Shown here: in pieces, positions 1 to 64,000 of the stretch
Layout: each line of letters starts with the position of its first letter
How positions within the stretch are numbered: position 1 is the stretch's first letter
Source of the DNA: Cladocopium goreaui
Taxonomy: Eukaryota; Sar; Dinophyceae; Suessiales; Symbiodiniaceae
Assembly: GCA_947184155.2 (NCBI GenBank)
Contig: CAMXCT020002046.1
Coordinates: forward strand, 124,001-188,000
Length of the DNA stretch: 64,000 nt
Direction of reading: 5' to 3'
Program-made: the position numbers and the translations under genes
The notes under the pieces: model-generated
Told to the model about the DNA's origin: nothing
The model's database searches: none
The model's input: only the letters and a program-made list of their open reading frames with translations

Positions 1-1
1 G

Positions 2-847
2 CCCTTGAAAATCGAGAGTGTGCTTGAACCAAGCCATGCGTTAGTGAACGCTTTGGCGCAATGTGCAGAGGACGGTCGCTTGAGGTACATTGAGTGGTCT
101 CGTTGCACTACGAGGTCGTCAGAGGTGAACAATGTGAAAGAACAACAGAGCCTTAAGGTTTGGAAGGCCGATGCATCTGGAACAATAAAACAGACGGAGG
201 CCGACTCCAATCTCAAGTGCGAGGTCTCATCAGAACTTGAAGTGATGAACGCCATGAGGAGGCGTGGGATTGCATACGAGCTGGCAAACCTCATGAGTTT
301 TGAAAAGCATGAGCTGATAGTTAACATGTTGTTCGCAGAGTTGCAGAGGGAGCCAATGGGTGGTTTCAGGAAGCTCTCCATGGGCCAACTTGCAGCAGCA
401 GACCGTGAGATTCACCTGAAGTTGTCTGAGAAGACACGAGCGGGCCTACCACTTGGGCCGGCAGGTGAACTTCCCCTAGATGTCCATGTGGAAGCTGTCT
501 TGGAGATGCCTGCCATCATGTGGCTCCTGATGCAGAAACCGAAGACGAATGCAGCGGTGGACAAAGCACCGGCTCCTGTCAACCCTCAGCCGAAGCCCAA
601 GAACAAGCCATGGTCACCACCGAAAGGTGGCAAGTTTGACAAGAAGAACCGCCGCTTGTCGAAGACACCAATGCCAGCTCAGCTACGAGGAGGCACTCCG
701 GTAGATTCAGATGGAAGGTCGATTTGCTATGGATACAACCTTGGGACTTGCCACGACAAGCAGTGCAAACGTGGCCGACATGTGTGCTGCCGTCCAGGCT
801 GTTTCTCCTCCTCACACAACTTCCTCAACCACGACAAGGCAAATTGA
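2..847 (+). CDS. Gag-like protein with CCCH zinc finger (5' partial)
   Basis: The frame is open from the window edge, so the true start is upstream. About 280 residues are visible. The N-terminal two thirds has no motif I recognise. A basic, proline- and lysine-rich stretch (roughly residues 185-235) precedes a C-terminal CCCH finger with cysteines near residues 241, 249 and 254 and histidine near 259, followed by a second Cys/His cluster. A basic tail plus zinc finger is what nucleic-acid-binding Gag proteins carry. It ends at TGA 845-847 and the pol frame continues directly beyond it. The likely role is packaging of element RNA. The Gag label rests on position and the zinc finger, not on sequence match. 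Confidence 0.6.
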   Translation, partial: PLKIESVLEPSHALVNALAQCAEDGRLRYIEWSRCTTRSSEVNNVKEQQSLKVWKADASGTIKQTEADSNLKCEVSSELEVMNAMRRRGIAYELANLMSFEKHELIVNMLFAELQREPMGGFRKLSMGQLAAADREIHLKLSEKTRAGLPLGPAGELPLDVHVEAVLEMPAIMWLLMQKPKTNAAVDKAPAPVNPQPKPKNKPWSPPKGGKFDKKNRRLSKTPMPAQLRGGTPVDSDGRSICYGYNLGTCHDKQCKRGRHVCCRPGCFSSSHNFLNHDKAN

Positions 848-853
848 CTAAGC
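845..853 (+). promoter_or_regulatory. Candidate gag-pol stop-codon readthrough site (UGA CUA AGC)
   Basis: The gag ORF stops at TGA 845-847. The next codons in the same frame (CTA AGC AAG CAG CAT GGC) run straight into pol. UGA followed by CUA is a known strong readthrough context in viral and cellular mRNAs. Pol has no in-frame ATG before its methyltransferase motif I, so readthrough (or a private nonsense mutation) is the simplest way to make or lose Pol. Confidence 0.55.
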
Positions 854-3800
854 AAGCAGCATGGCTTGCCAGGTCAGACAAGGACCGAAACAAGTGAGGT
901 CGAAAAGCCGGCTTCTGTCCCCACTTCTGCAAAGGCAGCACCGGGGATTTTTCCTTCAGTGGATATCATCCAGGATGAACCTGTGTCCAACGTTGCAGTC
1001 GAAGGGCTGGCAACGCCTTTTACTAGTCAGCGAAGGTCAGCTGACACAAGTTTTGGGGGTGAGCCCCCTTTTGCATGCAAGGGCGAAGGCCCTAGTCCAG
1101 CACTGGAGGGCGCGAAGGCGCCACCTTTTCTTTTGGAGCTTTTCTGTGGAACTGCAGGAGTGTGTGCTCAGTTTCGTACGCAAGGTGGAAGGGCCTTGGG
1201 TGTGGACCATCACTTGAAGAGGGCCAAGCTGAAAGCTGCAGCCGTTCAACTGGATTTGACCCAGCAGTGGGTACAGGATCTCATTGTGAAGGAGATCACA
1301 CTTGGCCGCGTCTCAGGTATACACCTGGGCCCACCTTGCGGCACAGCGTCCAAGGCCAGGAACATCCCAATCAAAAGGAAACTTGTGAAAAGAGGAGCTC
1401 CAAACCCTCAGCCTTTGAGGAGCTCTGCATACCCATTGGGATTTCCATGGCTGAAAGGGCTGAACAAAGTGAAAGTGCAAGCAGCAAACTGCCTGTACGA
1501 ATTTTCAGCCAACCTTGTGATGCTGTGCGAGAAATATGATGTGCTGTTTACGGTGGAGAACCCTGAGAACTCCCTGATGTGGGAAACTCCATTTTTCAAA
1601 CCTCTTTTGCAGCGTTTTTATTTCCATGTCATTGATGCCTGTGAATACGGTTCCGAACATAAGAAGTCCACTGCATTCCTGGCCAACTTCGATGCCCCTA
1701 GGCTCAAACAACGTTGTTCTGGCGATCACAGTCATGCGGCCTGGAAGGTCAGGCAACTTGAATCAGGTGACTGGGCCTTTGATACGGCCAAAGAAGCCGA
1801 ATATCCCAGCAAATTAGCACATGAGTTGGCTGCCTCTTTTCTGGAAGAACTGGCAAAACGTGGAGACATCTATTTGCAGGATGAACTAGTTGACCATGCA
1901 GTGAAAATTTCGGCTGAATCACAGCCAAGACGTACGAAAGGGCCACTCCTCCTTTCTGAGTTCAAGTCGAAGGTGGCCATTGAATGTGTGGAAGATGACA
2001 ATCCGCCACTTTGCATTCCAGAGGATGCAAAACCACCGTGGCAGGGCATTCCTGTTGGTGCGAAGAGACTTGACCTGCAGCCGGTTAGTGATGGAACAGG
2101 GGGTAGTGGCCGTCTGAAGGCAATTTACGGGGTCTATTTTTCCCCTCAGGAATTTGTGCAGCGTGTGCAACAACTGACACATCCATTCGATGTGCCACTC
2201 CCTTTGGATGAGTCAAACATGGAATCGATTGTTTTCATTTTGGAAAGAGGCCCTGCTGGAGTAGCAAAGCACAGAGCGGACATGCTGCAGCATTACATTG
2301 GGCGTGCAAGAGCTCTACAACAAGACGAGTTAAAGTTGCACGAGACGCTGAACGAGTCAATTCAACCGGTGATGGCGACTAAACGCCTCTTGCTGTTCAA
2401 AGAAATGATGGCTGATGCGGGTGTAACAGATCCCTTGCTTTTTGAAGAGCTTTGCAATGGTTTCAGGCTGGTAGGTGATTTATCCCCATCTGGTCAATTT
2501 CCCCCGCAGTGGAAGCCAGCAGTGTTAGGGATTGAACAGCTCAGACAAACTGCAGTCTGGGCTCAGCGTGCAGTGGTTGGGTCGTGCAAACGGGTCTTAG
2601 AAGACTCAGAGATCGCTGCAGCAGTTTGGCAAGAGACGATGGAGCAGGCAGCAGAAGACAAGCGTTGGGTCAGAGGTCCATTTTCTTCTGAGGAAATTAC
2701 TGCAAAGCATGGGAAGCACTGGATCCCATCAAGGCGCTTTGGAGTGCGCCAAAGTGGAAAGATTCGCTCAGTGGACGATTTTAGTCAATTCTTAGTGAAC
2801 TCCACGGTTACATGTCATGAGAAGATCGACTTGGAGGGCATCGACCATATTTGTGCGACAGCTCGCTTTTTTCTTGGAGCTATGAGAGACGAGCATCGTT
2901 GGCGCATTCCTGGTGAAGATGGTGTTTCATCTGGGTCTATAGCAGCAGAGTGGCGTTCAACGAAGTCCAGGGACTTGGTAGGGCGCTGCTTGGATTTAAA
3001 GCATGCCTACAAGCAATTAGTGCGGAATCCTTGTGACGCATGGGCGTCGATCCTTGCTGTGGCAAATCCAGAGGACAACAATGTCTACTACTTCGAAGCC
3101 ATAGCCCTTCCTTTTGGATCTGTTTCTTCAGTCATTGGTTTTAACCGTGCTGCAAGAGCCTTGCGTATGATCTTGACACGTTTGTTCAAGCTTGTGGTTA
3201 CAAACTTATTTGACGATTTTTGCCAGATCGAGCTGGCGCCTATTTCCGATGGAGCGTGGAAGACGGCAGAGTTGGTGCTCACTTTGCTTGGATGGAGAAT
3301 CTCCATGGGAGATGAAAAACGCAAGGCCTTCTCGAAAAGGTTCGAGATATTGGGGGCTATTGTGACCTTTCCCCCACCAGGAGGTGAAACCATAGAAGTC
3401 ACTAACAAGGAGTCCAGGCTTCTGCAGTTGAAACAACAGGTAAATGAACTGAAAGGCTTCCTGAAAGCCACTGCCCCACGGGCGATGCTGGAATCGCTGA
3501 AGGGGAGGCTCCTCTATGCGGCAGGCCACACATACGGCCGAACGACACAACTGGCCTGTCAGCTCCTCCACAAATTTGGAGGTCAAGGACCGTCAGTTAC
3601 AGTGACGCCGGAGTTGGTCCACGTTGTCTCTGAGGCCCTTTCTTTGCTGATGGAGGCCAAACCGAGACTGGTGCAATCCTGGTCCGAAGTGCCGCCCATA
3701 TTGTTGTTTACCGATGGTGCGGTAGAAGATTCGCTGAAATCAGTCACCCATGGCGCTGTGCTTGTGGATCCTTGGAAACAGCAGAGCTTCTTTATGGGAG

Positions 3801-4219
3801 ATAACATACCTAGCGACTTCGTGCAGCTTTGGACAAGGTCAGGGAAGAAACAGGTCATCGCCCAGGCCGAGATCTTTCCAGTCGTTATTGCGAAAGCGAC
3901 ATGGAGCACATCTTTGGAAGGTAGAAGCATTTTGTGGTTCCTTGACAACGAGAGCGTTCGGATGTCCTTGGTGAGAAATTTTTCCCCCATTTTGGACAGT
4001 TTTTTCCTTCTGCAACTGAATGCTCGCATGGACGTTAGCGTCCAATCCAGAAACTGGTACAGCAGAGTGCCATCAAAGAGCAATCCATCAGACAGTGCCT
4101 CTAGACTCCAATTTTCGGAGTATCGAAACTCTGCCAGGTCAGTTCCTGACTACTCAATTGCTTTGAAAGCCCTGGAGGACTCTTGGAAGCTGGTTGGATT
4201 GATTGAAAAGGGGAGGTGA
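848..4219 (+). CDS. Pol: C5-methyltransferase-like domain, reverse transcriptase, RNase H
   Basis: This is an uninterrupted frame of about 1,120 codons in phase with gag. A DNA cytosine methyltransferase-like domain comes first: motif I LELFCGTAG at nt ~1133, motif IV GPPCGT at ~1328, and motif VI ENPENS at ~1556. The RT follows: LDLKHAY around nt 2990 supplies the first catalytic Asp, ALPFGS lies near 3103, and FDDF at 3209-3220 stands for the usual YxDD box. The RNase H domain starts with FTDGA at ~3707 and ends near NPSDSASR at ~4085. DIRS elements often carry an adenine methyltransferase, whereas this one has the PPC and ENP signature of the C5 type. Its stop codon lies inside repeat B1. 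No in-frame start precedes motif I, so it is probably a gag fusion by readthrough. Whether the methyltransferase is active cannot be judged here. Confidence 0.82.
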   Translation, partial: LSKQHGLPGQTRTETSEVEKPASVPTSAKAAPGIFPSVDIIQDEPVSNVAVEGLATPFTSQRRSADTSFGGEPPFACKGEGPSPALEGAKAPPFLLELFCGTAGVCAQFRTQGGRALGVDHHLKRAKLKAAAVQLDLTQQWVQDLIVKEITLGRVSGIHLGPPCGTASKARNIPIKRKLVKRGAPNPQPLRSSAYPLGFPWLKGLNKVKVQAANCLYEFSANLVMLCEKYDVLFTVENPENSLMWETPFFKPLLQRFYFHVIDACEYGSEHKKSTAFLANFDAPRLKQRCSGDHSHAAWKVRQLESGDWAFDTAKEAEYPSKLAHELAASFLEELAKRGDIYLQDELVDHAVKISAESQPRRTKGPLLLSEFKSKVAIECVEDDNPPLCIPEDAKPPWQGIPVGAKRLDLQPVSDGTGGSGRLKAIYGVYFSPQEFVQRVQQLTHPFDVPLPLDESNMESIVFILERGPAGVAKHRADMLQHYIGRARALQQDELKLHETLNESIQPVMATKRLLLFKEMMADAGVTDPLLFEELCNGFRLVGDLSPSGQFPPQWKPAVLGIEQLRQTAVWAQRAVVGSCKRVLEDSEIAAAVWQETMEQAAEDKRWVRGPFSSEEITAKHGKHWIPSRRFGVRQSGKIRSVDDFSQFLVNSTVTCHEKIDLEGIDHICATARFFLGAMRDEHRWRIPGEDGVSSGSIAAEWRSTKSRDLVGRCLDLKHAYKQLVRNPCDAWASILAVANPEDNNVYYFEAIALPFGSVSSVIGFNRAARALRMILTRLFKLVVTNLFDDFCQIELAPISDGAWKTAELVLTLLGWRISMGDEKRKAFSKRFEILGAIVTFPPPGGETIEVTNKESRLLQLKQQVNELKGFLKATAPRAMLESLKGRLLYAAGHTYGRTTQLACQLLHKFGGQGPSVTVTPELVHVVSEALSLLMEAKPRLVQSWSEVPPILLFTDGAVEDSLKSVTHGAVLVDPWKQQSFFMGDNIPSDFVQLWTRSGKKQVIAQAEIFPVVIAKATWSTSLEGRSILWFLDNESVRMSLVRNFSPILDSFFLLQLNARMDVSVQSRNWYSRVPSKSNPSDSASRLQFSEYRNSARSVPDYSIALKALEDSWKLVGLIEKGR

Positions 4220-4534
4220 GCAGCTCCCAAATGTTTGAAAGGTTTTCATTTCCGTTTTCGCCAATTTTCAGTTTGAGTTCACGGTCATGGGACAACAAAT
4301 TTTTGCAGAAGTGCAATGCGTGTGAATTCTTTGGAAATCATTTTGTTTTCAAATGCAGGTGACAAAGAGTCACCGTCAAATGAACGTTGTTGGCGACTGA
4401 GTGAACGCACTCATTGGAATCTCCCCAATTAACAAAGCTGGACAAAAAGTCAAATATTATAAAGTGCGAACTTTAAGAAGTTCAATTACATTTTGAAACG
4501 TTTTGTAAGCGCGCTTTCCCACGTCACGCGATAA
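4210..4534 (+). repeat. Split direct repeat B1 (325 bp)
   Basis: The same sequence returns at 4962-5286 with an offset of exactly 752 bp; by eye I noticed one difference (cactcattgg versus cactcgttgg). It begins with the last codons and stop of pol and ends at ...cacgcgataa. Confidence 0.9.
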
Positions 4535-4961
4535 GGACAATTTCACCGTAGGTGATGGTTCTTTATCGAAAGTAAAGTGGGTTTAAGAATTTTTGAGTGT
4601 GCTCAAAAATTTCTCGCGCTTACATGTTTTATTTTGTGCCTTGAAAGCAAGGACACAAAGGAAACAGTGAAACAAATCTCAAACGTTTGAACACCACTGT
4701 CGTTGTTGTTTCAGTTGCTGGTATCTAATGCCTTTGTTTAGTCTTTAAGGCTTTTTAGGTACCAGGTTTTCTTCTGTGAAAACTTCCAACCAACTAAAAC
4801 AACAACTTGGTTTTAACGTCCCTCGTTTTCATGTTTGGTTGTGTCCAAATCATGTTTGTGTTCAACCGCGCTCGCCTCAAACAGTTTGGGTGGGTGGTGG
4901 GAGCAACTGTTTTCCACTTGTAGGAACTCGCGACCCGCCCAGTACCCACCCCGCGAGTTAG
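4535..4961 (+). repeat. Presumed A2 segment between B1 and B2
   Basis: This 427-bp non-coding block lies between the two B repeats. In the DIRS/Ngaro layout it should repeat the left end (A1) of the element, which is outside the window. It closes with a short inverted repeat, AACTCGCG (4925-4932) and CGCGAGTT (4952-4959), right at the junction with B2. Confidence 0.55.
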
Positions 4962-5286
4962 GGGGAGGTGAGCAGCTCCCAAATGTTTGAAAGGTTTTCA
5001 TTTCCGTTTTCGCCAATTTTCAGTTTGAGTTCACGGTCATGGGACAACAAATTTTTGCAGAAGTGCAATGCGTGTGAATTCTTTGGAAATCATTTTGTTT
5101 TCAAATGCAGGTGACAAAGAGTCACCGTCAAATGAACGTTGTTGGCGACTGAGTGAACGCACTCGTTGGAATCTCCCCAATTAACAAAGCTGGACAAAAA
5201 GTCAAATATTATAAAGTGCGAACTTTAAGAAGTTCAATTACATTTTGAAACGTTTTGTAAGCGCGCTTTCCCACGTCACGCGATAA
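4962..5286 (+). repeat. Split direct repeat B2 (325 bp), right end of the element
   Basis: This is the second copy of the B1 sequence. Similarity stops after ...cacgcgataa at 5286, which marks the probable right end of the retrotransposon. Confidence 0.88.
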
Positions 5287-6020
5287 ATCCATATTCAGTT
5301 GGTTCAATATGTTCCGCGTCAGTTTCGTTTGAAGCCAGGTTGTGCCATGGAACTGCACTTTCACAGCATCAGAAGTGAGTTGAGATATGCCATGTGCATG
5401 TAGCCGCCGTGAAAATCAACATGTCCTATGGGATTGTCGTTTGATGCCAGGTTGGGCAATGAAACCGTAGGATCCATCCGTGGAGGCTGGAAGTTTGATG
5501 TGCAAAGCAGTACAAAACATGTGAACGCTTCATTGGATGCTAGCTTGTCGCGGAATGGAACAACATTGTTGGTAGTGCATATGGGCAGCTCTAGAAGAAG
5601 ACATGTCGGAACCATGTGCAACAAAGTCATATAGATTATTTTGGTATTGTTGTCTGAATGATGTATAGATTATTGCTCACATGTGGAATACATTATCGAA
5701 AAGCCCATTATTCAAGTAAAGATTGCAAGAATGCAAGTCCACCTTCGAAAGTTTCTACCAATCGACTGAGGTCCCCAAAATGTTGTAGCTGTACTAACAT
5801 CAAGTCACGCATGGCAGCCGATTGCTTTGCAGCTGCGGGGAGATTGCAGTATACGTCGTTTCAAACAAATTCAGTTGATTTGAATGATGCGCTGTTGCTA
5901 TCCTTCCATGACTGGATGGACGCTGGGCGGCAATATTTCGGCACAGGTGGAAGAGCTTCATATGGACGCCAGCAGCAAAGGACGCACGTGGCTGCAAGAG
6001 AAGATGGCGATGATGAAGCA
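5287..6020. other. Non-coding flank of the retrotransposon
   Basis: I see no convincing gene. A ~37-bp sequence at 5667-5703 (tagattattgctcacatgtg...) recurs at 6298-6335, just beyond the long foldback, so the two copies bracket it. Confidence 0.5.
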
Positions 6021-6147
6021 GGGTGACTTGCGGAAGGTTGCAGCAGCTTCTGGTGTTTCTACACGTGGAGAAGATGGTTCACCATTGAACCATCTTGTCG
6101 ACGTGTCGACACATCAGAAGCTGCTGCAACCTTCTGCAAGTCATCCC
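6021..6147. repeat. Long imperfect foldback hairpin
   Basis: The left arm (6021-6081) and right arm (6086-6147) are about 61 nt each, complementary with roughly eight mismatches and one bulge, and separated by only a few bases. The pairing core is GGTTGCAGCAGCTTCTG against its complement. It could be a MITE remnant, or an RNA hairpin of small-RNA-precursor size. Arms and loop were aligned by eye. Confidence 0.75.
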
Positions 6148-6851
6148 GCGTCATGCTCGCCATTTGAAGGTCTTGGTACTTGAATGCTTAGAAGGTCTTC
6201 GGTTCTTCTACACAGCTGGGTCTTCATCAGGCCAGGGCCCCGGGAGAGGATGGCATTGTTTATATTCACGCTTGCTTATGTGACATCAGGAAGCTGCAGA
6301 TTATTGCTCACATGTGGACTACACTATCGAAAAGGTTTGAATTCGTCTGGAGGATAGCATTCGTCTGTGGATAGCTCTCGCTCCACCACAGATGGAGGAA
6401 CTGCGGACGCATCATAGAGTCCAGCCAGACATCTATACCTCCAGGATAGATTTGAGTGCGACACATGCGCCTCTTGGGCGTGCCACAGATGCTCAATGGT
6501 GTCACACTTACAACTATTTCGACTACAGCTTCCTCCAGGTCGAAATTACTGCTCTGGGTTACTTTCGAAAGATGGAAGCAAATGTACTGGAGAAGGTTCG
6601 ACCTGGTGAGTTTCGTTGGTATGGATTTCTTGCTCCAGAAGAACGTGATGAGCAGGGAAGATTGCTTTATCAGATCATCGACCCCATGGTTGCTAATGAG
6701 CCGGCTCACGAGCGTCCTACTAGGAACTGAGGAATGAGCAAGCTGTAGATTAGTGGGTCCGTCCTGCCTTGGGGCTTTATAGACCTTTCCGGTTACCTGA
6801 CACCGGTGAAACAAGCATTTGGATACATGTAATCATATTATCGCAAAGACG
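6148..6851. other. Mostly non-coding; one weak ORF
   Basis: A 112-codon + strand ORF at 6392-6730 has a fairly protein-like composition (for example YNYFDYSFLQVEITALGYF) but no domain I recognise and no supporting signals. It may be a gene fragment. Nothing else is seen. Confidence 0.25.
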
Positions 6852-7611
6852 ATTTGAAAATGAAGTGTATCAGCATGAGTCAACCAGAACTGTCTGAGAC
6901 TCGCTGATGCACGCATCTTTGCTTGAGACATTCAGTTTCACCGTAGTGCATCTTGTCTCACCATAGTGCATCGGCGTGAGTCAAACAGAACGGTCTGAGA
7001 CTCCATCGACGATCAATAAAGTTGTCAGTTCCCTTTGCGCATATAGTTGTGCCGGGACATCACTGAATGTGATCTGTCACAGTCATTAGTCATAGTCCTT
7101 GAATGCTTTGCAGGTCCGCATTGTTGGTCTGTGCACCTAGGTTTGCATCGAGTCAGGGCCCCGGGATGGGATGGATTACCTGGATAGGCAGGCTGCTACC
7201 ACAAAGAGACAAATCGATATATTTTATATTGAGATAGATCTAGAGATATGATATAAAGATGGATTTATGAGTGTTAATATATAGAGATGGATGTATGAGT
7301 GTTAAGATAAGAGTTTCAATTCCAGTCACAGTCAGGAGTCCGGACCCTAAACCCAAAAACCACATGGAAAGGAGCACAAAAGCCATCCCATTATATCATA
7401 TTGTAATACTGTGCTTGTCCCAGCCCAGAAACGTTCGCCGCCTGCCAGGTCCGCCCGTTTATACTTCTTTTTGGGGAGATGGCAAACCACCTTGGTTGGG
7501 GGGCCCCAAAGCACACAGCCCTCATGACATGTTTATACATGCTGGTTTCGAGTAAGAGCATTTCCTTTTTTTTCCGGTTCACATGGAAATGGGACTTCAC
7601 CACACCACCCC
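6852..7611 (+). repeat. Dispersed module, copy 1
   Basis: The sequence from tttgaaaatgaagtgtatcagc to the cacaccacccc near 7611 recurs at about 9368-10079 with small indels and substitutions. Shared parts include gggccccgggatgggatgg and the ccttggttggggggccccaa block. The latter also appears alone near 8783. No ORF is conserved between copies, so this is a non-coding repeat of unknown type. Confidence 0.75.
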
Positions 7612-7674
7612 ATCAACACATGCACGCACGATATAAGGTATACGTGTCCAGGCTCCTCCTCAGGTCTTATGACT

Positions 7675-7749
7675 TTCAATTGAAGTGATGGTGTACCATG
7701 GTCACGCCATCAGCCATGGTACATCTATTGTCACTTCCTCCCAATTGAA
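7675..7749. repeat. Inverted repeat with TTCAATTG ends
   Basis: TTCAATTGAAGTGA and TGTACCATGG on the left are mirrored by CCATGGTACA, TCACTT and CAATTGAA on the right. The size and symmetry fit a small foldback element. Confidence 0.6.
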
Positions 7750-8952
7750 TCTATGATAACCTTTGGCCTGCAGTGCCAGTAACCCTGGTTCCCCCCAGAT
7801 CTCTTGTTGTGGGCAGATAGGCCTCTCTCTGGACGGACGGACTTTTCTAAGTAAAGAAAAGCAAAAAAAATATTTTCTGCTGCTTCTTCAAAGTGATCCC
7901 CTTTGAGATGGTCCATTGAACTTTTTTGGGATTGATCGAGTGGCTTCAAATTGATGGTTAACGATGTCATTTTGAAGAAGCAAGTAACTAGCTATTTCCT
8001 GGAGAAGAACATCACGGCGATCACCAAGGTCATCACAGATGTGTGAAGAAAAGGGTGAGCAAGGAGTATAGGAGCTTTGGGCCTTGGACTAGGAGATCCA
8101 CTGGCGGGCTGAGTATGTGCACTTAGCCGTTGGTCATTGGATGGCAGGTTCTGGAATGGAACAACATCATTGCATTCTGTGACGGACCGAACCGTTCATT
8201 TGCTCGGAACATCACCAAAGGACGGAGTGCCGCTTGGATGACCTGTGGACATCCTGGATGCGATGCGGCAACACACAAACAGTGTCCAGTGCAAGATGGA
8301 CGACCAGGTTGTCGCCGTGCACGCTTTGGTTCAGCTGCTGCAAGCAGTGATGGCTTCAAGCTTTTGCAGGACAATATCAGGACTGACAAAAGTTTTAGTT
8401 AGGCTCGCCATGACATTACACACTTGGTCACGTATTGTGATGAGGTGCACATCGTCGAGTCGTCATCTTAGATCTTTACAATATTTAGATTAACAGCATT
8501 AGGCCTTAGCTTCAGAGTTTGATAATAGGTATATAATTATGGCCTGCTCCTATAAGACTTTGAGGTGATAGGATGGTTCCCCCACCCTGGCGGGGGGCCA
8601 GGTCGATTCTTTGTCATCTCAACACCTTTGTGAGCAGCTTAGTTATTTGATGTTTAACTTTGATTCTTGTATTGCAACCAGAACTGTCTGAGCAATACAA
8701 ATTACAAATACATGGTACGAACTTCACCCCTCCGTCGAAATGCTGAGGTGGCCAGCAATGTCCGCCGCCTGCCAGAACCACCCTGGTTGGGGGGCCCCAA
8801 AGCACACCGCCCTCATGAGACAGGATACGAATTTCGCAGATCGAGGCAGTGGTAGTGCCTGTTCATATTATATAGCATGGTAGTTGGATTTTACCTAAGG
8901 TCCGTGGAGGTGCCCAGATAAAGATCAACCGCGGTAGCCACTGATGTCAATT
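7750..8952. other. Non-coding spacer with repeat fragments
   Basis: I see no reliable gene. It holds a stray copy of the ccctggttggggggccccaa block (near 8783) and, at 8621-8697, one copy of the spacer that later belongs to the 209-bp tandem repeat. Confidence 0.45.
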
Positions 8953-9500
8953 GAATTTGAAAATGAAGTGCATCAGCATGAGTCAACCAGAACTGTCTGA
9001 GACTTGTTGATGCACGCATCTTTGCTTGAGACATTCAGTTTCACCGTAGTGCATCCTGTCTCACCGTAGTGCATCGGCGTGCGTCAACACCTTTGTGAGC
9101 AGCTTAGTTATTTGATGTTTAACTTTGATTCTTGTATTGCAACCAGAACTGTCTGAGCATTGAATTTGAAAATGAAGTGCATCAGCATGAGTCAACCAGA
9201 ACTGTCTGAGACTTGTTGATGCACGCATCTTTGCTTGAGACATTCAGTTTCACCGTAGTGCATCCTGTCTCACCGTAGTGCATCGGCGTGCGTCAACACC
9301 TTTGTGAGCAGCTTAGTTATTTGATGTTTAACTTTGATTCTTGTATTGCAACCAGAACTGTCTGAGCATTGAATTTGAAAATGAAGTGCATCAGCATGAG
9401 TCAACCAGAACTGTCTGAGACTTGCTGATGCACGCATCTTTGCTTGAGACATTCAGTTTCACCGTAGTGCATCCTGTCTCACCATAGTGTATCGGCGTGG
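8953..9500. repeat. Tandem repeat, 209-bp unit
   Basis: GAATTTGAAAATGAAGTGCA begins at 8953, 9162 and 9371, giving an exact 209-bp period with two full units and a partial third that runs into dispersed module copy 2. Each unit contains two related CAGAACTGTCTGAG segments. The short identical minus-strand ORFs inside are by-products of the repeat. Confidence 0.88.
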
Positions 9501-10079
9501 GTCAAGCAGAACGGTCTGAGACTCCATAGAAGAGCAATAAAGCTGCCGATTCCTTTTGCGCGTATAGTTGTGCCGGGACATCGCTGAATGTGATCTGTCA
9601 CAGTCATTAGTCATAGTCCTTGAATGCTTTGCGGGTCCGCATTGTTGGTCTGTGCAGCTAGGTTTGCATCGAGTCAGGGCCCCGGGATGGGATGGATTAC
9701 CTGGATAAGCTGCTACCACAAAGAAACAAATCGATATATTTTAGATTGAGATAGAGATAGAGATATGATATAAAGATGGATGTATGACTTTTAATATATA
9801 GAGATGGATGTATGAGTGTTAAGATAAGAGTTTCCATTCCAGTCACAGTCAGGCGTCAGGACCCTAAACCCATAAAGAACCAACTTCTATCATATTGTAC
9901 TACTGTGCGTGTCCCAGCCCAGAAACGGTCGCTGCCTGCCATGTCCGCCCGTTTATACCTTTTTTTCAGGAGATGGCAAACCACCTTGGTTGGGGGGCCC
10001 CAAAGCACATAGCCCGCATGACATGTTTATACATGCTGGTTACGAGGCACATGGAAATAGGACTTCACCACACCACCCC
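9366..10079 (+). repeat. Dispersed module, copy 2
   Basis: This is the second copy of the 6852-7611 module, with the same internal order and small length differences. It continues directly from the third unit of the 209-bp repeat, which suggests that the tandem repeat arose by unequal duplication of the module's left end. Confidence 0.72.
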
Positions 10080-10134
10080 GTCGGATTGCTGAGGTCGCCA
10101 CGACAACGATGACTTCGCTGTGACTACTTGGGCC

Positions 10135-10980
10135 GGCCTCTGTGTAAAAGCGTCTGTGTGTACAAGTGATTGTGTGTAAAAGCGCTTGTGTGTCAAGCCG
10201 TCTGTGTGTAAAAGCGTCTGTGTGTCAAAGTGTTTCTGCGTAAAAGTGTTTGTGTGTAAAAGCGTCTGTGTGTACAAGCGTCTGCGTGTAAAAGCGTCTG
10301 TGTGTAAAAGTGTTTGTGTGTAAAAGTGTTTGTGTGTAAAAGTGTTTGTGTGTAAAAGTGCCTGTGTGTAAAAGCGTTTGTGTGTAAAAGCAGCTCCTGT
10401 CTGTAAAAAGGTCTGTGTGTAAAAGTGTCTGTGTGTAAACATGTCTGTGTGTAAAAGTGTCCGTGTAAAAGCGTCTGAAAGCAGCTCCTGTCTGTAAAAA
10501 GGTCTGTGTGTAAAAGTGTCTGTGTGTAAACATGTCTATGTGTAAAAGTGTCCGTGTAAAAGCGTCTGTGTGTCAAAGCGTCTGTGTGTAGCGTCTGTGT
10601 GTAAAAGCGTCTGTGTGTAAAAGTGTTTGTGTGTAAAAGTGTTTGTGTGTAAAAGCCTCTGTGTGTAAAAGCGTCTGTGTGTAAAAGCGTCTGCGTGTAA
10701 AAGCGTCTGTGTGTAAAAGAGTTTCTGTGTAAAAGTGTTTGTGTGTAAAAGTGCCTGTGTGTAAAAGCGTCTATGTGTAAAAGCTTCTGTGTGTACAAGC
10801 ATTTGTGTGTAAAAGCAACTCCTGTGTGTAAAAGGGTCTGTGTGTAAAAGTGTCTGTGTGTAAACGTATCTGTGTGTAAACGTGTCTGTGTAAAAGCTTC
10901 TGTATGTAAAAGCTTCTGTGGGTAAAAGCTTTCTGTGTAAAAGTGTCTGTGTAAAAGCTACTGTGTGTAAAAGCTTCTCA
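10135..10980. repeat. 16-bp minisatellite, unit GTCTGTGTGTAAAAGC
   Basis: Roughly fifty degenerate units run head to tail. Because 16 is not a multiple of three and the unit lacks stops on the minus strand, long minus-strand ORFs rich in FYTQ and LLHT appear in several frames; they are not genes. A related array lies at 45125-45620. Confidence 0.93.
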
Positions 10981-11238
10981 CTATTTGGTCTTGATACTCC
11001 TCTTCTCGACTGCCTATAACACATCTTTCATACATCGTTTCTAAAATTGCGTCTCCATACTAACAAGAGAAGACCCTGCTCCTCTACGCTCTCGGGCCAT
11101 CCGTCGTCTAGTTCATTTACCTCATGAATTAGTGTAATTCCCGCCCATAATCGTCCACGTGTTGTAGCTTCCTCCCTAACCATGCAATGGGTCAATCAGA
11201 AGTATGTATCGCTTTCCATCTCTAAGATAGCTCAGGGT

Positions 11239-11265
11239 ACTTCTGTCCAAAGACGTGACAGGGGT
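11239..11265 (+). promoter_or_regulatory. Conserved CAAAGACGT-loop hairpin 1
   Basis: Inner stem CTGTC/GACAG (11243-11247, 11257-11261) closes the loop CAAAGACGT. Pairing continues with wobbles to nine base pairs, and AGGG/CCCT can pair outside it (11234-11237 with 11266-11269). It lies about 130 nt before the ATG at 11396. Confidence 0.85.
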
Positions 11266-11395
11266 CCCTCACATAAACATTTACAGAATTTTTGTTTGGA
11301 ATTCAACCATCTTACAGAGTTTCTCCCTCACATGAATTGCGCTAGTTGTTGGATTCGAAAGAGATTACACAATTTCAGTGATCGGGTTGCCTGCC

Positions 11396-11779
11396 ATGGC
11401 GTGCGCAACATCGGATGCATCAAGCTGTGACGAACGACTTCTACACATTAAACGTGTCATTAAGAAGTACACGGCTTGCTGTACCTTACTGGACAATTTA
11501 CAGTCCGCCCACTATCATTTGCTCAAGGCGAAGCAACAGGCCAGGGAAGTATTCTGGGTCGACATACCAATGCCAGAAAAGCTTGATGAGAACATCCAAG
11601 CGCAAGTTACTCTACTTCACATGATAGCTGACTACAAAGCTCACATCGTACGAGAAATGGAATACGCTCAAAACGAGCTGTTAGTCCCAGTGGTGTATCC
11701 CGATGGCATTGAGCTCAGTTCAAGTGTAGACGAAGAACTACATGATGTGAGAGAGAACTGCTTCCCGCGCTCACCTTAG
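11396..11779 (+). CDS. Hypothetical protein, 127 aa
   Basis: The ATG at 11396 sits in a CCATGG context shared with the 13815 gene downstream; an earlier GTG in frame is unlikely to be used. The protein looks mostly helical (IKRVIKKYTACCTLLDNLQS, then a charged middle and an acidic end). I recognise no family. It is the first ORF after hairpin 1 and begins the co-oriented cluster. There is no sign of introns, and it is followed by a 470-bp spacer. That it is a real gene is supported mainly by its place in the array. Confidence 0.5.
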   Translation: MACATSDASSCDERLLHIKRVIKKYTACCTLLDNLQSAHYHLLKAKQQAREVFWVDIPMPEKLDENIQAQVTLLHMIADYKAHIVREMEYAQNELLVPVVYPDGIELSSSVDEELHDVRENCFPRSP

Positions 11780-12058
11780 AAGGGGGCATACAAAAGATGA
11801 GAAGTGCTAGCACTATAAAAGAAGCAAGATGACGGGGTGCCTACAAGCCCCCTGTACCCAACTTGCCTGAGCCACGAGAGGCTGGCTAGTCCCAACGTGG
11901 TTAAGCCGCGCGTAGCGCAGTTTTGTTCAGCCATTGAAAAAACAAGATCACGTGTGTCTTCAGCTTGATTGGGTAGGTTATATCAAAGCTTTTCCATGCC
12001 GGCAGCTACTAGGTTTCCAATACAGGGTAACGAAGTTCACACAATTTTCCTCGCACAC

Positions 12059-12077
12059 GTAGTCTATCGGCTCAAAC
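12059..12077 (+). other. Possible spliced-leader relic (CGTAG...GGCTCAA)
   Basis: CGTAGTCTATCGGCTCAAA resembles the dinoflagellate spliced leader in its CGTAG start and GGCTCAA end, with a degraded middle. It lies ~110 nt before hairpin 2. Similar matches occur at 15391-15414, 17351-17366 and 18837-18855. Short GGCTCAA matches also occur by chance elsewhere, so confidence is low. Confidence 0.3.
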
Positions 12078-12186
12078 AGAGTTCAGACAATACAGCTTAC
12101 CTAATGATGTGCTACTTTCATTGATGCTAACAATGTTGCCTGACATCACCATAAATAGTATAGGTGATCCTTAGCTGCCAAACCAC

Positions 12187-12223
12187 GGTGCTTTTCCGAC
12201 CAAAGACGTGTCGGGACTGCACC
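12187..12223 (+). promoter_or_regulatory. Conserved CAAAGACGT-loop hairpin 2
   Basis: Inner stem TTCCGAC/GTCGGGA (12194-12200, 12210-12216) surrounds CAAAGACGT. An outer stem GGTGC/GCACC (12187-12191, 12219-12223) extends it. It ends 26 nt before the ATG at 12249. Confidence 0.88.
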
Positions 12224-12248
12224 TGGCAAGCGCTCCACTCGCGTAGCC

Positions 12249-13058
12249 ATGTCGACCGCGCTCATGACATTTCTGAGGAACTACCATTGGAAAGGTTATA
12301 ACGTTGAAACCATTCAGAGCACCCCAAATATGTTGACGAATCTACATCGCGGCAAGTACCCTATCCATAGGCTATGTCACAATGTCAACATAGAGTGCAG
12401 GGTATTTAACTTGATGGAAGTATGCACATGGCTCAACGGTGAAAAATGGAACATCCTATGGGCTGAAGATGAGTCATGGCTCCCGGAGGAGACGACAGTA
12501 ATGATGGGGGCTTCATTGCCCCACGGATTCCATAAGGTCATTCCTCGAGAGTGTGACGAGGTTTACCTGCTGGCTTGGTTGAATATCGCAGGATACGGAG
12601 GTTTCTATCCCTTTGCAGCAGAGGTGCGACACAACGGATATGCATGCTGGGCCAACTCCAGACGTTTTGCAATAGTTGCAAAGAATGCCCAACAATGTGC
12701 TATTATTGCAGAAATTATGCATGCTTACAATATACTAGGCAATCGCATTGAAACACTGCAGCCAACCCTAGAAGGAATCGCACTGAGTGAGCAATCACGA
12801 ATCAACAGTGCTGTCCATGAAGATGATCGACCGTGCTTTGATTTTCGGCTCTCGCAAGAGTGCCAAAATGCAATAGCAGGCCATTTTCCTAATCATGAAG
12901 ATGAAGCGGATAGGATCTTCCAACTCAGTGAAGGCATCCAAGTGCTGCAAATGCAACATAATGACCTTGTACAAGAAGCCAACCGAGCACTTTATCGACT
13001 ACAGCAAAATTGGTATGCTCTCAGTGAAGCGTATGCAACCATGTTCAATGACCTGTGA
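12249..13058 (+). CDS. Hypothetical protein, 269 aa; paralogue of the 15684 gene
   Basis: It starts with ATG at 12249, shortly after hairpin 2. It has no domain that I recognise. The region from LNGEKWNILW (near residue 63) to MHAYNILGNR (near 159) aligns by eye with the protein at 15684-16847: shared are NGE-WNI, an SHGFH/SHDFC-like element, the WPF/YPF-A-E block, a -RRFA(V/I) segment and the M-H-NIL-NR motif. The C-terminal third is heptad-like and probably a coiled coil (IFQLSEGIQVLQMQHNDLVQ). It is intronless and + strand like its neighbours. The function is unknown, but the shared motifs suggest a conserved fold rather than random ORFs. Confidence 0.68.
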   Translation: MSTALMTFLRNYHWKGYNVETIQSTPNMLTNLHRGKYPIHRLCHNVNIECRVFNLMEVCTWLNGEKWNILWAEDESWLPEETTVMMGASLPHGFHKVIPRECDEVYLLAWLNIAGYGGFYPFAAEVRHNGYACWANSRRFAIVAKNAQQCAIIAEIMHAYNILGNRIETLQPTLEGIALSEQSRINSAVHEDDRPCFDFRLSQECQNAIAGHFPNHEDEADRIFQLSEGIQVLQMQHNDLVQEANRALYRLQQNWYALSEAYATMFNDL

Positions 13059-13670
13059 GGCACAATGAGTTAGCAGAAGTCCAGCGAAGTTGATCGTCAG
13101 GCAATCAAAAGAGGGGTTCATTGGGCAGCTTTTCCTGTGGTGATTCTCGCACGTCTCGCAAATAACTTTTAAGGGAACTGAACCACATGCTCACCTATTA
13201 GGGGCACATTAATCCTCCTCTTGACAATGCTGGCGGTGACTGCAGTGTGAACATGCTTTCGTGTCTGCTCACAGGTACCTCATCCCACCTAAGCTGGCAT
13301 GCCGAACAAGCAATATCCCTTGCACACCTACTAGCAAGTTAGATGACATTCCTACGAAGGCGAGTGTATGTAATGTTCAAGGAAGGGCTTAGGATGACCC
13401 CCAACCCGTATTTAACTTGTCTGTACTTGCTTTCTAGTATTAATTCGTACACAATGGGTAACTCACTCAGTGTCCTAGGCTCTTCTCTAAGTCAAGGGTG
13501 TGAAGATTAGATTTGAGCGTATTTCAGTGACAACGGGATAGGAACTAAAATTAATCTTCCCCATCACACTGGCTGATGTACCCCAGCGAGACAGTCATCA
13601 TAGTGTCATAACCGACATGACCCAATATTTAACATGTCCTGACATTAAATACGGTAACCATGACGGTCAC
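13059..13670. other. Intergenic spacer, 0.6 kb
   Basis: I see no ORF or repeat of note. CCTGACATTAAATACGGTAA near 13638 vaguely echoes tgcctgacatcaccataaat near 12134 upstream of hairpin 2, which may hint at a shared upstream element. Confidence 0.35.
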
Positions 13671-13707
13671 GTTGTCTTTCCGACCAAAGACGTGTCGGGA
13701 ATGCAAC
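13671..13707 (+). promoter_or_regulatory. Conserved CAAAGACGT-loop hairpin 3
   Basis: Inner stem TTCCGAC/GTCGGGA (13678-13684, 13694-13700) surrounds CAAAGACGT, with GTTG/CAAC (13671-13674, 13704-13707) outside. It lies ~108 nt before the ATG at 13815. Confidence 0.87.
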
Positions 13708-13814
13708 TGACTGACAACAACATCCACCAAGTGCCATCCTAATGTCCCTTTCACTTTACTCGCAAGCTAGCAATCTTTATGTAGTGGGCCTCCACTCTCT
13801 CTGCCCGTACTGCC

Positions 13815-14561
13815 ATGGAGTATGTGCGACTTCGCGGAGAAGAACACCAGTTCTCTATGCCAGTAAAGATGATCCTATATAGCTTGGAAGCAGCGCAAGA
13901 ACTTATGGTGGCTGTGCGAGACCTCAGGCGCACAGTACGGCTAGTGCAGTGTGGATGTGTCACCTTTTTTCCAGAAGAAGCACATGGATTGCAATTGATA
14001 TATAACACCTTAGAAGCTGACCTTCAGCAGGTTGAATTGGACGGACAGCGCATCACACAGCATCTCTTGACAGCACTAGCAGCATCGTACGAGGACATAG
14101 TCCGAGTGGCAGGTTTTAGTCGCCCGTCTACACGAGGTTTGTGGGTCAACCACCTATACTTAGTTCCAGCTGCTGATGGAGGCATGACCGATCAGGCGGG
14201 ACTTGCTCCAGTGCCAATAGATGCCCGACCATTTCGGCTAATCATTCAGACAATACACATCACTGCGACCCTGGGCGGTTTTCTGGACCGCAGGACCATG
14301 CGGCAAGCAGCTGATACAGTAGTGGAAGTTGCTTTTCTACTATTACGGTCAGGGTTGCCACCCAACCTCCGCATCTGGACCACCATAGCAGCTGGAACCA
14401 ATTCAACAGTGCAAAGACTCCAACCAAGCACGCTCCTAGCGGATGTAGCCAGAATGATGGCTCCCGCCATAAGGTTTAATCTTCTCGTGCAGGATCCGCC
14501 CACTGCGGCCATTCGCAGTCCCGACAGAGAGTTGAGTACGCCGGAGGTCGTCCTCCTGTAA
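13815..14561 (+). CDS. Hypothetical protein, 248 aa
   Basis: ATG at 13815 is in a GCCATGG context. The product has alternating helical stretches (LEAAQELMVAVRDLRRTVRL near residue 23) and a hydrophobic C-terminal half, with no signal peptide or clear membrane span. I recognise no family and see no similarity to the paralogue pair. It follows hairpin 3 and is intronless. The next ORF begins 245 nt downstream without an intervening hairpin, so the two may share one leader. Confidence 0.55.
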   Translation: MEYVRLRGEEHQFSMPVKMILYSLEAAQELMVAVRDLRRTVRLVQCGCVTFFPEEAHGLQLIYNTLEADLQQVELDGQRITQHLLTALAASYEDIVRVAGFSRPSTRGLWVNHLYLVPAADGGMTDQAGLAPVPIDARPFRLIIQTIHITATLGGFLDRRTMRQAADTVVEVAFLLLRSGLPPNLRIWTTIAAGTNSTVQRLQPSTLLADVARMMAPAIRFNLLVQDPPTAAIRSPDRELSTPEVVLL

Positions 14562-14805
14562 CAAAAAGTGAAATGGCTGGGGATTTTAGAATTGCCGTAT
14601 CTCAGATCAGTGGAATTTGCATGATTTACGGGCCACTCATTACCTTCGCTTGCCATCGTGTGCTCAAGAGTTGCTACCTCACAACACAAATCCAACGAAT
14701 ACCACTCAGTATACATCCTTGGAGTTCATTTGATGTTTTCAAGCAATTAACGCTAGACATAGAGTCATAGCCAGACAGCGCACACTGACTTGCCATGGTG
14801 ACGAA

Positions 14806-15201
14806 ATGAAGCACTTAGATGTAGTGGATGGAGTTATCGGAGCAATATCGCTCGAAGCAAGACCTCCATCTGGAGTTATAGGGGACAACATCGAACTGCT
14901 AATTTTACACCTACGGATGCCTGATGCTGCGACTTGGATTGCACACACTGCTACACACGCAGTAATCAGACTTGAAGAACAACAAATTCAAGACTACCTC
15001 CTCATATCCAATGGACTCATGCACAGGACCCCCTGCGTTTTCTCAATCAAAGAAGAGACGGTAGACCGCCTTGATGATTTGCTGCTTGAACAGCTTTCCC
15101 GTGAAGGAATAGGCCTCACAGATTCATCTACGGTGTACATAGCCATAGCTCATGTACAGCACAGTTACACTGAACTTACTCACTGTTTAACAAGTTTTTG
15201 A
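14806..15201 (+). CDS. Hypothetical protein, 131 aa
   Basis: ATG at 14806 is preceded by a five-codon upstream ORF starting at 14795 (ATGGTGACGAAATGA), so initiation may be leaky. The product is acidic with leucine-rich helices (IELLILHLRMPDAATWIAHT) and no known motif. It is the only ORF of the cluster without its own upstream hairpin, so it may be expressed with the 13815 gene. Gene status is uncertain. Confidence 0.42.
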   Translation: MKHLDVVDGVIGAISLEARPPSGVIGDNIELLILHLRMPDAATWIAHTATHAVIRLEEQQIQDYLLISNGLMHRTPCVFSIKEETVDRLDDLLLEQLSREGIGLTDSSTVYIAIAHVQHSYTELTHCLTSF

Positions 15202-15390
15202 TGAATCAACCGGCTCGAAGCAGGGGCTATGCCTATCATACTCAGGTGCGATATCGCCAATTAGGAAATTCTGGCAAAAAGAGAGTTGTAGTTTCCGTCA
15301 CGACAGAGAGCATGATCAGCAGCTGTACTCATGAGTACACGTGCCCACCTTGGTCAAGTTCTACAGATTGAGATCCGTCAGCAGTTTTGT

Positions 15391-15414
15391 ATACCCTGTC
15401 GCATCTCTGTGGCT
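15391..15414 (+). other. Possible spliced-leader relic upstream of hairpin 4
   Basis: The segment ends in TGGCTCAAA and has a loosely matching 5' half (CC-GT-GC-AT). It lies only 20 nt before hairpin 4. This is a weak match on its own. Confidence 0.25.
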
Positions 15415-15434
15415 CAAACCACCTTCCCATGTAC

Positions 15435-15479
15435 AGGGCTCCCACTCCTCTGACTAAAGACGTGTCAGGGGAGTACCCT
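15435..15479 (+). promoter_or_regulatory. Conserved hairpin 4 (loop TAAAGACGT)
   Basis: An 11-bp stem ACTCCTCTGAC/GTCAGGGGAGT (15444-15454, 15464-15474) with one wobble closes the loop TAAAGACGT. AGGG/CCCT pair outside (15435-15438 with 15476-15479). The first loop base is T instead of C. It precedes the ATG at 15684 by ~205 nt. Confidence 0.88.
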
Positions 15480-15683
15480 TTCTCTATTTTACCTTCCCTC
15501 TTTTTTGCCTTCTTCTTCTTCCCCTCTCTTTGGCTGTCTCCTTTTGTTACCTCTGCTGCTTTCCGTGACTGTTGGCACTCTCTGGTCCATCCCTATCCGT
15601 CATTTGTGACTGCTTCCTCTGTTCTCCCTTCCTGCTCTCTGTCCCTACTTCTGCCATACCTTTGTGTACTCCGGTGGGCAGTC

Positions 15684-16847
15684 ATGGCGCACTGGATCGG
15701 TGATAAGGTCACGCTGAAGGCAGGCCCACTGACTGGGCCTGACCAAGAGGGCCCAGCTGGAGGCAATAATGATACTGAGGCTCACAGTGAACACCAGCGA
15801 CCTGAGTACAAAGAGTCCTACATTACGGAATACGATGGCATCCAGGTCTATCGGCAGCAGGGCTGTTATGAGCACGCCAAGCAGCTCCATGCGTGGTCTT
15901 TCTATGAATATAGAATGTGCATCAATGGAGAATGCTGGAATATTATCCTCAATGACGACATGAAGAGCCCGCCGGACTGGGCCTATCCAGGGTCCAGCTC
16001 CGCCAAATTGTCGCATGATTTCTGCCACGTAGATACGGAGGCCAGTGATGACGTCTATACCAACTTCTGGTTTGTGGAAATGGGAGGCCGACAGATATGG
16101 CCTTTCTATGCCACAGAGTCCTTTCAGGAAGACCTATGGATTTGGGTGAGCCCCAGAAGATTTGCTGTCATCACGAACCACCAACACAATGAGAAATTGA
16201 ATCATTTCTATGTTGACAGAATGCATGAACATAATATCCTGGCAAATCGCACACCGTGCTGGCCCTTCACTGAAATGACCAATAGCTCAGGCAAGGTGAC
16301 GGACAAAACTATAGCCCTGAACAGAGAATCCCGCTGTAGTTCAGCAGGTCACGAAACTTTCAAGACTGGCTTTGAACACAAGAGTGCCATGAAGCTTATG
16401 CCGCGAAGAGAAGAGAACCTTCATGGCAAGAGAAAGTACTCTGACCCCTCGGGACAAACAAGTACTCAACAGTTTGACCCGTCCGGGAATTACAGTGCAC
16501 GTGATCTGCAGAAACTCAATGCGACCTTCGCTGATCAGTCTGAGGTTAAATCAGCTGCAATGCCAACCCATACAACCAGCAAAGTCACAATGTGGCGGCA
16601 TGGGGAGGTACCGCCACTAGGACCTGCAGCAGAAGGCCGGGCCCGGGCTGCTAAACAGCTGGCTTATGCACGCACTCTCTTAACTGTTGTCATGGAGGCA
16701 GCCACTCAAATGGAAGAAGTTGTGAGCAATTTAGTGCAGATCGAGCACGAACAAGCCACGGCTAAAGAGGAAGATTTGGTGCAAGCTGCTTCAGCTGCTC
16801 CGACTGAATCTTGCACAGATCCAGCTACAGAGGGAAGTCAAAACTGA
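15684..16847 (+). CDS. Hypothetical protein, 387 aa; paralogue of the 12249 gene
   Basis: The frame is open from 15387, but the upstream part is a T/C-rich leader. The ATG at 15684 starts a protein-like sequence and is my chosen start. Residues ~70-200 match the 12249 protein: INGECWNII, LSHDFCHV, DDVY, WPFYA, RRFAVI and MHEHNILANR. The rest differs: an added N-terminal acidic segment, a polar middle (KRKYSDPSGQ) and a C-terminal helix rich in A, E and Q (VMEAATQMEEVVSNLVQIEH) that could be a coiled coil. It is intronless. The paralogue relation is read directly from the two translations; the function is unknown. Confidence 0.68.
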   Translation: MAHWIGDKVTLKAGPLTGPDQEGPAGGNNDTEAHSEHQRPEYKESYITEYDGIQVYRQQGCYEHAKQLHAWSFYEYRMCINGECWNIILNDDMKSPPDWAYPGSSSAKLSHDFCHVDTEASDDVYTNFWFVEMGGRQIWPFYATESFQEDLWIWVSPRRFAVITNHQHNEKLNHFYVDRMHEHNILANRTPCWPFTEMTNSSGKVTDKTIALNRESRCSSAGHETFKTGFEHKSAMKLMPRREENLHGKRKYSDPSGQTSTQQFDPSGNYSARDLQKLNATFADQSEVKSAAMPTHTTSKVTMWRHGEVPPLGPAAEGRARAAKQLAYARTLLTVVMEAATQMEEVVSNLVQIEHEQATAKEEDLVQAASAAPTESCTDPATEGSQN

Positions 16848-17469
16848 GTGGCGCTTGATTTTGACATCTGCATGCTGTATAAAGTCCGAAGGAACCGCAG
16901 CGAAGACTGTGGCCCCCCCTCACCTCGAGGATGCAGGACGTGAAAAGATGGTAATTGCACTAGATGGTCTGCCTGTTGATAGATCAGTAAAAGTCGATTA
17001 GAGTGCAACAGCTAAGAATGCATGTAAAACTTTGTTTGCGGTATTTTTCCATTGCACTCATGCAGGAGGTGTCTTTGGTGAGCATGAGGCCTTTTGCCAC
17101 GCTGCTTGATAGAGGGCCTGCAATTTTTTGTTTGCTCAAATAAAAGCACCGGATTTCTGATCATCACCAACGTTTCCTGATACAAGACAAGTCTCATACT
17201 AACTAGATTGCCGGACCTTTTAGGCCTATGTTGTCACAGGCAGGCTGTACAGCGCGCGCCTGTAGCATCTGACTGGCTGTTATGTATAAACTGTGTTGTC
17301 TTGCATGTCAATGAGACCATGTAGTAATGTTTCCCTTTTTGACCTGCACAGCAATTCTGGCTCAACTATAGAGGGTCTGACTACTTGTTGACCTTTTATA
17401 CTTCTAGTATACCCCTCAGTATCCTTCCTAGCCCTTACATATACGAGTATTGTGGTTGCAGTCATAAGT
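16848..17469. other. Intergenic spacer with one spliced-leader-like match
   Basis: There is no gene. GCAATTCTGGCTCAAC at 17351-17366 matches the 3' 16 nt of the dinoflagellate spliced leader at 13 of 16 positions by my count, the best of the four such sites. Confidence 0.4.
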
Positions 17470-17510
17470 GCGAGGCCTCTCTGGCTAAAGACTGTCAGGG
17501 TTGCCTCCGC
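17470..17510 (+). promoter_or_regulatory. Conserved hairpin 5 (loop TAAAGACT)
   Basis: Inner stem CTGGC/GTCAG (17481-17485, 17494-17498) contains one G-U pair and a shortened loop TAAAGACT. An outer stem pairs GCGAGGC (17470-17476) with GCCTCCGC (17503-17510) with a bulge. It ends 20 nt before the ATG at 17530. Confidence 0.85.
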
Positions 17511-17529
17511 TCCTTTTTACGGGGCAAGT

Positions 17530-18648
17530 ATGCGACTCCGTGTGCGCCATGGGATCCTTGGCGAAACTGCCCTGACGATGGACGTCTTGGAACGGACAAC
17601 TCTCGGATGGGATATTATGAAACAGACGGCGATGGTGCTTAGGTTGGATTCACCCTTCCAAGTGGTCCTCTACGCAGACAGCTCGTCAGTAATCCAGTCG
17701 CCACTGAGGGCTGTTCAACTTGACACTGATGCAAATGAGGCAACCTTATGCTATATAGTGCAATCATTGCAAGTCCCATCAGCACAGCAATATCAAGACC
17801 TTATGACAGCCATTTATCACAAAGACGTGATGGATGTAAGCTATCTTCTTGGCAAGGGCTTAGGCCTTATGGACGTGACGACGGAGGGAGGGCATACCAG
17901 CACATTAGTAGCCTCTGCTATTCTTCGAGACCATTCTGCTGATCCGTATGCTTACCAGCCTACAGCTGTCCACTGCTTCCCTCGACATGGGGCCAGTTTA
18001 ACTTATCTACTGCTACAAGCCCAAGCTGACCCCAATATTATCCCGCCCAAAATGCAACCTACCACCATGTTGGAATTAGCAGTTGAGTTGGGCAGCTCAC
18101 AGCTTGTTCAAACTTTGCTTGAGGCTGGTGCCTCGGTGATACCCGTAAAAGGAGCGCTACCACCCCTCTTCCTTGCTGTCCTCCATCGGCACAGGACAAA
18201 TGTACAGCTGCTCCTAGACGCACAAGCGGACCCGTGGCAGGAGATTCTGATTGCCTCCGTGCTTTGCCATTCACTGCAATGGCACGGTCACCCTGCCCGA
18301 AAAGAAGTCTTCAGCGCTGTACAAGCTGCTGCTGCGCAGAGTGCTGAAGACACGGTCATTGATATGCTACAGCAATTCCGTAGCGCAACAGACGTGTTTA
18401 GAAGTGAGCAATCTTCTCTGGCGCGAGTGAAGCCCACAGCTCTGACAGATAGGGCCACCACGATCATGAATCAAACTGTTTGGAAATACCAACATATCAT
18501 TGAGAAACAGTCTCGACAGACAAACTTTGCTACGTTCCGTTGGCGCAGAATACTCGAAGGACTGTATTTACCAGTACGAATACGAAATGAGCTGCAATCA
18601 CCCCCGGAGCTCAACCGGGAAGAAACATTCCTGCACCAAGTCGACTAA
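17530..18648 (+). CDS. Ankyrin-repeat protein, 372 aa
   Basis: I start it at ATG 17530, just after hairpin 5; the frame is open further upstream but that part contains the hairpin. Ankyrin-type repeats are visible: LELAVELGSSQLVQTLLEAGA near residue 180 and PLFLAVLHRHRTNVQLLLDA near 212. Weaker units lie before them (LTYLLLQAQADP near 158; MTAIYHKDVMDVSYLL near 92). The N-terminal 80 and C-terminal 120 residues have no known motif. Ankyrin repeats are protein-binding scaffolds, so the likely role is binding a partner, possibly another product of this cluster. It is intronless and co-oriented. Confidence 0.72.
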   Translation: MRLRVRHGILGETALTMDVLERTTLGWDIMKQTAMVLRLDSPFQVVLYADSSSVIQSPLRAVQLDTDANEATLCYIVQSLQVPSAQQYQDLMTAIYHKDVMDVSYLLGKGLGLMDVTTEGGHTSTLVASAILRDHSADPYAYQPTAVHCFPRHGASLTYLLLQAQADPNIIPPKMQPTTMLELAVELGSSQLVQTLLEAGASVIPVKGALPPLFLAVLHRHRTNVQLLLDAQADPWQEILIASVLCHSLQWHGHPARKEVFSAVQAAAAQSAEDTVIDMLQQFRSATDVFRSEQSSLARVKPTALTDRATTIMNQTVWKYQHIIEKQSRQTNFATFRWRRILEGLYLPVRIRNELQSPPELNREETFLHQVD

Positions 18649-18836
18649 TTGTGTGCTCCAGATGAACACTTTCCCAGTGAGAGGCTGGCACCAGGTCAAG
18701 GCTGAATTCCGGCCTGCTTGTGATCCTAGAGAAAAACGAAAGAGCAGCACACACTCAGTCACATCTCTCATTTGAACCATGATGTCCTTAATTACGCAAG
18801 CATTGTGTGCTCTGCTACATGTAGCTACCGCTCCCT

Positions 18837-18855
18837 GCGATCCATTGGCTCAAAT
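18837..18855 (+). other. Possible spliced-leader relic
   Basis: GCGATCCATTGGCTCAAAT resembles the spliced leader with CCATT and GGCTCAA intact and two T residues missing between. It lies ~250 nt before hairpin 6. Confidence 0.3.
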
Positions 18856-19104
18856 GCAAAGCAGTAGACAGACCTGCTGCCTCAGCTTAGTTCCAGAAAG
18901 GGGAAATATATAGTGCCTCCTAACCTCGGTGAGGGATTCATATCACAAACCTTTCCGGTTATTGGGCGAAGGGTATTGCTACAGGCTTGTTTTGTCACAC
19001 TACAGATTACATCCTGATCGTTCGTGCACTGGGACCTTATTCCACGATAGTGCCCCTTGCTGCGTTACCTCCTTTTACCTGACTCCTTGTTCTCCTTTCC
19101 ATTT

Positions 19105-19150
19105 GGCTTCTGGTTTTTCTGGCCAAAGACGTGCCAGGGCTACCAGCGCC
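19105..19150 (+). promoter_or_regulatory. Conserved CAAAGACGT-loop hairpin 6
   Basis: Inner stem CTGGC/GCCAG (19119-19123, 19133-19137) is fully Watson-Crick, with the A-U of other copies replaced by G-C. The outer stems CTGG/CCAG (19110-19113, 19143-19146) and GGC/GCC also pair. It is the first of four hairpins ahead of the giant helicase gene. Confidence 0.87.
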
Positions 19151-19265
19151 TCTTCCACCACCCCTCTCTCTTTTAAGGCTCTTTCTTTTCCTCATTTGTT
19201 CTTTGGCTCGTCCTCGTGCTCTGCTCCCTCCCTTTCCCTCTCTTTTCTCCTTTTTCACTCTAGTG

Positions 19266-19302
19266 CCTGGATTTTCTGACTAAAGACTGTCAGGGCTTCC
19301 AG
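19266..19302 (+). promoter_or_regulatory. Conserved hairpin 7 (loop TAAAGACT)
   Basis: Inner stem CTGAC/GTCAG (19276-19280, 19289-19293) closes the loop TAAAGACT. The outer stem is CTGG/CCAG (19267-19270, 19299-19302). It lies directly after a polypyrimidine tract ending in TTTTTCACTCTAG. Confidence 0.85.
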
Positions 19303-19431
19303 CTTCTATTATCCCTTTCCTTCCCCCCCTGATTGCACCTAACTCCCTCACTGCCTTGTGCGCCGCCTCAGTTGTGCTGCCGTGTCTCAATTTTTGGGTT
19401 CGGGAGTTTTTGTTTCCTCTTGTTTCCTGTT

Positions 19432-19480
19432 AAGGTGCTTGAACTGCCTGGCCAAAGACGTGTCAGGTTTTTCAACACTT
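19432..19480 (+). promoter_or_regulatory. Conserved CAAAGACGT-loop hairpin 8
   Basis: Inner stem CCTGGC/GTCAGG (19447-19452, 19462-19467) has one G-U pair. The outer stem TTGAA/TTCAA (19439-19443, 19471-19475) continues with GTG/CAC. It follows the T-rich sequence TTTCCTGTTAAG. Confidence 0.87.
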
Positions 19481-19620
19481 GCCCCCTTCCCCCCCTTTTT
19501 TGTTTGTTTGTGTCTTTGGTTTTTGTTGCTTTTTGGTCTTTCCTGGTTGCTTTCTGTTTTGGTGGTCTTGCTTTGGGTTTCCCTTCTTTTCGTTGACTTT
19601 GCTTTTCGATACTGACTGGA

Positions 19621-19664
19621 GTGCTTGAGTCTTCTGACCAAAGACGTGTCAGGATTCTCAACAC
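19621..19664 (+). promoter_or_regulatory. Conserved CAAAGACGT-loop hairpin 9
   Basis: Inner stem TTCTGAC/GTCAGGA (19632-19638, 19648-19654); outer stem TTGAG/CTCAA (19625-19629, 19657-19661) plus GTG/CAC (19621-19623, 19662-19664). The outer stem changed on both sides relative to hairpin 8 (A-T to G-C). It is 65 nt before the ATG at 19729. Confidence 0.9.
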
Positions 19665-19728
19665 CTCCCCTCCCTCCCCCTGTATTACCTTTACACCCAG
19701 ATCAGCTACACAGGAACTGCACAGTGTG

Positions 19729-22700
19729 ATGTCTCTGCTTTCCAGGGAACAAGTTGTGAAGTCCTGGTACGCAAAGAACCCTACCATCAGCTTCTTTGAC
19801 TTGCTCTATGCACTTGAACAGCACAAGAGCATTTCGACTGAGTACGGGCTGAATGTATCCATTGAGCAGCACTGGCGATTTGGAGACCCCCATAAGAAGA
19901 CAGCTGCACCCGATCGATATGACTACGAAATTGCAATGGTAAACGGGAGAGAAACCTTACCTGGACCTGACTGGCACAAGTTGTACCGATGGTTGGTTAG
20001 TCAAAGCTCTGCTTTCTTGCCTTACCACACGGTATATTTGGTGACGGACAATCGTGATTTGCAATCGGACAAGGTCAAGTCTGTGCCTGGACTCAGTCAT
20101 TGGCCAATGGTCGCTGCTTGGTGGAAAGAACGGTTACGCTATGTCGGCCCATATGGAGAACTCACCACAGTTGTCTTTGTCCACATTTCAGCTGACACTG
20201 GTCTTCATAAGGTACACCCGACATGGGCAGGGACGTACATCCTTGATGCTTGCGTGTTCCTCTTTCCGGCCATCAACTTTGCACTGATTGACAGCGATTG
20301 TGTGCCAGTGACCCTCTTTGAGATACGGGAACTTTGGCTAGCGAGCACTGACCCAACCCGCCCAGCTACATCAAGCACAGTTGCAAAGAGCAAACTGTCA
20401 AGCCCCATTGCGTCATCGCACAAACGTGCGCGATCTGTGGACACGGGAAGGGACATGCAGCAGCCTGGTCCACCATCGAAGCTATCTAGATCGCATAGTG
20501 CGGACCATCTTGCTGTCCGAAAAGCTGATCCACTACGAGCCCCTCCGCTCACCTACGGTGCCAACTTGGCAGACGAAGTTGACTATGGTGATTCGCCAGA
20601 CCCGAGTCCCCGCATGTCTCGTCGGGCGACGTCCAGCAGCGATGACTCTTCCCCGGCTGGGTCAACCAAACCTACTCGGAAGGACAAAGCAGCCGTGGAT
20701 GAAACTGCCACTGCGCGTAGGCCCAAAGGAGTCATCCTTGTGAGTGAGGCTTTCACTGAAATCAATGCGGGTCTGGTCATTGTATTAGCTTCGGGTCATG
20801 AGAGTCCTGTACCTGTCACTGCCTTGGAGGACTCAGACACAGATCCTGATGAAATAGCCCACGTTATTACCAGTGCTTACCACAGACATGTCGAAGCCTA
20901 CCTTGCGACTACATATCCACCTGCAGACGTTGAGCAAGCAGTCGCTAGTGGATTACTTGGCTCTCCTCTGCTTGGCACGTCCACTCGTGTTACTGCAGAT
21001 TGGTGCCATGCGTGGAGTTTGTTAGGCCAGTGGTCTGGATTAGTCACTTTTCCTGTCCCAGCCTCTGGAGTCTGGCCGCGCCATGGTCATTTACGGAAGA
21101 TCCTTGATGGCTACCAAGGCAGACAGCCGAACTTCCATAAATGGGCTAGGCCTGCCTACGAGCAAGGGGCCCTTCCGACCCTTAGCCTGCTGCCCGGTGA
21201 GGTCAGTGTACGAGTGCTACCAGGAGACAAGATGTACCAGGCCATGGCAATCGAGCCACATTACATGCGGCCTGTTATTCTGCATGGGTTTGGCACCAGT
21301 GCCAAGAAAAGAATGCCTAGCAGTCTCGCTGACCTCGCCCAATTCGGCTGGTTGCCGCTGGCTGCGGCTTTATTTGGCACACAAGAATGGAAGCCCCAAT
21401 GGCTACATCACAATTTCCTTCCAGTGGTTGGTCTGCGACTGCATGCCAAAGTGCCTCCTCCTCCTCTCTCCCAAGCTCAACTAATTTTGCTGTGTGGATT
21501 GTGGCAACGAAAGGAACAATCGGAACCCTCATGTACGTCGCTGCAGCAAGCAGCTCACCTGAAGTTTGGTCTTCCGTTACCTTTCAGAGAGATGGCTAAG
21601 TGGGAAGTCACTGTCAATGAGCAGGCCATAGATGTTGGAGAAGTGTCCAAACAAAACTACATTGGAAGACAACCTGAAGCTGCGCTGCCCGTAGCACTCA
21701 AGGGCTCTGCCGAGTGGGCATCCTGGGTCTTTTCCCTCTTAGAAGTCTGGCAAGATGACGCCCCAATGCAAGACCGACCCCTTGAAGTGCATTGCAGTGG
21801 ATTAGGGGGTGGCCTACTTAGTGGCGAACACGACTATGATATTTTCCTGCAAAATCTTGCGCAAACAAAGGTGTATGGCCCATCGCTTGCGATGACAGAT
21901 AATTGGGAAGAACATGTCACCCAATTGGGCCTCACCAAAACAGTGCACGAATATGCGGTATACCAGCTCCTCTCCACTGCCGATGGATGGACAGCTTGGC
22001 GAGATTTCCTCCCTGAACAGTTCTCCGATCAACAGCTGCTGCTCACGAGAGCGATTCGCCTCATTGAGGCCGCGAATATCCGGCCAGCCCATGCCAGGCC
22101 ACCACACCCGACCTGGTCAACAGCAATTATGCAGATCTTCCGTTGCTACCATCCGCAAGGTAAACAGCTTTTTCTGAAGTCATGTTTTCCACACTTAGTC
22201 ACTACAGCGGATACAGGAGGTGTCAGGGACATCAACGTGTATGGTTTCTCGGCAGGGTCCTATACGGGCCTAGCAGTCCACGAGATCCTGAGTGAATTTG
22301 CTGCGTTCCCTGGCCTCACTAAAGTTGCTGCGATTGCGACGCCGCCAGAGATGATGCGACTTGCCACAGGCGAACGCAGAGTCACACTGGTGCACTGCCT
22401 GGAGGACCGGCTATGTGTGTGGAAACCTGCTTCTCTGACAGAATTTAATTATCAGGTTGTTCTTATAGAAGGGCACCCCACATGGAGTGGGCGTGCCAAA
22501 CACTCCTATGGCCACTTGCTCTTCATTGACCTTGATGAAGGAGTCCATGAAGTTCAGAGATTACAAATCACCAGCCCACAAGTCATTCCACATGGGGTAC
22601 GGTGCGAGGGATTGCTGCGTGTACTCTCATGGGTTAGCTTTGACCTTCCTGAGCACCTCAAGACGACTCTAAGTGCTCTGTTAGTAGCAGCTGGAGAAGG

Positions 22701-24888
22701 GAACACTGAGCTACAAACAGTACCCATTGTCGGACGGGACATTCGGGATGGTCAGCCTGATACGGAAGCTGAACTACAAGCAGTTCTGATTGCGATGATT
22801 CCCACACCGGGAGGATCCCACGATGAGGGTGGGTTGCTGGTTCGCAACTTACTGGCGGAATTCCTGCGTGGTTTTTCATTACGAACCCTCATCTTCCTAC
22901 TGGACATGGTACTTCCGCAACTAGACGCTTATCATGCGGGACGGCAGCTCCAACATCTTCAGCCCTGGGTCAGTGTAGAACTAGCTCAGCAGAAGAAGCG
23001 AGGACAAACTGGAACACGGTTGCAGGTCACCTACCAATATGAGGCGTATGCTGGTTTTCATGTCATTCACCTACATACTGATGGTGCCCCGCTCCTGCTC
23101 TTTAGTGCACCGTCGGATGTTCCAACGACCTCGCCACGGGAACTCTGTGAAGCTGGGAATCTAGGCAACTTGGAAGCCAACGTGATGGCGGGCAGAGCGC
23201 TACTGGGGGTTCTCCAGTTGCCAGACACTCAGCAGAGGTGTGTCATATTACTGGTACATGAAAAGGTGATGCCTAGTGGAACCAGTAAGAACCCTGCTCA
23301 GCGAGCGATCAAGCGCATTGCCCCGAAGTTGCTGGAGCTTGTTATCGTCTCGCTACCCATTGCTCGGACCTTTTGTGGGCGACTCTTGGACCAGTATCTC
23401 AAAACAATGAGTTACTTTGATCCTGCACAGGACTGGCCGAAACCCATCGAAGACCACGTGTCCATGGCCGTAGTGTGGGAGGAGCTAGCCTTTCTGGGAG
23501 ACACACGCAGCCGCCATGAACTATTAGTGTTTGCACAAGCTAACCAGTCGCGCCTACCATTGGCAATGTGCATCGTGCAGCCGCATATACCTGTTCGCCG
23601 CATGGCCAGCGAGCGCAAAACGCAGCTGACTGATGCATTAGTCAGAATTTTGAGCCGGTTTTTGACACCAGCCACGATATCGATGGATGGGGCCCATGAC
23701 AGTTACTACCGTGAGTATCTCCTTCCTCTAGCAGCCCACGGTGATGGACATGTCTTGACAGTTTCAATTGCATTGTTACTGGCCATTCTGACAGGAAGAT
23801 CTGACTTATGTATTGCAGGGGTCTTTGGTGCTGGCAAAACGCGGTCCCTTGCGGTCTTGCTCATTGCCCTGAGCTGCGAACTCAAGGACTTTGTTGCAAT
23901 CATCTATACGAAAGAAAATGTAGCTGCCAAAGCACTTGCGGATCAATTAAGTGATCTCGCGCCCCCCACAATCAGGAGCTTCGGTAGGCTAATTGGTCGC
24001 ATGGAGGAAGGCAAAGGAGAAGCATATGCCTCCAAAATTGACGTCCGATGCAGTGACCGTAATAGAATCATCGCTCACAAGAATGTACTCATTGCAACAG
24101 GTGGCTCGGCCACGGCGGAAATGGCGATGCGCTATTCCAGTTTTGGCCATTGGATCTCTCGCACCTGGCTTGCTTTCATGGACGAAAGTCAACAGTATGG
24201 CAATTACCATGAGATTGCAGCTCTCGCTGCCATTCAACAACCAACCCTTACTGTTTTCATTGGCGATCACAGGCAAACTCCAGGAGGACTGTCAAAAGGC
24301 CGAGCAGCGGCTGTCAATCGTCGCAAACTGTTGCAACGGCCGTTAGGGCTCCGAGCGCTTGATAAGCCAGGAGACTATCTTCCGCCGGCACGAATGGCAG
24401 CACTTGTAGCTCAGCTTTGGCCTGATGCGAGCCAAGATCCGGAGTCTGATCTCTTCAATCTGCTGAGACTTGCAAATAAGTCGCATAGTGGCCCATGGAC
24501 ATCCACTCCGCAAGACTACGAGCTGCCTGTCGCCCTGGGGCGTGTGTTTCACTGCCGAATATCGTGCCAGCTGGATGCACACAGCAGCCTAATTGCAGCA
24601 GCTCTAGCAGTCCTATTGATTGCCACAGCACCAGAGGAATTTGGAGTACCTGAGTGCACCACAACCCTTGAAGCAGCCGGGTTATGTGGTCCTCACCGGT
24701 GGGGTATCATTCTCCCTAACAGCTCACGGGTCTCAATGCTGACCTACCAAGCTATCGTTGCAGTTCGATATCCTGAGTTAGTCCTCCATAGCCCAATCAC
24801 ATCTACATTGGACACTTCGTGCCACATGAGTCCACTGTGGCACAAGGAGGTTTCCGGACAGTGCTGTGGAATGCACCTAAAGATCTAA
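19729..24888 (+). CDS. Giant protein, part 1: alpha/beta-hydrolase-like and SF1 helicase N-terminal half
   Basis: I start it at ATG 19729 after hairpin 9 (1,719 aa). Residues 1-230 contain LIDSDCVPVTLFEI, loosely like a DxD glycosyltransferase segment (weak). Residues ~230-330 are Ser/Asp-rich linker. Near 840 lies a nucleophile elbow GFSAGS (Ser ~841), followed by an acid in HCLEDRLCVW (Asp ~893) and a histidine in YGHLLF (His ~929): a plausible Ser-Asp-His hydrolase triad. A superfamily-1 helicase starts with Walker A GVFGAGKT (Lys ~1370), Walker B FMDESQQ (Asp ~1485) and GDHRQTPGG (~1512). The frame ends at 24888 while helicase motifs continue in the -1 frame. It could be a polyprotein or one multidomain enzyme. 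Intronless over 5 kb, unusual for a dinoflagellate gene. Confidence 0.75.
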   Translation: MSLLSREQVVKSWYAKNPTISFFDLLYALEQHKSISTEYGLNVSIEQHWRFGDPHKKTAAPDRYDYEIAMVNGRETLPGPDWHKLYRWLVSQSSAFLPYHTVYLVTDNRDLQSDKVKSVPGLSHWPMVAAWWKERLRYVGPYGELTTVVFVHISADTGLHKVHPTWAGTYILDACVFLFPAINFALIDSDCVPVTLFEIRELWLASTDPTRPATSSTVAKSKLSSPIASSHKRARSVDTGRDMQQPGPPSKLSRSHSADHLAVRKADPLRAPPLTYGANLADEVDYGDSPDPSPRMSRRATSSSDDSSPAGSTKPTRKDKAAVDETATARRPKGVILVSEAFTEINAGLVIVLASGHESPVPVTALEDSDTDPDEIAHVITSAYHRHVEAYLATTYPPADVEQAVASGLLGSPLLGTSTRVTADWCHAWSLLGQWSGLVTFPVPASGVWPRHGHLRKILDGYQGRQPNFHKWARPAYEQGALPTLSLLPGEVSVRVLPGDKMYQAMAIEPHYMRPVILHGFGTSAKKRMPSSLADLAQFGWLPLAAALFGTQEWKPQWLHHNFLPVVGLRLHAKVPPPPLSQAQLILLCGLWQRKEQSEPSCTSLQQAAHLKFGLPLPFREMAKWEVTVNEQAIDVGEVSKQNYIGRQPEAALPVALKGSAEWASWVFSLLEVWQDDAPMQDRPLEVHCSGLGGGLLSGEHDYDIFLQNLAQTKVYGPSLAMTDNWEEHVTQLGLTKTVHEYAVYQLLSTADGWTAWRDFLPEQFSDQQLLLTRAIRLIEAANIRPAHARPPHPTWSTAIMQIFRCYHPQGKQLFLKSCFPHLVTTADTGGVRDINVYGFSAGSYTGLAVHEILSEFAAFPGLTKVAAIATPPEMMRLATGERRVTLVHCLEDRLCVWKPASLTEFNYQVVLIEGHPTWSGRAKHSYGHLLFIDLDEGVHEVQRLQITSPQVIPHGVRCEGLLRVLSWVSFDLPEHLKTTLSALLVAAGEGNTELQTVPIVGRDIRDGQPDTEAELQAVLIAMIPTPGGSHDEGGLLVRNLLAEFLRGFSLRTLIFLLDMVLPQLDAYHAGRQLQHLQPWVSVELAQQKKRGQTGTRLQVTYQYEAYAGFHVIHLHTDGAPLLLFSAPSDVPTTSPRELCEAGNLGNLEANVMAGRALLGVLQLPDTQQRCVILLVHEKVMPSGTSKNPAQRAIKRIAPKLLELVIVSLPIARTFCGRLLDQYLKTMSYFDPAQDWPKPIEDHVSMAVVWEELAFLGDTRSRHELLVFAQANQSRLPLAMCIVQPHIPVRRMASERKTQLTDALVRILSRFLTPATISMDGAHDSYYREYLLPLAAHGDGHVLTVSIALLLAILTGRSDLCIAGVFGAGKTRSLAVLLIALSCELKDFVAIIYTKENVAAKALADQLSDLAPPTIRSFGRLIGRMEEGKGEAYASKIDVRCSDRNRIIAHKNVLIATGGSATAEMAMRYSSFGHWISRTWLAFMDESQQYGNYHEIAALAAIQQPTLTVFIGDHRQTPGGLSKGRAAAVNRRKLLQRPLGLRALDKPGDYLPPARMAALVAQLWPDASQDPESDLFNLLRLANKSHSGPWTSTPQDYELPVALGRVFHCRISCQLDAHSSLIAAALAVLLIATAPEEFGVPECTTTLEAAGLCGPHRWGIILPNSSRVSMLTYQAIVAVRYPELVLHSPITSTLDTSCHMSPLWHKEVSGQCCGMHLKI

Positions 24889-27302
24889 GAGCTGCTGTTG
24901 AGGATGTGGTGGCCTTCTGCACCTACCTGAAGAACTATTATCGCAATTTGCAACAAGGAGCAACCTCGCAGCTGCTTGTCTTATGCAACCGTACGGCGGT
25001 GCACAACTTGCTACTCCAACATGGCTTCCAGTCCGCGTGGTATGGCGGGCTGAGAGTTTCCACCACCTCCTCTGCTGCAGGGGCGACAGCGCGCATTGCG
25101 GTCATTGTTCAAACAGGTGTCGGGTTTCTAAGTGGAGGACGTAGGGATGCAACAGCAGACGAGCGTGAGGACTGCTATGGAATAGCAACTGTAGCGCTCA
25201 CAAGAGCCATTGAACATACCTATATTGTCTCGCCTCTCGATATGGCAGGCATGATTGGCATGGCTCAGACAATAGGAGTGTACCATTATGGCTACTTCAC
25301 GCTGAAAGGCCGAGACATTCAGTACCATGGCCCTACAACCTACCCCAGCGACAAAAGCGCCATACTGGACTGGGGATTAGAGGCACCATTTATTCCCCAA
25401 GATAAACCCCCCCTTGCTATTGCCATGGTAGTGACCACCAATGGCACACGAGCGTGGCGACGCTATCGGCTGGTTGTGGCATGCAGAGACAAGCTTCGTC
25501 TTCCCCCTGATGTCCTTGCAGCACTAGAGTCCCGCACGCGTGACCATGTGCTGACGACCAGCGGGTTTTTCCCCTGCTCGATTGATCGTGAATACTTGTA
25601 TGGTTATGCTGCTGATGGGTACAGATGTCCTCTCTGGCTGTGTGCAGCCTATAATGGGTCCCCAGCACTTGTTCATCGACATAGAGGCCACAAGGTCTTC
25701 TTTCACGTGGGTATACAGGATCGACAACTCGTCGTAATACCGGGTATCCACTACTTCGATGCCCATCGGTTGCACCCGGACCTCTTGGCCACATTGGATC
25801 GCCAGTTTGATCCAGGGTCCATGAAACTTGCAAGCCCCGAGGGTGCAGGAGACACAGTGAATGACCCCTCCTCGGATGAGGAAGCAGCCTCTACCGATGA
25901 CGAGAGTGATCCAGAAGACCCTACAGTTGCGTGGTGCCCACCCATACCTGATGCAGCTGAGGATCCCTCTGAAGACGAGATCGTGAGTGCAGCTGACCAG
26001 CTAGCAATCCTGATTGCTAATGTCCAACCTAACGGAAACCCTTTTTGCATACCCGAAAACCTTGGGATTCTCCCGCCGCTGTGGCTACAGGCGAGATTGA
26101 CGTTGTCTTTGACTGCCATCCAAGAAAAGTTTGCGCGCATCTTGCTGAGTGTGGCCTGTGAACTGTGGTTGCGCGGGCAAATTGCCAGTGTGGAGGATGT
26201 CCTCCTGCAGACGGCAAGGGCTCTCACAATTCGATTGGCAGAGAAGCTTGCCCAGGCGATGAGCACGTTGATGAGATTAGCTGAGTCCATGGTGACTCCA
26301 GAAACTGAATGCCTGTTGTATGCCACGTACTGGTTTCGGCCCATCCTGTCTGAACTCATTGGCTCGGCCCGAGAGAGCTCTGAGATGAACCGGAGTCGAG
26401 CGCCGAGTGGCCCAGTAAAAGTCCTGGTCACAGATCGGCCGCATCGACGCACTACTGGGCTAGTGGACCTTACGAGTGGTGCCTCTGCCCTATTGGCATG
26501 GTTCCCGGCTAGCTGGGCCAGCAAAATTGCTCCCAAACTTCTCGAGAATGCTCCTGAGAATGCGCAGAAACCACAAGAAATTAACATCGCGTGCCCGAAA
26601 CGTTCCTGTGACGAGACTCCAGTGGAGGGAGCAAAGCAGCTGCTCCAAGCAGTGAAATTTGCTGCCAAAACCATGCCTGGTTTTCGCCTTGGATTGGATG
26701 AAGACTTTCAAATGGCTGGATGTTTCCAGGAGCTCATCCATGGATACACCTCAGGGCTCGTTGAACCATACATGATGCGAGGTCTCCAACCACTGGGACC
26801 GAATCGCACTACTCTGGAAGTGATCATACCCTCTCAAGAAGGGCTTACACCTGAAAAGTGGAAAGAAACAGCCACACTGTGCCCACTTGATTGGCCTTCC
26901 AACTACAGTCTTTTGCGATTGTGGCATACCAATGGGAGCCTTCATCAAACGGAAGCGCGACTCAGGACTCAACTGTCGCACAGCCATATGTTTGCTGAGT
27001 GGACAGTGCATCTCCACAGATTTGCAGAGCGTGTTTTATTCCAGCAACCTGCAGTTTATGTAGCGGGACATGCCTTACAAGCCAATCTGCGGGAACGAAA
27101 CTTCCCAGACAGGAAAGTCCGCAGGAGGGTTCCTCCGGAAGATTTGGACGAACATCAAAGGGCGATCCGAGCGCTTCATCAGCGAGCTATTGCTCAGCAA
27201 GGAGTGAACCCAGTTTCGTTTGTGCTCACCAACGAATGTAACGACACCATTACATCAGATAAAAAGCATTATTTGGAACATTTCACGAGAGGTACGACAT
27301 GA
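24792..27302 (+). CDS. Giant protein, part 2: SF1 helicase C-terminal half and unknown tail
   Basis: The frame opens at 24792, in the -1 phase relative to part 1, with a 97-nt overlap. It has no ATG of its own near the start. It begins with a probable motif V (ESTVAQGGFRTVLW) and has motif VI VALTRAIEHTYIV (Arg codon at 25203), which completes the helicase of part 1. After that follow ~670 residues without known motifs, including an acidic linker (SSDEEAASTDDESDPEDP) and a basic C-terminus. I see no canonical slippery heptamer in the overlap, so this may be a one-base indel, a sequencing error or an unconventional frameshift. No hairpin lies between the two parts, which supports a single gene. 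Confidence 0.72.
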   Translation, partial: PNHIYIGHFVPHESTVAQGGFRTVLWNAPKDLRAAVEDVVAFCTYLKNYYRNLQQGATSQLLVLCNRTAVHNLLLQHGFQSAWYGGLRVSTTSSAAGATARIAVIVQTGVGFLSGGRRDATADEREDCYGIATVALTRAIEHTYIVSPLDMAGMIGMAQTIGVYHYGYFTLKGRDIQYHGPTTYPSDKSAILDWGLEAPFIPQDKPPLAIAMVVTTNGTRAWRRYRLVVACRDKLRLPPDVLAALESRTRDHVLTTSGFFPCSIDREYLYGYAADGYRCPLWLCAAYNGSPALVHRHRGHKVFFHVGIQDRQLVVIPGIHYFDAHRLHPDLLATLDRQFDPGSMKLASPEGAGDTVNDPSSDEEAASTDDESDPEDPTVAWCPPIPDAAEDPSEDEIVSAADQLAILIANVQPNGNPFCIPENLGILPPLWLQARLTLSLTAIQEKFARILLSVACELWLRGQIASVEDVLLQTARALTIRLAEKLAQAMSTLMRLAESMVTPETECLLYATYWFRPILSELIGSARESSEMNRSRAPSGPVKVLVTDRPHRRTTGLVDLTSGASALLAWFPASWASKIAPKLLENAPENAQKPQEINIACPKRSCDETPVEGAKQLLQAVKFAAKTMPGFRLGLDEDFQMAGCFQELIHGYTSGLVEPYMMRGLQPLGPNRTTLEVIIPSQEGLTPEKWKETATLCPLDWPSNYSLLRLWHTNGSLHQTEARLRTQLSHSHMFAEWTVHLHRFAERVLFQQPAVYVAGHALQANLRERNFPDRKVRRRVPPEDLDEHQRAIRALHQRAIAQQGVNPVSFVLTNECNDTITSDKKHYLEHFTRGTT

Positions 27303-27507
27303 TCCCCCGCTCACCCCTGTTCGCATCACTTATACCATTTATGTGTCCACCCCTTCTCTCCCTTCCCCCTGTGTCTCATTTCTGTTTCACTCCGCATTGT
27401 CCCTCACACAATATTTGGCTTTTGTTTCATCAATCACGGAAGTGGGAGTTAACTTCAATCTCTATTTGGTCTTTCGTCACTTCTACTTAAGGTTACTGCC
27501 CATGCTG

Positions 27508-27538
27508 GTGTGTCTGTCCAAAGACGTGACAGGTGCAC
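27508..27538 (+). promoter_or_regulatory. Conserved CAAAGACGT-loop hairpin 10 (orphan)
   Basis: Stem GTGTGTCTGTC/GACAGGTGCAC (27508-27518, 27528-27538), 11 bp with three wobbles, surrounds CAAAGACGT. Only short ORFs follow, so it either heads a lost or spliced gene or marks the end of the cluster. Confidence 0.83.
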
Positions 27539-27539
27539 T

Positions 27540-30234
27540 GGTATGCAGTAGGGGATACAGCTCTTCCTCATTTATAATTATCAGGTTCATCATGCCACAT
27601 GCCTGGCCCCTACCGATTCAGACCTCCAACAGCTGGTAGCCACACTCATTTGTTGTTATGTGTGAGTGATAGCCTAGGCATAACAAACCGAGCAGCATGC
27701 TTTCCCCTTGCACTAGTGCTTAGAATGTGTTGTCCAGTCGAGAGCTTAGATTATACTAAGGCCTTCTCACACCATGAAGCCTATTGCATGAGCGCACGCT
27801 CTCGTAGCCGTTGCCTGACAATCATAGATGGGTGATGGAACTGTTGTCGTTATCCCCAGACGTAATACTGACGAGACTACCCCTCTCCCACTCTTCCCAC
27901 TAGTTAAGGTACGTGAATTCGTCGTCTAACCCCTGGTTTTTGCCCTTAGCAGAGCCACAGTAGGCGTAGTGCCTCGGTTTTTGATTCTGTTTTTGATGTT
28001 TAGGTCCCTGCCTGCCGTGGCCCTCCCTCCCCCTCGGATGGTCCTCGTTGGCGCCTTGGCCCAGGTTTTACTGGTCCCTCCCTCTGGGTATCGTTGCTTT
28101 CGGCGACGGCCTGGTTGCCGTGCCTCTGTGCGTGGAGTGTTTGTTGCGCATTGCCTCCCCTCTTCATTCTGTCTCATGGCAACAAAGGCCTTTGGCCCTG
28201 TGTGGGGATCTTTCCCTCTACACCATGCTTCCTGTGTTGTTGGGGTGCTGTGTGCTCCCTCACTGAGGTATTCATCATCGTATGATCCTTGGCCCCTTCT
28301 TGGACTCCGCTAAGGCACGTTCGTATCCCTTCTAGTGCGTGTGTGTCCTTTCTCTCTCTGTCCTCTGCTGCCTCCTGGCTCCTCTCCTCGTTTCTTCTGT
28401 GTGGCTTGTGGTGTTGCATGGGTTGTACTTTGGCCGCTCCCCCCTCTTTGCTTCCCCCATGATGGCAGGTTTCTCGTTGGTTGGTCGCGTGGTGTTTGCT
28501 TCCTCTGTTGCCTGGATACCGAGGTTACCGCTCTGCATAATAGCTCTGTCTTTTCACCATGGCTACATTGATCTCATATGGTAGTTACTAAGGATTCGTC
28601 CGAGGTGGGGCAGTTTTTGTTCATCGTCCCCCCCTTGTTTCCCCTTTGAATTCGTTTTGTGTTTGATTTTAATTTGTCATGTGGCTTCCTCTTTGGCTGT
28701 ATTGGGAAGGGCCCTTCTCTCTCTGTTTTGTTCCTGCGTATTTTTCGAGAGGGGCGGTAGATTCCCGGTAGAGCCATGGACTAGGCTGCACTGCAGTGAG
28801 CTCTACTGGCGCTGTCCAGTTGTGCTTCCTGCAGTTCAGCCTGGAGCGCCCGAGTGCAGCAAAGCCTGCCCACATGGTTCGTTGTGAGGATTTTCTGTAT
28901 TGCTCTGGCATATGGCCCACTCGGTGGGAGAGTGGCCTGGTCTGGAATATACAGCTGACTTACCGTGCATCTGGTCCTCTCCGCAGAACTTGCTGGGACG
29001 ATGACGCCTAGTGACTCCTGTCTGAGTATCTGGTGCTGGAGCAGCGAACCACTTCATCCTTCTTAGTTTCGGGGAACAAGTTTGACACCAATGCGAATGC
29101 GACTTTTGCATACATAGCGGCAGTATCATACTGGAAGTGCTCACGAGCCCATGCTATGGTCGGAAGCATCATCTGTCTGTCATGGCCGTATTGTGCCGGT
29201 CAGGCCTTTCGCCACCTTTTCACCCACGGCCTTAGGGTCTTGGGCCCAAGTCTTATGACGGTTCCTGCAAGTGCCCTCACCATTTTGCAGGCTGTCAGTG
29301 CTCTCCTCCCCATCTAGGGGGGGAAATAGATTACAGTCCCTTGCGGTGGTGTATACTGACAGGAACAGACTGCCTTGCATACGCTGAACGATACAGGGTG
29401 AACAGCAGCGATGCGGAAGTTGCTATATTGACAAGACGTTCATACAGGCGGCCTCTGTCGAGCTACACATCAGTCTGCCTGCAATACTGGACTCGCTTCT
29501 CTGTTCTCAGGTAAGACAGTCTGGGCAATCAGGTACTATACTTCATGCACCGCCGCAATTAATTAGTTTGCATGTTTTTGAGGATGATACAGTGGCTAAG
29601 GTCACTGTATCCAAGGCAAATCTGAGAGTTTTTTGTTTTTGGTTCTTGTTGGGCCCTGCCCCGTTCTTTGTTGCTTCGCTGTTTTGCTTTGTGGCGAAAC
29701 GCAAATCTGGCTGGGGGATTTGCGGGTCGTTTTTGGTTGTGGTTTTGTTTTGTTTGGTTTGTTTCTCGTCATGATTTGCCAGAGATTTTGGACCACACGT
29801 GTCCTGTACACTACTGCTTTTCACTGCTTACGCAATTGTAAGGACCGTGCCTAGTGCGAATCGGCCAAACCGGAGGAAAAAAAATGGGCAGTAGGGAGCT
29901 GGAGGCTCGCTTGCTGACCGCAAAAGACACAGGCAGTCTCGCAAGTCTTGGGCCAGGGTGTGTGGTCATTGTTGCAATTAGGGGCTTCCACTGGCGTCCA
30001 AAGGCTCTGAAGCAGCAATACTTGCGTCTTGGTAAGACTGCGCTTTTGCGGGACATGTGGTTTGGCGACTATTTTACTCCCTCTAACGAAATCGCAGCCT
30101 GTGGGGGTGTGTCCATAGCGGGGGTGCCTCATCGACTCCTGTGTTGCCCGCAAGGTTCAACTGGCGTTTTACAGCCAGATCCTTCAACATGCTCAAACAC
30201 CCAGGGCCAGTGTCTTGAGACTTCCCAGACGACC
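27540..30234. other. Pyrimidine-rich non-coding region
   Basis: There is no convincing ORF in 2.7 kb. Long C/T-rich runs (for example 28010-28560) create short hydrophobic ORFs rich in F, L, S and C that look like composition artefacts. GATACAGTG/CACTGTATC at 29586-29611 is a perfect 9-bp hairpin with an 8-nt loop. The region may be a decayed continuation of the cluster. Confidence 0.4.
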
Positions 30235-30286
30235 AACCCTAAAACCCTAAAACCTTAAACCCTAAAACCCTAAAACCTAACCCCTG
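30235..30286. repeat. Interstitial telomere-like tract (CCCTAAA/CCCTAAAA)n
   Basis: About seven degenerate units of CCCTAAA or CCCTAAAA lie together. TTTAGGG is the reported dinoflagellate telomere repeat. The tract sits where pyrimidine-rich DNA gives way to AT-rich DNA. Confidence 0.75.
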
Positions 30287-30469
30287 AAAACTTTGAATCC
30301 TAAACCAGAAAACACAGCGTATACGCAGTATTTTCTGCAATCTCTCCTATCATATTCGACAACACGACATCCTCAATGTTAGTGTCTGGGCAACACACGG
30401 TGTTTGTGAGTCATTAGACGTATGTAACATCATGTACAGTAAACTATTTTTGTATATATTTACATTAGT

Positions 30470-30830
30470 GCACACATATATACATATATATATATATATA
30501 TATAATTAAATTATATCTATAATATAATACGTATATATATATATATATCTATTATATATATAAATTAGATAATATCTATTATATGTTTATGATTAATTTA
30601 GACGTCTTTCTTTTAACAAAGAGCGAAAGTGTGCTCTGACGTCGCATCGAAGACGCACAAACCTCGGGAGGAGCTGCGATGCCGAGCCTTGCCTTTGGAT
30701 GAAGTTCTGGAAGCGCAGGCAGAATCCACTGAGTACAGTGATATATATATATATATATTTTTTTTTAATATGCAATATATATATATGTATACATGTATAT
30801 ATATGTATATATATATATATATATATATGC
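30470..30830. repeat. AT-rich microsatellites
   Basis: TA and TATG runs occur at ~30475-30600 and ~30738-30830, separated by ~130 bp of ordinary sequence. Confidence 0.85.
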
Positions 30831-30934
30831 AATTTTATCATGGTTAATAAATGTTAGACTCATTTTCCATACTCCAAGAAGTTCACTGTCCTCCGGATCT
30901 TAGCCACATTGAAAACAACTGATTGATCGGTTCT

Positions 30935-31052
30935 TACCCTCTGGTAATTTAACAGTTGGCTATTGAAAATGACCATAGAAATAGATATTTATAGTGGATT
31001 TTCCCATTAAACATGGTGATTTTCCATAGTTATGTTTAATTACCAGAGGGTA
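30935..31052. mobile_element. Introner-like MITE, copy 1
   Basis: It is a 118-bp foldback with ends TACCCTCTGGTAATT...AATTACCAGAGGGTA. The outermost TA on each side may be a TA target duplication. The terminal repeats contain CTG|GTAA on the left and TTACCAG| on the right, a GT...AG pair. Related copies are at 34576, 35229 and 36285. Confidence 0.82.
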
Positions 31053-32772
31053 TATCCCGTAGATGGTCAAGGTGTGGGTCAAGACAAGATTCGACTTCCA
31101 TAAAAAATGCAAAAATGCCGGCGCCAATGCTGGCACCAGGTTCCACGTGGAGTGTGGAAATGCAACAAGTGCAAGCGCTACAATCCCCCTGCCAAGTCTA
31201 GAACCAATGGATCTCAGAGACAGAATCAAGCCTTTGCACTCAGTATGTTCCACATTGCTCCGCTTCGCTTTTCGGCGTCAGTTTTTGGTGGCTTTGTGCT
31301 GAATTTGATTCAAGAAGACAACCTAATTAATTGGTCTTGTGGTTTTGTGCTGCACAATCACTTATTTTCCATTCAATAACACGGGGTCACTGCAGAGGGC
31401 ATTGGAGAAAGTAGATCAAATGAGTGGCAAGTTTTCATTAGTGATATGTTTGTTATTTTGATAATTTTGATAGTTTCATTTTGGCTGGCAACACTTCAAG
31501 CTCTCCCTTTTTTGGTGATATTTTTGGGTGTGGACAGCCTTCGGTGAACTTCGGTGCTGTTGCTGTACCCCAACTCCACTGAAAGGCGCCTAGAGAAACC
31601 CTTGTGCTATTGCGGAGTGGTCCGGCCCAGCAGCGCAGCGAGACCCAAGGATGACAAGGTGCTGTGATGGGATTAAGGGGGACACTAATAGAGAGTACTG
31701 ATTTATGCCACTGCCACTTTTGTGTGCATAGATCATCATAAATCATCATAAATCATCATAAATCATCATAAACATCATAATCATCATAAATCATGATAAA
31801 TCATGATAAATCATGATAAAGCATCATTTTTCTCATGATAAAATAAATAATTCATGCAGTATTCGAAAGATCTCTACCGCAGTCAATTCGAAAGATCATC
31901 GAAGTATCCCATGGTATCTCCCTTCCATCCAAGTTCTTCCACTTGTGACTGAAAATAGGGTAGCTATCGAAACCATTGAATTCATGAAGTCACACTTCTC
32001 CACGATCCAATAAGTCCCAGACAAACTTGTGGGTGCTTCCATTTTGATAGCTATCAAAATCCTACCCAAATGATCCTAAATTATACCTAAATCAAATATT
32101 TATATGCAATATAATCCACAATTTGGATCCAATGATCCTAAATATACCTAAATCATCTTTAATCCAAAGTGAAACATCCACGATTCCATCCACAATTCCA
32201 TCAGAATTCCATGATTCCGCCAGGATGACGAGCATCCTGGATTAACGGTGGTCGTGGCGGACAGCTTCCAGGAGAGGGGCTTGCTGCTGGAAAGTAGGCT
32301 TTCCTCATGTGAACTTGTATGGGTATGGATCAATACCTATTAATACCATTTTTAATGGGATGAACATCCATTTACCAGCTATTTTGGGGTTCACTAGGTG
32401 CCAGGGTTTTGACCAATAGCCGTATCCTTAATGGTCATAATCAAATAGGATGTTTAAAATGGAGCCCTGAGCCAGAAAAAATACCTAAATATTCAGCTGT
32501 AAAATGCACTCCTTTAGAACAATGGTAGTCATTAGGTTCACAATGTGGCAAATTCCAAGAAGAAATTCCACCCTAGAAGAGAAAACGGGATTTTTATCTC
32601 CACTTTTTTCAGCATTAGCTGCAACAGAAGTAATGTATTAGTCATATAAAAAAGGCAAAGTCTGACAGTGGAAATTCGTTCAGGTCATACGAGTCATAAA
32701 CTATCCAGTTATCCTTCTCATAAACAAGAGCGTTATCCTTCTTTTTGTGTGGCAAACATCATGAACATTTGA
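31053..32772. other. AT-rich intergenic DNA
   Basis: A short + strand ORF near 31107 encodes a Cys-rich stretch (KCNKCKRYNPPAK) that might be an exon remnant but has no other support. At 31735-31815 a tandem repeat of ~11 bp (AAATCATCATA) is present. Nothing else is seen. Confidence 0.4.
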
Positions 32773-32880
32773 TATAATGTCAACCCCGGATTAATAAACC
32801 ATGGTTTATTAATTAGGGGGGTACTCCCCCAATAGTCATTAAACAGCCTAGGGGTTTATTAATCCAGGGTTGACATTATA
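32773..32880. mobile_element. MITE with 28-bp near-perfect terminal inverted repeats
   Basis: Left end TATAATGTCAACCCCGGATT... (32773-32800) and right end (32853-32880) are complementary over 28 bp with one mismatch. The total is 108 bp with no coding capacity. Confidence 0.85.
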
Positions 32881-34469
32881 TATATATACATCGTTTTGAA
32901 ACCTAGGGATACACTACTGTCATGTTTCCATTGGAAATTGTGGTGGTACTTTGTAAACCACATTCGCCTTTGAAAAAAATGAATCGTCTTTGAAACACAA
33001 CCTTAATTCATCTACAAGGCCTATTTCAGTTTGAAAATTAAGGAAACTCCCTGGTGTTTTCAAACAGGTGTGGAAGTACATAACAATGTTGAATGAGTTT
33101 GAGCTGCACAGCGCAGCAGTTGACCAAAGAGAATGCAGCACATTGAGCTAAAGGCAAAATTGCAAACAATATCAGGCAATGCAGTTGTTTTCACTTGCTT
33201 TCATTGCCCAAAGAGAAATATCTGTATATAGTCTATGAAGTTGTATGCCTGTGCTACATTCCCAGCAGACAATGCTTTGAAGATATGTTCTTCAAAGAAA
33301 TGCAATTTTCCTTACAAAGCGTCCACTTCAACCCAAGAGTTGTTGTTATTTACAAGCTGGTGGTTGCTTTGAGCTAGTCAAATGTTTTTTTTTCAGGAAG
33401 AAATATTTTTGTGAAGGTCGGATTTCTTTTAAGAACAATATGTGTTATCTGCGATGTGTATTGCGTTCTAAAGTGCAATATTGATGTCTTTCCTTTATTA
33501 AATAATGGTAACATTCCTTCAGGCAGATGCTGTTTTCTTCAAAGATTGAATACTTAACTAAAAAAAATGCAATCGTATGTAACAAAATGAACAGCTTAGT
33601 TTAAATAACAGAAACAATATTGTGTCAAAATATGCACTGTGGCCTTTAAAGATGTAACATTCCTCTCAAAGAAGCTCAGGTGACCTGTATGTTTCAAAGT
33701 AGCACCATTTCTTTAAAAAATGTCACACCCCTTGCAAAGAAACCCAGCTGCAATTTGTTTCGAAGGAACAACATTGAAGGAAATGTTTTACTCACCAAAA
33801 TTGAATCAGCTGCATCTTTTGAAAGTTACATCATGATTTGAACATATGTAACAATCCTTTCAATCACACCATTTCTGTGTAAATATGTCTGTTACTCCTG
33901 TCTTTCAGAACTCCTGAAGACAAGTGGCCAATGTCCCAACTATCACACCATGGCCTCAACAAAGGCACCTCTAGATTTGGATCATCCTCTGCTGAGCGTG
34001 AACAGCGTGATGTGATCATAACTGCACAGAGGGGTTGTTAGAAAATGAGTATCAGGCCGCTGTTGTCGTACAGCAAAATTTAGATGGTTAGTAGATAGCA
34101 AGACTACTAATATACTTAGTACTATATTTTGTAGATAATAGTATAAATGTATATATACTTTATACAAACTAAAAATTCGTCTATAGTTAGTTATCTTCAT
34201 ATGCGCACGATTTGTCATGACGTCAGCAGTCTGGGAGTTGCCGAAAGGGCCTTCTGGTTGAACGAAAACATCTTCTCCAGTTTGTGTTTGTACAACACCA
34301 GGAATACAGTCTTTTTGTATCTTTTTGCAATATGGGTAAAACAATCATGTTTATCATCCCCCAGAAAAATCACCATTATTTCAAATAGGTGGTATAAAAT
34401 TAGGTATGTTTACCATTTCCAGTGGTGGTAAACATTTTACCATGTTTTACCCACATCTGTTTGTACCGA
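32881..34469. other. AT-rich intergenic DNA
   Basis: No gene or clear repeat is seen in 1.6 kb; many short clusters of A or T runs. Confidence 0.4.
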
Positions 34470-34584
34470 CCAGCGAGTCCAGCAGAGGAGCTGGTGATTG
34501 ACAGCGAGCGACATGTTTTCTTGGATGTCTATGCGGACTGGTGTGGACCATGCCTCCAGGTGGGGATTTTTTGGATACCCTCTG
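34470..34584 (+). CDS. Thioredoxin-like gene, exon with WCGPC active site (partial)
   Basis: Codons for LVIDSERHVFLDVYADWCGPC lie in frame; WCGPC is the thioredoxin redox active site, preceded by the usual hydrophobic beta strand (VFLDVYA). The 5' boundary is not certain: AG dinucleotides near 34482 would serve as acceptor. Two donors are possible, GTGGGG at 34560 or the GTAATT inside the following MITE at 34585. Only the latter keeps the downstream exon in frame. The gene may be a fragment, since I cannot find the C-terminal part of the fold. Confidence 0.5.
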
Positions 34585-34685
34585 GTAATTTAACGGTTGG
34601 CTATTGAAAATGGCCATTTATAGTGTGTTTTCCCATGAATAGCATGGTGATTTTCCATAGTTATGTAAACGTTTACCAGAGGGTA
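34576..34685. mobile_element. Introner-like MITE, copy 2, inside a thioredoxin-like gene
   Basis: It is a 110-bp foldback with the same ends as copy 1. GT of the left terminal repeat (34585) and AG of the right one (34678-34679) would define a 95-nt intron. Removing it joins TCT G to AG GGT AAC TCG and keeps one open frame across both flanks. Confidence 0.72.
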
Positions 34686-34866
34686 ACTCGGAGATATATC
34701 TGGTGACAGCGGACGAAAAAATAGCAACGCGCAACGCCTTTCAGGCAAAGCCACATTTTCACAAGTTGGTGGGAAGCTCAGGGAAGTGTTGCGGGAGTGT
34801 TGAGATATGTTGGTTGATTGTTGTTTCTACAGCGAAAAGGGAGCAGAATCTTGTGGATGTTGAATC
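34680..34866 (+). CDS. Thioredoxin-like gene, possible second exon
   Basis: In the frame that follows splicing out of the MITE, the sequence reads EIYLVTADEKIATRNAFQAKPHF. This resembles the D-x-x-x-(I/L)A...P-x-F segment with cis-proline in thioredoxins, about 35 residues after WCGPC (typical ~40). The frame runs to TGA near 34864. Distance and motif fit, but the intervening helix is atypical, so a decayed gene is possible. Confidence 0.38.
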
Positions 34867-34931
34867 ACATTGAATCACCATGATCCTTGGAGGTATAGAT
34901 GCTGTACTTGTGACAAGTGCTGATGAGTCAT

Positions 34932-34968
<37 letters not shown>

Positions 34969-35228
34969 TTTATCCGACAATCATGAGTTAGACCAGTGAT
35001 GATGGTTTTTACTGGAAACAAGACTGACAATTCTACTGATCCTGGCGCTGCTTTTTCATATTGGTGGCACTGGCGATCATGGTGATAGCTGGCAGAACCC
35101 AATGCTGACATGCTGGGAAAATCATGGGAAAATCATCGAACGAAATCTGGTATATTTTCCAGCCATGTTTCATTGCCAGAGGGCAAGGAAAACCACTATT
35201 TTCTGCCAATGTTCCATTGATATTCCAT

Positions 35229-35336
35229 TACCCTCTGGTAAACTAACATAACTATGGAAAATCATAATTTTTAATGGGAAAATCCACTATTTCTATGGCC
35301 ATTTTCAATAGCTATGTTAGTCATAACCAGAGGGTA
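35229..35336. mobile_element. Introner-like MITE, copy 3
   Basis: A 108-bp foldback TACCCTCTGGTAAAC...AACCAGAGGGTA whose interior is in inverse orientation to copies 1 and 2. GT and AG are kept. A decayed half-copy with GCCAGAGGGC lies just upstream near 35176. Confidence 0.78.
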
Positions 35337-35568
35337 ACAATCCATGAATTATTCCCATCTCCTTTCAGATCCCATCAATGGTCATCTATGATCTTTCCAT
35401 AGCCTTTCCGCGCCGGCTAAGGCTGCTTTGCTCCGTGCCTGTGATGACATTGGCATTTGCGGTGCGCAGCCCAGCATTTTTAGCGTCGCCGATGTCTTGG
35501 GAGCCTGCTGTTCGAAACCGAAGCCACCCGTTTCTGTAGGAACATAGTCAAGGATATCATTGGTTTAA

Positions 35569-35616
35569 GGGAAAATCTTAACCGGATTGATCGGGCTTTC
35601 CGGTTAAAATTTTCCC
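35569..35616. repeat. Short inverted repeat
   Basis: GGGAAAATCTTAACCGG and CCGGTTAAAATTTTCCC face each other across a 14-nt loop with one mismatch. Confidence 0.7.
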
Positions 35617-36284
35617 ATGATCCAATTCTATGAGGATAAGATTGCAAATTTCAGCAGTAAATGTGAATATACTTCCATGATGTGCAATTTTCATGTATAA
35701 AAAAAATGATTATGAACGTAGGGATTCCTAAAGTGGAGAGACCAGGAAAATAAAGAGCCGTGGCTGCATCATCAGGCCACCACGTGGTGAATACATCGAC
35801 GTGACTGTTCCACTTGAGCTCGTGTGTACCACGAAAGTGGGGATTCTTGCAACTATGTTGGTTGGTTTTTCCATATATGGAGTTAGGTCACTTGAGTGAA
35901 TATCTCCCAATCACCAGCCATGAAGGACTCATACATTGTAAGGCTTCCTACTATGGGATGGATGACCATACCATATATACAATCTTTTGACCACGGCACA
36001 TATCAGGTAGCCCCAAATTTGATGATTTTAATATATGTGTAGTATATATATATATATGTATATACACACACACTATATTCTTAAGATCATGTCCCCCCAT
36101 ATTGCTGCCTTGACTTTTTTCTACCACGAATTATCCTTTGCCGCAGCACTTGCAGTGAACAGCGGCTGGCCCTTAAGAAACACGGTCCCCGGTCCCGTCG
36201 GCGCTGAATAACTTGCGATGGCCTTGCAGTACCATCAAACATTCATCCACTTCCAGGAGGGGTACAGTGATGAAACCATGGATG

Positions 36285-36446
36285 TACCCGGCCTGGTAAT
36301 GACTAACATAACTATGGAAAATCACAATTTTTCATGGGAAATTTCACTATAAATAGTGATGTTATGGAAAGATCCACCATGCTATTCATGGGAAAATTCA
36401 CTATAAATAGTGATTTCCCATACTTATGTTAAATTACCAGAGGGTA
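36285..36446. mobile_element. Introner-like MITE, copy 4 (expanded)
   Basis: The right end TTACCAGAGGGTA is intact, while the left end is degenerate (TACCCGGCCTGGTAAT) but keeps CTG|GTAA. The interior duplicates TTCACTATAAATAGTGAT, giving 162 bp. Downstream sequence (36447-36672) is open in one frame and protein-like, but I could not join it in frame to an upstream exon. Confidence 0.72.
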
Positions 36447-37560
36447 ACACACCGCGCTTATTCGAGGACAAGCTGATGGCAACATATGGCAAGATGATGT
36501 ATTACATGACTCTAGGATACGTAACAATGACAAGCTGGATGACAGCACAAAAAAATCGGTCGGTTTTTTTCGTCACATATGACGTTGGCACACCCTACAA
36601 GGCATCAGATGGAGATCATCCGCCAATAGAGCACATCATAGATGTCCCAAATTCCCATTGCTTGGTTGATTAATAGTTTGTTGAAACCCCTTTAACAACA
36701 GGTTTCTATGATGATAGATGATATACCAGCATTATACCAGCTCCCGGCCCCTCTATTTTTACCATTTTAGGACATTATTGGAGCACATGACAAAAATACA
36801 CGGCCCTAGCTTGCAGATCGTCGCAGAAAGATGCACCAGCAAAATCCTGCACCAGTTGATAGGTGGTTTATCCCATCAACTGGATGGATTATTTATAATA
36901 TATATATATATAATATAACACTAATATCCACCCAGTTGATGGGATATATTAGATTATTAATCTTATCTATATGATATATTAATAGTTTATATATAACAAT
37001 ATATAATATCCATTCGATTATTAATAATATAAATCCCTGATATGGTGGATAGGGTTTCAACATGTTTCAACCATCCAAGGTGGTGCAGGATTTCTTCCAT
37101 CCACAGTAGGATTGCCCTGGACGTAACTGCATTGCGCATTGTTTTCCAATGCGGAATGCTGAGGGCATTCCGTTGCAATGTACCAATAACACATATAAAA
37201 AAACATATTTCACCACAGACCTTTCAATTATTTTCCATTCCATTTCATGATAATGATATCGTAATTAATGTCCTGAAATGATAATGGTATCGTAATTAAT
37301 GATAATGATAATGATATCATTACATACCATAGGTATTCTCCATTTCATGATATCGTAAGCCCGACGTAAAGTGTGACAGTCAGATGCCAACTGTGAAAAT
37401 CCAGACCATTGGGACCATTGGTCCCATGGATAGCTTGAGGAGGAGGGCCCAAAGAAGCGCAGTTCCAGTTTGCCACCATCGTTTGGCCGTCATCACCTCA
37501 AGATTGCCGGCCAAATTCATTGATTGTCCATTTCAGAAATTGATTGTCCATTTCGGGAAT
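36447..37560. other. Intergenic DNA with small palindromes
   Basis: An open + strand stretch to 36672 has moderate coding character but no known motif. CCAGTTGAT (36852) and ATCAACTGG (36874) form a hairpin, and a third copy lies near 36931 beside AT repeats. Confidence 0.35.
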
Positions 37561-37840
37561 GCTTATATGTATGATGCAGCCTCCCAGAACCCCCCCCAAA
37601 GGGTATGGGTATATAGGTATAGGGCTATGGGTATACAGGAGCTATGTTCCCCGCCCCCCCCCCGTGGGTGGGTGGGGGGGTGTAGTAGTAGTTAGTTGTA
37701 GTGAGTAGTAGTTAGTTGTAGTGAGTAGTAGTTAGTAGTAGGAATGGGTATGGATATACAGGAGCTATGTTCCCCGCCCCCCCTGTATATATATATATAT
37801 ATGTAATGTAATGTAATGTAACGTAACGTAACGTAACGGT
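37561..37840. repeat. Low-complexity block
   Basis: Poly-C/G tracts, TAGTAGTTAGT repeats, a duplicated ATACAGGAGCTATGTTCCCC segment (near 37633 and 37754) and TGTAATG/TAACG pentamer repeats follow one another. Confidence 0.8.
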
Positions 37841-38736
37841 TGGCTTTTGAACCTCCACCTAATGCGTCAATGATGTCAATGTGGCTAGTGAAATTCTGTT
37901 CATGTTGTTTCTACATCTTCTTGGTTGTACCTGCCAGAGATGATTCTCTTCACCACCGTTCTAGTGGATGGGCAGCCGCTGGAGGGATACGGGCTGTGGT
38001 CATATGCGACAAACGTATGCGGTACGGGCGGTACAGGCAGCACGCGTCGGGATGGAGTCTTGGTACAGAGTGTAGCTTGGGTTGGCAGCATCAGGTCAGG
38101 TGAGTTGGGAAACAATGTTTAGATTTGTTGAGATTTGTTGAGACGGAGTATTCTTTGGAGAGGGGTGGAATGTTGCCATTCGGAAAAGGTCGGAGGGAGT
38201 CGTTCGTTTGGCGGTTGGGGGTCCAAAGGAGACTTAGGGACATGGGCCACATGGGCCACATGGCTTCAGATCGCAAGGGTCGCCGCAGTGAGTGACCTTG
38301 CCTGCATTTGTAGCAGCCAAGCATTGTAGAGTCTGTGGGTGTGCTGTAGACTGTTGACGGAATGCAGTTGCGAGTGGCAAAGATGGGTGGGATGGCTGTC
38401 GCTAAGAAATCGTTTACTTCCGGGCTTGCCGGCTACAGAAGCTTTTTCCTCAGATGTTTTCTTCATTTGCAGGGTTGAATACTGTTGAATTGCCCCAGGC
38501 AGCGATGAATCTGAAGAAGCAAAGTACGTGGGCGGATTGCTCCACAAAACCGGAGAGACCTTTGAGTGGCCCATTGATCAGGGGAACCAATCCAAGGGCA
38601 GCCTCGGGCATCCTGAAGTCTCTTGGATCTTGTCAGAGGTGTTTTTTCCTGTGCAATCTCCTTAAGTTTGGTGCCTCGAATCAACACCTTTGCGACTAGC
38701 AACCTGCCTTCAAGACTAAGGCTCTTCAAATCTATA
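37841..38736. other. Intergenic DNA
   Basis: Only short ORFs without recognisable motifs; I see nothing firm. Confidence 0.35.
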
Positions 38737-38807
38737 ATAGTCATCCCCAAATAGATGGAAAAGTAAATCGCCAGGATTTATTTTTCCATCTATTTGGGGA
38801 TGACTAT
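38737..38807. mobile_element. Short MITE, 71 bp with 26-bp inverted ends
   Basis: ATAGTCATCCCCAAATAGAT... (38737-38762) is mirrored at 38782-38807 over 26 bp without a mismatch that I can see. Confidence 0.85.
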
Positions 38808-40972
38808 ATTCAATCTAGGGTCATTCTGTGCAGTTCATAGGCCATAGGTATCCAATGGTATCCAAGCCTTTCTTTTAGTAGTCAGCGAATGTCAGCGATG
38901 ACCACAGATTTTAGCCGTTTGGGAGCTAGGTCACACTGCAGCCAGACTCCTCAGCAAATTGGACAAAAACTGATAATTGACTCAAGCCATCTCAAGCCTT
39001 AAGCCTCGTCATTTGATGTCATTTTCAGATCCACCCTAGCAGCCTGGCACTTTGGTCATCGTCCAACACCACTTTCAGACACATGATCCTCATGAGCCTC
39101 ATGGGGGCTGAGGTTTGCGGCCGTTTTTGCATCCGTTTCTTCTATGGCAATTGCCGGCAAGGGCAGAATTGTGAGTTTTGCCACCTAACGCATCGTGAGC
39201 CGAAAGTGAAGATGGACAAGGTCGGAGAGTCGGACCACCTGTCGCATCTGATGCTGTGAATGCTGTGAATGCGTCATCGGTTGAAAAACCCGACAGTCGT
39301 GAGCCTTTTAAGGCACAGCGGCAACTGATTGAAATGCTGGGAGAGGCAGAGGCGAATCTGGGAAGTCGAATCCCGCAGGGTCTTCCCGCAGGGAAATGGT
39401 TTGAGTTCATGGTGCTCCATTCATTTCATCGTGATTTTCCATGATTTTCCAGAGTTTGTCACAAAGTGGGTTGGCAGAAGTTGTTGATGCTTGCACAAAA
39501 GATCAACTCGTGAAGTCATTTTGCAGCGTGTGCCATCGTTTCTTCATGGAATAAGAATTTGAGATTGGATTCTTGGATGCTGTTTTGAAATCATTCAGAC
39601 ACATGTCCTTTCCCCAATTTCACAGGTTCTTGCGCTTGTGTTGCCACACATTGAGAGGAGGTGCGAAAGGAATGGCTTGAAGCTAGGCACGCTTCAGTCA
39701 AGACACCAAAGAATTGGGATAATTGTATATGGTATACTGATTATACCCCATAGGATTCATGTATGCTATATATGGTAACATTTACCATCAATATACCCCA
39801 TGTTAGCATATATACCAGCACCATGGATCCTATGGGTACTGATTGCTTGGGCATACTGTTCGCAGTTCGCCTTTGGTGGGTGCGCAAGCTTGCCCCTTGC
39901 GCTACCGATGCAAGCCCGGAATGTGCTCGGACTGTCATCGGACTGTCATCTGTCATCGTTGTCCAAGCCCAGGAACCAACGGATGGTTTTCGTGATTGAC
40001 ATGCTTCGACGGCGCTTCCAATCATTGCCTGTCCCCAACAATCCCAACCGTGTTCTGCACGCCACTTGGCCGCTATGATTTGAGCCATTGTGTGCACCCA
40101 CTATGCCACCATCTGGCAGGCCTGGCAAGCAGCAAACAATGAGAAAAATTAACGACCAACGCGTTCTCGACAACTTTGAACAAAACAATTTCAATCAATT
40201 TCTTAAAAAAAACGAAGAACTGTGATCTGCGAGCGCTGCTGTGCTGATCTGTTCTTTTTTGATGTCGTGCACTGTTTATTTTGTGCATTTTGCAAGGGAA
40301 ACCTGCTAAATAGTTTGCGTTGCCTTGCCCAATCTTGAAATCAATTTACAAAAAAGGGACTTGGATCCCGAACAGGCAAAGGAATGCAAAGGAAAACCGA
40401 GGTTCATTGTCGAAAAAGATTTGGTACTGAGGTACTACCCTTGACTTTGTTGTTGTACATTCCGTTGTCATCATGCTTGTCTCAATTGACTTTGCATTAA
40501 CCATCTTTAAGTATTCCCTTTTCTCGCTTTCACCCCAAATCCTGATGTGCACGTTTTGCCCTCCAACGTGTGCCGCCGAATCGTCAAGGCTCGAGCGGTG
40601 ATTCCAGTCTTGCGCAAGTTCACAGTCGCGCGCCTTCTGGAGCCAAGTTGTGAACTTGGGCGGACTTGGGCAGAGCAACTGCGACGTCCCGATATGGAAA
40701 ATGGGGATAAATGGGGCCAATCTGATGTGTATCTGATGTGTATTTGAGTTCAGAGGTATGTAGACTTATTTTAAGCGGCTTAAGCGGCTCACATTGAATG
40801 GACATGAATGGACTCGAAAATTCATGTTTCCCATTTCTCAGTAACTCCAGGATTTTCCATGGGGTTTTCGTAGTTCGAAGCCATGGCATCGATGCCATGG
40901 GCATCGCTCCATCAAAAAAGCGCCCCGCCAGGAGCTCATCCGACAGAGTCCAGCAGTTCCATCAGGCCTGAG
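38808..40972. other. Intergenic DNA with one foldback
   Basis: A foldback at 39744-39837 has ends TACCCCATAGGATTCATG and CATGGATCCTATGGGTA with partly pairing interior. No gene is supported elsewhere in this 2.2-kb stretch. Confidence 0.45.
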
Positions 40973-41090
40973 TTTCCATAGTCATGGGGGTACCCCTTTA
41001 TCGCTGGATGGTTGGTTTACAAGGGAAAATCCGATGAAAATCCTATGAATCAGCTGATGATAACTAGGGGTACTCCCATGACTATGGAAA
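40973..41090. mobile_element. MITE, 118 bp
   Basis: TTTCCATAGTCATGGGGGTA on the left is mirrored by TACTCCCATGACTATGGAAA on the right with one mismatch. No ORF lies inside. Confidence 0.82.
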
Positions 41091-41347
41091 CCCCCGTACT
41101 GGATGAGAGTTTGTAGCTGACTCCTCTCACCGTGATTAGCATCAGTGACAGACCCGCCACAGCTACACACCAAATCACACCAACACAAATGCACCGAAGG
41201 ATTCAAGGAGGACCTGAAGCAACTTGTGCCTTGGCTGATGACGCAAGGACAGGACATGACAGGACAAAAGTCCAGCCGTGCCCTTGGCTTGCCCCTATGC
41301 AATGGTTTGTTTGGATCACCTTTGCAATTTTCAAAAGGTATCTCGTG

Positions 41348-41366
41348 ATGTTGATGTTGATGTTGA

Positions 41367-41404
<38 letters not shown>

Positions 41405-41414
41405 ATGTTGATGT

Positions 41415-41455
<41 letters not shown>

Positions 41456-41470
41456 TTGTTGTTGTTGTTC
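41348..41470. repeat. (TTGCTG/TTGATG)n microsatellite
   Basis: A trinucleotide-phased array. Poly-Val/Leu/Asn/Ser ORFs across it are artefacts. Confidence 0.93.
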
Positions 41471-42354
41471 TGCATGGGGGGTGCCTACCTTTGAACGAAC
41501 AGCATGATGGCGGCCGTGGTCCGGGAATGTCCGGGGATTTGTATGATGTTTGCCACGGGGATCAGTATTTGTGGCTTGGAACGTCAGGGTCAGGGTTTCA
41601 GAGTGAGCTGCAGAAGGGTTTCGTGGAATCCATGGAGCAGCGCGGCGGGTACCGACGTGCTTGTTGGGTGCTGTGTGCTACGTCGTTTGTTGGGCTGCAT
41701 GTCCAAGGAAACGCAGGTTGAGGTGCTGCTTTGCTGCTTGGGGTTTGCAGAGTAATGGCCTGACTAGTGACCAAAAGGATAGAAATGGTGTGGTGCTGCG
41801 ATTCGTGAATCGTAAAAGGTGGTGGCAGTGGTACTGTTTTTCGCACCCAGCAGTGACTGGATAAAATGGTCCATCTGCAGTTCTGAAACTCTGCAACTTG
41901 AAGGCATGAAGAGGACCTTGACTCTTGACGATTCCTTGCAGTGTGGCTTGATGTGCGTCATCATTTTTTGATTGTTCATTGGTGAGAGCATGGGACAGCT
42001 TTCCTATCTTTCCTTATCAAAAATCAAAAAATCAAAAAACATCTAAAAGTATCTAAAAGTTCAAGATTTTCTTAAGCCCTTTTGATTTTCAAGCCGGTTA
42101 CGGAAGAAAAAACATCTGCCGTTGATATCGGATCTGGACCATGTTCCACCGCTAAGGTGGATCGATCCCTTGGCCGCTGAGAAAACTGCTGGGAACTGCT
42201 GAGACCGTGAGATGCCGGATGCCAGAGCAGATTGGCTGATTCCCTTCTTTGAATGTTATAAGTTATAACATGTTATAAGTTTTATAAGTTATAAGAGTTA
42301 TTTTATCAAAGAAAGTTGGGAAGCAATCTTCCGAGTTACGGACAAAGTAAAAAG

Positions 42355-42665
42355 TGGTGACTAGGAGAAGTGATGACTGAGAGAAACGGTCGCTTTGTAA
42401 ACTGGTGACTTTGGGAAGTGGTGACTTAGGGAAGTGGTGACCATGGGAAGTGGTGACCAAGGGAAATGGTGACTTAGAGAAGTGGTGACTAAGAGAAGCG
42501 ATGACTTGAAGAAGTGGTCACTTTGTGAAGTGGTGACTTGGGGACGCGGTGACTTAGGCAAGTGGTGAGTTAGAGAAGTGTTTACTTTGTGAAGTGGTAA
42601 GTTAGGGAAGCCGTAACTTACGGAAGTGGTGACGCAGGGAAGCGGTGACTTTGTGAAGTGGTGGA
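42355..42665. repeat. 16-bp minisatellite, unit GTGACTTAGGGAAGTG
   Basis: At least fifteen consecutive units of exactly 16 bp with point changes can be laid out from 42420 on. The sequence is unrelated to the 10-kb minisatellite although the period is the same. Confidence 0.92.
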
Positions 42666-42796
42666 CTTGTGCGGTGCAAAACGCCTGGTACTAGCTGCGT
42701 GAGATCTGCATGAGTGTTGCATGGGACGTGTGTTGGGGAGGATGCCGGAGCGCGAAGTATTGTGTTTCGATGTGTTTCGGATACGACGCGTCAACA

Positions 42797-43012
42797 TGCC
42801 ATGCCAAAACGACCGTCGACATGCCAAAAGGGTTGCTCCCGTCGACATGCCAAACAAGATTGTCTCCGTCAACATGCCAAAAGGTTTGTTCCCGTCGACA
42901 TGCCAAACAAGTTTGTCTCCGTCAACATGCCAAAAGATTGTCCGTCGACATGCCAAAATGATGGTGTCCGTCAACATGCCAGGAATTTGTGTCCGTCGAC
43001 ATGCCAAAACAA
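42797..43012. repeat. GTCGACATGCCAAAA repeat array, block 1
   Basis: Copies of GTCGACATGCCAAA or GTCAACATGCCAAA are spaced by 4-16 nt of variable sequence. Confidence 0.9.
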
Positions 43013-43194
43013 CGTCCTATAGCGTCACAGTCCTTAAACCCGGAAACTTCCGCCACCCGCCTCGCGCGTTCTACTTGTACAGTATTTTTTGACAAAGCTT
43101 CTATGTTGCTGACGATATATCTCGCATTCTACTGGGCAATGTCTCGCTTATGACTCCAAATTCTGCTCGCTTGTGACTCCAAAGTCATCTCGCC

Positions 43195-43257
43195 TGTGAC
43201 TCCAAAATCATCATCAACAATATCAACAATATCAACAATATCAACAACATCAACAAC

Positions 43258-43291
<34 letters not shown>

Positions 43292-43345
43292 CCATCACCA
43301 TCACCATCATCATCATCATCATCATGATGACCATCATCATCAGAG
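43195..43345. repeat. (CAACAATAT)/(CAC)/(CAT) microsatellite
   Basis: Adjacent trinucleotide-phased tracts shade into one another. Confidence 0.92.
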
Positions 43346-43649
43346 CCAGAAGAAGATCTGATAGCGTGGCATCATGCCGCTGTGCAAATACAAGAGAAGA
43401 TCTCATAGCGTAGCATATGTGTGGAAGCGCACGAGAAGATCTCATAGCGGTAGGCGGTAGGAAATAGTTCCTGTGCCTAGAGCCAAAGCACGTTGGCACA
43501 CCCCACCACACCCCACCCCACCCCCAGACCAGAGCCAGAAGAACATCTCATAGCGTAGCATATATGTGGAAGCGCAAGAGAAGATCTCATAGATGCCAAA
43601 AAGTAGTCTGGAAAGGGAGAATAGTAAACTGTAAAAAAGAAAGTGTGCC

Positions 43650-44555
43650 CGTCAAAATGCCAAAAAGACGCCCCGCGATGCCAAAAAGAAGGTTGGAAAG
43701 GGAGAAAGTAAAGTGTGAACTAGTAAATGTGTCCGTTGACATGCCAAAATGACCCCGTCGACATGCCAAAATGACGCCCCGCGATGCCAAGAATAAGTAG
43801 GTTGGACAGGGAGAATAGTAAAGTGTAAAATAGTACATGTGCCCGTCGACATGCCAAAATGACGCCCCCCGATGCCAAAAAGTAGGTTGGACAGGATAAT
43901 AGTAAAGTGTAAAATAGTAAATGTGCCCACGATGCCAAAAAGTAGGGTGGCAAGGGAGAAAAGTGTAAAATAGTATTGAAATAGCAAATGTGCCCATGGA
44001 CATGCCAAAATGACCCCGTGGACATGCCAAAATGACGCCCCGCGATGCCAAGAAGTAGGTTGGACAGGGAGAGTAGTAAAGCGTAAAATAGTAGGTGTGC
44101 CCGTCGACATGCCAAAATGACCCCGTCGACATGCCAAAATGACGCCCCGCGATGCCAAAAAGTAGGTTGGAACGGTAGAATAGCAAAGTGTAAAATAGTA
44201 ATTGTGCCCGTCGGCATGCCACAATGACCCCGTCGACATGCCAAAAAGTAGGTTGGACAGGGAGAATAGTAAAATGTAAAATAGTAGATGTGCCCGTCGA
44301 CATGCCAAAATGACCCGTCGACATGCCAAAATGACGCCCCGCGATGCCAAAAAGTAGGTTGGAAAGGGAGAATAGTAAAGTGTAACATAGTAAATGTGCC
44401 AGTGGACATACCAAAACGACGTACTCGTGCCCGTCGACATGCCAAAACGATGCAAGTGTGGTGCCCGTCGACATGCCAAAATGTCGCCTGTGCCTGTCGA
44501 CATGCCAAAAGCGACGCAACTGTGCTCGTCGACATGCCAAAAGGACGTGCCGCGA
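43650..44555. repeat. GTCGACATGCCAAAA repeat array, block 2
   Basis: The same core as block 1 alternates with a longer unit (CCCCGCGATGCCAAAAAGTAGGTTGG... and GGGAGAATAGTAAAGTG), giving a higher-order repeat of roughly 100-130 bp. The minus-strand ORFs rich in FWHVDG are products of the repeat. Confidence 0.9.
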
Positions 44556-45124
44556 TGGCAATTTTTTATATTGCGTTTTTTTTCTTTATTGCGGGGTGAT
44601 TTTTTGACATGTCGACGCATGGTATCCTATTGTGTTTCCTCGTGTAACGTGGCTGGAGCCGGCGATGAAGGGCAGCTCCTCTGTGCGACGGTTGCGGCTG
44701 CGCTCATTTTGTCTTGTGATTGAACACCTTTTTGGTGTTCTGCAATGTGCGGTTGCAGATAGCAGTGGAATGGCTGCATTCTGGTTGCCATGTTGTGTTG
44801 CCATTTGCGTTGCTAGATGCGTGTTTGCCACTTCGCGTTGCAGATCGCAAAATGCAATGGCTACATCAAGGTTTATTGCTGCGGGGGCGGGCTGCGTGTG
44901 TAGTTCTATTGTTATTTGCGGCTATTAACTGGTAGACCGTATTGTATCGTATTGGAGTGGTTGCATCAAGGTTGTGATGGTGATTCGTCAGATTGTTTAA
45001 AGAAAATTTGGCGATGATCCATTTCTTTTTTATTTTCCTTCTAAAAAGTGCTTCAAAATCGTCTTTTTTTTCCGTGTTGGCGCCGAGGTCAGGCTTTGGA
45101 ACGGCAATTTCTGTCGCCATTGCG

Positions 45125-45620
45125 CGTAAAAGCTTCTGTGTAAAAAACACCTCTGTGTAAAAGCTTCTGTGACATCTGTGTGTAAAAGTTTCTCCGTGTA
45201 AAGGTTTCTGTGTGCAAAAACTTGCTGTCTGCAAAAGTTGACTGTGTAAAACTTCTGTGTAAAAGTTTTTTGATGTTTTTTGTGTTAAAAAAAACTGTGT
45301 GTGAAAGCTTGCCGCGCGTTGCTGCGTGTACAAGCTTCTTTGTGTAAAAACTTGCTGCTTCTAAAAGTTTCTGTGTGTAAAAAGTTGCTGTGTGAAAAAG
45401 TTTTGTGTGTGCAAAAGCTTCTCTGTGTCAAAGTTTCTCTGTGTCAAAGCTCGCTGTGTGTTAAAAAAAATGTGTGTGTAAAAAACTTACTGTGTGTAAA
45501 AGCGTTTGTCTGCAAAAGTTTCTGTGTGTAAAATTGTCTCAAATTGTCTCTGTGTACAAGCGTGTTTGCGTAAAACCTCGCAGTGTGTAAAAGTTTTTCT
45601 GTGTAAAAGCTTCTCTGTGC
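45125..45620. repeat. TGTGTAAAAGCTTC minisatellite, related to the 10-kb array
   Basis: Units of about 16 bp with the core GTGTAAAAG(C/T)TTCT repeat with more divergence than at 10135-10980. Confidence 0.88.
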
Positions 45621-46060
45621 AAGCTTTGTAGTACAAAGTAGTACTGGGAGTCGCTTCGTCGTGCAAGCTTTGTAGCAAAAAGTGGTACAGGGAAGTACTT
45701 TGTGCAAGCTTTGTAGTACAAAGTAGTACTGGGAAGTGTTTGTGCGAGCTTTGTAGTACAAAGTAGTACTGGGAAGTACTTTGTGCAAGCTTTGCAGTAC
45801 GAAGTGGTACTGGAAAAGGTTGGTGCAAGCTTTGTAGTACGAAGCAGTGCTGGGAAGTGCTTTGTGTGCAAGTTTTGTAGTACGAAGTAGTACTGGGAAG
45901 TGCTTTGTGCAAGCTTTGCAGTACGAAGTGGTACTGGAAAGTGTTGGTGCAAGCTTTGTAGTACGAAGTAGTCCTGGGAAGTGCTTTGTGCAAGTTTTGT
46001 AGTGCAGAGTAGTACTGGGAAGTACTTTGGCCAAGCTTTGTGGTACGAAGTAGTTATGGG
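45621..46060. repeat. 41-bp minisatellite
   Basis: GTGCAAGCTTTGTAGTACAA...TACTGGGAAGTACTTT repeats about ten times; for example GTGCAAGC begins at 45661 and again at 45702. Confidence 0.9.
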
Positions 46061-46322
46061 AAGAGCTTCCATGCGATGAGAAAGGTTGAGCAATGCATAG
46101 CTATGAGCTGAGGCGAGGTGAGAAGAGCTCAGATGAGATGAGATGAAGTGTGGAGTGTAAAGTGTGGAGTTTCAAGTGTGACCATTGGAACGCAAAGTGT
46201 CACCTGGCTTTGCAGTGCAACGTGGTCGTGTGCGGGTCCTGACCTTTGACAACAACAGCGCAGCAGATTCGTACAAAGCACGCACGCACGGGCCTGGCTG
46301 GCGCACGGCGCATGAAAAATAT

Positions 46323-46550
46323 AGGTATGGATGTATGCTGAAAGCTTAAATGGCAGGTAAAACACGGATCATGGAGCCATATGGGGTTGTACACTCTATA
46401 GGCGGGCGGGCAGTGTCCCAATGAGTATATAACTATAACGTTAAAAAGGTTATGATACAATCATTTATAGGCATATACTTGTTGATTATATTCTCATTCT
46501 ATGCTGTGGCATAGATTTGCGCAAGCGGGGTATGGTGATGGGTGCAGCCA
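46323..46550 (+). repeat. Dispersed repeat, copy 1
   Basis: GGAGCCATATGGGGTTGTAC...GCAAGCGGGGTATGGTGATG recurs at 48875-49050, with a longer middle here. No coding potential is shared. Confidence 0.8.
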
Positions 46551-48874
46551 GTCTCATCTCTGGCTAGCCGCCCTGCTTCGTAGTTGGCCCAAGTTATGCT
46601 TGTGCCCAGTCATCCAATCAAAGCATGTGTAAATGATGATCATCAGTCACGTTGATATCACTGTCTACATTGCATATTTCTACATTGATATCAATGATTA
46701 TTCAGGTGTCAAGGTGTCACAGTGTGAATATGCAAAGGTGTTAATGTCATGTCGTGTCACAGTGGGACGTGATCCCAGGATAGACTCTGGGTTCATACTG
46801 TATCATCCTCACTGGGACGTCTGCTCCTCCGATTGACCGACCTAGCACGAACATATGAGGTGTGTTTGCCTACTGGGCTTTGTGTGCTTGGGTTGGTGAA
46901 TCAGGCAGGTTCCAGGTAGATGTTGTTTTTTGTGGAGATTCAAAGTCTTGAGAACAATGAGAGGTTCTCAGTGTTTACTTGTTTTTGCCTAAAAACTATG
47001 GATCTTGATGTCAAACACTCCTGAAACTCCTACAATTCCTGATTTGGAAAACTGTTTGAATGTCCATGGTATTTTTAGGTGTCTGGGGATTGTTGTGAGC
47101 AATCTGAAAACGACCCATGAAATCGCAGGAAATTACCCGCAAACCCACCACAAATTCCGCAAACATCTGGCACATATCCGCAAATCCAGAAAGACGGGAA
47201 GCGGACAAGTTCAGATTTTCCAGGTTTGGAGATGGCCACACTTGGTAATGTCACGCTGTAACATGGCAAGAAAACTGAAACTCTTGAAATCGTTGAAAAG
47301 TGGAAAATCTTGAATCTTTCCAAGAGAATGAGTCTCCAGCTGGCAATGTCAGTTGCGGTCTTCAACCGATTGCGAGGCCAACAGCTTGGACCTGCATGCG
47401 AAATCGATTCTTGACAATCCACTGACTCGCTCATGTCTTGCTTGGTGCAATTTTCAAGTAACATCCAGGGAATTTCCAAAGTTGGGAGTATTATTCATAA
47501 AATTCAGGTATAGTCAGGTGTATTCAGAAGGACACACAAAATATTGTATAGTATGTTCTGACAATGAGCAGTCCACTGTGTTTTCTTCGGATTGTCAAGA
47601 TGTATTCAGAAGATGTTTAGACGGATCTCGCTCCAGATCGTAATAAATCCATGCCGCCCACGCCCGAACATGGCCTTGGACGCCCCGGGTGCTACATCTG
47701 AGTTCTTCCAAAAAAACCTTTGAAAAGAAAGGAAATTTGCCGCCAAACTTTCGCACGCCCAGACTAAAGCAAGAATTGAGTATTGAGTATCTTTTTTGCC
47801 GCTGCAGTCCCTTCATGCATTATCATTGCGAGTCATAGCGTATGAACCAGGTGCCCTGACTGAAACCATGGCCAAGGTGGGAATATGCGAAGCCCATTGA
47901 AGCCCCCTTCCTACAATCCTTGCCATCCTTGAGATGATTTTATGCGCTCGCGGGAAACCTGCATGTGCCTGTGTTGGGCTGAGTCTGGCGGATGCGAACG
48001 GTCTGAAGTACGGAGTCCAACGACTCCGAGCAGAGTTTGTACCATGTCACGCTTATACTGTTTTGCTTGCGCACCGAATGCCGAAAGTACAAATGACATG
48101 GCGCACATGCAACAAAGTTATTTTTGTCCTCGGAAAGGTTGTAATATTATAGTGACCTTGTGCGAGGCCAGTAGGCTAGTGGCAGATGATAGCGTGGTAT
48201 TTCGATTCTGCTCGGTAGGCTGAACCACCGACGAAATGGTCTTGGACAAGACCCAGGCAGTCCATCCAGGCTTCGCGATCTTGGCAATTGTCGTTGGATG
48301 AACGCAAGTGTCTCTTCCACGGGCTTGCTACATGTGCGTTTGCAGTGACGTCACGGATCTTATTTTTATTGCATGGCCATGTTGTGCAAGAGCGCTGAGT
48401 AGCTAAGTGCCCACAGTTGAAAATGCCGAAACTTCGGCATTCTTGTAGACTTTCGATGACTTTCGCAGTTCGCAGTGGCTTTGACAGAAGCAGAAAACAG
48501 AGTGGGAACATGTTGAAACAACACCGGATCATGGACGTGATGGTAACTGCAACCCTCCATCCTCATGTTACAAAGACAACGCATTGGTTGGAAGATGTTG
48601 GAAGTAGTCGGATTTAATCAGTCGAATATGCATTGATGGCTCCCCATTTCTTGCAGACAGTCTGTACCTTCCCAGACATTCGCATAGCCCAGATGATGGT
48701 GAAACACACGTTCAAGTTCAACCTGCTTAGATTTGGAAGTGTCAAATTCAGCTACCTGAAGAAAAGATCTGGATCCAATGATTCCAATGCAGAGTGACGA
48801 TTATTGACGAACTGTGGTTTGCTCAGAGAATAAGAACAGTCAAAGGGGCCAACAGGGTCACAGGTGCCATTTTG
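46551..48874. other. Intergenic DNA between two dispersed repeats
   Basis: No ORF over about 130 codons and no motif that I recognise. Confidence 0.4.
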
Positions 48875-49050
48875 GGGTATGGATGTATGGTTTATCAGCC
48901 AAAACATGGAGCCATATGGGGTTGTACACTCTATAGGCGGGCCGACCTTGGTGTCCTAGTGTGTATATTACTATAACGTTATACAGGGTATTTCAAATTC
49001 ATGCTGTGGCATAGCCTTGCGCAAGCGGGGTATGGTGATGGGTGCAGCCA
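48875..49050 (+). repeat. Dispersed repeat, copy 2
   Basis: Same ends as copy 1 at 46323, with a deletion in the middle relative to it. Confidence 0.8.
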
Positions 49051-49184
49051 ACAAATAAAAGTACAATACAATACAGAAGTTTAAGGAACAAAAACCATTG
49101 AATAAAAGAATGGAAGAAACAAAGTCAAAGAACTAGAAACAGACATACTTTATCAATTTTGAAGTCTTCACCCTCAGAAAGCCA

Positions 49185-50240
49185 GTGAATGAAAAAATAA
49201 CTCAATCTTTTAAATACCTTAAACAACCTTATTACATTGATGGCTTTAATATTGGAACTGCTACAATCACTGTGCCTAGTTTTCCCAGGGACATTATAGG
49301 ACAAAGAATGTTTAGGCTTGAAACTTTAGAAGACCAATATGAGGGAAAGATAAATCCAAGATTTACTGAAGTAATGGCTCATTTAAAGAATGATACAGAA
49401 TTTGATGAACTAATCAAAACCTTACAAATGCATTACCAAGATAATATGTTTCATTGTATCAAGATTACATCAGTAGAATTTGTCAATAAGAAGGGCGAAA
49501 AATCAATATACTCAGTGACCACTTAACTGATGCTATTGATGTATCAATAAACCATTATTATATACATACACCTTAGAAAATGGAAGCATCAACCATTAAG
49601 AAAGCAATTGAGAAAAGGTATTAAATAGAGAGTACGTGTTGGGTAAATGCCCTTACTGATTTTTACAAGGATACACTTATGAATGAGAAAACCAGAAAGA
49701 GATTGACAGTTGAAAGGATTGTTGAAATTCTAGGTAGAAATGTTTTTTTTTTAGGAGCATCCGTTCAGGAAATGGAAAAGTAATTTTTGGAATTCAGTAT
49801 CCAAGTTAGAATCTGCAATTATTTAAATGCCTCAGTGTATAAGTATGACCCACCCAAAAGAAATCACCATATCAAGACCTTCTACGCTTTAGTTCAAAAT
49901 AATCATATTTATGTTTTAAATCACGACCTCAAACGTATTCAACAAAAGCAAGGAAGTAAAATAGCAACTGTTAAGTCATCCACTGACTACTATATAAGTA
50001 ATCAAGAAGACCCCCCAAATTTTAAGATGATAAATAATGTAGATGGTTTACTTAAAAATTGAAATCGGAGAAGATATAAAACACATAGAATTAATTGCTG
50101 AAGATAATAATTTAACTGAATTGTTTTTTTCAACTGCTTACTCATGGGGATGAACTAAAATAAAGTTTCAAGCAGGTATTATAACAGAAATCATAATGAA
50201 ATTATTGAAACACAAAATCTAGTTGACACTAGAAAGAAAT
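49185..50240 (+). pseudogene. AT-rich remnant, possible family-B DNA polymerase of a polinton/virus-like element
   Basis: The composition is sharply AT-rich against its flanks. ORF fragments 49185-49526 (113 aa) and 49787-50062 (91 aa) are joined by a segment from ATG 49580 in the second fragment's frame, interrupted by TAA codons at 49625 and 49781. Read through, it gives ESTCWVNALTDFY, then KYDPPKRNHHIKTFYALVQN and HIYVLNHDLKRIQQK. This order resembles the exonuclease-side region of protein-primed PolB proteins in polinton/adintovirus-like elements; that is my recollection of the family, not a search result. Stops and frame changes mark it as dead. Standard-code stops could also mean a different code at origin, but that is speculative. 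Confidence 0.42.
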
Positions 50241-50292
50241 GTGAAAACTCAGACAACAGCGCACGCTCACAGTGACCAGCTCTCTATTGAAA

Positions 50293-50495
50293 ACAGGTTA
50301 AGGATGAATGATGAATGATGATGAAGACGATGGTGATGATAAATGAGGAATGATGAATGATGAATGATGAATAACGAATATGATGATGATGATGATGATG
50401 ATGATAAGGAGGATGAGGATGACGATGAGGATGAAGATGATGGTGATGATGACGATACGATGACGAGGACGAGGACGATGACGACGATGATGACG
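50293..50495. repeat. (GAT)n/(GAATGAT)n microsatellite
   Basis: GATGAT, GAATGAT and GACGAGGA repeats; poly-Ser and poly-Ile ORFs on the minus strand are artefacts. Confidence 0.92.
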
Positions 50496-51653
50496 TGTGC
50501 TCGCCATGTCACAGAAAGGAAGCACCCCTGAGGCCGGGCCAGCATTCGCCACGGGCAAAGCAGCTGCTTGCCACCTGGACATTGGCTGAGGGAACACGAG
50601 AGGCGCCGCGGCTGCTGGATGGCAGGTTCATTTTCACCCATGGTGCATTGATGTATTATATGTTGTTATTTTTGAATATGGTACTGTAGAGTTATTGCCC
50701 GATCTCCGTTTGATAAGGCTTTATGATTTAAGACGATGAATTTGATCAGAACTGATTGTTTCTCGGGGATATTGGACAGTTTCGGTTGCTCCATGAATGT
50801 CGAATAGAAATCGCATGGTTTTCTCCACCCATGCCTCAGCGATTTGTTGGCGCCCTGGATCAAAGAGAGCTGGGACGGCGACGGTGTCAAGCTTTACGCG
50901 GTGAAGAACCATGGAGAGCCTTTGCTATATTCAAAGACCTTTATTGATATTGAGGAGGTCAATGAATCATCGGCAGCGCAGCGAACATGCAGTGCTCCGC
51001 CAGTGACTCTCAGCTTGAGAATTCATGTGGTGCTTTAGTGATTTCACTATTGGAGCAACCCGTAGCCAAATGACTTCTCGCAATTTCTTAATTCTCAGTT
51101 GGTCATAAAAATTGGTTCTGAGTCTCTGCCACCTTTTTTTCTCTGGTACTTTTCCAGACATTTAGGCAGTTTGCATGTTATATTTGCGGTAAGTGTAGGA
51201 GAGATTACCACTTGTTTCCGGAAAGAGGCGGCTCTGAAATCTCAGGATGGCTACCTCCCTGGAGAACACTGCAAGCAAGTTTGTCCTTCATAAATTCGAA
51301 GAGCGCAGGAGCAGTCTGCAGGCCATTGATTTTTTCGGGGACCCAGGCGGCCATTGCGATCATCAAAAATGGCTGGAAAATTCCCCATTGAGGTTGATGA
51401 TTTTCCGAATAGACCTTGATACAGTAGATATTTTGAGGGGATTTCCCATTCCCATGGTTGAAACAAGGTATGTGTATATTTAGAACAGTCCTCACTGCTA
51501 GCAGTTGGACGTCGTTTTATGCACCGGCGTGGTTTTGGGGGTCAAGCTGGAAACCCCCCCCTCATCTTGCGGGATTCCCTTGGGTGGGGGGGTAGTTGTA
51601 CCACCTGCGGGTGTGGAGACGGAAAGCCACCCGTGGGTGTGAGAGGCCTGGTG
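50496..51653. other. Intergenic DNA and leader of retroelement 2
   Basis: No gene is seen. CCACCCGTGGGTGTGA at 51628-51643 recurs in the 3' coding end of the element near 56259. Confidence 0.4.
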
Positions 51654-53249
51654 ATGGCCACAATGGCAGGACCGTGGATTTTTCCGCGGGACAACGAGGC
51701 CTACTTCAAGGAGGTGGAGTTCCAAAAAGGGCAGCTGGTAGAGTGCCAGCTGTACGATGACAGTGGGGCCTTGCAAGGCCATGGCCTCTGGGATATAAGG
51801 GAGCAACTGGAGAAGCGCAAGGAGGGAATTTGGACCCGTGCGCGCTTAGTTGCGGTGAGTGACCCGCACTTGAAATGGTGGCTTGATGAGGGGCTTGGCG
51901 CCCAGCAAGGGAGGCAATTTAACCTGCACCTTTGCAGCAGTGAAGCAAGACAATGCCGTAAGAAGCGGAGATCGCCTGAGCTAGAGTTCCACACCGACTA
52001 CTTCCGGTGCTTGGGTGCGGGGGCACTGACTGAGAAAAAGTTGGTGTGGTTTAAGGACGATGCAGCCAAGGCAGACGTGCAAGCTGAGATATCACGCCTT
52101 GCGGGGCAGAAAGTAAAGAAGAAAGGGGAACGCCCAAGAGCTGCAGGACAGCCACTTGCGTTCTCGGAATCCGAGATGGACGAGGGAAGCTCGGCACTGG
52201 CGGTCGCTCCACCCGAGGGTGAGGAAGTGGGCGAGAGATTGAAAGAACTTCGAAAGGAAGTTGGTAAGGCGAAAGAAGGAAAGAAGAAAAAAGACAAAAG
52301 TGGGGGCTCCAAGAAGCGTAAGCCCCACAAAAAGGATCGGGGGAGTCCCGCTGCGGCGGCGGATCAACCCTTGTGGTTTGGACAGAAAAAGCAGCCTGAG
52401 CAGCACGACAGCTCAGATGACTCTGCTGACTCCTCCGATTCCTCCAGTGATCGCCAAGGTGCCAGGCCACGAAAGGATGAGAAGAAGAAGGAGCGCAAAA
52501 GGGCGCGTAGGAAACGAAAAAGAGACAAGGGGGCCGAGGACAGAGGTCCTTTCGGAGCAGGTGCCAAAGTGAAGTTCGCCAGATCAGAGGCCACCTCGAT
52601 AAGTTCGGGAGATGATGATGAGACAGGCCAGTCTTTTCAGGCGGCCCCCTCCGGAAAGTCCAGACAGCTTCAGCTTAAGAGTACGCAGAGAAGCACCCGG
52701 GACGGCTGGCAAGTCGTCTGTTGATGAAGATGAGGGTGCTGTTGGCTCGCGAGGAGGGGGGCCTTGAACCGAGAAAGCGAGCCAAGCGATCTCACTCCGT
52801 CGACAGCAACCAGCTACTTCCTGACGGTGATGCTGCCTCTCCATCGGGAACGTCTCAATCTTCGGGTTCAACGGGAGATGAGAACTGTGGCGAAGAGCCT
52901 CGACTTGATAGCCATGGGAGAGCCTCAGAGAGCGGCGGACGTGTTGGCTCAACGCCTAAAAGCGCTGGAGCTGATGGTCAACGATCAGAGTTGGGGTCGT
53001 GCAGCCCACGTAGAACTCCTTCCGGCCGAAGGAGCCACCCTGGCAGAGCCGGACGAGAGTTGGGTCGCAACAAGAGAGCACGTCTTCGAGAACAAGCTCC
53101 GTCAGTGGAAAGGCAAGGGCATCGGGAAGGAGACGGAAGGAAAGGGGAAGGCCCGAGACGAAAAGGGCAAAGGAAAGAAAGGCCAGAAGTGGAGCAACAG
53201 AACGTCTTGGGGAGCAGCCCCCGCTGAGGCGGAGCAAGGGTCGAAGTGA
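51654..53249 (+). pseudogene. Gag-like region of retroelement 2
   Basis: ATG at 51654 starts ATMAGPWIFPRDNEAYFKEV. The first ORF (to 52724) has a compact N-terminal domain (residues ~1-150), then a very basic Lys/Arg- and Ser/Asp-rich region. It breaks near 52722; coding sense resumes in the same frame by ~52764 with TATSYFLTVMLPLHRERL and AMGEPQRAADVLAQRLKAL, followed by a Gly/Lys-rich tail. A short alternative frame between suggests paired indels. The basic tails fit nucleic-acid binding. The Gag name is by position. Confidence 0.55.
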
Positions 53250-54925
53250 GGACGAAGGACTCACTGGATGAGTCCTCAGACATGGAAGAACCAGTAACAG
53301 ACTCGGAGGATGAGGCTGCCATCATTCCTGCCCCCGAAGAGATGGCTCAGATACCCGAGGAGGCAACTGAACCCGGCCTGCGGGCTTGTAGATCGTGGCA
53401 AGAGTTATCTGACCTTTCAGTGGTTGGCTTCAAAAGTGGTCTCACATTTACCGACATGGGAAGGCACTTGTTGAAGGTGGTCAGCAAGTCTCCAACGCCT
53501 CTGGGCCGTTTTTATCGGTCATGGTGTTTGCCCACACAACCCACTCCGGGCGCGGAGCCCACACATCAGAGGCGGGGAGATGTTCTTCCGATCCCACCTT
53601 GGTTGGTCACGCAGGAGATAGGTGGCGTGGACGACAACAATGTGTACTGGGTTCGTCCGGTCGTGGTGACCCTGAACTTCAACTATACTGTGCAGGTTGG
53701 GGCAAGCAGATAGCGGTGCCTTTTGAGCCAATGCTGACGGCTAACCAAGTGAAGGCCATCAAGTCGCTGGCAAGTATGGTGACGGCCAACGTAGTCTCTG
53801 CTGACCCTCTGGGCTCATTGGGGCAGGCGAGAGAACTGTTGGCTTCCAAGCGTTACGATTACGCAGGGGCTCCAATCGAGTACATGGAGGATCTCATCGC
53901 TGAGAAAGTGGCGCCTGCCTGGCTGCGGCCAAGTGAAGCGGGCGTCCAGCCAATCGAGCGGTATCTGTCTGCAGAAACGGCCGATACGTTCTCAAGTACC
54001 CTGACAGGTTGCTTTTACCCCCTGGCAAAATGTTAGAAAAAGCCCCCCGCTCACGAGTGCGCGCCTCAGACGAGGAATGGTTCAAAATCTGCAAAATGGG
54101 CCATGAACGGGGGATGATGAAGGTAGTGATCGATGACCTCATCCCGCGGGGTAGAAAAGGTCATCTGATTACCAGCGGGGCAGGCGCGGTCAAAAAAGAA
54201 AAATCATCAATGGTGAGCGCGTCATGTGTCAGAGGTTCATCAGCATCCTCTGCCCACTGAATGCGGCAACTATACCCTTGAAAGGCGCCCAAGATACGTT
54301 GCGCTTCATTGGCACCATGACTTCCTTCCAATTGGAAGAGGAGCAAATCGCATACATGGAGAGCGAAGACCTTCAGTCCGCTTTCAACTTGTTTGCGGCG
54401 CCAAACCAGTGGTTGCCGTACTTTGCGTATTCCAAGAAGGTTGAGTCTGCCGCTTTCGGCATGGAGCCTGGCACGATGGTGAGGCCGGCTTTGGCAGTCA
54501 TCCCCATGGGATGGCACTCGGCGGTGGGCCTGGTGCAAGAAGCAGTGCGAACCTTAGTCTTCGAGAGGTCGAAGGTTCCGAGGTCACTCCCTGTGGAGAA
54601 GGGAAAGCCTCTTCCGGCCAGTGACAGCAAGGTCATTGTGTACCTTGACAGCTTTGATGAGGTGCATGTCGTGAGCCGGCTGTCTGAAGACTTTGCCAAA
54701 GAAGGTGAGGCAATGTCGGAGTATCACAAAAGATTTGTGGAGGTGTGTGATGAAGATGGACTTCCTCGCAACGCGGGTAAACAGCTCATCCATGCCTATG
54801 CTGGGGGGTTACAAGGCGGGCTGTTGGACGGCCTTCGAGGGGTCTTGAAGGCGGCCCCAGACAAGTTACAGAACTTCCTCAGGATCAGCCTGGCCCTCCT
54901 TGCGGGGAAGAAATGGTCAGAATAA
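53246..54925 (+). pseudogene. Reverse transcriptase region of retroelement 2
   Basis: Coding sense moves through three frames (53246-~53690, ~53690-~54005, ~54009-~54200) before a 233-codon ORF at 54224-54925. That ORF has ESEDLQSAFNLF, VIPMGWHSAVGLVQEAVR and VYLDSFDEV (near 54641), which read as RT motifs A, B and C with YLDS in place of YxDD. TAA at 54923-54925 is a nonsense codon, since the same frame carries on sensibly. Comparison with intact relatives would show whether YLDS is normal for the lineage. Confidence 0.68.
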
Positions 54926-56410
54926 TATCATCTCAGGCATTGGACAACAAAAGCTGCCTTCATTGCAGCTTTCAAGAGGTTCATCTTTTCGAACCTTTTT
55001 GAAGTATTCCCTCTGATAGAGCAGTCTCGCTGCGGCGACGTAGCACCGACAAGTGGGTGCATCGATGAGATACTGTGCATGTGCGCTCTGAGCACAATTG
55101 CACAATCAAACCTCAGGGCTCCCCTGTGTGAAGAAGTTAGCTGCACCGACGCATCACCGACGGGGGGAGCATCGGCGGTAGCTAAGAAGTTCAAATGTTT
55201 TTACCTTCAGGTTCCTGACGCACAGGAGGACGAAGGCCGTTGCGCCTGGTGTGAGGAAGAGCTTGAGGTAGGGCAGACGACCTACCCTTGCAGCAGGAAG
55301 TGCGGCCTGCGGGCCTGTTCTCCCATGTGCGCTTTCTCGCATGGGGAAGGCAACTGCGTGAGGCGGGACCTTGATTCGCCGTCCTTCGGTGAGAGGTTCG
55401 CGGGGCCAAATTTTCCCCTCACGCAGGCGGTTGCGTTGGAAGGCATTGCCATTCAACCACCGCTTGACCTGAAGATTGCCTCTTATGAATGGGACTTCTT
55501 CTCGGAGTCCGGCAAACGAAAATTGGACGCCATGGAGAATGATTCCAGCCTGGCTGCAAGCCATTGTGCACCGGAATGCAAGACCTACTCCCGTGCCAGA
55601 GGCAAGCCCATCCGGCTCAGAAGTGGAAAGGTCATTCAGGGACCTCGGCCGTTACGGTCGAAGGAACGTCCTTGGGGACTACCAAACTTGTCAAAGGACG
55701 AGAATATCCAGCTAAGGCAGGGGACAGCGATGGGGAGGCTCCGGCAGGTCGCAGTGTGTCGCTGGAGCACCCATGGAATTCCTTCATCTGGGATACACCT
55801 GAAGCTCTTGAACTGACAGAGGACGACAGGGTGTTTGTGGCGTGCTACTCCAGCTGCTGCTACGGCGGCTGGCGTACAAAATGGACCTGCCTCATCACCA
55901 ATGATGAGAGCCTTTTCCGAGCGGTGGACCGCCCTCACTGCCCGGGGCACTGGTGGGTGCAGCCCTATCAGGTCCATGAGACTTCGTTTTGACACAGAGG
56001 AGGAGGCAGAGTACCCATGGGACTTCTGCATGGCGTATGCAGCCGGGCTCAAGGTTGCACTGGACAAAAGAGCGCCTCAGCCCGTGGGCTTGGTAGCGCG
56101 AGACCACTTGATGGCTGTGTACTCGGCCTGCAAGAGAGCAACCAAAGGCCTGCAGCGTGAGACGGTCGCAATGGCGGTGGCCACCTCGGTGAATGACATG
56201 CTCAAACAGATGCAGCCTGGTCGAGAGGCTCAGCACCTAGCCTCCTAGCTGCGGCAAGTCTCCACCCGTGGGTGTGACATCAAGACTTTGGTGTCGCCGG
56301 AAGGCGGGGAAGAAACCCTCATGGTGCCATACCCCTCGTTTGCGTGGCTGTGGCGCACAGTGGTAGCGTACCGGTGGCACCAAAAGCAGCATATAAACAC
56401 CCTTGCTTAG
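54926..56410 (+). pseudogene. RNase H-like, zinc-finger and C5-methyltransferase-like region of retroelement 2
   Basis: The frame continues after the TAA: TKAAFIAAFKRFIFSNLFEV, then SCTDASPTGGA (near 55139), an RNase H-like first-Asp motif. A Cys/His cluster (CAWCEE...CSRKC...CSPMCAFSHGEGNC) follows at ~55241-55358. The methyltransferase-like domain has APECKTYSRARG near 55570, LEHPWNSFIWDTPE near 55768, CCYGGWRTKWTC near 55858 and FDTEEEAEYPW near 55990. A frameshift lies near 55740, another near 55960, and TAG 56246-56248 interrupts a frame that then runs on to 56410 (ending in WHQKQHINTLA). It is homologous by eye to the domain at 1130-1900. Confidence 0.62.
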
Positions 56411-56604
56411 ATGGGCTGGGGTGTTGTTAACAGGTTAGCATACTTAGTAACTGATAGTAACTTGTTACTAAGTCTATCTTAAGTTGATGTTAACTTGTTC
56501 CTAACATATTATAATGTATTAGCAAAAATACATAAATTATTAATTAGTTATCAGAATTACTTAATTATGTTAACTTTTTCAAGAAGTTAGCAAAATTAAT
56601 AACA
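55832..56604 (+). repeat. Direct repeat, copy 1 (3' end of retroelement 2)
   Basis: It matches 63228-64000 at a constant offset of 7,396 bp over at least 773 bp; I saw no difference. The true length is unknown because the window ends. Confidence 0.92.
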
Positions 56605-56999
56605 GTTAGCTAATTTTTCAACAAGTAGGTGCAAGTCAAAGTAGTATAAGTTTGTCAAGTAAAAAACTTGTTCTTGTGTTCTGGCATGTTTCCATGCCAT
56701 CATTGACATATGCTGTGCACAGCTAGAATATTTACATACAAAAGGTTGAAAAAATATTAGCAGATTGCGAAGTGAATTTTGTCATTGTAGAAAACAATTG
56801 TTTGGGGCTTCCACATATTCAAGCCCATTGGGTTGCTTTTCATGGCACTGGGTGCTTGTTTTTTGGACACTTTCAAGAACAAAATTGAGCTCTGCTTCAT
56901 TTTCAGCAGCTTCTTGTTAAACTTTTTTTTGCTACCACAATGCTCTCGACACAGGAGCAATTGGCCCAAACTTGAACTTGTGCCTCTCCATGCACAGAC

Positions 57000-57665
57000 A
57001 TGGATGATGCTGCTGCTTTGCATGGCGACCAGGAAGGTGAACACAGAGAAGATGGGCAGCTTGACAAAGCTGGTGAAGTGACTATCATTCAAAGCATTTC
57101 CTTGACCTTCAATGGTAGCAAGCCAGTGGTCATCCCCAACCAGTTTGTTGTTCAGGACATTACAGTAGGGGGGTTGTTGAAGAAAGGATCAAGGTGTCAA
57201 AGGACTTGTTCAAAGTATCAACACCACATGTTCTACTTTGACCCAACCATGCAGGACCTCAATGGCAGAAACTTTTTGAAGTTCCAGGCAAGCTCAGCCT
57301 TTGTGTCGAGGTTAGTTTGCTCCTGTGTGAGCAAGAATGCTTCCCTGGCAAATGGAACAAAGGTACAGGAGTTGAAGAAGAAGAGAAATGAGAAGTTGCA
57401 AAGCAGTGTTGGAGATGAGGACATGAAGAACAAAAAGGTCAAGCCAGAGGAGACTGTGGTCATCGAAGTGGGTTCAACAAATATTGAGATCCTGTGCCCA
57501 AGCAAAAGGGCAAACAGTGCTGATTTGCAAATTCGCATGCTGCCAGAGCAATTGGCAGCAGTTTTTGGCTATTTGAAAGCAGATTGCCAATCTGAAGAAC
57601 ATTCGAAAAGAAATTATGCCAAAAGTGGCAAATATGCAAAGGGTGTAAAGAAGGATGACCAATGA
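57000..57665 (+). CDS. Hypothetical protein, 221 aa, with a Cys/His cluster
   Basis: ATG at 57000 comes a few bases after a CAG that could be a splice acceptor (TGCACAG|ACATGG). The product contains FVVQDITVGGLLKKGSRCQR, a C-x3-C-x4-HH cluster (CQRTCSKYQHH) near residue 67, then a Lys-rich stretch and an acidic-basic C-terminus. The codon pattern looks coding. I do not recognise the family. It heads a set of + strand coding pieces to 60365 that may belong to the same gene or element. Confidence 0.5.
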   Translation: MDDAAALHGDQEGEHREDGQLDKAGEVTIIQSISLTFNGSKPVVIPNQFVVQDITVGGLLKKGSRCQRTCSKYQHHMFYFDPTMQDLNGRNFLKFQASSAFVSRLVCSCVSKNASLANGTKVQELKKKRNEKLQSSVGDEDMKNKKVKPEETVVIEVGSTNIEILCPSKRANSADLQIRMLPEQLAAVFGYLKADCQSEEHSKRNYAKSGKYAKGVKKDDQ

Positions 57666-57832
57666 CAAACAACATGTCTGCAAGTGTTTGGGGTGGAAAA
57701 CAAAGATGTGTGTTCCAATGGGTTTGGGGGGTTCAGTTCTTAGGATGATTGCAACTCATGTTTGGCTGTGGGGCAAGTATGTCAAAAGCATTGCCATGTG
57801 GCAGCCCTTATTTTTGCTTTGCTTGGGTTAGA

Positions 57833-57985
57833 TGGCATGTGGCAGCCCATGGGGCTTTTGATTTGTCAATCTTTTCAGCTTTTTGGAAACACAAGAATGT
57901 GGCAGCCCAGGGGCTTTTGATTGCAATGTGACAAGTTTTTGCAAACAGTAAAATGTGGCAGCCCATGGGGCTTTTGGTTGTGAAC
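57833..57985. repeat. Threefold repeat of ATGTGGCAGCCCATGGGGCTTTTG
   Basis: Three copies of a ~24-bp motif lie ~60 bp apart in the spacer after the 57000 gene. Confidence 0.8.
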
Positions 57986-58208
57986 ATGCTAAGCAGCATT
58001 GTCTTTTGAAAGGCAATGCTATGGCAAATTATATGACATTAGGTTCAAGCTCAAAAAGGTCAACCAGCAAACAGTGGCACAAAGAATGTAATTGTTGTTT
58101 CTGTTGGTTCGAACAATAAAAAGAGCATATGTCAGTAGCACATGTCACTAGCATCCCAGCCAAGTGCTTTCAGACCCCTTTTAGCACCTGGCTCAGTGGA
58201 ACTGAGCC

Positions 58209-58985
58209 ATGAATGTGAATGAGGAGATTCGCAAAGAAGTCTCTGGCCTTTTGAGCCCCAGCTGTGGCCTGAGAGTAAATCTCAGGATGCAAAAAGTGCT
58301 TGGAATTTTGGATGAGTGTGGGCTCCTCTACTCTCATGTGCTCCCACCAGCACTGTTTTTGGTGCATCCATCAAACCGTGGAGGAACCATGTTGAATGGT
58401 CATAATGTACATCGCAAAGGTTTGGAGATCATGGACAGTGGTGTGAAGCCTGAACTTCTGCCAGCCAATTCCCTAGCAATTGAAATCCCTTTGGAAGCAA
58501 CATTGAAAGAAGTTCAATTTACAGCCAACAAAAAGATGGTGGAGACTGCTCAAGGCCTTTTGGCCACTGTGAGAGGAGATGAAAGATACCTGACTTTGGC
58601 TAATAGCCACTTTGTCCAGTGGTGCAAGGCTATGGAGGGTGGTTGCAAAGCTGCAGATGGATCTCCTCTGGTGGTGACACCTGACATGAAGCCTCTGCTG
58701 AAGGATGGTTGGGCTTGGAAAATCATCAAAGCTGAAGCAGAAAGGACATGGCCCACTTTGCCATCTTTCTTAGCAATGGCGATGAATTCTCACAATACAA
58801 ACCAGATTGCAAGCAATGAGCTTGAATGCATGATGCAATTGGCATCCCTCTATGAAGGTGGAATGCAAATGGACCAAGCTGTGCTAGCAGTGCAGCACAG
58901 TGCCCCTGCTTGCAAAGGCTACTTGGAGGATGTGGCCTACTTCTGCAAATTCTATGGCGGTGGCATTGGCTTTCCACCATGCTGA
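58209..58985 (+). CDS. Hypothetical protein segment, 258 codons
   Basis: ATG at 58209 follows a plausible acceptor (CTGGCTCAG). The translation is well-behaved: a middle domain (LANSHFVQWCKAMEGGCKAA, near residue 130) and a C-terminal part rich in Cys and Tyr (ACKGYLEDVAYFCKFYGGGIGF). Coding sense seems to continue past the stop in another frame (AENAASIEKQNYKPFASAQE), so either an intron or a frameshift lies near 58978. No known family. Confidence 0.52.
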   Translation: MNVNEEIRKEVSGLLSPSCGLRVNLRMQKVLGILDECGLLYSHVLPPALFLVHPSNRGGTMLNGHNVHRKGLEIMDSGVKPELLPANSLAIEIPLEATLKEVQFTANKKMVETAQGLLATVRGDERYLTLANSHFVQWCKAMEGGCKAADGSPLVVTPDMKPLLKDGWAWKIIKAEAERTWPTLPSFLAMAMNSHNTNQIASNELECMMQLASLYEGGMQMDQAVLAVQHSAPACKGYLEDVAYFCKFYGGGIGFPPC

Positions 58986-59142
58986 GAATGCAGCTAGCAT
59001 AGAAAAACAGAATTATAAACCCTTTGCATCTGCCCAGGAAGAGTTCAGGCACAGTGTGCAGAGATGATGAACATCTGGCCATGTATGATGAAAACCCTTG
59101 CTTTGACAATAGCTCTAGCTGACCATCTTGACTAGCACACAG

Positions 59143-59543
59143 GATGGCATCAGCAAATTGATTTACAAGAGTGACCTGGACAAGATGAAGGGAAAAGACA
59201 CAACTTGTAGATTAGACGATATGTTGAATGCAATGTGGCCAGAAGCTAGAAAGATTGACAAGGATGTGGGCTACATAGCCTTTGGAAGGGCTTCTGTTCA
59301 TATGATCTTGCATTTGTTGGGAAAAGAAAAACTTGCTAAGAAAGAGACCTTTGAGAGTTTCACTGAGATTGTGGAGGCCTTTCACCAAGAGCTGCAGATT
59401 GGACCACCCTCTTTGGCACAACCAGGCCTCCCTGCAGATGCATCTGCATCCAGTGCTGCCGAACCTGCTGTGAAGGACTTAATCAATTGCAGCAACAAAG
59501 ACATTGCCATGCTTCAGAATGAACACATTAAAGTGGGTGGCAA
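59143..59543 (+). CDS. Exon of the same hypothetical gene
   Basis: It begins after CACACAG and reads DGISKLIYKSDLDKMKG..., ending ...EHIKVGGK. The donor AA|GTACCT at 59544 joins in phase to the next exon at 59648 (AA|G TAC ATG), restoring a continuous frame. The middle has a Pro/Ala/Ser-rich linker. Confidence 0.6.
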
Positions 59544-59647
59544 GTACCTGAGAAGCAGATTATGTTAAGACTTTTTTCTCATCTTATGACTGTTGGTGTT
59601 GGAGATTTGTTTGCAACATGAGTTTCTTGCCATAAACAACATTGCAG
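59544..59647 (+). other. Intron, 104 nt, GT-AG
   Basis: It starts GTACCTG and ends ATTGCAG, followed by GTACATG. Removing it fuses two ORFs in frame. GTAC occurs just inside the donor and just after the acceptor, so the intron is bounded by a short direct repeat. Confidence 0.65.
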
Positions 59648-60365
59648 GTACATGCATCCTGAGCATGGTGAAAAGATTTTCTTTTTGATCGACATGGATG
59701 ACACTGGTGCAAAGTTTCATCATACTCCTTTGTTTGGTGATGTGCTGGAAGTGAAGGTGGGCTTGGATCTTCTGAAGAAGTGGAAGTTCACCAAGAAAGA
59801 TCCTCAGCAGTTCTGCCCTGCCCACCTGACTTGCCAGAGGCTGCCCCACAATTGTGAGGCAGTACTGAAAGAAATGGAGAAGATTCAGGTCAATGCTTTG
59901 CTCATGGAAGCATACATGGCCAACAGACCTGCTGATGAGGAGCTTTTGGGCTTTACCTGCCATCCCAATGCCATTTTTGCTTTGAAGAAACTCAAGAAAA
60001 AGGAGTTGAAGTTGCTTCCAATTGGCAATTGTGTGCCAGTGCAAGAGAAGGAGTACGACAAAATTGTGAACAAAGGGAAGGGGGTTGTTGTGTGGTATGC
60101 AAAAAAGGCCTACCAGGTGCAGCCCTTCAAAGCCTTGGCCAACTTCCAGAAACCTGATGCCAACAGCATTCTCTGCCCATTCTTTTGGGTAAAGCCATCT
60201 GATAAGGAAGATGCAGTCAACATGACTACATCCTGGATGGAAATAAAGGGGCTTCAGATCCCTGTGCTTGAGAATCCAGATAGCTTGAAGCACCAGACAG
60301 TGCTTTGCAAAGCTGCAGATTTGATTGTGCAGCAGCCACCTGCCAAAAAGGCAAAGGTGCAGTGA
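59648..60365 (+). CDS. C-terminal exon of the hypothetical gene
   Basis: It continues in phase with YMHPEHGEKIFFLIDMDDTG and runs 239 codons to TGA/TAG-free end QPPAKKAKVQ before the stop at 60363-60365. A Lys-rich tail (KKAKV) could be a nuclear localisation signal. It has no domain that I recognise. The gene as a whole looks like a lineage-specific family, perhaps transposon-borne given the flanking retroelement copies. Confidence 0.58.
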
Positions 60366-60894
60366 GTGCATCTAATCCCAACAACAGCCAAAAGCAGTGC
60401 CAAAAAACAAATGGAGCATGTCCTTCATCATTTTTTCAAAGAAACATATTTGTAATTTACTTGTATGTATGTATGTATGTATGTATATATATATATAGTT
60501 ATAGTTATAGTGTGAAGCAGGAATTCCATGCCATAGGTGCTTACTGGGTCATTTGTAGCATTCATGTATGTTATCAATGAAAATTTTTATTGTTTGCTTG
60601 CCTTCAGGGCTTTTGTGTTTAGTTTTCCAGCCTATAGGGCTTTTTTTTTCACATTGCATTTTTCAGATCATGTGCACTGTGGCCTGGCTCTCTCTAGCTG
60701 CCCACCTGCAGCTCTACATATGTGGCTGAACCAATTCCAAGAAAGTATGTTTGAATTATGGTTATGATTACTTTAGGGTGACACACACTGTATGATTCTA
60801 TGTGGTCTTAGATTTATTTATATTCAGTTTCACTATTCTAAAGCAACAGCCAGTTGTTTACATATTCATTAGCACCCTCCTCTTATGGCTAGCC
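60366..60894. other. Spacer between two hypothetical genes
   Basis: ATGT and AT microsatellite at 60462-60515; otherwise nothing seen. Confidence 0.45.
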
Positions 60895-61091
60895 ATGAAG
60901 AGAGGATCAGGAGATGAAGATGCACCATGGAAGGAAAACAGGAAGAAACCTAGACTTCCTCAACCTCGAGCGCGACCACCAGTCAAGCAGGAAGTGACAG
61001 ATTCTTATTCTCTGCCATCATGATTTCTGTTTATGTTTTGATTATGTGTTTCCTAATCAAAGATGTTGTTGCAACATGCTTCCATTTTCAG

Positions 61092-61504
61092 CCCAGGAGA
61101 AAAGTGAATCAAATGAACTTCAAGGTGACTGCTTGGACTTCCTTGTGAATTTCTGCAACCAGGCTAAGGAGGCAGGACTTCTGGATGACATGTTTTCAGA
61201 GAAGGAGGACAAGGATGTTAGCTAACAGAGTACAGGTGCAAAGCCTAAGGCAGCTCCCCCTCTGAGCCTGGATCAAGCAATGTCCAGCATGAAACCTCCT
61301 GAGCCCCAAGGACCACCTCCTATGAAAGTTCAGGCAGCAGCTTCCTCAAAGCATGCCTTGCAGCTACCCAGTGTCCCTTCACCTGTTCATCCTACCTCTT
61401 CACAAGGAAGACTGGTGGTTTCTCCCCATGAGATGAAGAAGTTCTTGTATGGTACACAGCAACAGAGCACTACTTCTGCAAGTGGCCCTTCTACTTCCCA
61501 AGGA
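61092..61504 (+). CDS. Hypothetical multi-exon gene 2, early exon(s)
   Basis: Coding sense starts after TTTTCAG (61091): AQEKSESNELQGDCLDFLVN..., broken by TAA at 61223-61225, then resumes in the same frame as a Pro/Ser-rich segment (SSMKPPEPQGPPPMK) up to about 61504. A Lys/Arg-rich exon (60895-61023, GSGDEDAPWKENRKKPRLP) probably precedes it. The internal stop suggests a decayed copy or an unseen intron. No family recognised. Confidence 0.42.
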
Positions 61505-61591
61505 GTATCTTGGTTTTTTTTAGTATTTTTCATGTACATGATTTGTTACATGTGATTTGTTTGAAATGTTAAATGATTTGTTTTCAAACAG

Positions 61592-61838
61592 CTATACTTT
61601 TGATACACAACCATGGGGGTGAGAAACCAAAACACTGAGGTACCTGATTGGGTGCCACCTCAATCTGGAGCAGGATGGTTTCGAAAGATGGCTGGATTAC
61701 TTGTGTGCTGGAAACTTGGTGAGGTTCATAGGATGAGAAGGCTCTTACAAAGATGGGAACAAGTTCCAGTTATGGCAGACATGGTGAACAGCTTGATGAC
61801 TCATGTGAAGGCATATGGATGGCCTAAGAACTTGGAAG
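61592..61838 (+). CDS. Hypothetical multi-exon gene 2, middle exon
   Basis: ATG at 61613 starts VPDWVPPQSGAGWFRKMAGL and LGEVHRMRRLLQRWEQVP; the exon ends at a strong donor AAG|GTGAGT (61839). The phase to the next exon is not clean: joining to 62698 reaches a stop after 18 codons, while another frame of that exon is open throughout. Confidence 0.5.
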
Positions 61839-62074
61839 GTGAGTTTGGCCTGACAACACCGTAGCCAGTGTACAGAATGAGCACTGAAATGCAAATGAAA
61901 AGGAAAAATGACATTCATGTGATTTGATTGAAAACTTATTTAGATGAATAATGCACAAAGGCTATTTATTATATAAACAATAGTTTGATATGAAATTGGA
62001 AAGATCAACTTAAATAAAATATAGTCAATTTAGAATAATAAACTAAAATCCAAATACTTTTTATGTTAATTTAG

Positions 62075-62350
62075 AATGGTGAATTTGAATTCAATCAGTT
62101 TTCAGTTCAATTCAGAAAGAAGAATTGAAATCCAAACAATTTTCATTTCAATTCAGAAAGAAGAATTGAAATCCAAACAATTTTGATTTCAATTCAGAAT
62201 GATGAATTGAAATCAAAACAAGTTTCATTTCAATTCAGAAAGAAGAATTGAAATCCAAACAAGTTTCATTTCAATTCAGAATGATGAATTGAAATCAAAA
62301 CAAGTTTCATTTCAATTCAAAATGATGAATTGAAATATACACATTTTCTT
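62075..62350. repeat. AT-rich tandem repeat in an intron
   Basis: ATTTCAATTCAGAATGATGAATTGAAATC-type units repeat about six times, each internally palindromic (TTTCAATTC / GAATTGAAA). It lies between the exons ending at 61838 and starting at 62698. Confidence 0.88.
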
Positions 62351-62697
62351 TTTAATCTAGAATGACAAAATACTCTATGCCCATTTGCTACATGACAAGT
62401 AAAGCTGTTTTGATAGCATACAAGTGCTTTCATTTTTGTTGTTTTAAAAGCATCAAAGTGCTTTGGTTTTTCATATTCAATATTGAGTTGCTATTATTTC
62501 TATCAAATTTTCTAATCATTGCTTTCCTTTGTAAACATATGCATTCATTTTTATATGGATGTATGTATTCACTACATACCCAACATGATAACTATTTGAC
62601 AATGTTTAGTATGGTAAGTTTACTATATATATATAACTTAACACTATAGATATGCATAATTCATCTGATAACATTTCATTAGCATTTTCCATTGCAG

Positions 62698-62851
62698 TTG
62701 TGGCTCCAAGTTGTTTTCAATTTGCTAGCAATGATGTCCTTACCCATGGTTGAGTCTTCTGAGTTGAGAACTTGGGTGGATCGCTCTACAGGTGTTAAGA
62801 CCTTGTGGCATGTCAAGGTTCATGATGACAAATGGGAGACTTGGTACTTGG
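62698..62851 (+). CDS. Hypothetical multi-exon gene 2, penultimate exon
   Basis: It follows CATTGCAG. The open frame ends ...TWVDRSTGVKTLWHVKVHDDKWETWYL and G|GTATAT forms the donor at 62852. Confidence 0.55.
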
Positions 62852-62929
62852 GTATATAGTTAAGTATTTTTTACAAGCATGTTTTTTGGTTCAAAGTATT
62901 TCTTAGTTTATATTTTGTTTTCAAATTAG

Positions 62930-63087
62930 TTGATGGTTTTGCCTTACATCTGAGGCAACCTGCACTTGCCTACTTCAAGAAGAATGACCAGCCATTGCTC
63001 TTGCCTGACTCTTTCAGGAGGATGGTACACATGCATTACCTGATGGCTGGAGTTCCACCACCTGCTGATGCTGACCTCATTTCATAA
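62930..63087 (+). CDS. Hypothetical multi-exon gene 2, last exon
   Basis: It follows AAATTAG and joins in phase to the exon ending at 62851 (TTG G|TT GAT): WYLVDGFALHLRQPALAYFK. It runs on to PPPADADLIS and TAA at 63085-63087. The clean 78-nt GT-AG intron supports a real gene origin. Confidence 0.58.
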
Positions 63088-63227
63088 TTTCCTAGCTGCC
63101 ATCAGTGTAGCAAGGCCTTGGAAAGAAACACAGTTCCTACCAACACAGACTGCAGACAAAAAAATGTTGTCTTTATTCCCTTTGGAAGCTAAAACAATAT
63201 TTGCATTCATGATTCATGTAAAGAGAA

Positions 63228-64000
63228 TGTTTGTGGCGTGCTACTCCAGCTGCTGCTACGGCGGCTGGCGTACAAAATGGACCTGCCTCATCACCAATGA
63301 TGAGAGCCTTTTCCGAGCGGTGGACCGCCCTCACTGCCCGGGGCACTGGTGGGTGCAGCCCTATCAGGTCCATGAGACTTCGTTTTGACACAGAGGAGGA
63401 GGCAGAGTACCCATGGGACTTCTGCATGGCGTATGCAGCCGGGCTCAAGGTTGCACTGGACAAAAGAGCGCCTCAGCCCGTGGGCTTGGTAGCGCGAGAC
63501 CACTTGATGGCTGTGTACTCGGCCTGCAAGAGAGCAACCAAAGGCCTGCAGCGTGAGACGGTCGCAATGGCGGTGGCCACCTCGGTGAATGACATGCTCA
63601 AACAGATGCAGCCTGGTCGAGAGGCTCAGCACCTAGCCTCCTAGCTGCGGCAAGTCTCCACCCGTGGGTGTGACATCAAGACTTTGGTGTCGCCGGAAGG
63701 CGGGGAAGAAACCCTCATGGTGCCATACCCCTCGTTTGCGTGGCTGTGGCGCACAGTGGTAGCGTACCGGTGGCACCAAAAGCAGCATATAAACACCCTT
63801 GCTTAGATGGGCTGGGGTGTTGTTAACAGGTTAGCATACTTAGTAACTGATAGTAACTTGTTACTAAGTCTATCTTAAGTTGATGTTAACTTGTTCCTAA
63901 CATATTATAATGTATTAGCAAAAATACATAAATTATTAATTAGTTATCAGAATTACTTAATTATGTTAACTTTTTCAAGAAGTTAGCAAAATTAATAACA
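63228..64000 (+). mobile_element. 5'-truncated copy of retroelement 2 (runs off the window)
   Basis: From TGTTTGTGGCGTGC onward it matches 55832-56604 to the window end with no difference that I could see. It carries the same frameshift (near 63356) and the same in-frame TAG (63642-63644). It begins abruptly within the methyltransferase-like domain, 140 bp after the last exon of the neighbouring gene. Confidence 0.9.

Follow-up and report, generated by a model that had tools for sequence, protein, structure and literature searches.

The iron-responsive element is a leader hairpin common to a regulon and has a six-base CAGUGN loop with a bulged C five pairs below. TAR and the coat-protein hairpins of phages are protein-bound hairpins of viral leaders that occur in few copies per genome. 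In phage N4, promoters take the form of hairpins in DNA, with loops of three bases, which an RNA polymerase of the phage reads, and integron attC sites have conserved core ends and an integrase gene nearby. Polintons, Polinton-like viruses and Mavericks encode a protein-primed DNA polymerase, an integrase and jelly-roll capsid proteins. The endogenous dinoRNAV elements are described as RNA polymerase and capsid ORFs that are sometimes accompanied by a relict spliced leader (PMC10235124).

In the 64,000-nucleotide stretch of Cladocopium goreaui DNA analysed here (the window), ten hairpins lie on the plus strand within one gene cluster, all ten in the same orientation (Table 1). They had been reported in a first-pass annotation, and direct reading of the sequence found every one of them in its place. 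The counts given there were likewise exact, both for the loop (CAAAGACGT in seven copies, TAAAGACGT in one and TAAAGACT in two) and for the inner stem (CTGTC/GACAG and CCGAC/GTCGG in two copies each, CTGAC/GTCAG in three, CTGGC/GCCAG in one and CTGGC/GTCAG in two). The loop is asymmetric and fixed, with a length of 8-9 nt, and the sequences of the outer helix are different in most copies. When eight intergenic stretches were compared, the matches between places among the best 50 were the hairpins themselves, save a few runs of 12-14 nt.

Table 1. Hairpins and open reading frames of the cluster (window coordinates)
Feature	Position	Strand	Place	Hairpin end to ATG (nt)	Remarks
h1	11228..11276	+	before ORF A	119	lower helix outside common register
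h2	12181..12229	+	before ORF B	19	
h3	13665..13713	+	before ORF C	101	
h4	15435..15483	+	before ORF E	200	internal loop paired; lower helix outside common register
h5	17466..17513	+	before ORF F	16	8-nt loop
h6	19104..19152	+	no. 1 of four before ORF G		
h7	19261..19308	+	no. 2 of four before ORF G		8-nt loop
h8	19433..19481	+	no. 3 of four before ORF G		
h9	19619..19667	+	no. 4 of four before ORF G	61	
h10	27499..27547	+	after ORF G; no evident ORF downstream		G-U rich
ORF A	11396..11779	+			no assigned function
ORF B	12249..13058	+			269 aa; distant paralogue of ORF E
ORF C	13815..14561	+			248 aa; matched by 40 protein clusters (18 exactly 248 aa)
ORF D	14806..15201	+			131 aa; without preceding hairpin
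ORF E	15684..16847	+			387 aa; matched by 72 protein clusters (28 with 385-393 aa)
ORF F	17530..18648	+			372 aa; ankyrin repeats (Ank_2, E 2.3e-8)
ORF G	19729..27302	+			two frames overlapping at 24819-24888; helicase-type match weak, below cut-off

The fold extends beyond its earlier description. A 7-bp upper helix, in which a U-G pair occupies one fixed place in nine of the ten copies, is followed by a 2x2 internal loop, both positions of which are unpaired in six copies, and by a 5-bp lower helix; below this stand a 5' bulged base (C in seven copies) and a short outer helix. Of 150 pair cells (ten copies with 15 pairs each) 91.3% are paired; in the common register h1, h4 and h10 each leave 3-4 of their 15 pairs open. 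Eleven of the 15 pairs of this register have changed on both sides with pairing kept. The covariation signal, measured on ten paralogous copies of one locus that share ancestry, was 0.689. Shuffles gave 0.225 (sd 0.040), and none of six slid versions exceeded 0.201. RNAalifold, run without a supplied structure, returned the same fold with 16 pairs, 12 of them with two-sided changes. The proposal of the first-pass annotation that compensatory change reflects selection on a structure is well supported.

The inverted-repeat form near gene starts could also be that of a palindrome in duplex DNA that is bound by a transcription factor, or of two arms kept alike by copying. We regard this as highly improbable and the duplex reading as disfavoured: the internal loop is unpaired at both positions in the majority of copies, the fixed loop is asymmetric and always points the same way, stability is strand-biased as described below, and copying of the arms would be expected to yield perfect palindromes. 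The U-G pair at a fixed place in nine of ten copies likewise argues against a duplex DNA site, which cannot require U-G.

Folding was then compared between strands and between RNA and DNA. As sense RNA the ten copies had z-scores of -2.54 to -4.48 relative to shuffles; the values were -0.27 to -3.69 for antisense RNA and -0.69 to -2.28 for DNA of the same strand. The sense RNA was more stable than the antisense in all ten copies, with a mean difference of -4.83 kcal/mol, compared with an average of +0.50 (sd 3.35) for 2000 random 49-mers from the cluster. Among 354 strong folds of the window the plus strand was favoured in 54.5%. In 23% of strong background folds the strand difference equalled or exceeded the mean for the ten hairpins, so that the case rests on the agreement of all ten copies. 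These data bear on a single-stranded DNA site, namely a hairpin promoter, a replication or packaging site or a site at which a mobile element recombines in folded form. Such a site would account for a structure repeated on one strand, and a protein could recognise the fixed loop in DNA. In addition, an identical core of 21 nt is common to h1 and h10, and even as DNA the copies surpass the average of their shuffles in folding. The advantage of the DNA copies is weak, however, RNA suits both the conserved U-G pair and the abundance of G-U in h10, and a Pfam scan of the cluster ORFs (E <= 0.01) detected no recombinase, integrase, transposase or RNA polymerase. We therefore consider a single-stranded DNA site improbable. 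The preference for the sense strand together with the conserved U-G pair likewise points to RNA rather than to the cassette recombination site offered by the first-pass annotation.

To place the family against chance, hairpins with an AAAGAC loop and at least six of seven stem pairs were counted: 11 were present on the plus strand of the window and one on the minus strand (26900-26921, six pairs), compared with a mean of 0.45 and a maximum of 2 on the plus strand of 60 first-order Markov resamplings. The 11 comprised the ten hairpins and a match at 17813-17834 inside ORF F. This match shares the loop core, forms seven pairs and scored weakly with a covariance model of the ten copies (8.3 bits, E 5.3). 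The model, the construction of which had been suggested with the first description, recovered exactly the ten copies (E <= 4e-12), the next match having an E value of 0.3. The statement that no further copy occurs in the window was accordingly nearly true, though not strictly so on account of the match inside ORF F.

A model built from five copies recovered the other five, whose E values ranged from 3.5e-14 to 2.8e-4; up to E=1 it had no further match in the window. The held-out copies scored 50.7 bits (h6, E 7.6e-13), 55.1 (h9, E 3.5e-14), 31.6 (h1), 28.3 (h4) and 22.6 (h10, E 2.8e-4); h4 and h10 were matched over the upper hairpin only, in the case of h10 at model positions 14-36. In large sequence collections the core pattern was present in 21 viral and at least 118 prokaryote stretches, with one match each in the 101 listed, and these matches were taken as chance. 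Across the 139 core-pattern loci the ten-copy model reached at most 31.6 bits, compared with 44.8-59.6 bits for the ten copies from which it was built. With the five-copy model the same loci reached at most 34.4 bits (best per collection 34.4 and 28.8), a value exceeded by h6 and h9 but not by h1, h4 and h10. The control is a harsh one, because the loci were chosen for carrying the core. A scan of the window with Rfam 15 gave no match at the gathering threshold; with E values up to 10, two matches appeared between 11000 and 28000, both with scores below gathering and neither on a hairpin. The translated hairpin, sought in 146 proteins, was found only in the window's own protein, and among the matches listed by a literature search no paper described the hairpin in its title or the start of its abstract.

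For six of the seven ORFs of the cluster, 16-200 nt separate the end of the nearest hairpin from the ATG. The annotation had stated that the hairpins mark the genes of the cluster, which holds for six of seven ORFs, ORF D being the gene without a hairpin. It had also stated that all but one of the hairpins lead to a start codon; h10 has no evident ORF after it. As to the proteins, the helicase region of ORF G was matched by 32 protein clusters. A sequence search of the PDB with ORF G gave no match, and the predicted structure of its middle part (pLDDT 68) matched nothing at E <= 0.001 in the PDB or in viral models; the predicted structure of ORF E had a mean pLDDT of 41.8 and was set aside. 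Relatives of ORF G were confirmed neither in prokaryote contigs (query P0006) nor in phage records (first ORF as query). Among the cluster ORFs the Pfam scan detected none of the hallmark proteins of Polintons, Polinton-like viruses or Mavericks, although remote capsid proteins could escape it, and no domain of the dinoRNAV type at E <= 0.01. The cluster is probably a multi-gene, unclassified element that is mobile or virus-derived. A further reading, which we hold only tentatively and regard as unlikely, is that the cluster stands for an unclassified class of eukaryotic mobile elements or viruses with several genes and nearly all-orphan proteins. The hairpin would serve there as a start or processing signal, and gene expression would run through this single RNA structure and one element-encoded reader. 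The row of ORFs on one strand, most of them with a hairpin close to the start, would also suit the remnant of an RNA virus or RNA replicon in which the hairpin marks where every subgenomic RNA begins or acts in genome packaging. The very large last gene has a putative helicase-like domain, and P0003, a relative of G, has a weak Viral_helicase1 match (E 0.014, below the cut-off). However, no RNA polymerase domain was detected in the scanned ORFs of the window or in five relatives of G, and searches of viral contigs confirmed no relatives of B, E, G or C, so we consider an RNA virus remnant very improbable.

Hairpins between genes are known in giant viruses as signals of 3' end formation or termination, and those of the cluster could serve the upstream gene in the same way. 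They lie between genes on the sense strand, and h10 is situated 196 nt after ORF G with no evident ORF downstream. Nevertheless, the gap between the upstream stop and the next hairpin is 196-618 nt, compared with 16-200 nt to the downstream ATG, no cluster ORF precedes h1, no hairpin separates C from D, and four serial copies before ORF G are hard to explain. A termination signal is thus a doubtful proposition to which we assign little probability.

Of the earlier suggestions, a control element near gene 5' ends fits best. The fold, the covariation, the better folding as sense RNA and the position between ORFs are observed; transcription, a position in mature leaders, a factor and an effect on expression are inferred. 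We propose, with about as much confidence as doubt, that the hairpin is a cis regulatory element acting as sense-strand RNA in or upstream of 5' leaders, with one trans-acting reader to which the genes respond together. The hairpin would be transcribed on the sense strand and would lie in the 5' leaders of the cluster genes or a short way before them. A single trans-acting factor would bind to it, most probably an RNA-binding protein that belongs to the element or to its host. This factor would read the fixed loop CAAAGACGU on a stem of fixed shape and free sequence, the shape being given by the U-G pair, the internal loop and the 5' bulged C. Shared binding might make the genes a regulon with joint processing or translation, and the four hairpins before ORF G, the largest gene, could provide a higher dose of binding there. 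Against this proposal stand ORF D without a hairpin, h10 without an evident downstream ORF, the lack of any RNA-binding domain in the Pfam scan of ten ORFs (E <= 0.01), and the scores of h1, h4 and h10, which are no better than that of the best core-pattern match in the collections.

A special case of the RNA reading is trans-splicing or the choice of a 3' splice site, in which the hairpin would lie in an outron, followed by a stretch rich in pyrimidines and by an AG just ahead of the start codon, and would mark the joining of a leader. In the 100 nt that follow the ten hairpins the C+T content was 0.65, and over 60 nt it was 0.53 to 0.90, compared with a window mean of 0.49, but it was equally high upstream of the hairpins (0.64). 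In B, E and F the sole AG between hairpin and ATG stands 3-4 nt before the ATG, and ORF G has a pyrimidine stretch that ends in CAG; in A, C and G, however, several AGs lie between hairpin and ATG, and in B and F the interval from hairpin to ATG measures just 16-19 nt. In ORF E 196 nt of this interval are free of AG, but AG is also lacking in 12% of shuffles. The dinoflagellate spliced leader had no match in the window. We hence judge leader joining rather unlikely. GGCTCAA, present between genes at 12069, 15411, 17359 and 18847, was considered as a relict spliced leader and rejected, its flanks being unlike those of the leader.

If confirmed, the regulatory RNA hairpin would constitute a new structured RNA family from one locus, located before genes for orphan proteins with many database relatives. 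It would also offer a handle on the joint switching-on of the genes of such an element, and the covariance model would become a probe with which other genomes could be searched for such elements and the extent of these defined.

Compared with the known systems, the family resembles integron attC in that imperfect hairpins are repeated between genes and shape is more conserved than letters. Here, however, the loop is fixed, whereas attC keeps its ends, and the sense RNA folds better; an attC site was rejected given that the cluster ORFs lack an integrase (Pfam) and that the outer helix varies among most copies. With the N4 promoters it shares a hairpin before each of several genes, but a promoter of this type was discarded in view of the loop of 8-9 bases, the better fold as sense RNA and the lack of an RNA polymerase match in the cluster ORFs. 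Like TAR and the phage coat-protein hairpins it has a bulged stem, a fixed loop and an expected single binding protein, and it differs from them in its ten copies at one locus, four of them in series before one gene. An iron-responsive element proper was rejected because the loop, of 9 or 8 nt, differs from CAGUGN and the Rfam scan was negative, and an extra helix of 7 bp and an internal loop are present here above the five pairs. Nevertheless, as in the iron-responsive element, a short hairpin with a fixed loop and free helix sequence stands near the 5' ends of several genes, and a 5' bulged C is found five pairs below the next loop.

The ten + strand hairpins (h1 to h10) claimed by the first-pass annotation are all present at their positions, and our re-count of the loop and inner-stem variants agrees with the one given there. 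Hairpins with an AAAGAC loop and at least six of seven pairs were found 11 times on the + strand of the window and once on the - strand, compared with a + strand expectation of 0.45 (mean; maximum 2) when the window was resampled 60 times under a first-order Markov model. The claim that none lies elsewhere in the window held almost, though not strictly: a covariance model of the ten copies gave a next-best window match of only E 0.3, but an eleventh match, with seven pairs and the loop CAAAGACG, lies within the coding region of ORF F. The model scores this look-alike at 8.3 bits (E 5.3), and it is possibly due to chance.

The ten copies were aligned over 49 columns and the common structure was set from single-copy folds. 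From top to base it consists of an upper helix of seven pairs, a 2x2 internal loop and a lower helix of five pairs, followed by one bulged 5' base (C in seven of ten copies) and an outer helix of three to four pairs. RNAalifold, run without any structure supplied, returned the same structure with 16 pairs, 12 of which show two-sided change in at least one copy. The proposal that pairing is kept while bases change was borne out: 91.3% of 150 cells (ten copies, 15 pairs) are paired, 11 of the 15 pairs change on both sides, and covariation was 0.689 as compared with 0.225 (sd 0.040) in shuffles and at most 0.201 in six slid versions, all of it measured across ten paralogous copies at a single locus. 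One particular pair is U-G in nine copies, and in six the internal loop has neither of its positions paired. In h1, h4 and h10 the helix continues through the internal loop, which leaves three to four of the 15 pairs open in the common register.

All ten copies were recovered by the ten-copy model at E <= 4e-12, which is partly so by construction. A five-copy model built from h2, h3, h5, h7 and h8 detected the held-out h9, h6, h1, h4 and h10 (E-values 3.5e-14, 7.6e-13, 5.2e-7, 5.1e-6 and 2.8e-4) and, beyond these, nothing in the window up to E = 1. As a control, the core pattern matched once in each of 21 viral stretches and in each of the 80 prokaryote stretches listed, out of at least 118. 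On 139 such loci the ten-copy model reached at best 31.6 bits, with the window copies at 44.8 to 59.6, and the five-copy model 34.4. Under the latter, held-out h9 (55.1 bits) and h6 (50.7) lie well above the control and h1 (31.6), h4 (28.3) and h10 (22.6) below it. Hence seven copies give good support for the complete form with its bulge; what ties h1, h4 and h10 to the family is the loop and upper helix, the orientation, their nearness and the stable fold that each forms by itself.

Positions of hairpins, ORFs and other features in the window
Feature	Position	Preceding hairpin	Hairpin end to ATG (nt)
h1 to h10 (+)	11228-27547
ORF A (+)	11396-11779	h1	119
ORF B (+)	12249-13058	h2	19
ORF C (+)	13815-14561	h3	101
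ORF D (+)	14806-15201	none
ORF E (+)	15684-16847	h4	200
ORF F (+)	17530-18648	h5	16
ORF G (+)	19729-27302	h6-h9, consecutive	61
h10 (+)	27499-27547
Look-alike hairpin	17813-17834
GGCTCAA	12069, 15411, 17359, 18847
Frame overlap in ORF G	24819-24888
ORF G part with GFSAGS	21538-23520
P0098-like stretch	29671-29899
1117-aa ORF	866-4219
Direct repeats, first pair	4210-4509, 4962-5261
Direct repeats, second pair	55832-56131, 63228-63527
16-nt tandem arrays	10107-10943, 42336-42703
41-nt tandem array	61984-62388
CCCTAAA-type run	30237-30280

The cluster contains seven + strand ORFs. From the coordinates, the upstream stop codon lies 196 to 618 nt from the next hairpin, and a terminator acting on the preceding gene is a less likely reading. 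Hairpin h10 is placed 196 nt past ORF G, with no clear ORF downstream. When the eight intergenic stretches were compared by mutual BLAST, those of the 50 best matches that joined different places were hairpins, bar a few runs of 12-14 nt.

Sense RNA folding of the ten copies gave z-scores of -2.54 to -4.48, antisense RNA -0.27 to -3.69 and the same strand folded as DNA -0.69 to -2.28; a DNA site is less likely. Sense RNA was the stabler in 10 of 10 copies, with an average gap of 4.83 kcal/mol. For random 49-mers from the cluster the sense-antisense difference averaged +0.50 (sd 3.35), and among 354 strong window folds 54.5% favoured the + strand. Since 23% of these background folds have a strand gap as large as the ten-copy mean, the argument is the 10/10 agreement, not the size of a single gap. 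The favoured strand is the coding strand of the cluster genes, and the predicted folding thus points to an RNA that would be transcribed together with them.

The data are best fitted by a putative RNA element sitting at the 5' ends of cluster genes, whose fixed loop and constant stem shape one factor would recognise. Trans-splicing is a possible version of such an element, of low probability. Pyrimidines are enriched over 100 nt downstream of the hairpins (0.65) but equally high upstream (0.64), which makes trans-splicing somewhat less likely. For B, E and F the sole AG between hairpin and ATG sits 3-4 nt before the ATG, which for E has a 12% chance in shuffles; the intervals of A, C and G hold further AGs. 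The spliced leader has no match in the window. The heptamer GGCTCAA, found four times between cluster genes, was rejected as a relict leader, its flanks differing from those of the leader.

Concerning the genes, ORF F encodes ankyrin repeats. The match of ORF G to AAA_19 is weak (E 0.0007; 20.2 bits, under the cut-off of 25.1) and that of ORF C to Gene66 weaker still (E 0.0089, under the cut-off); the remaining ORFs had no domain match at E <= 0.01. ORFs B and E, which match each other at 28% over 173 aa (E 2e-13), are distant paralogues. At least 32 protein clusters match the helicase region of G among the 7993 scored candidates sharing most words. ORF E has 72 such matches, 28 of them 385-393 aa long, and ORF C 40, with 18 of exactly 248 aa; these recurring lengths suggest selection on intact proteins. 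Some matching clusters represent hundreds of records at 90% identity, which fits a multicopy element, with repeated deposits able to inflate the counts. Relatives of E (P0045) and C (P0144) lie on contigs of identical size (535833). ORF G spans two overlapping frames and may be broken here or affected by sequence error, because its relative P0003 is continuous in one frame. No confirmed relative was found on viral contigs for B, E, G or C, or on prokaryote contigs for G; a signal of an RNA genome is a less likely role for the hairpin. We infer that the cluster is an element of eukaryotes with several genes, either mobile or derived from a virus.

ORF G also contains GFSAGS, which resembles the alpha/beta hydrolase nucleophile motif; a fold search of this part gave no significant match. 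A stretch matching part of P0098, a relative of E (47% and 73% identity, 22% of query covered), is perhaps a repeat common to such loci. Elsewhere, the 1117-aa ORF had no match in Pfam or PDB sequences. Two direct-repeat pairs, each reported at 300 nt and 100% identity and with starts 752 and 7396 nt apart, are perhaps long terminal repeats. The window also holds tandem arrays and a short telomere-like run.

No Rfam family matches the hairpins, and no description was found in the open-licence literature, judged by titles and abstract starts. The loop and layout differ from those of the iron-responsive element; in its way of working, the hairpin would be most like leader hairpins common to a regulon, of which that element is an example.
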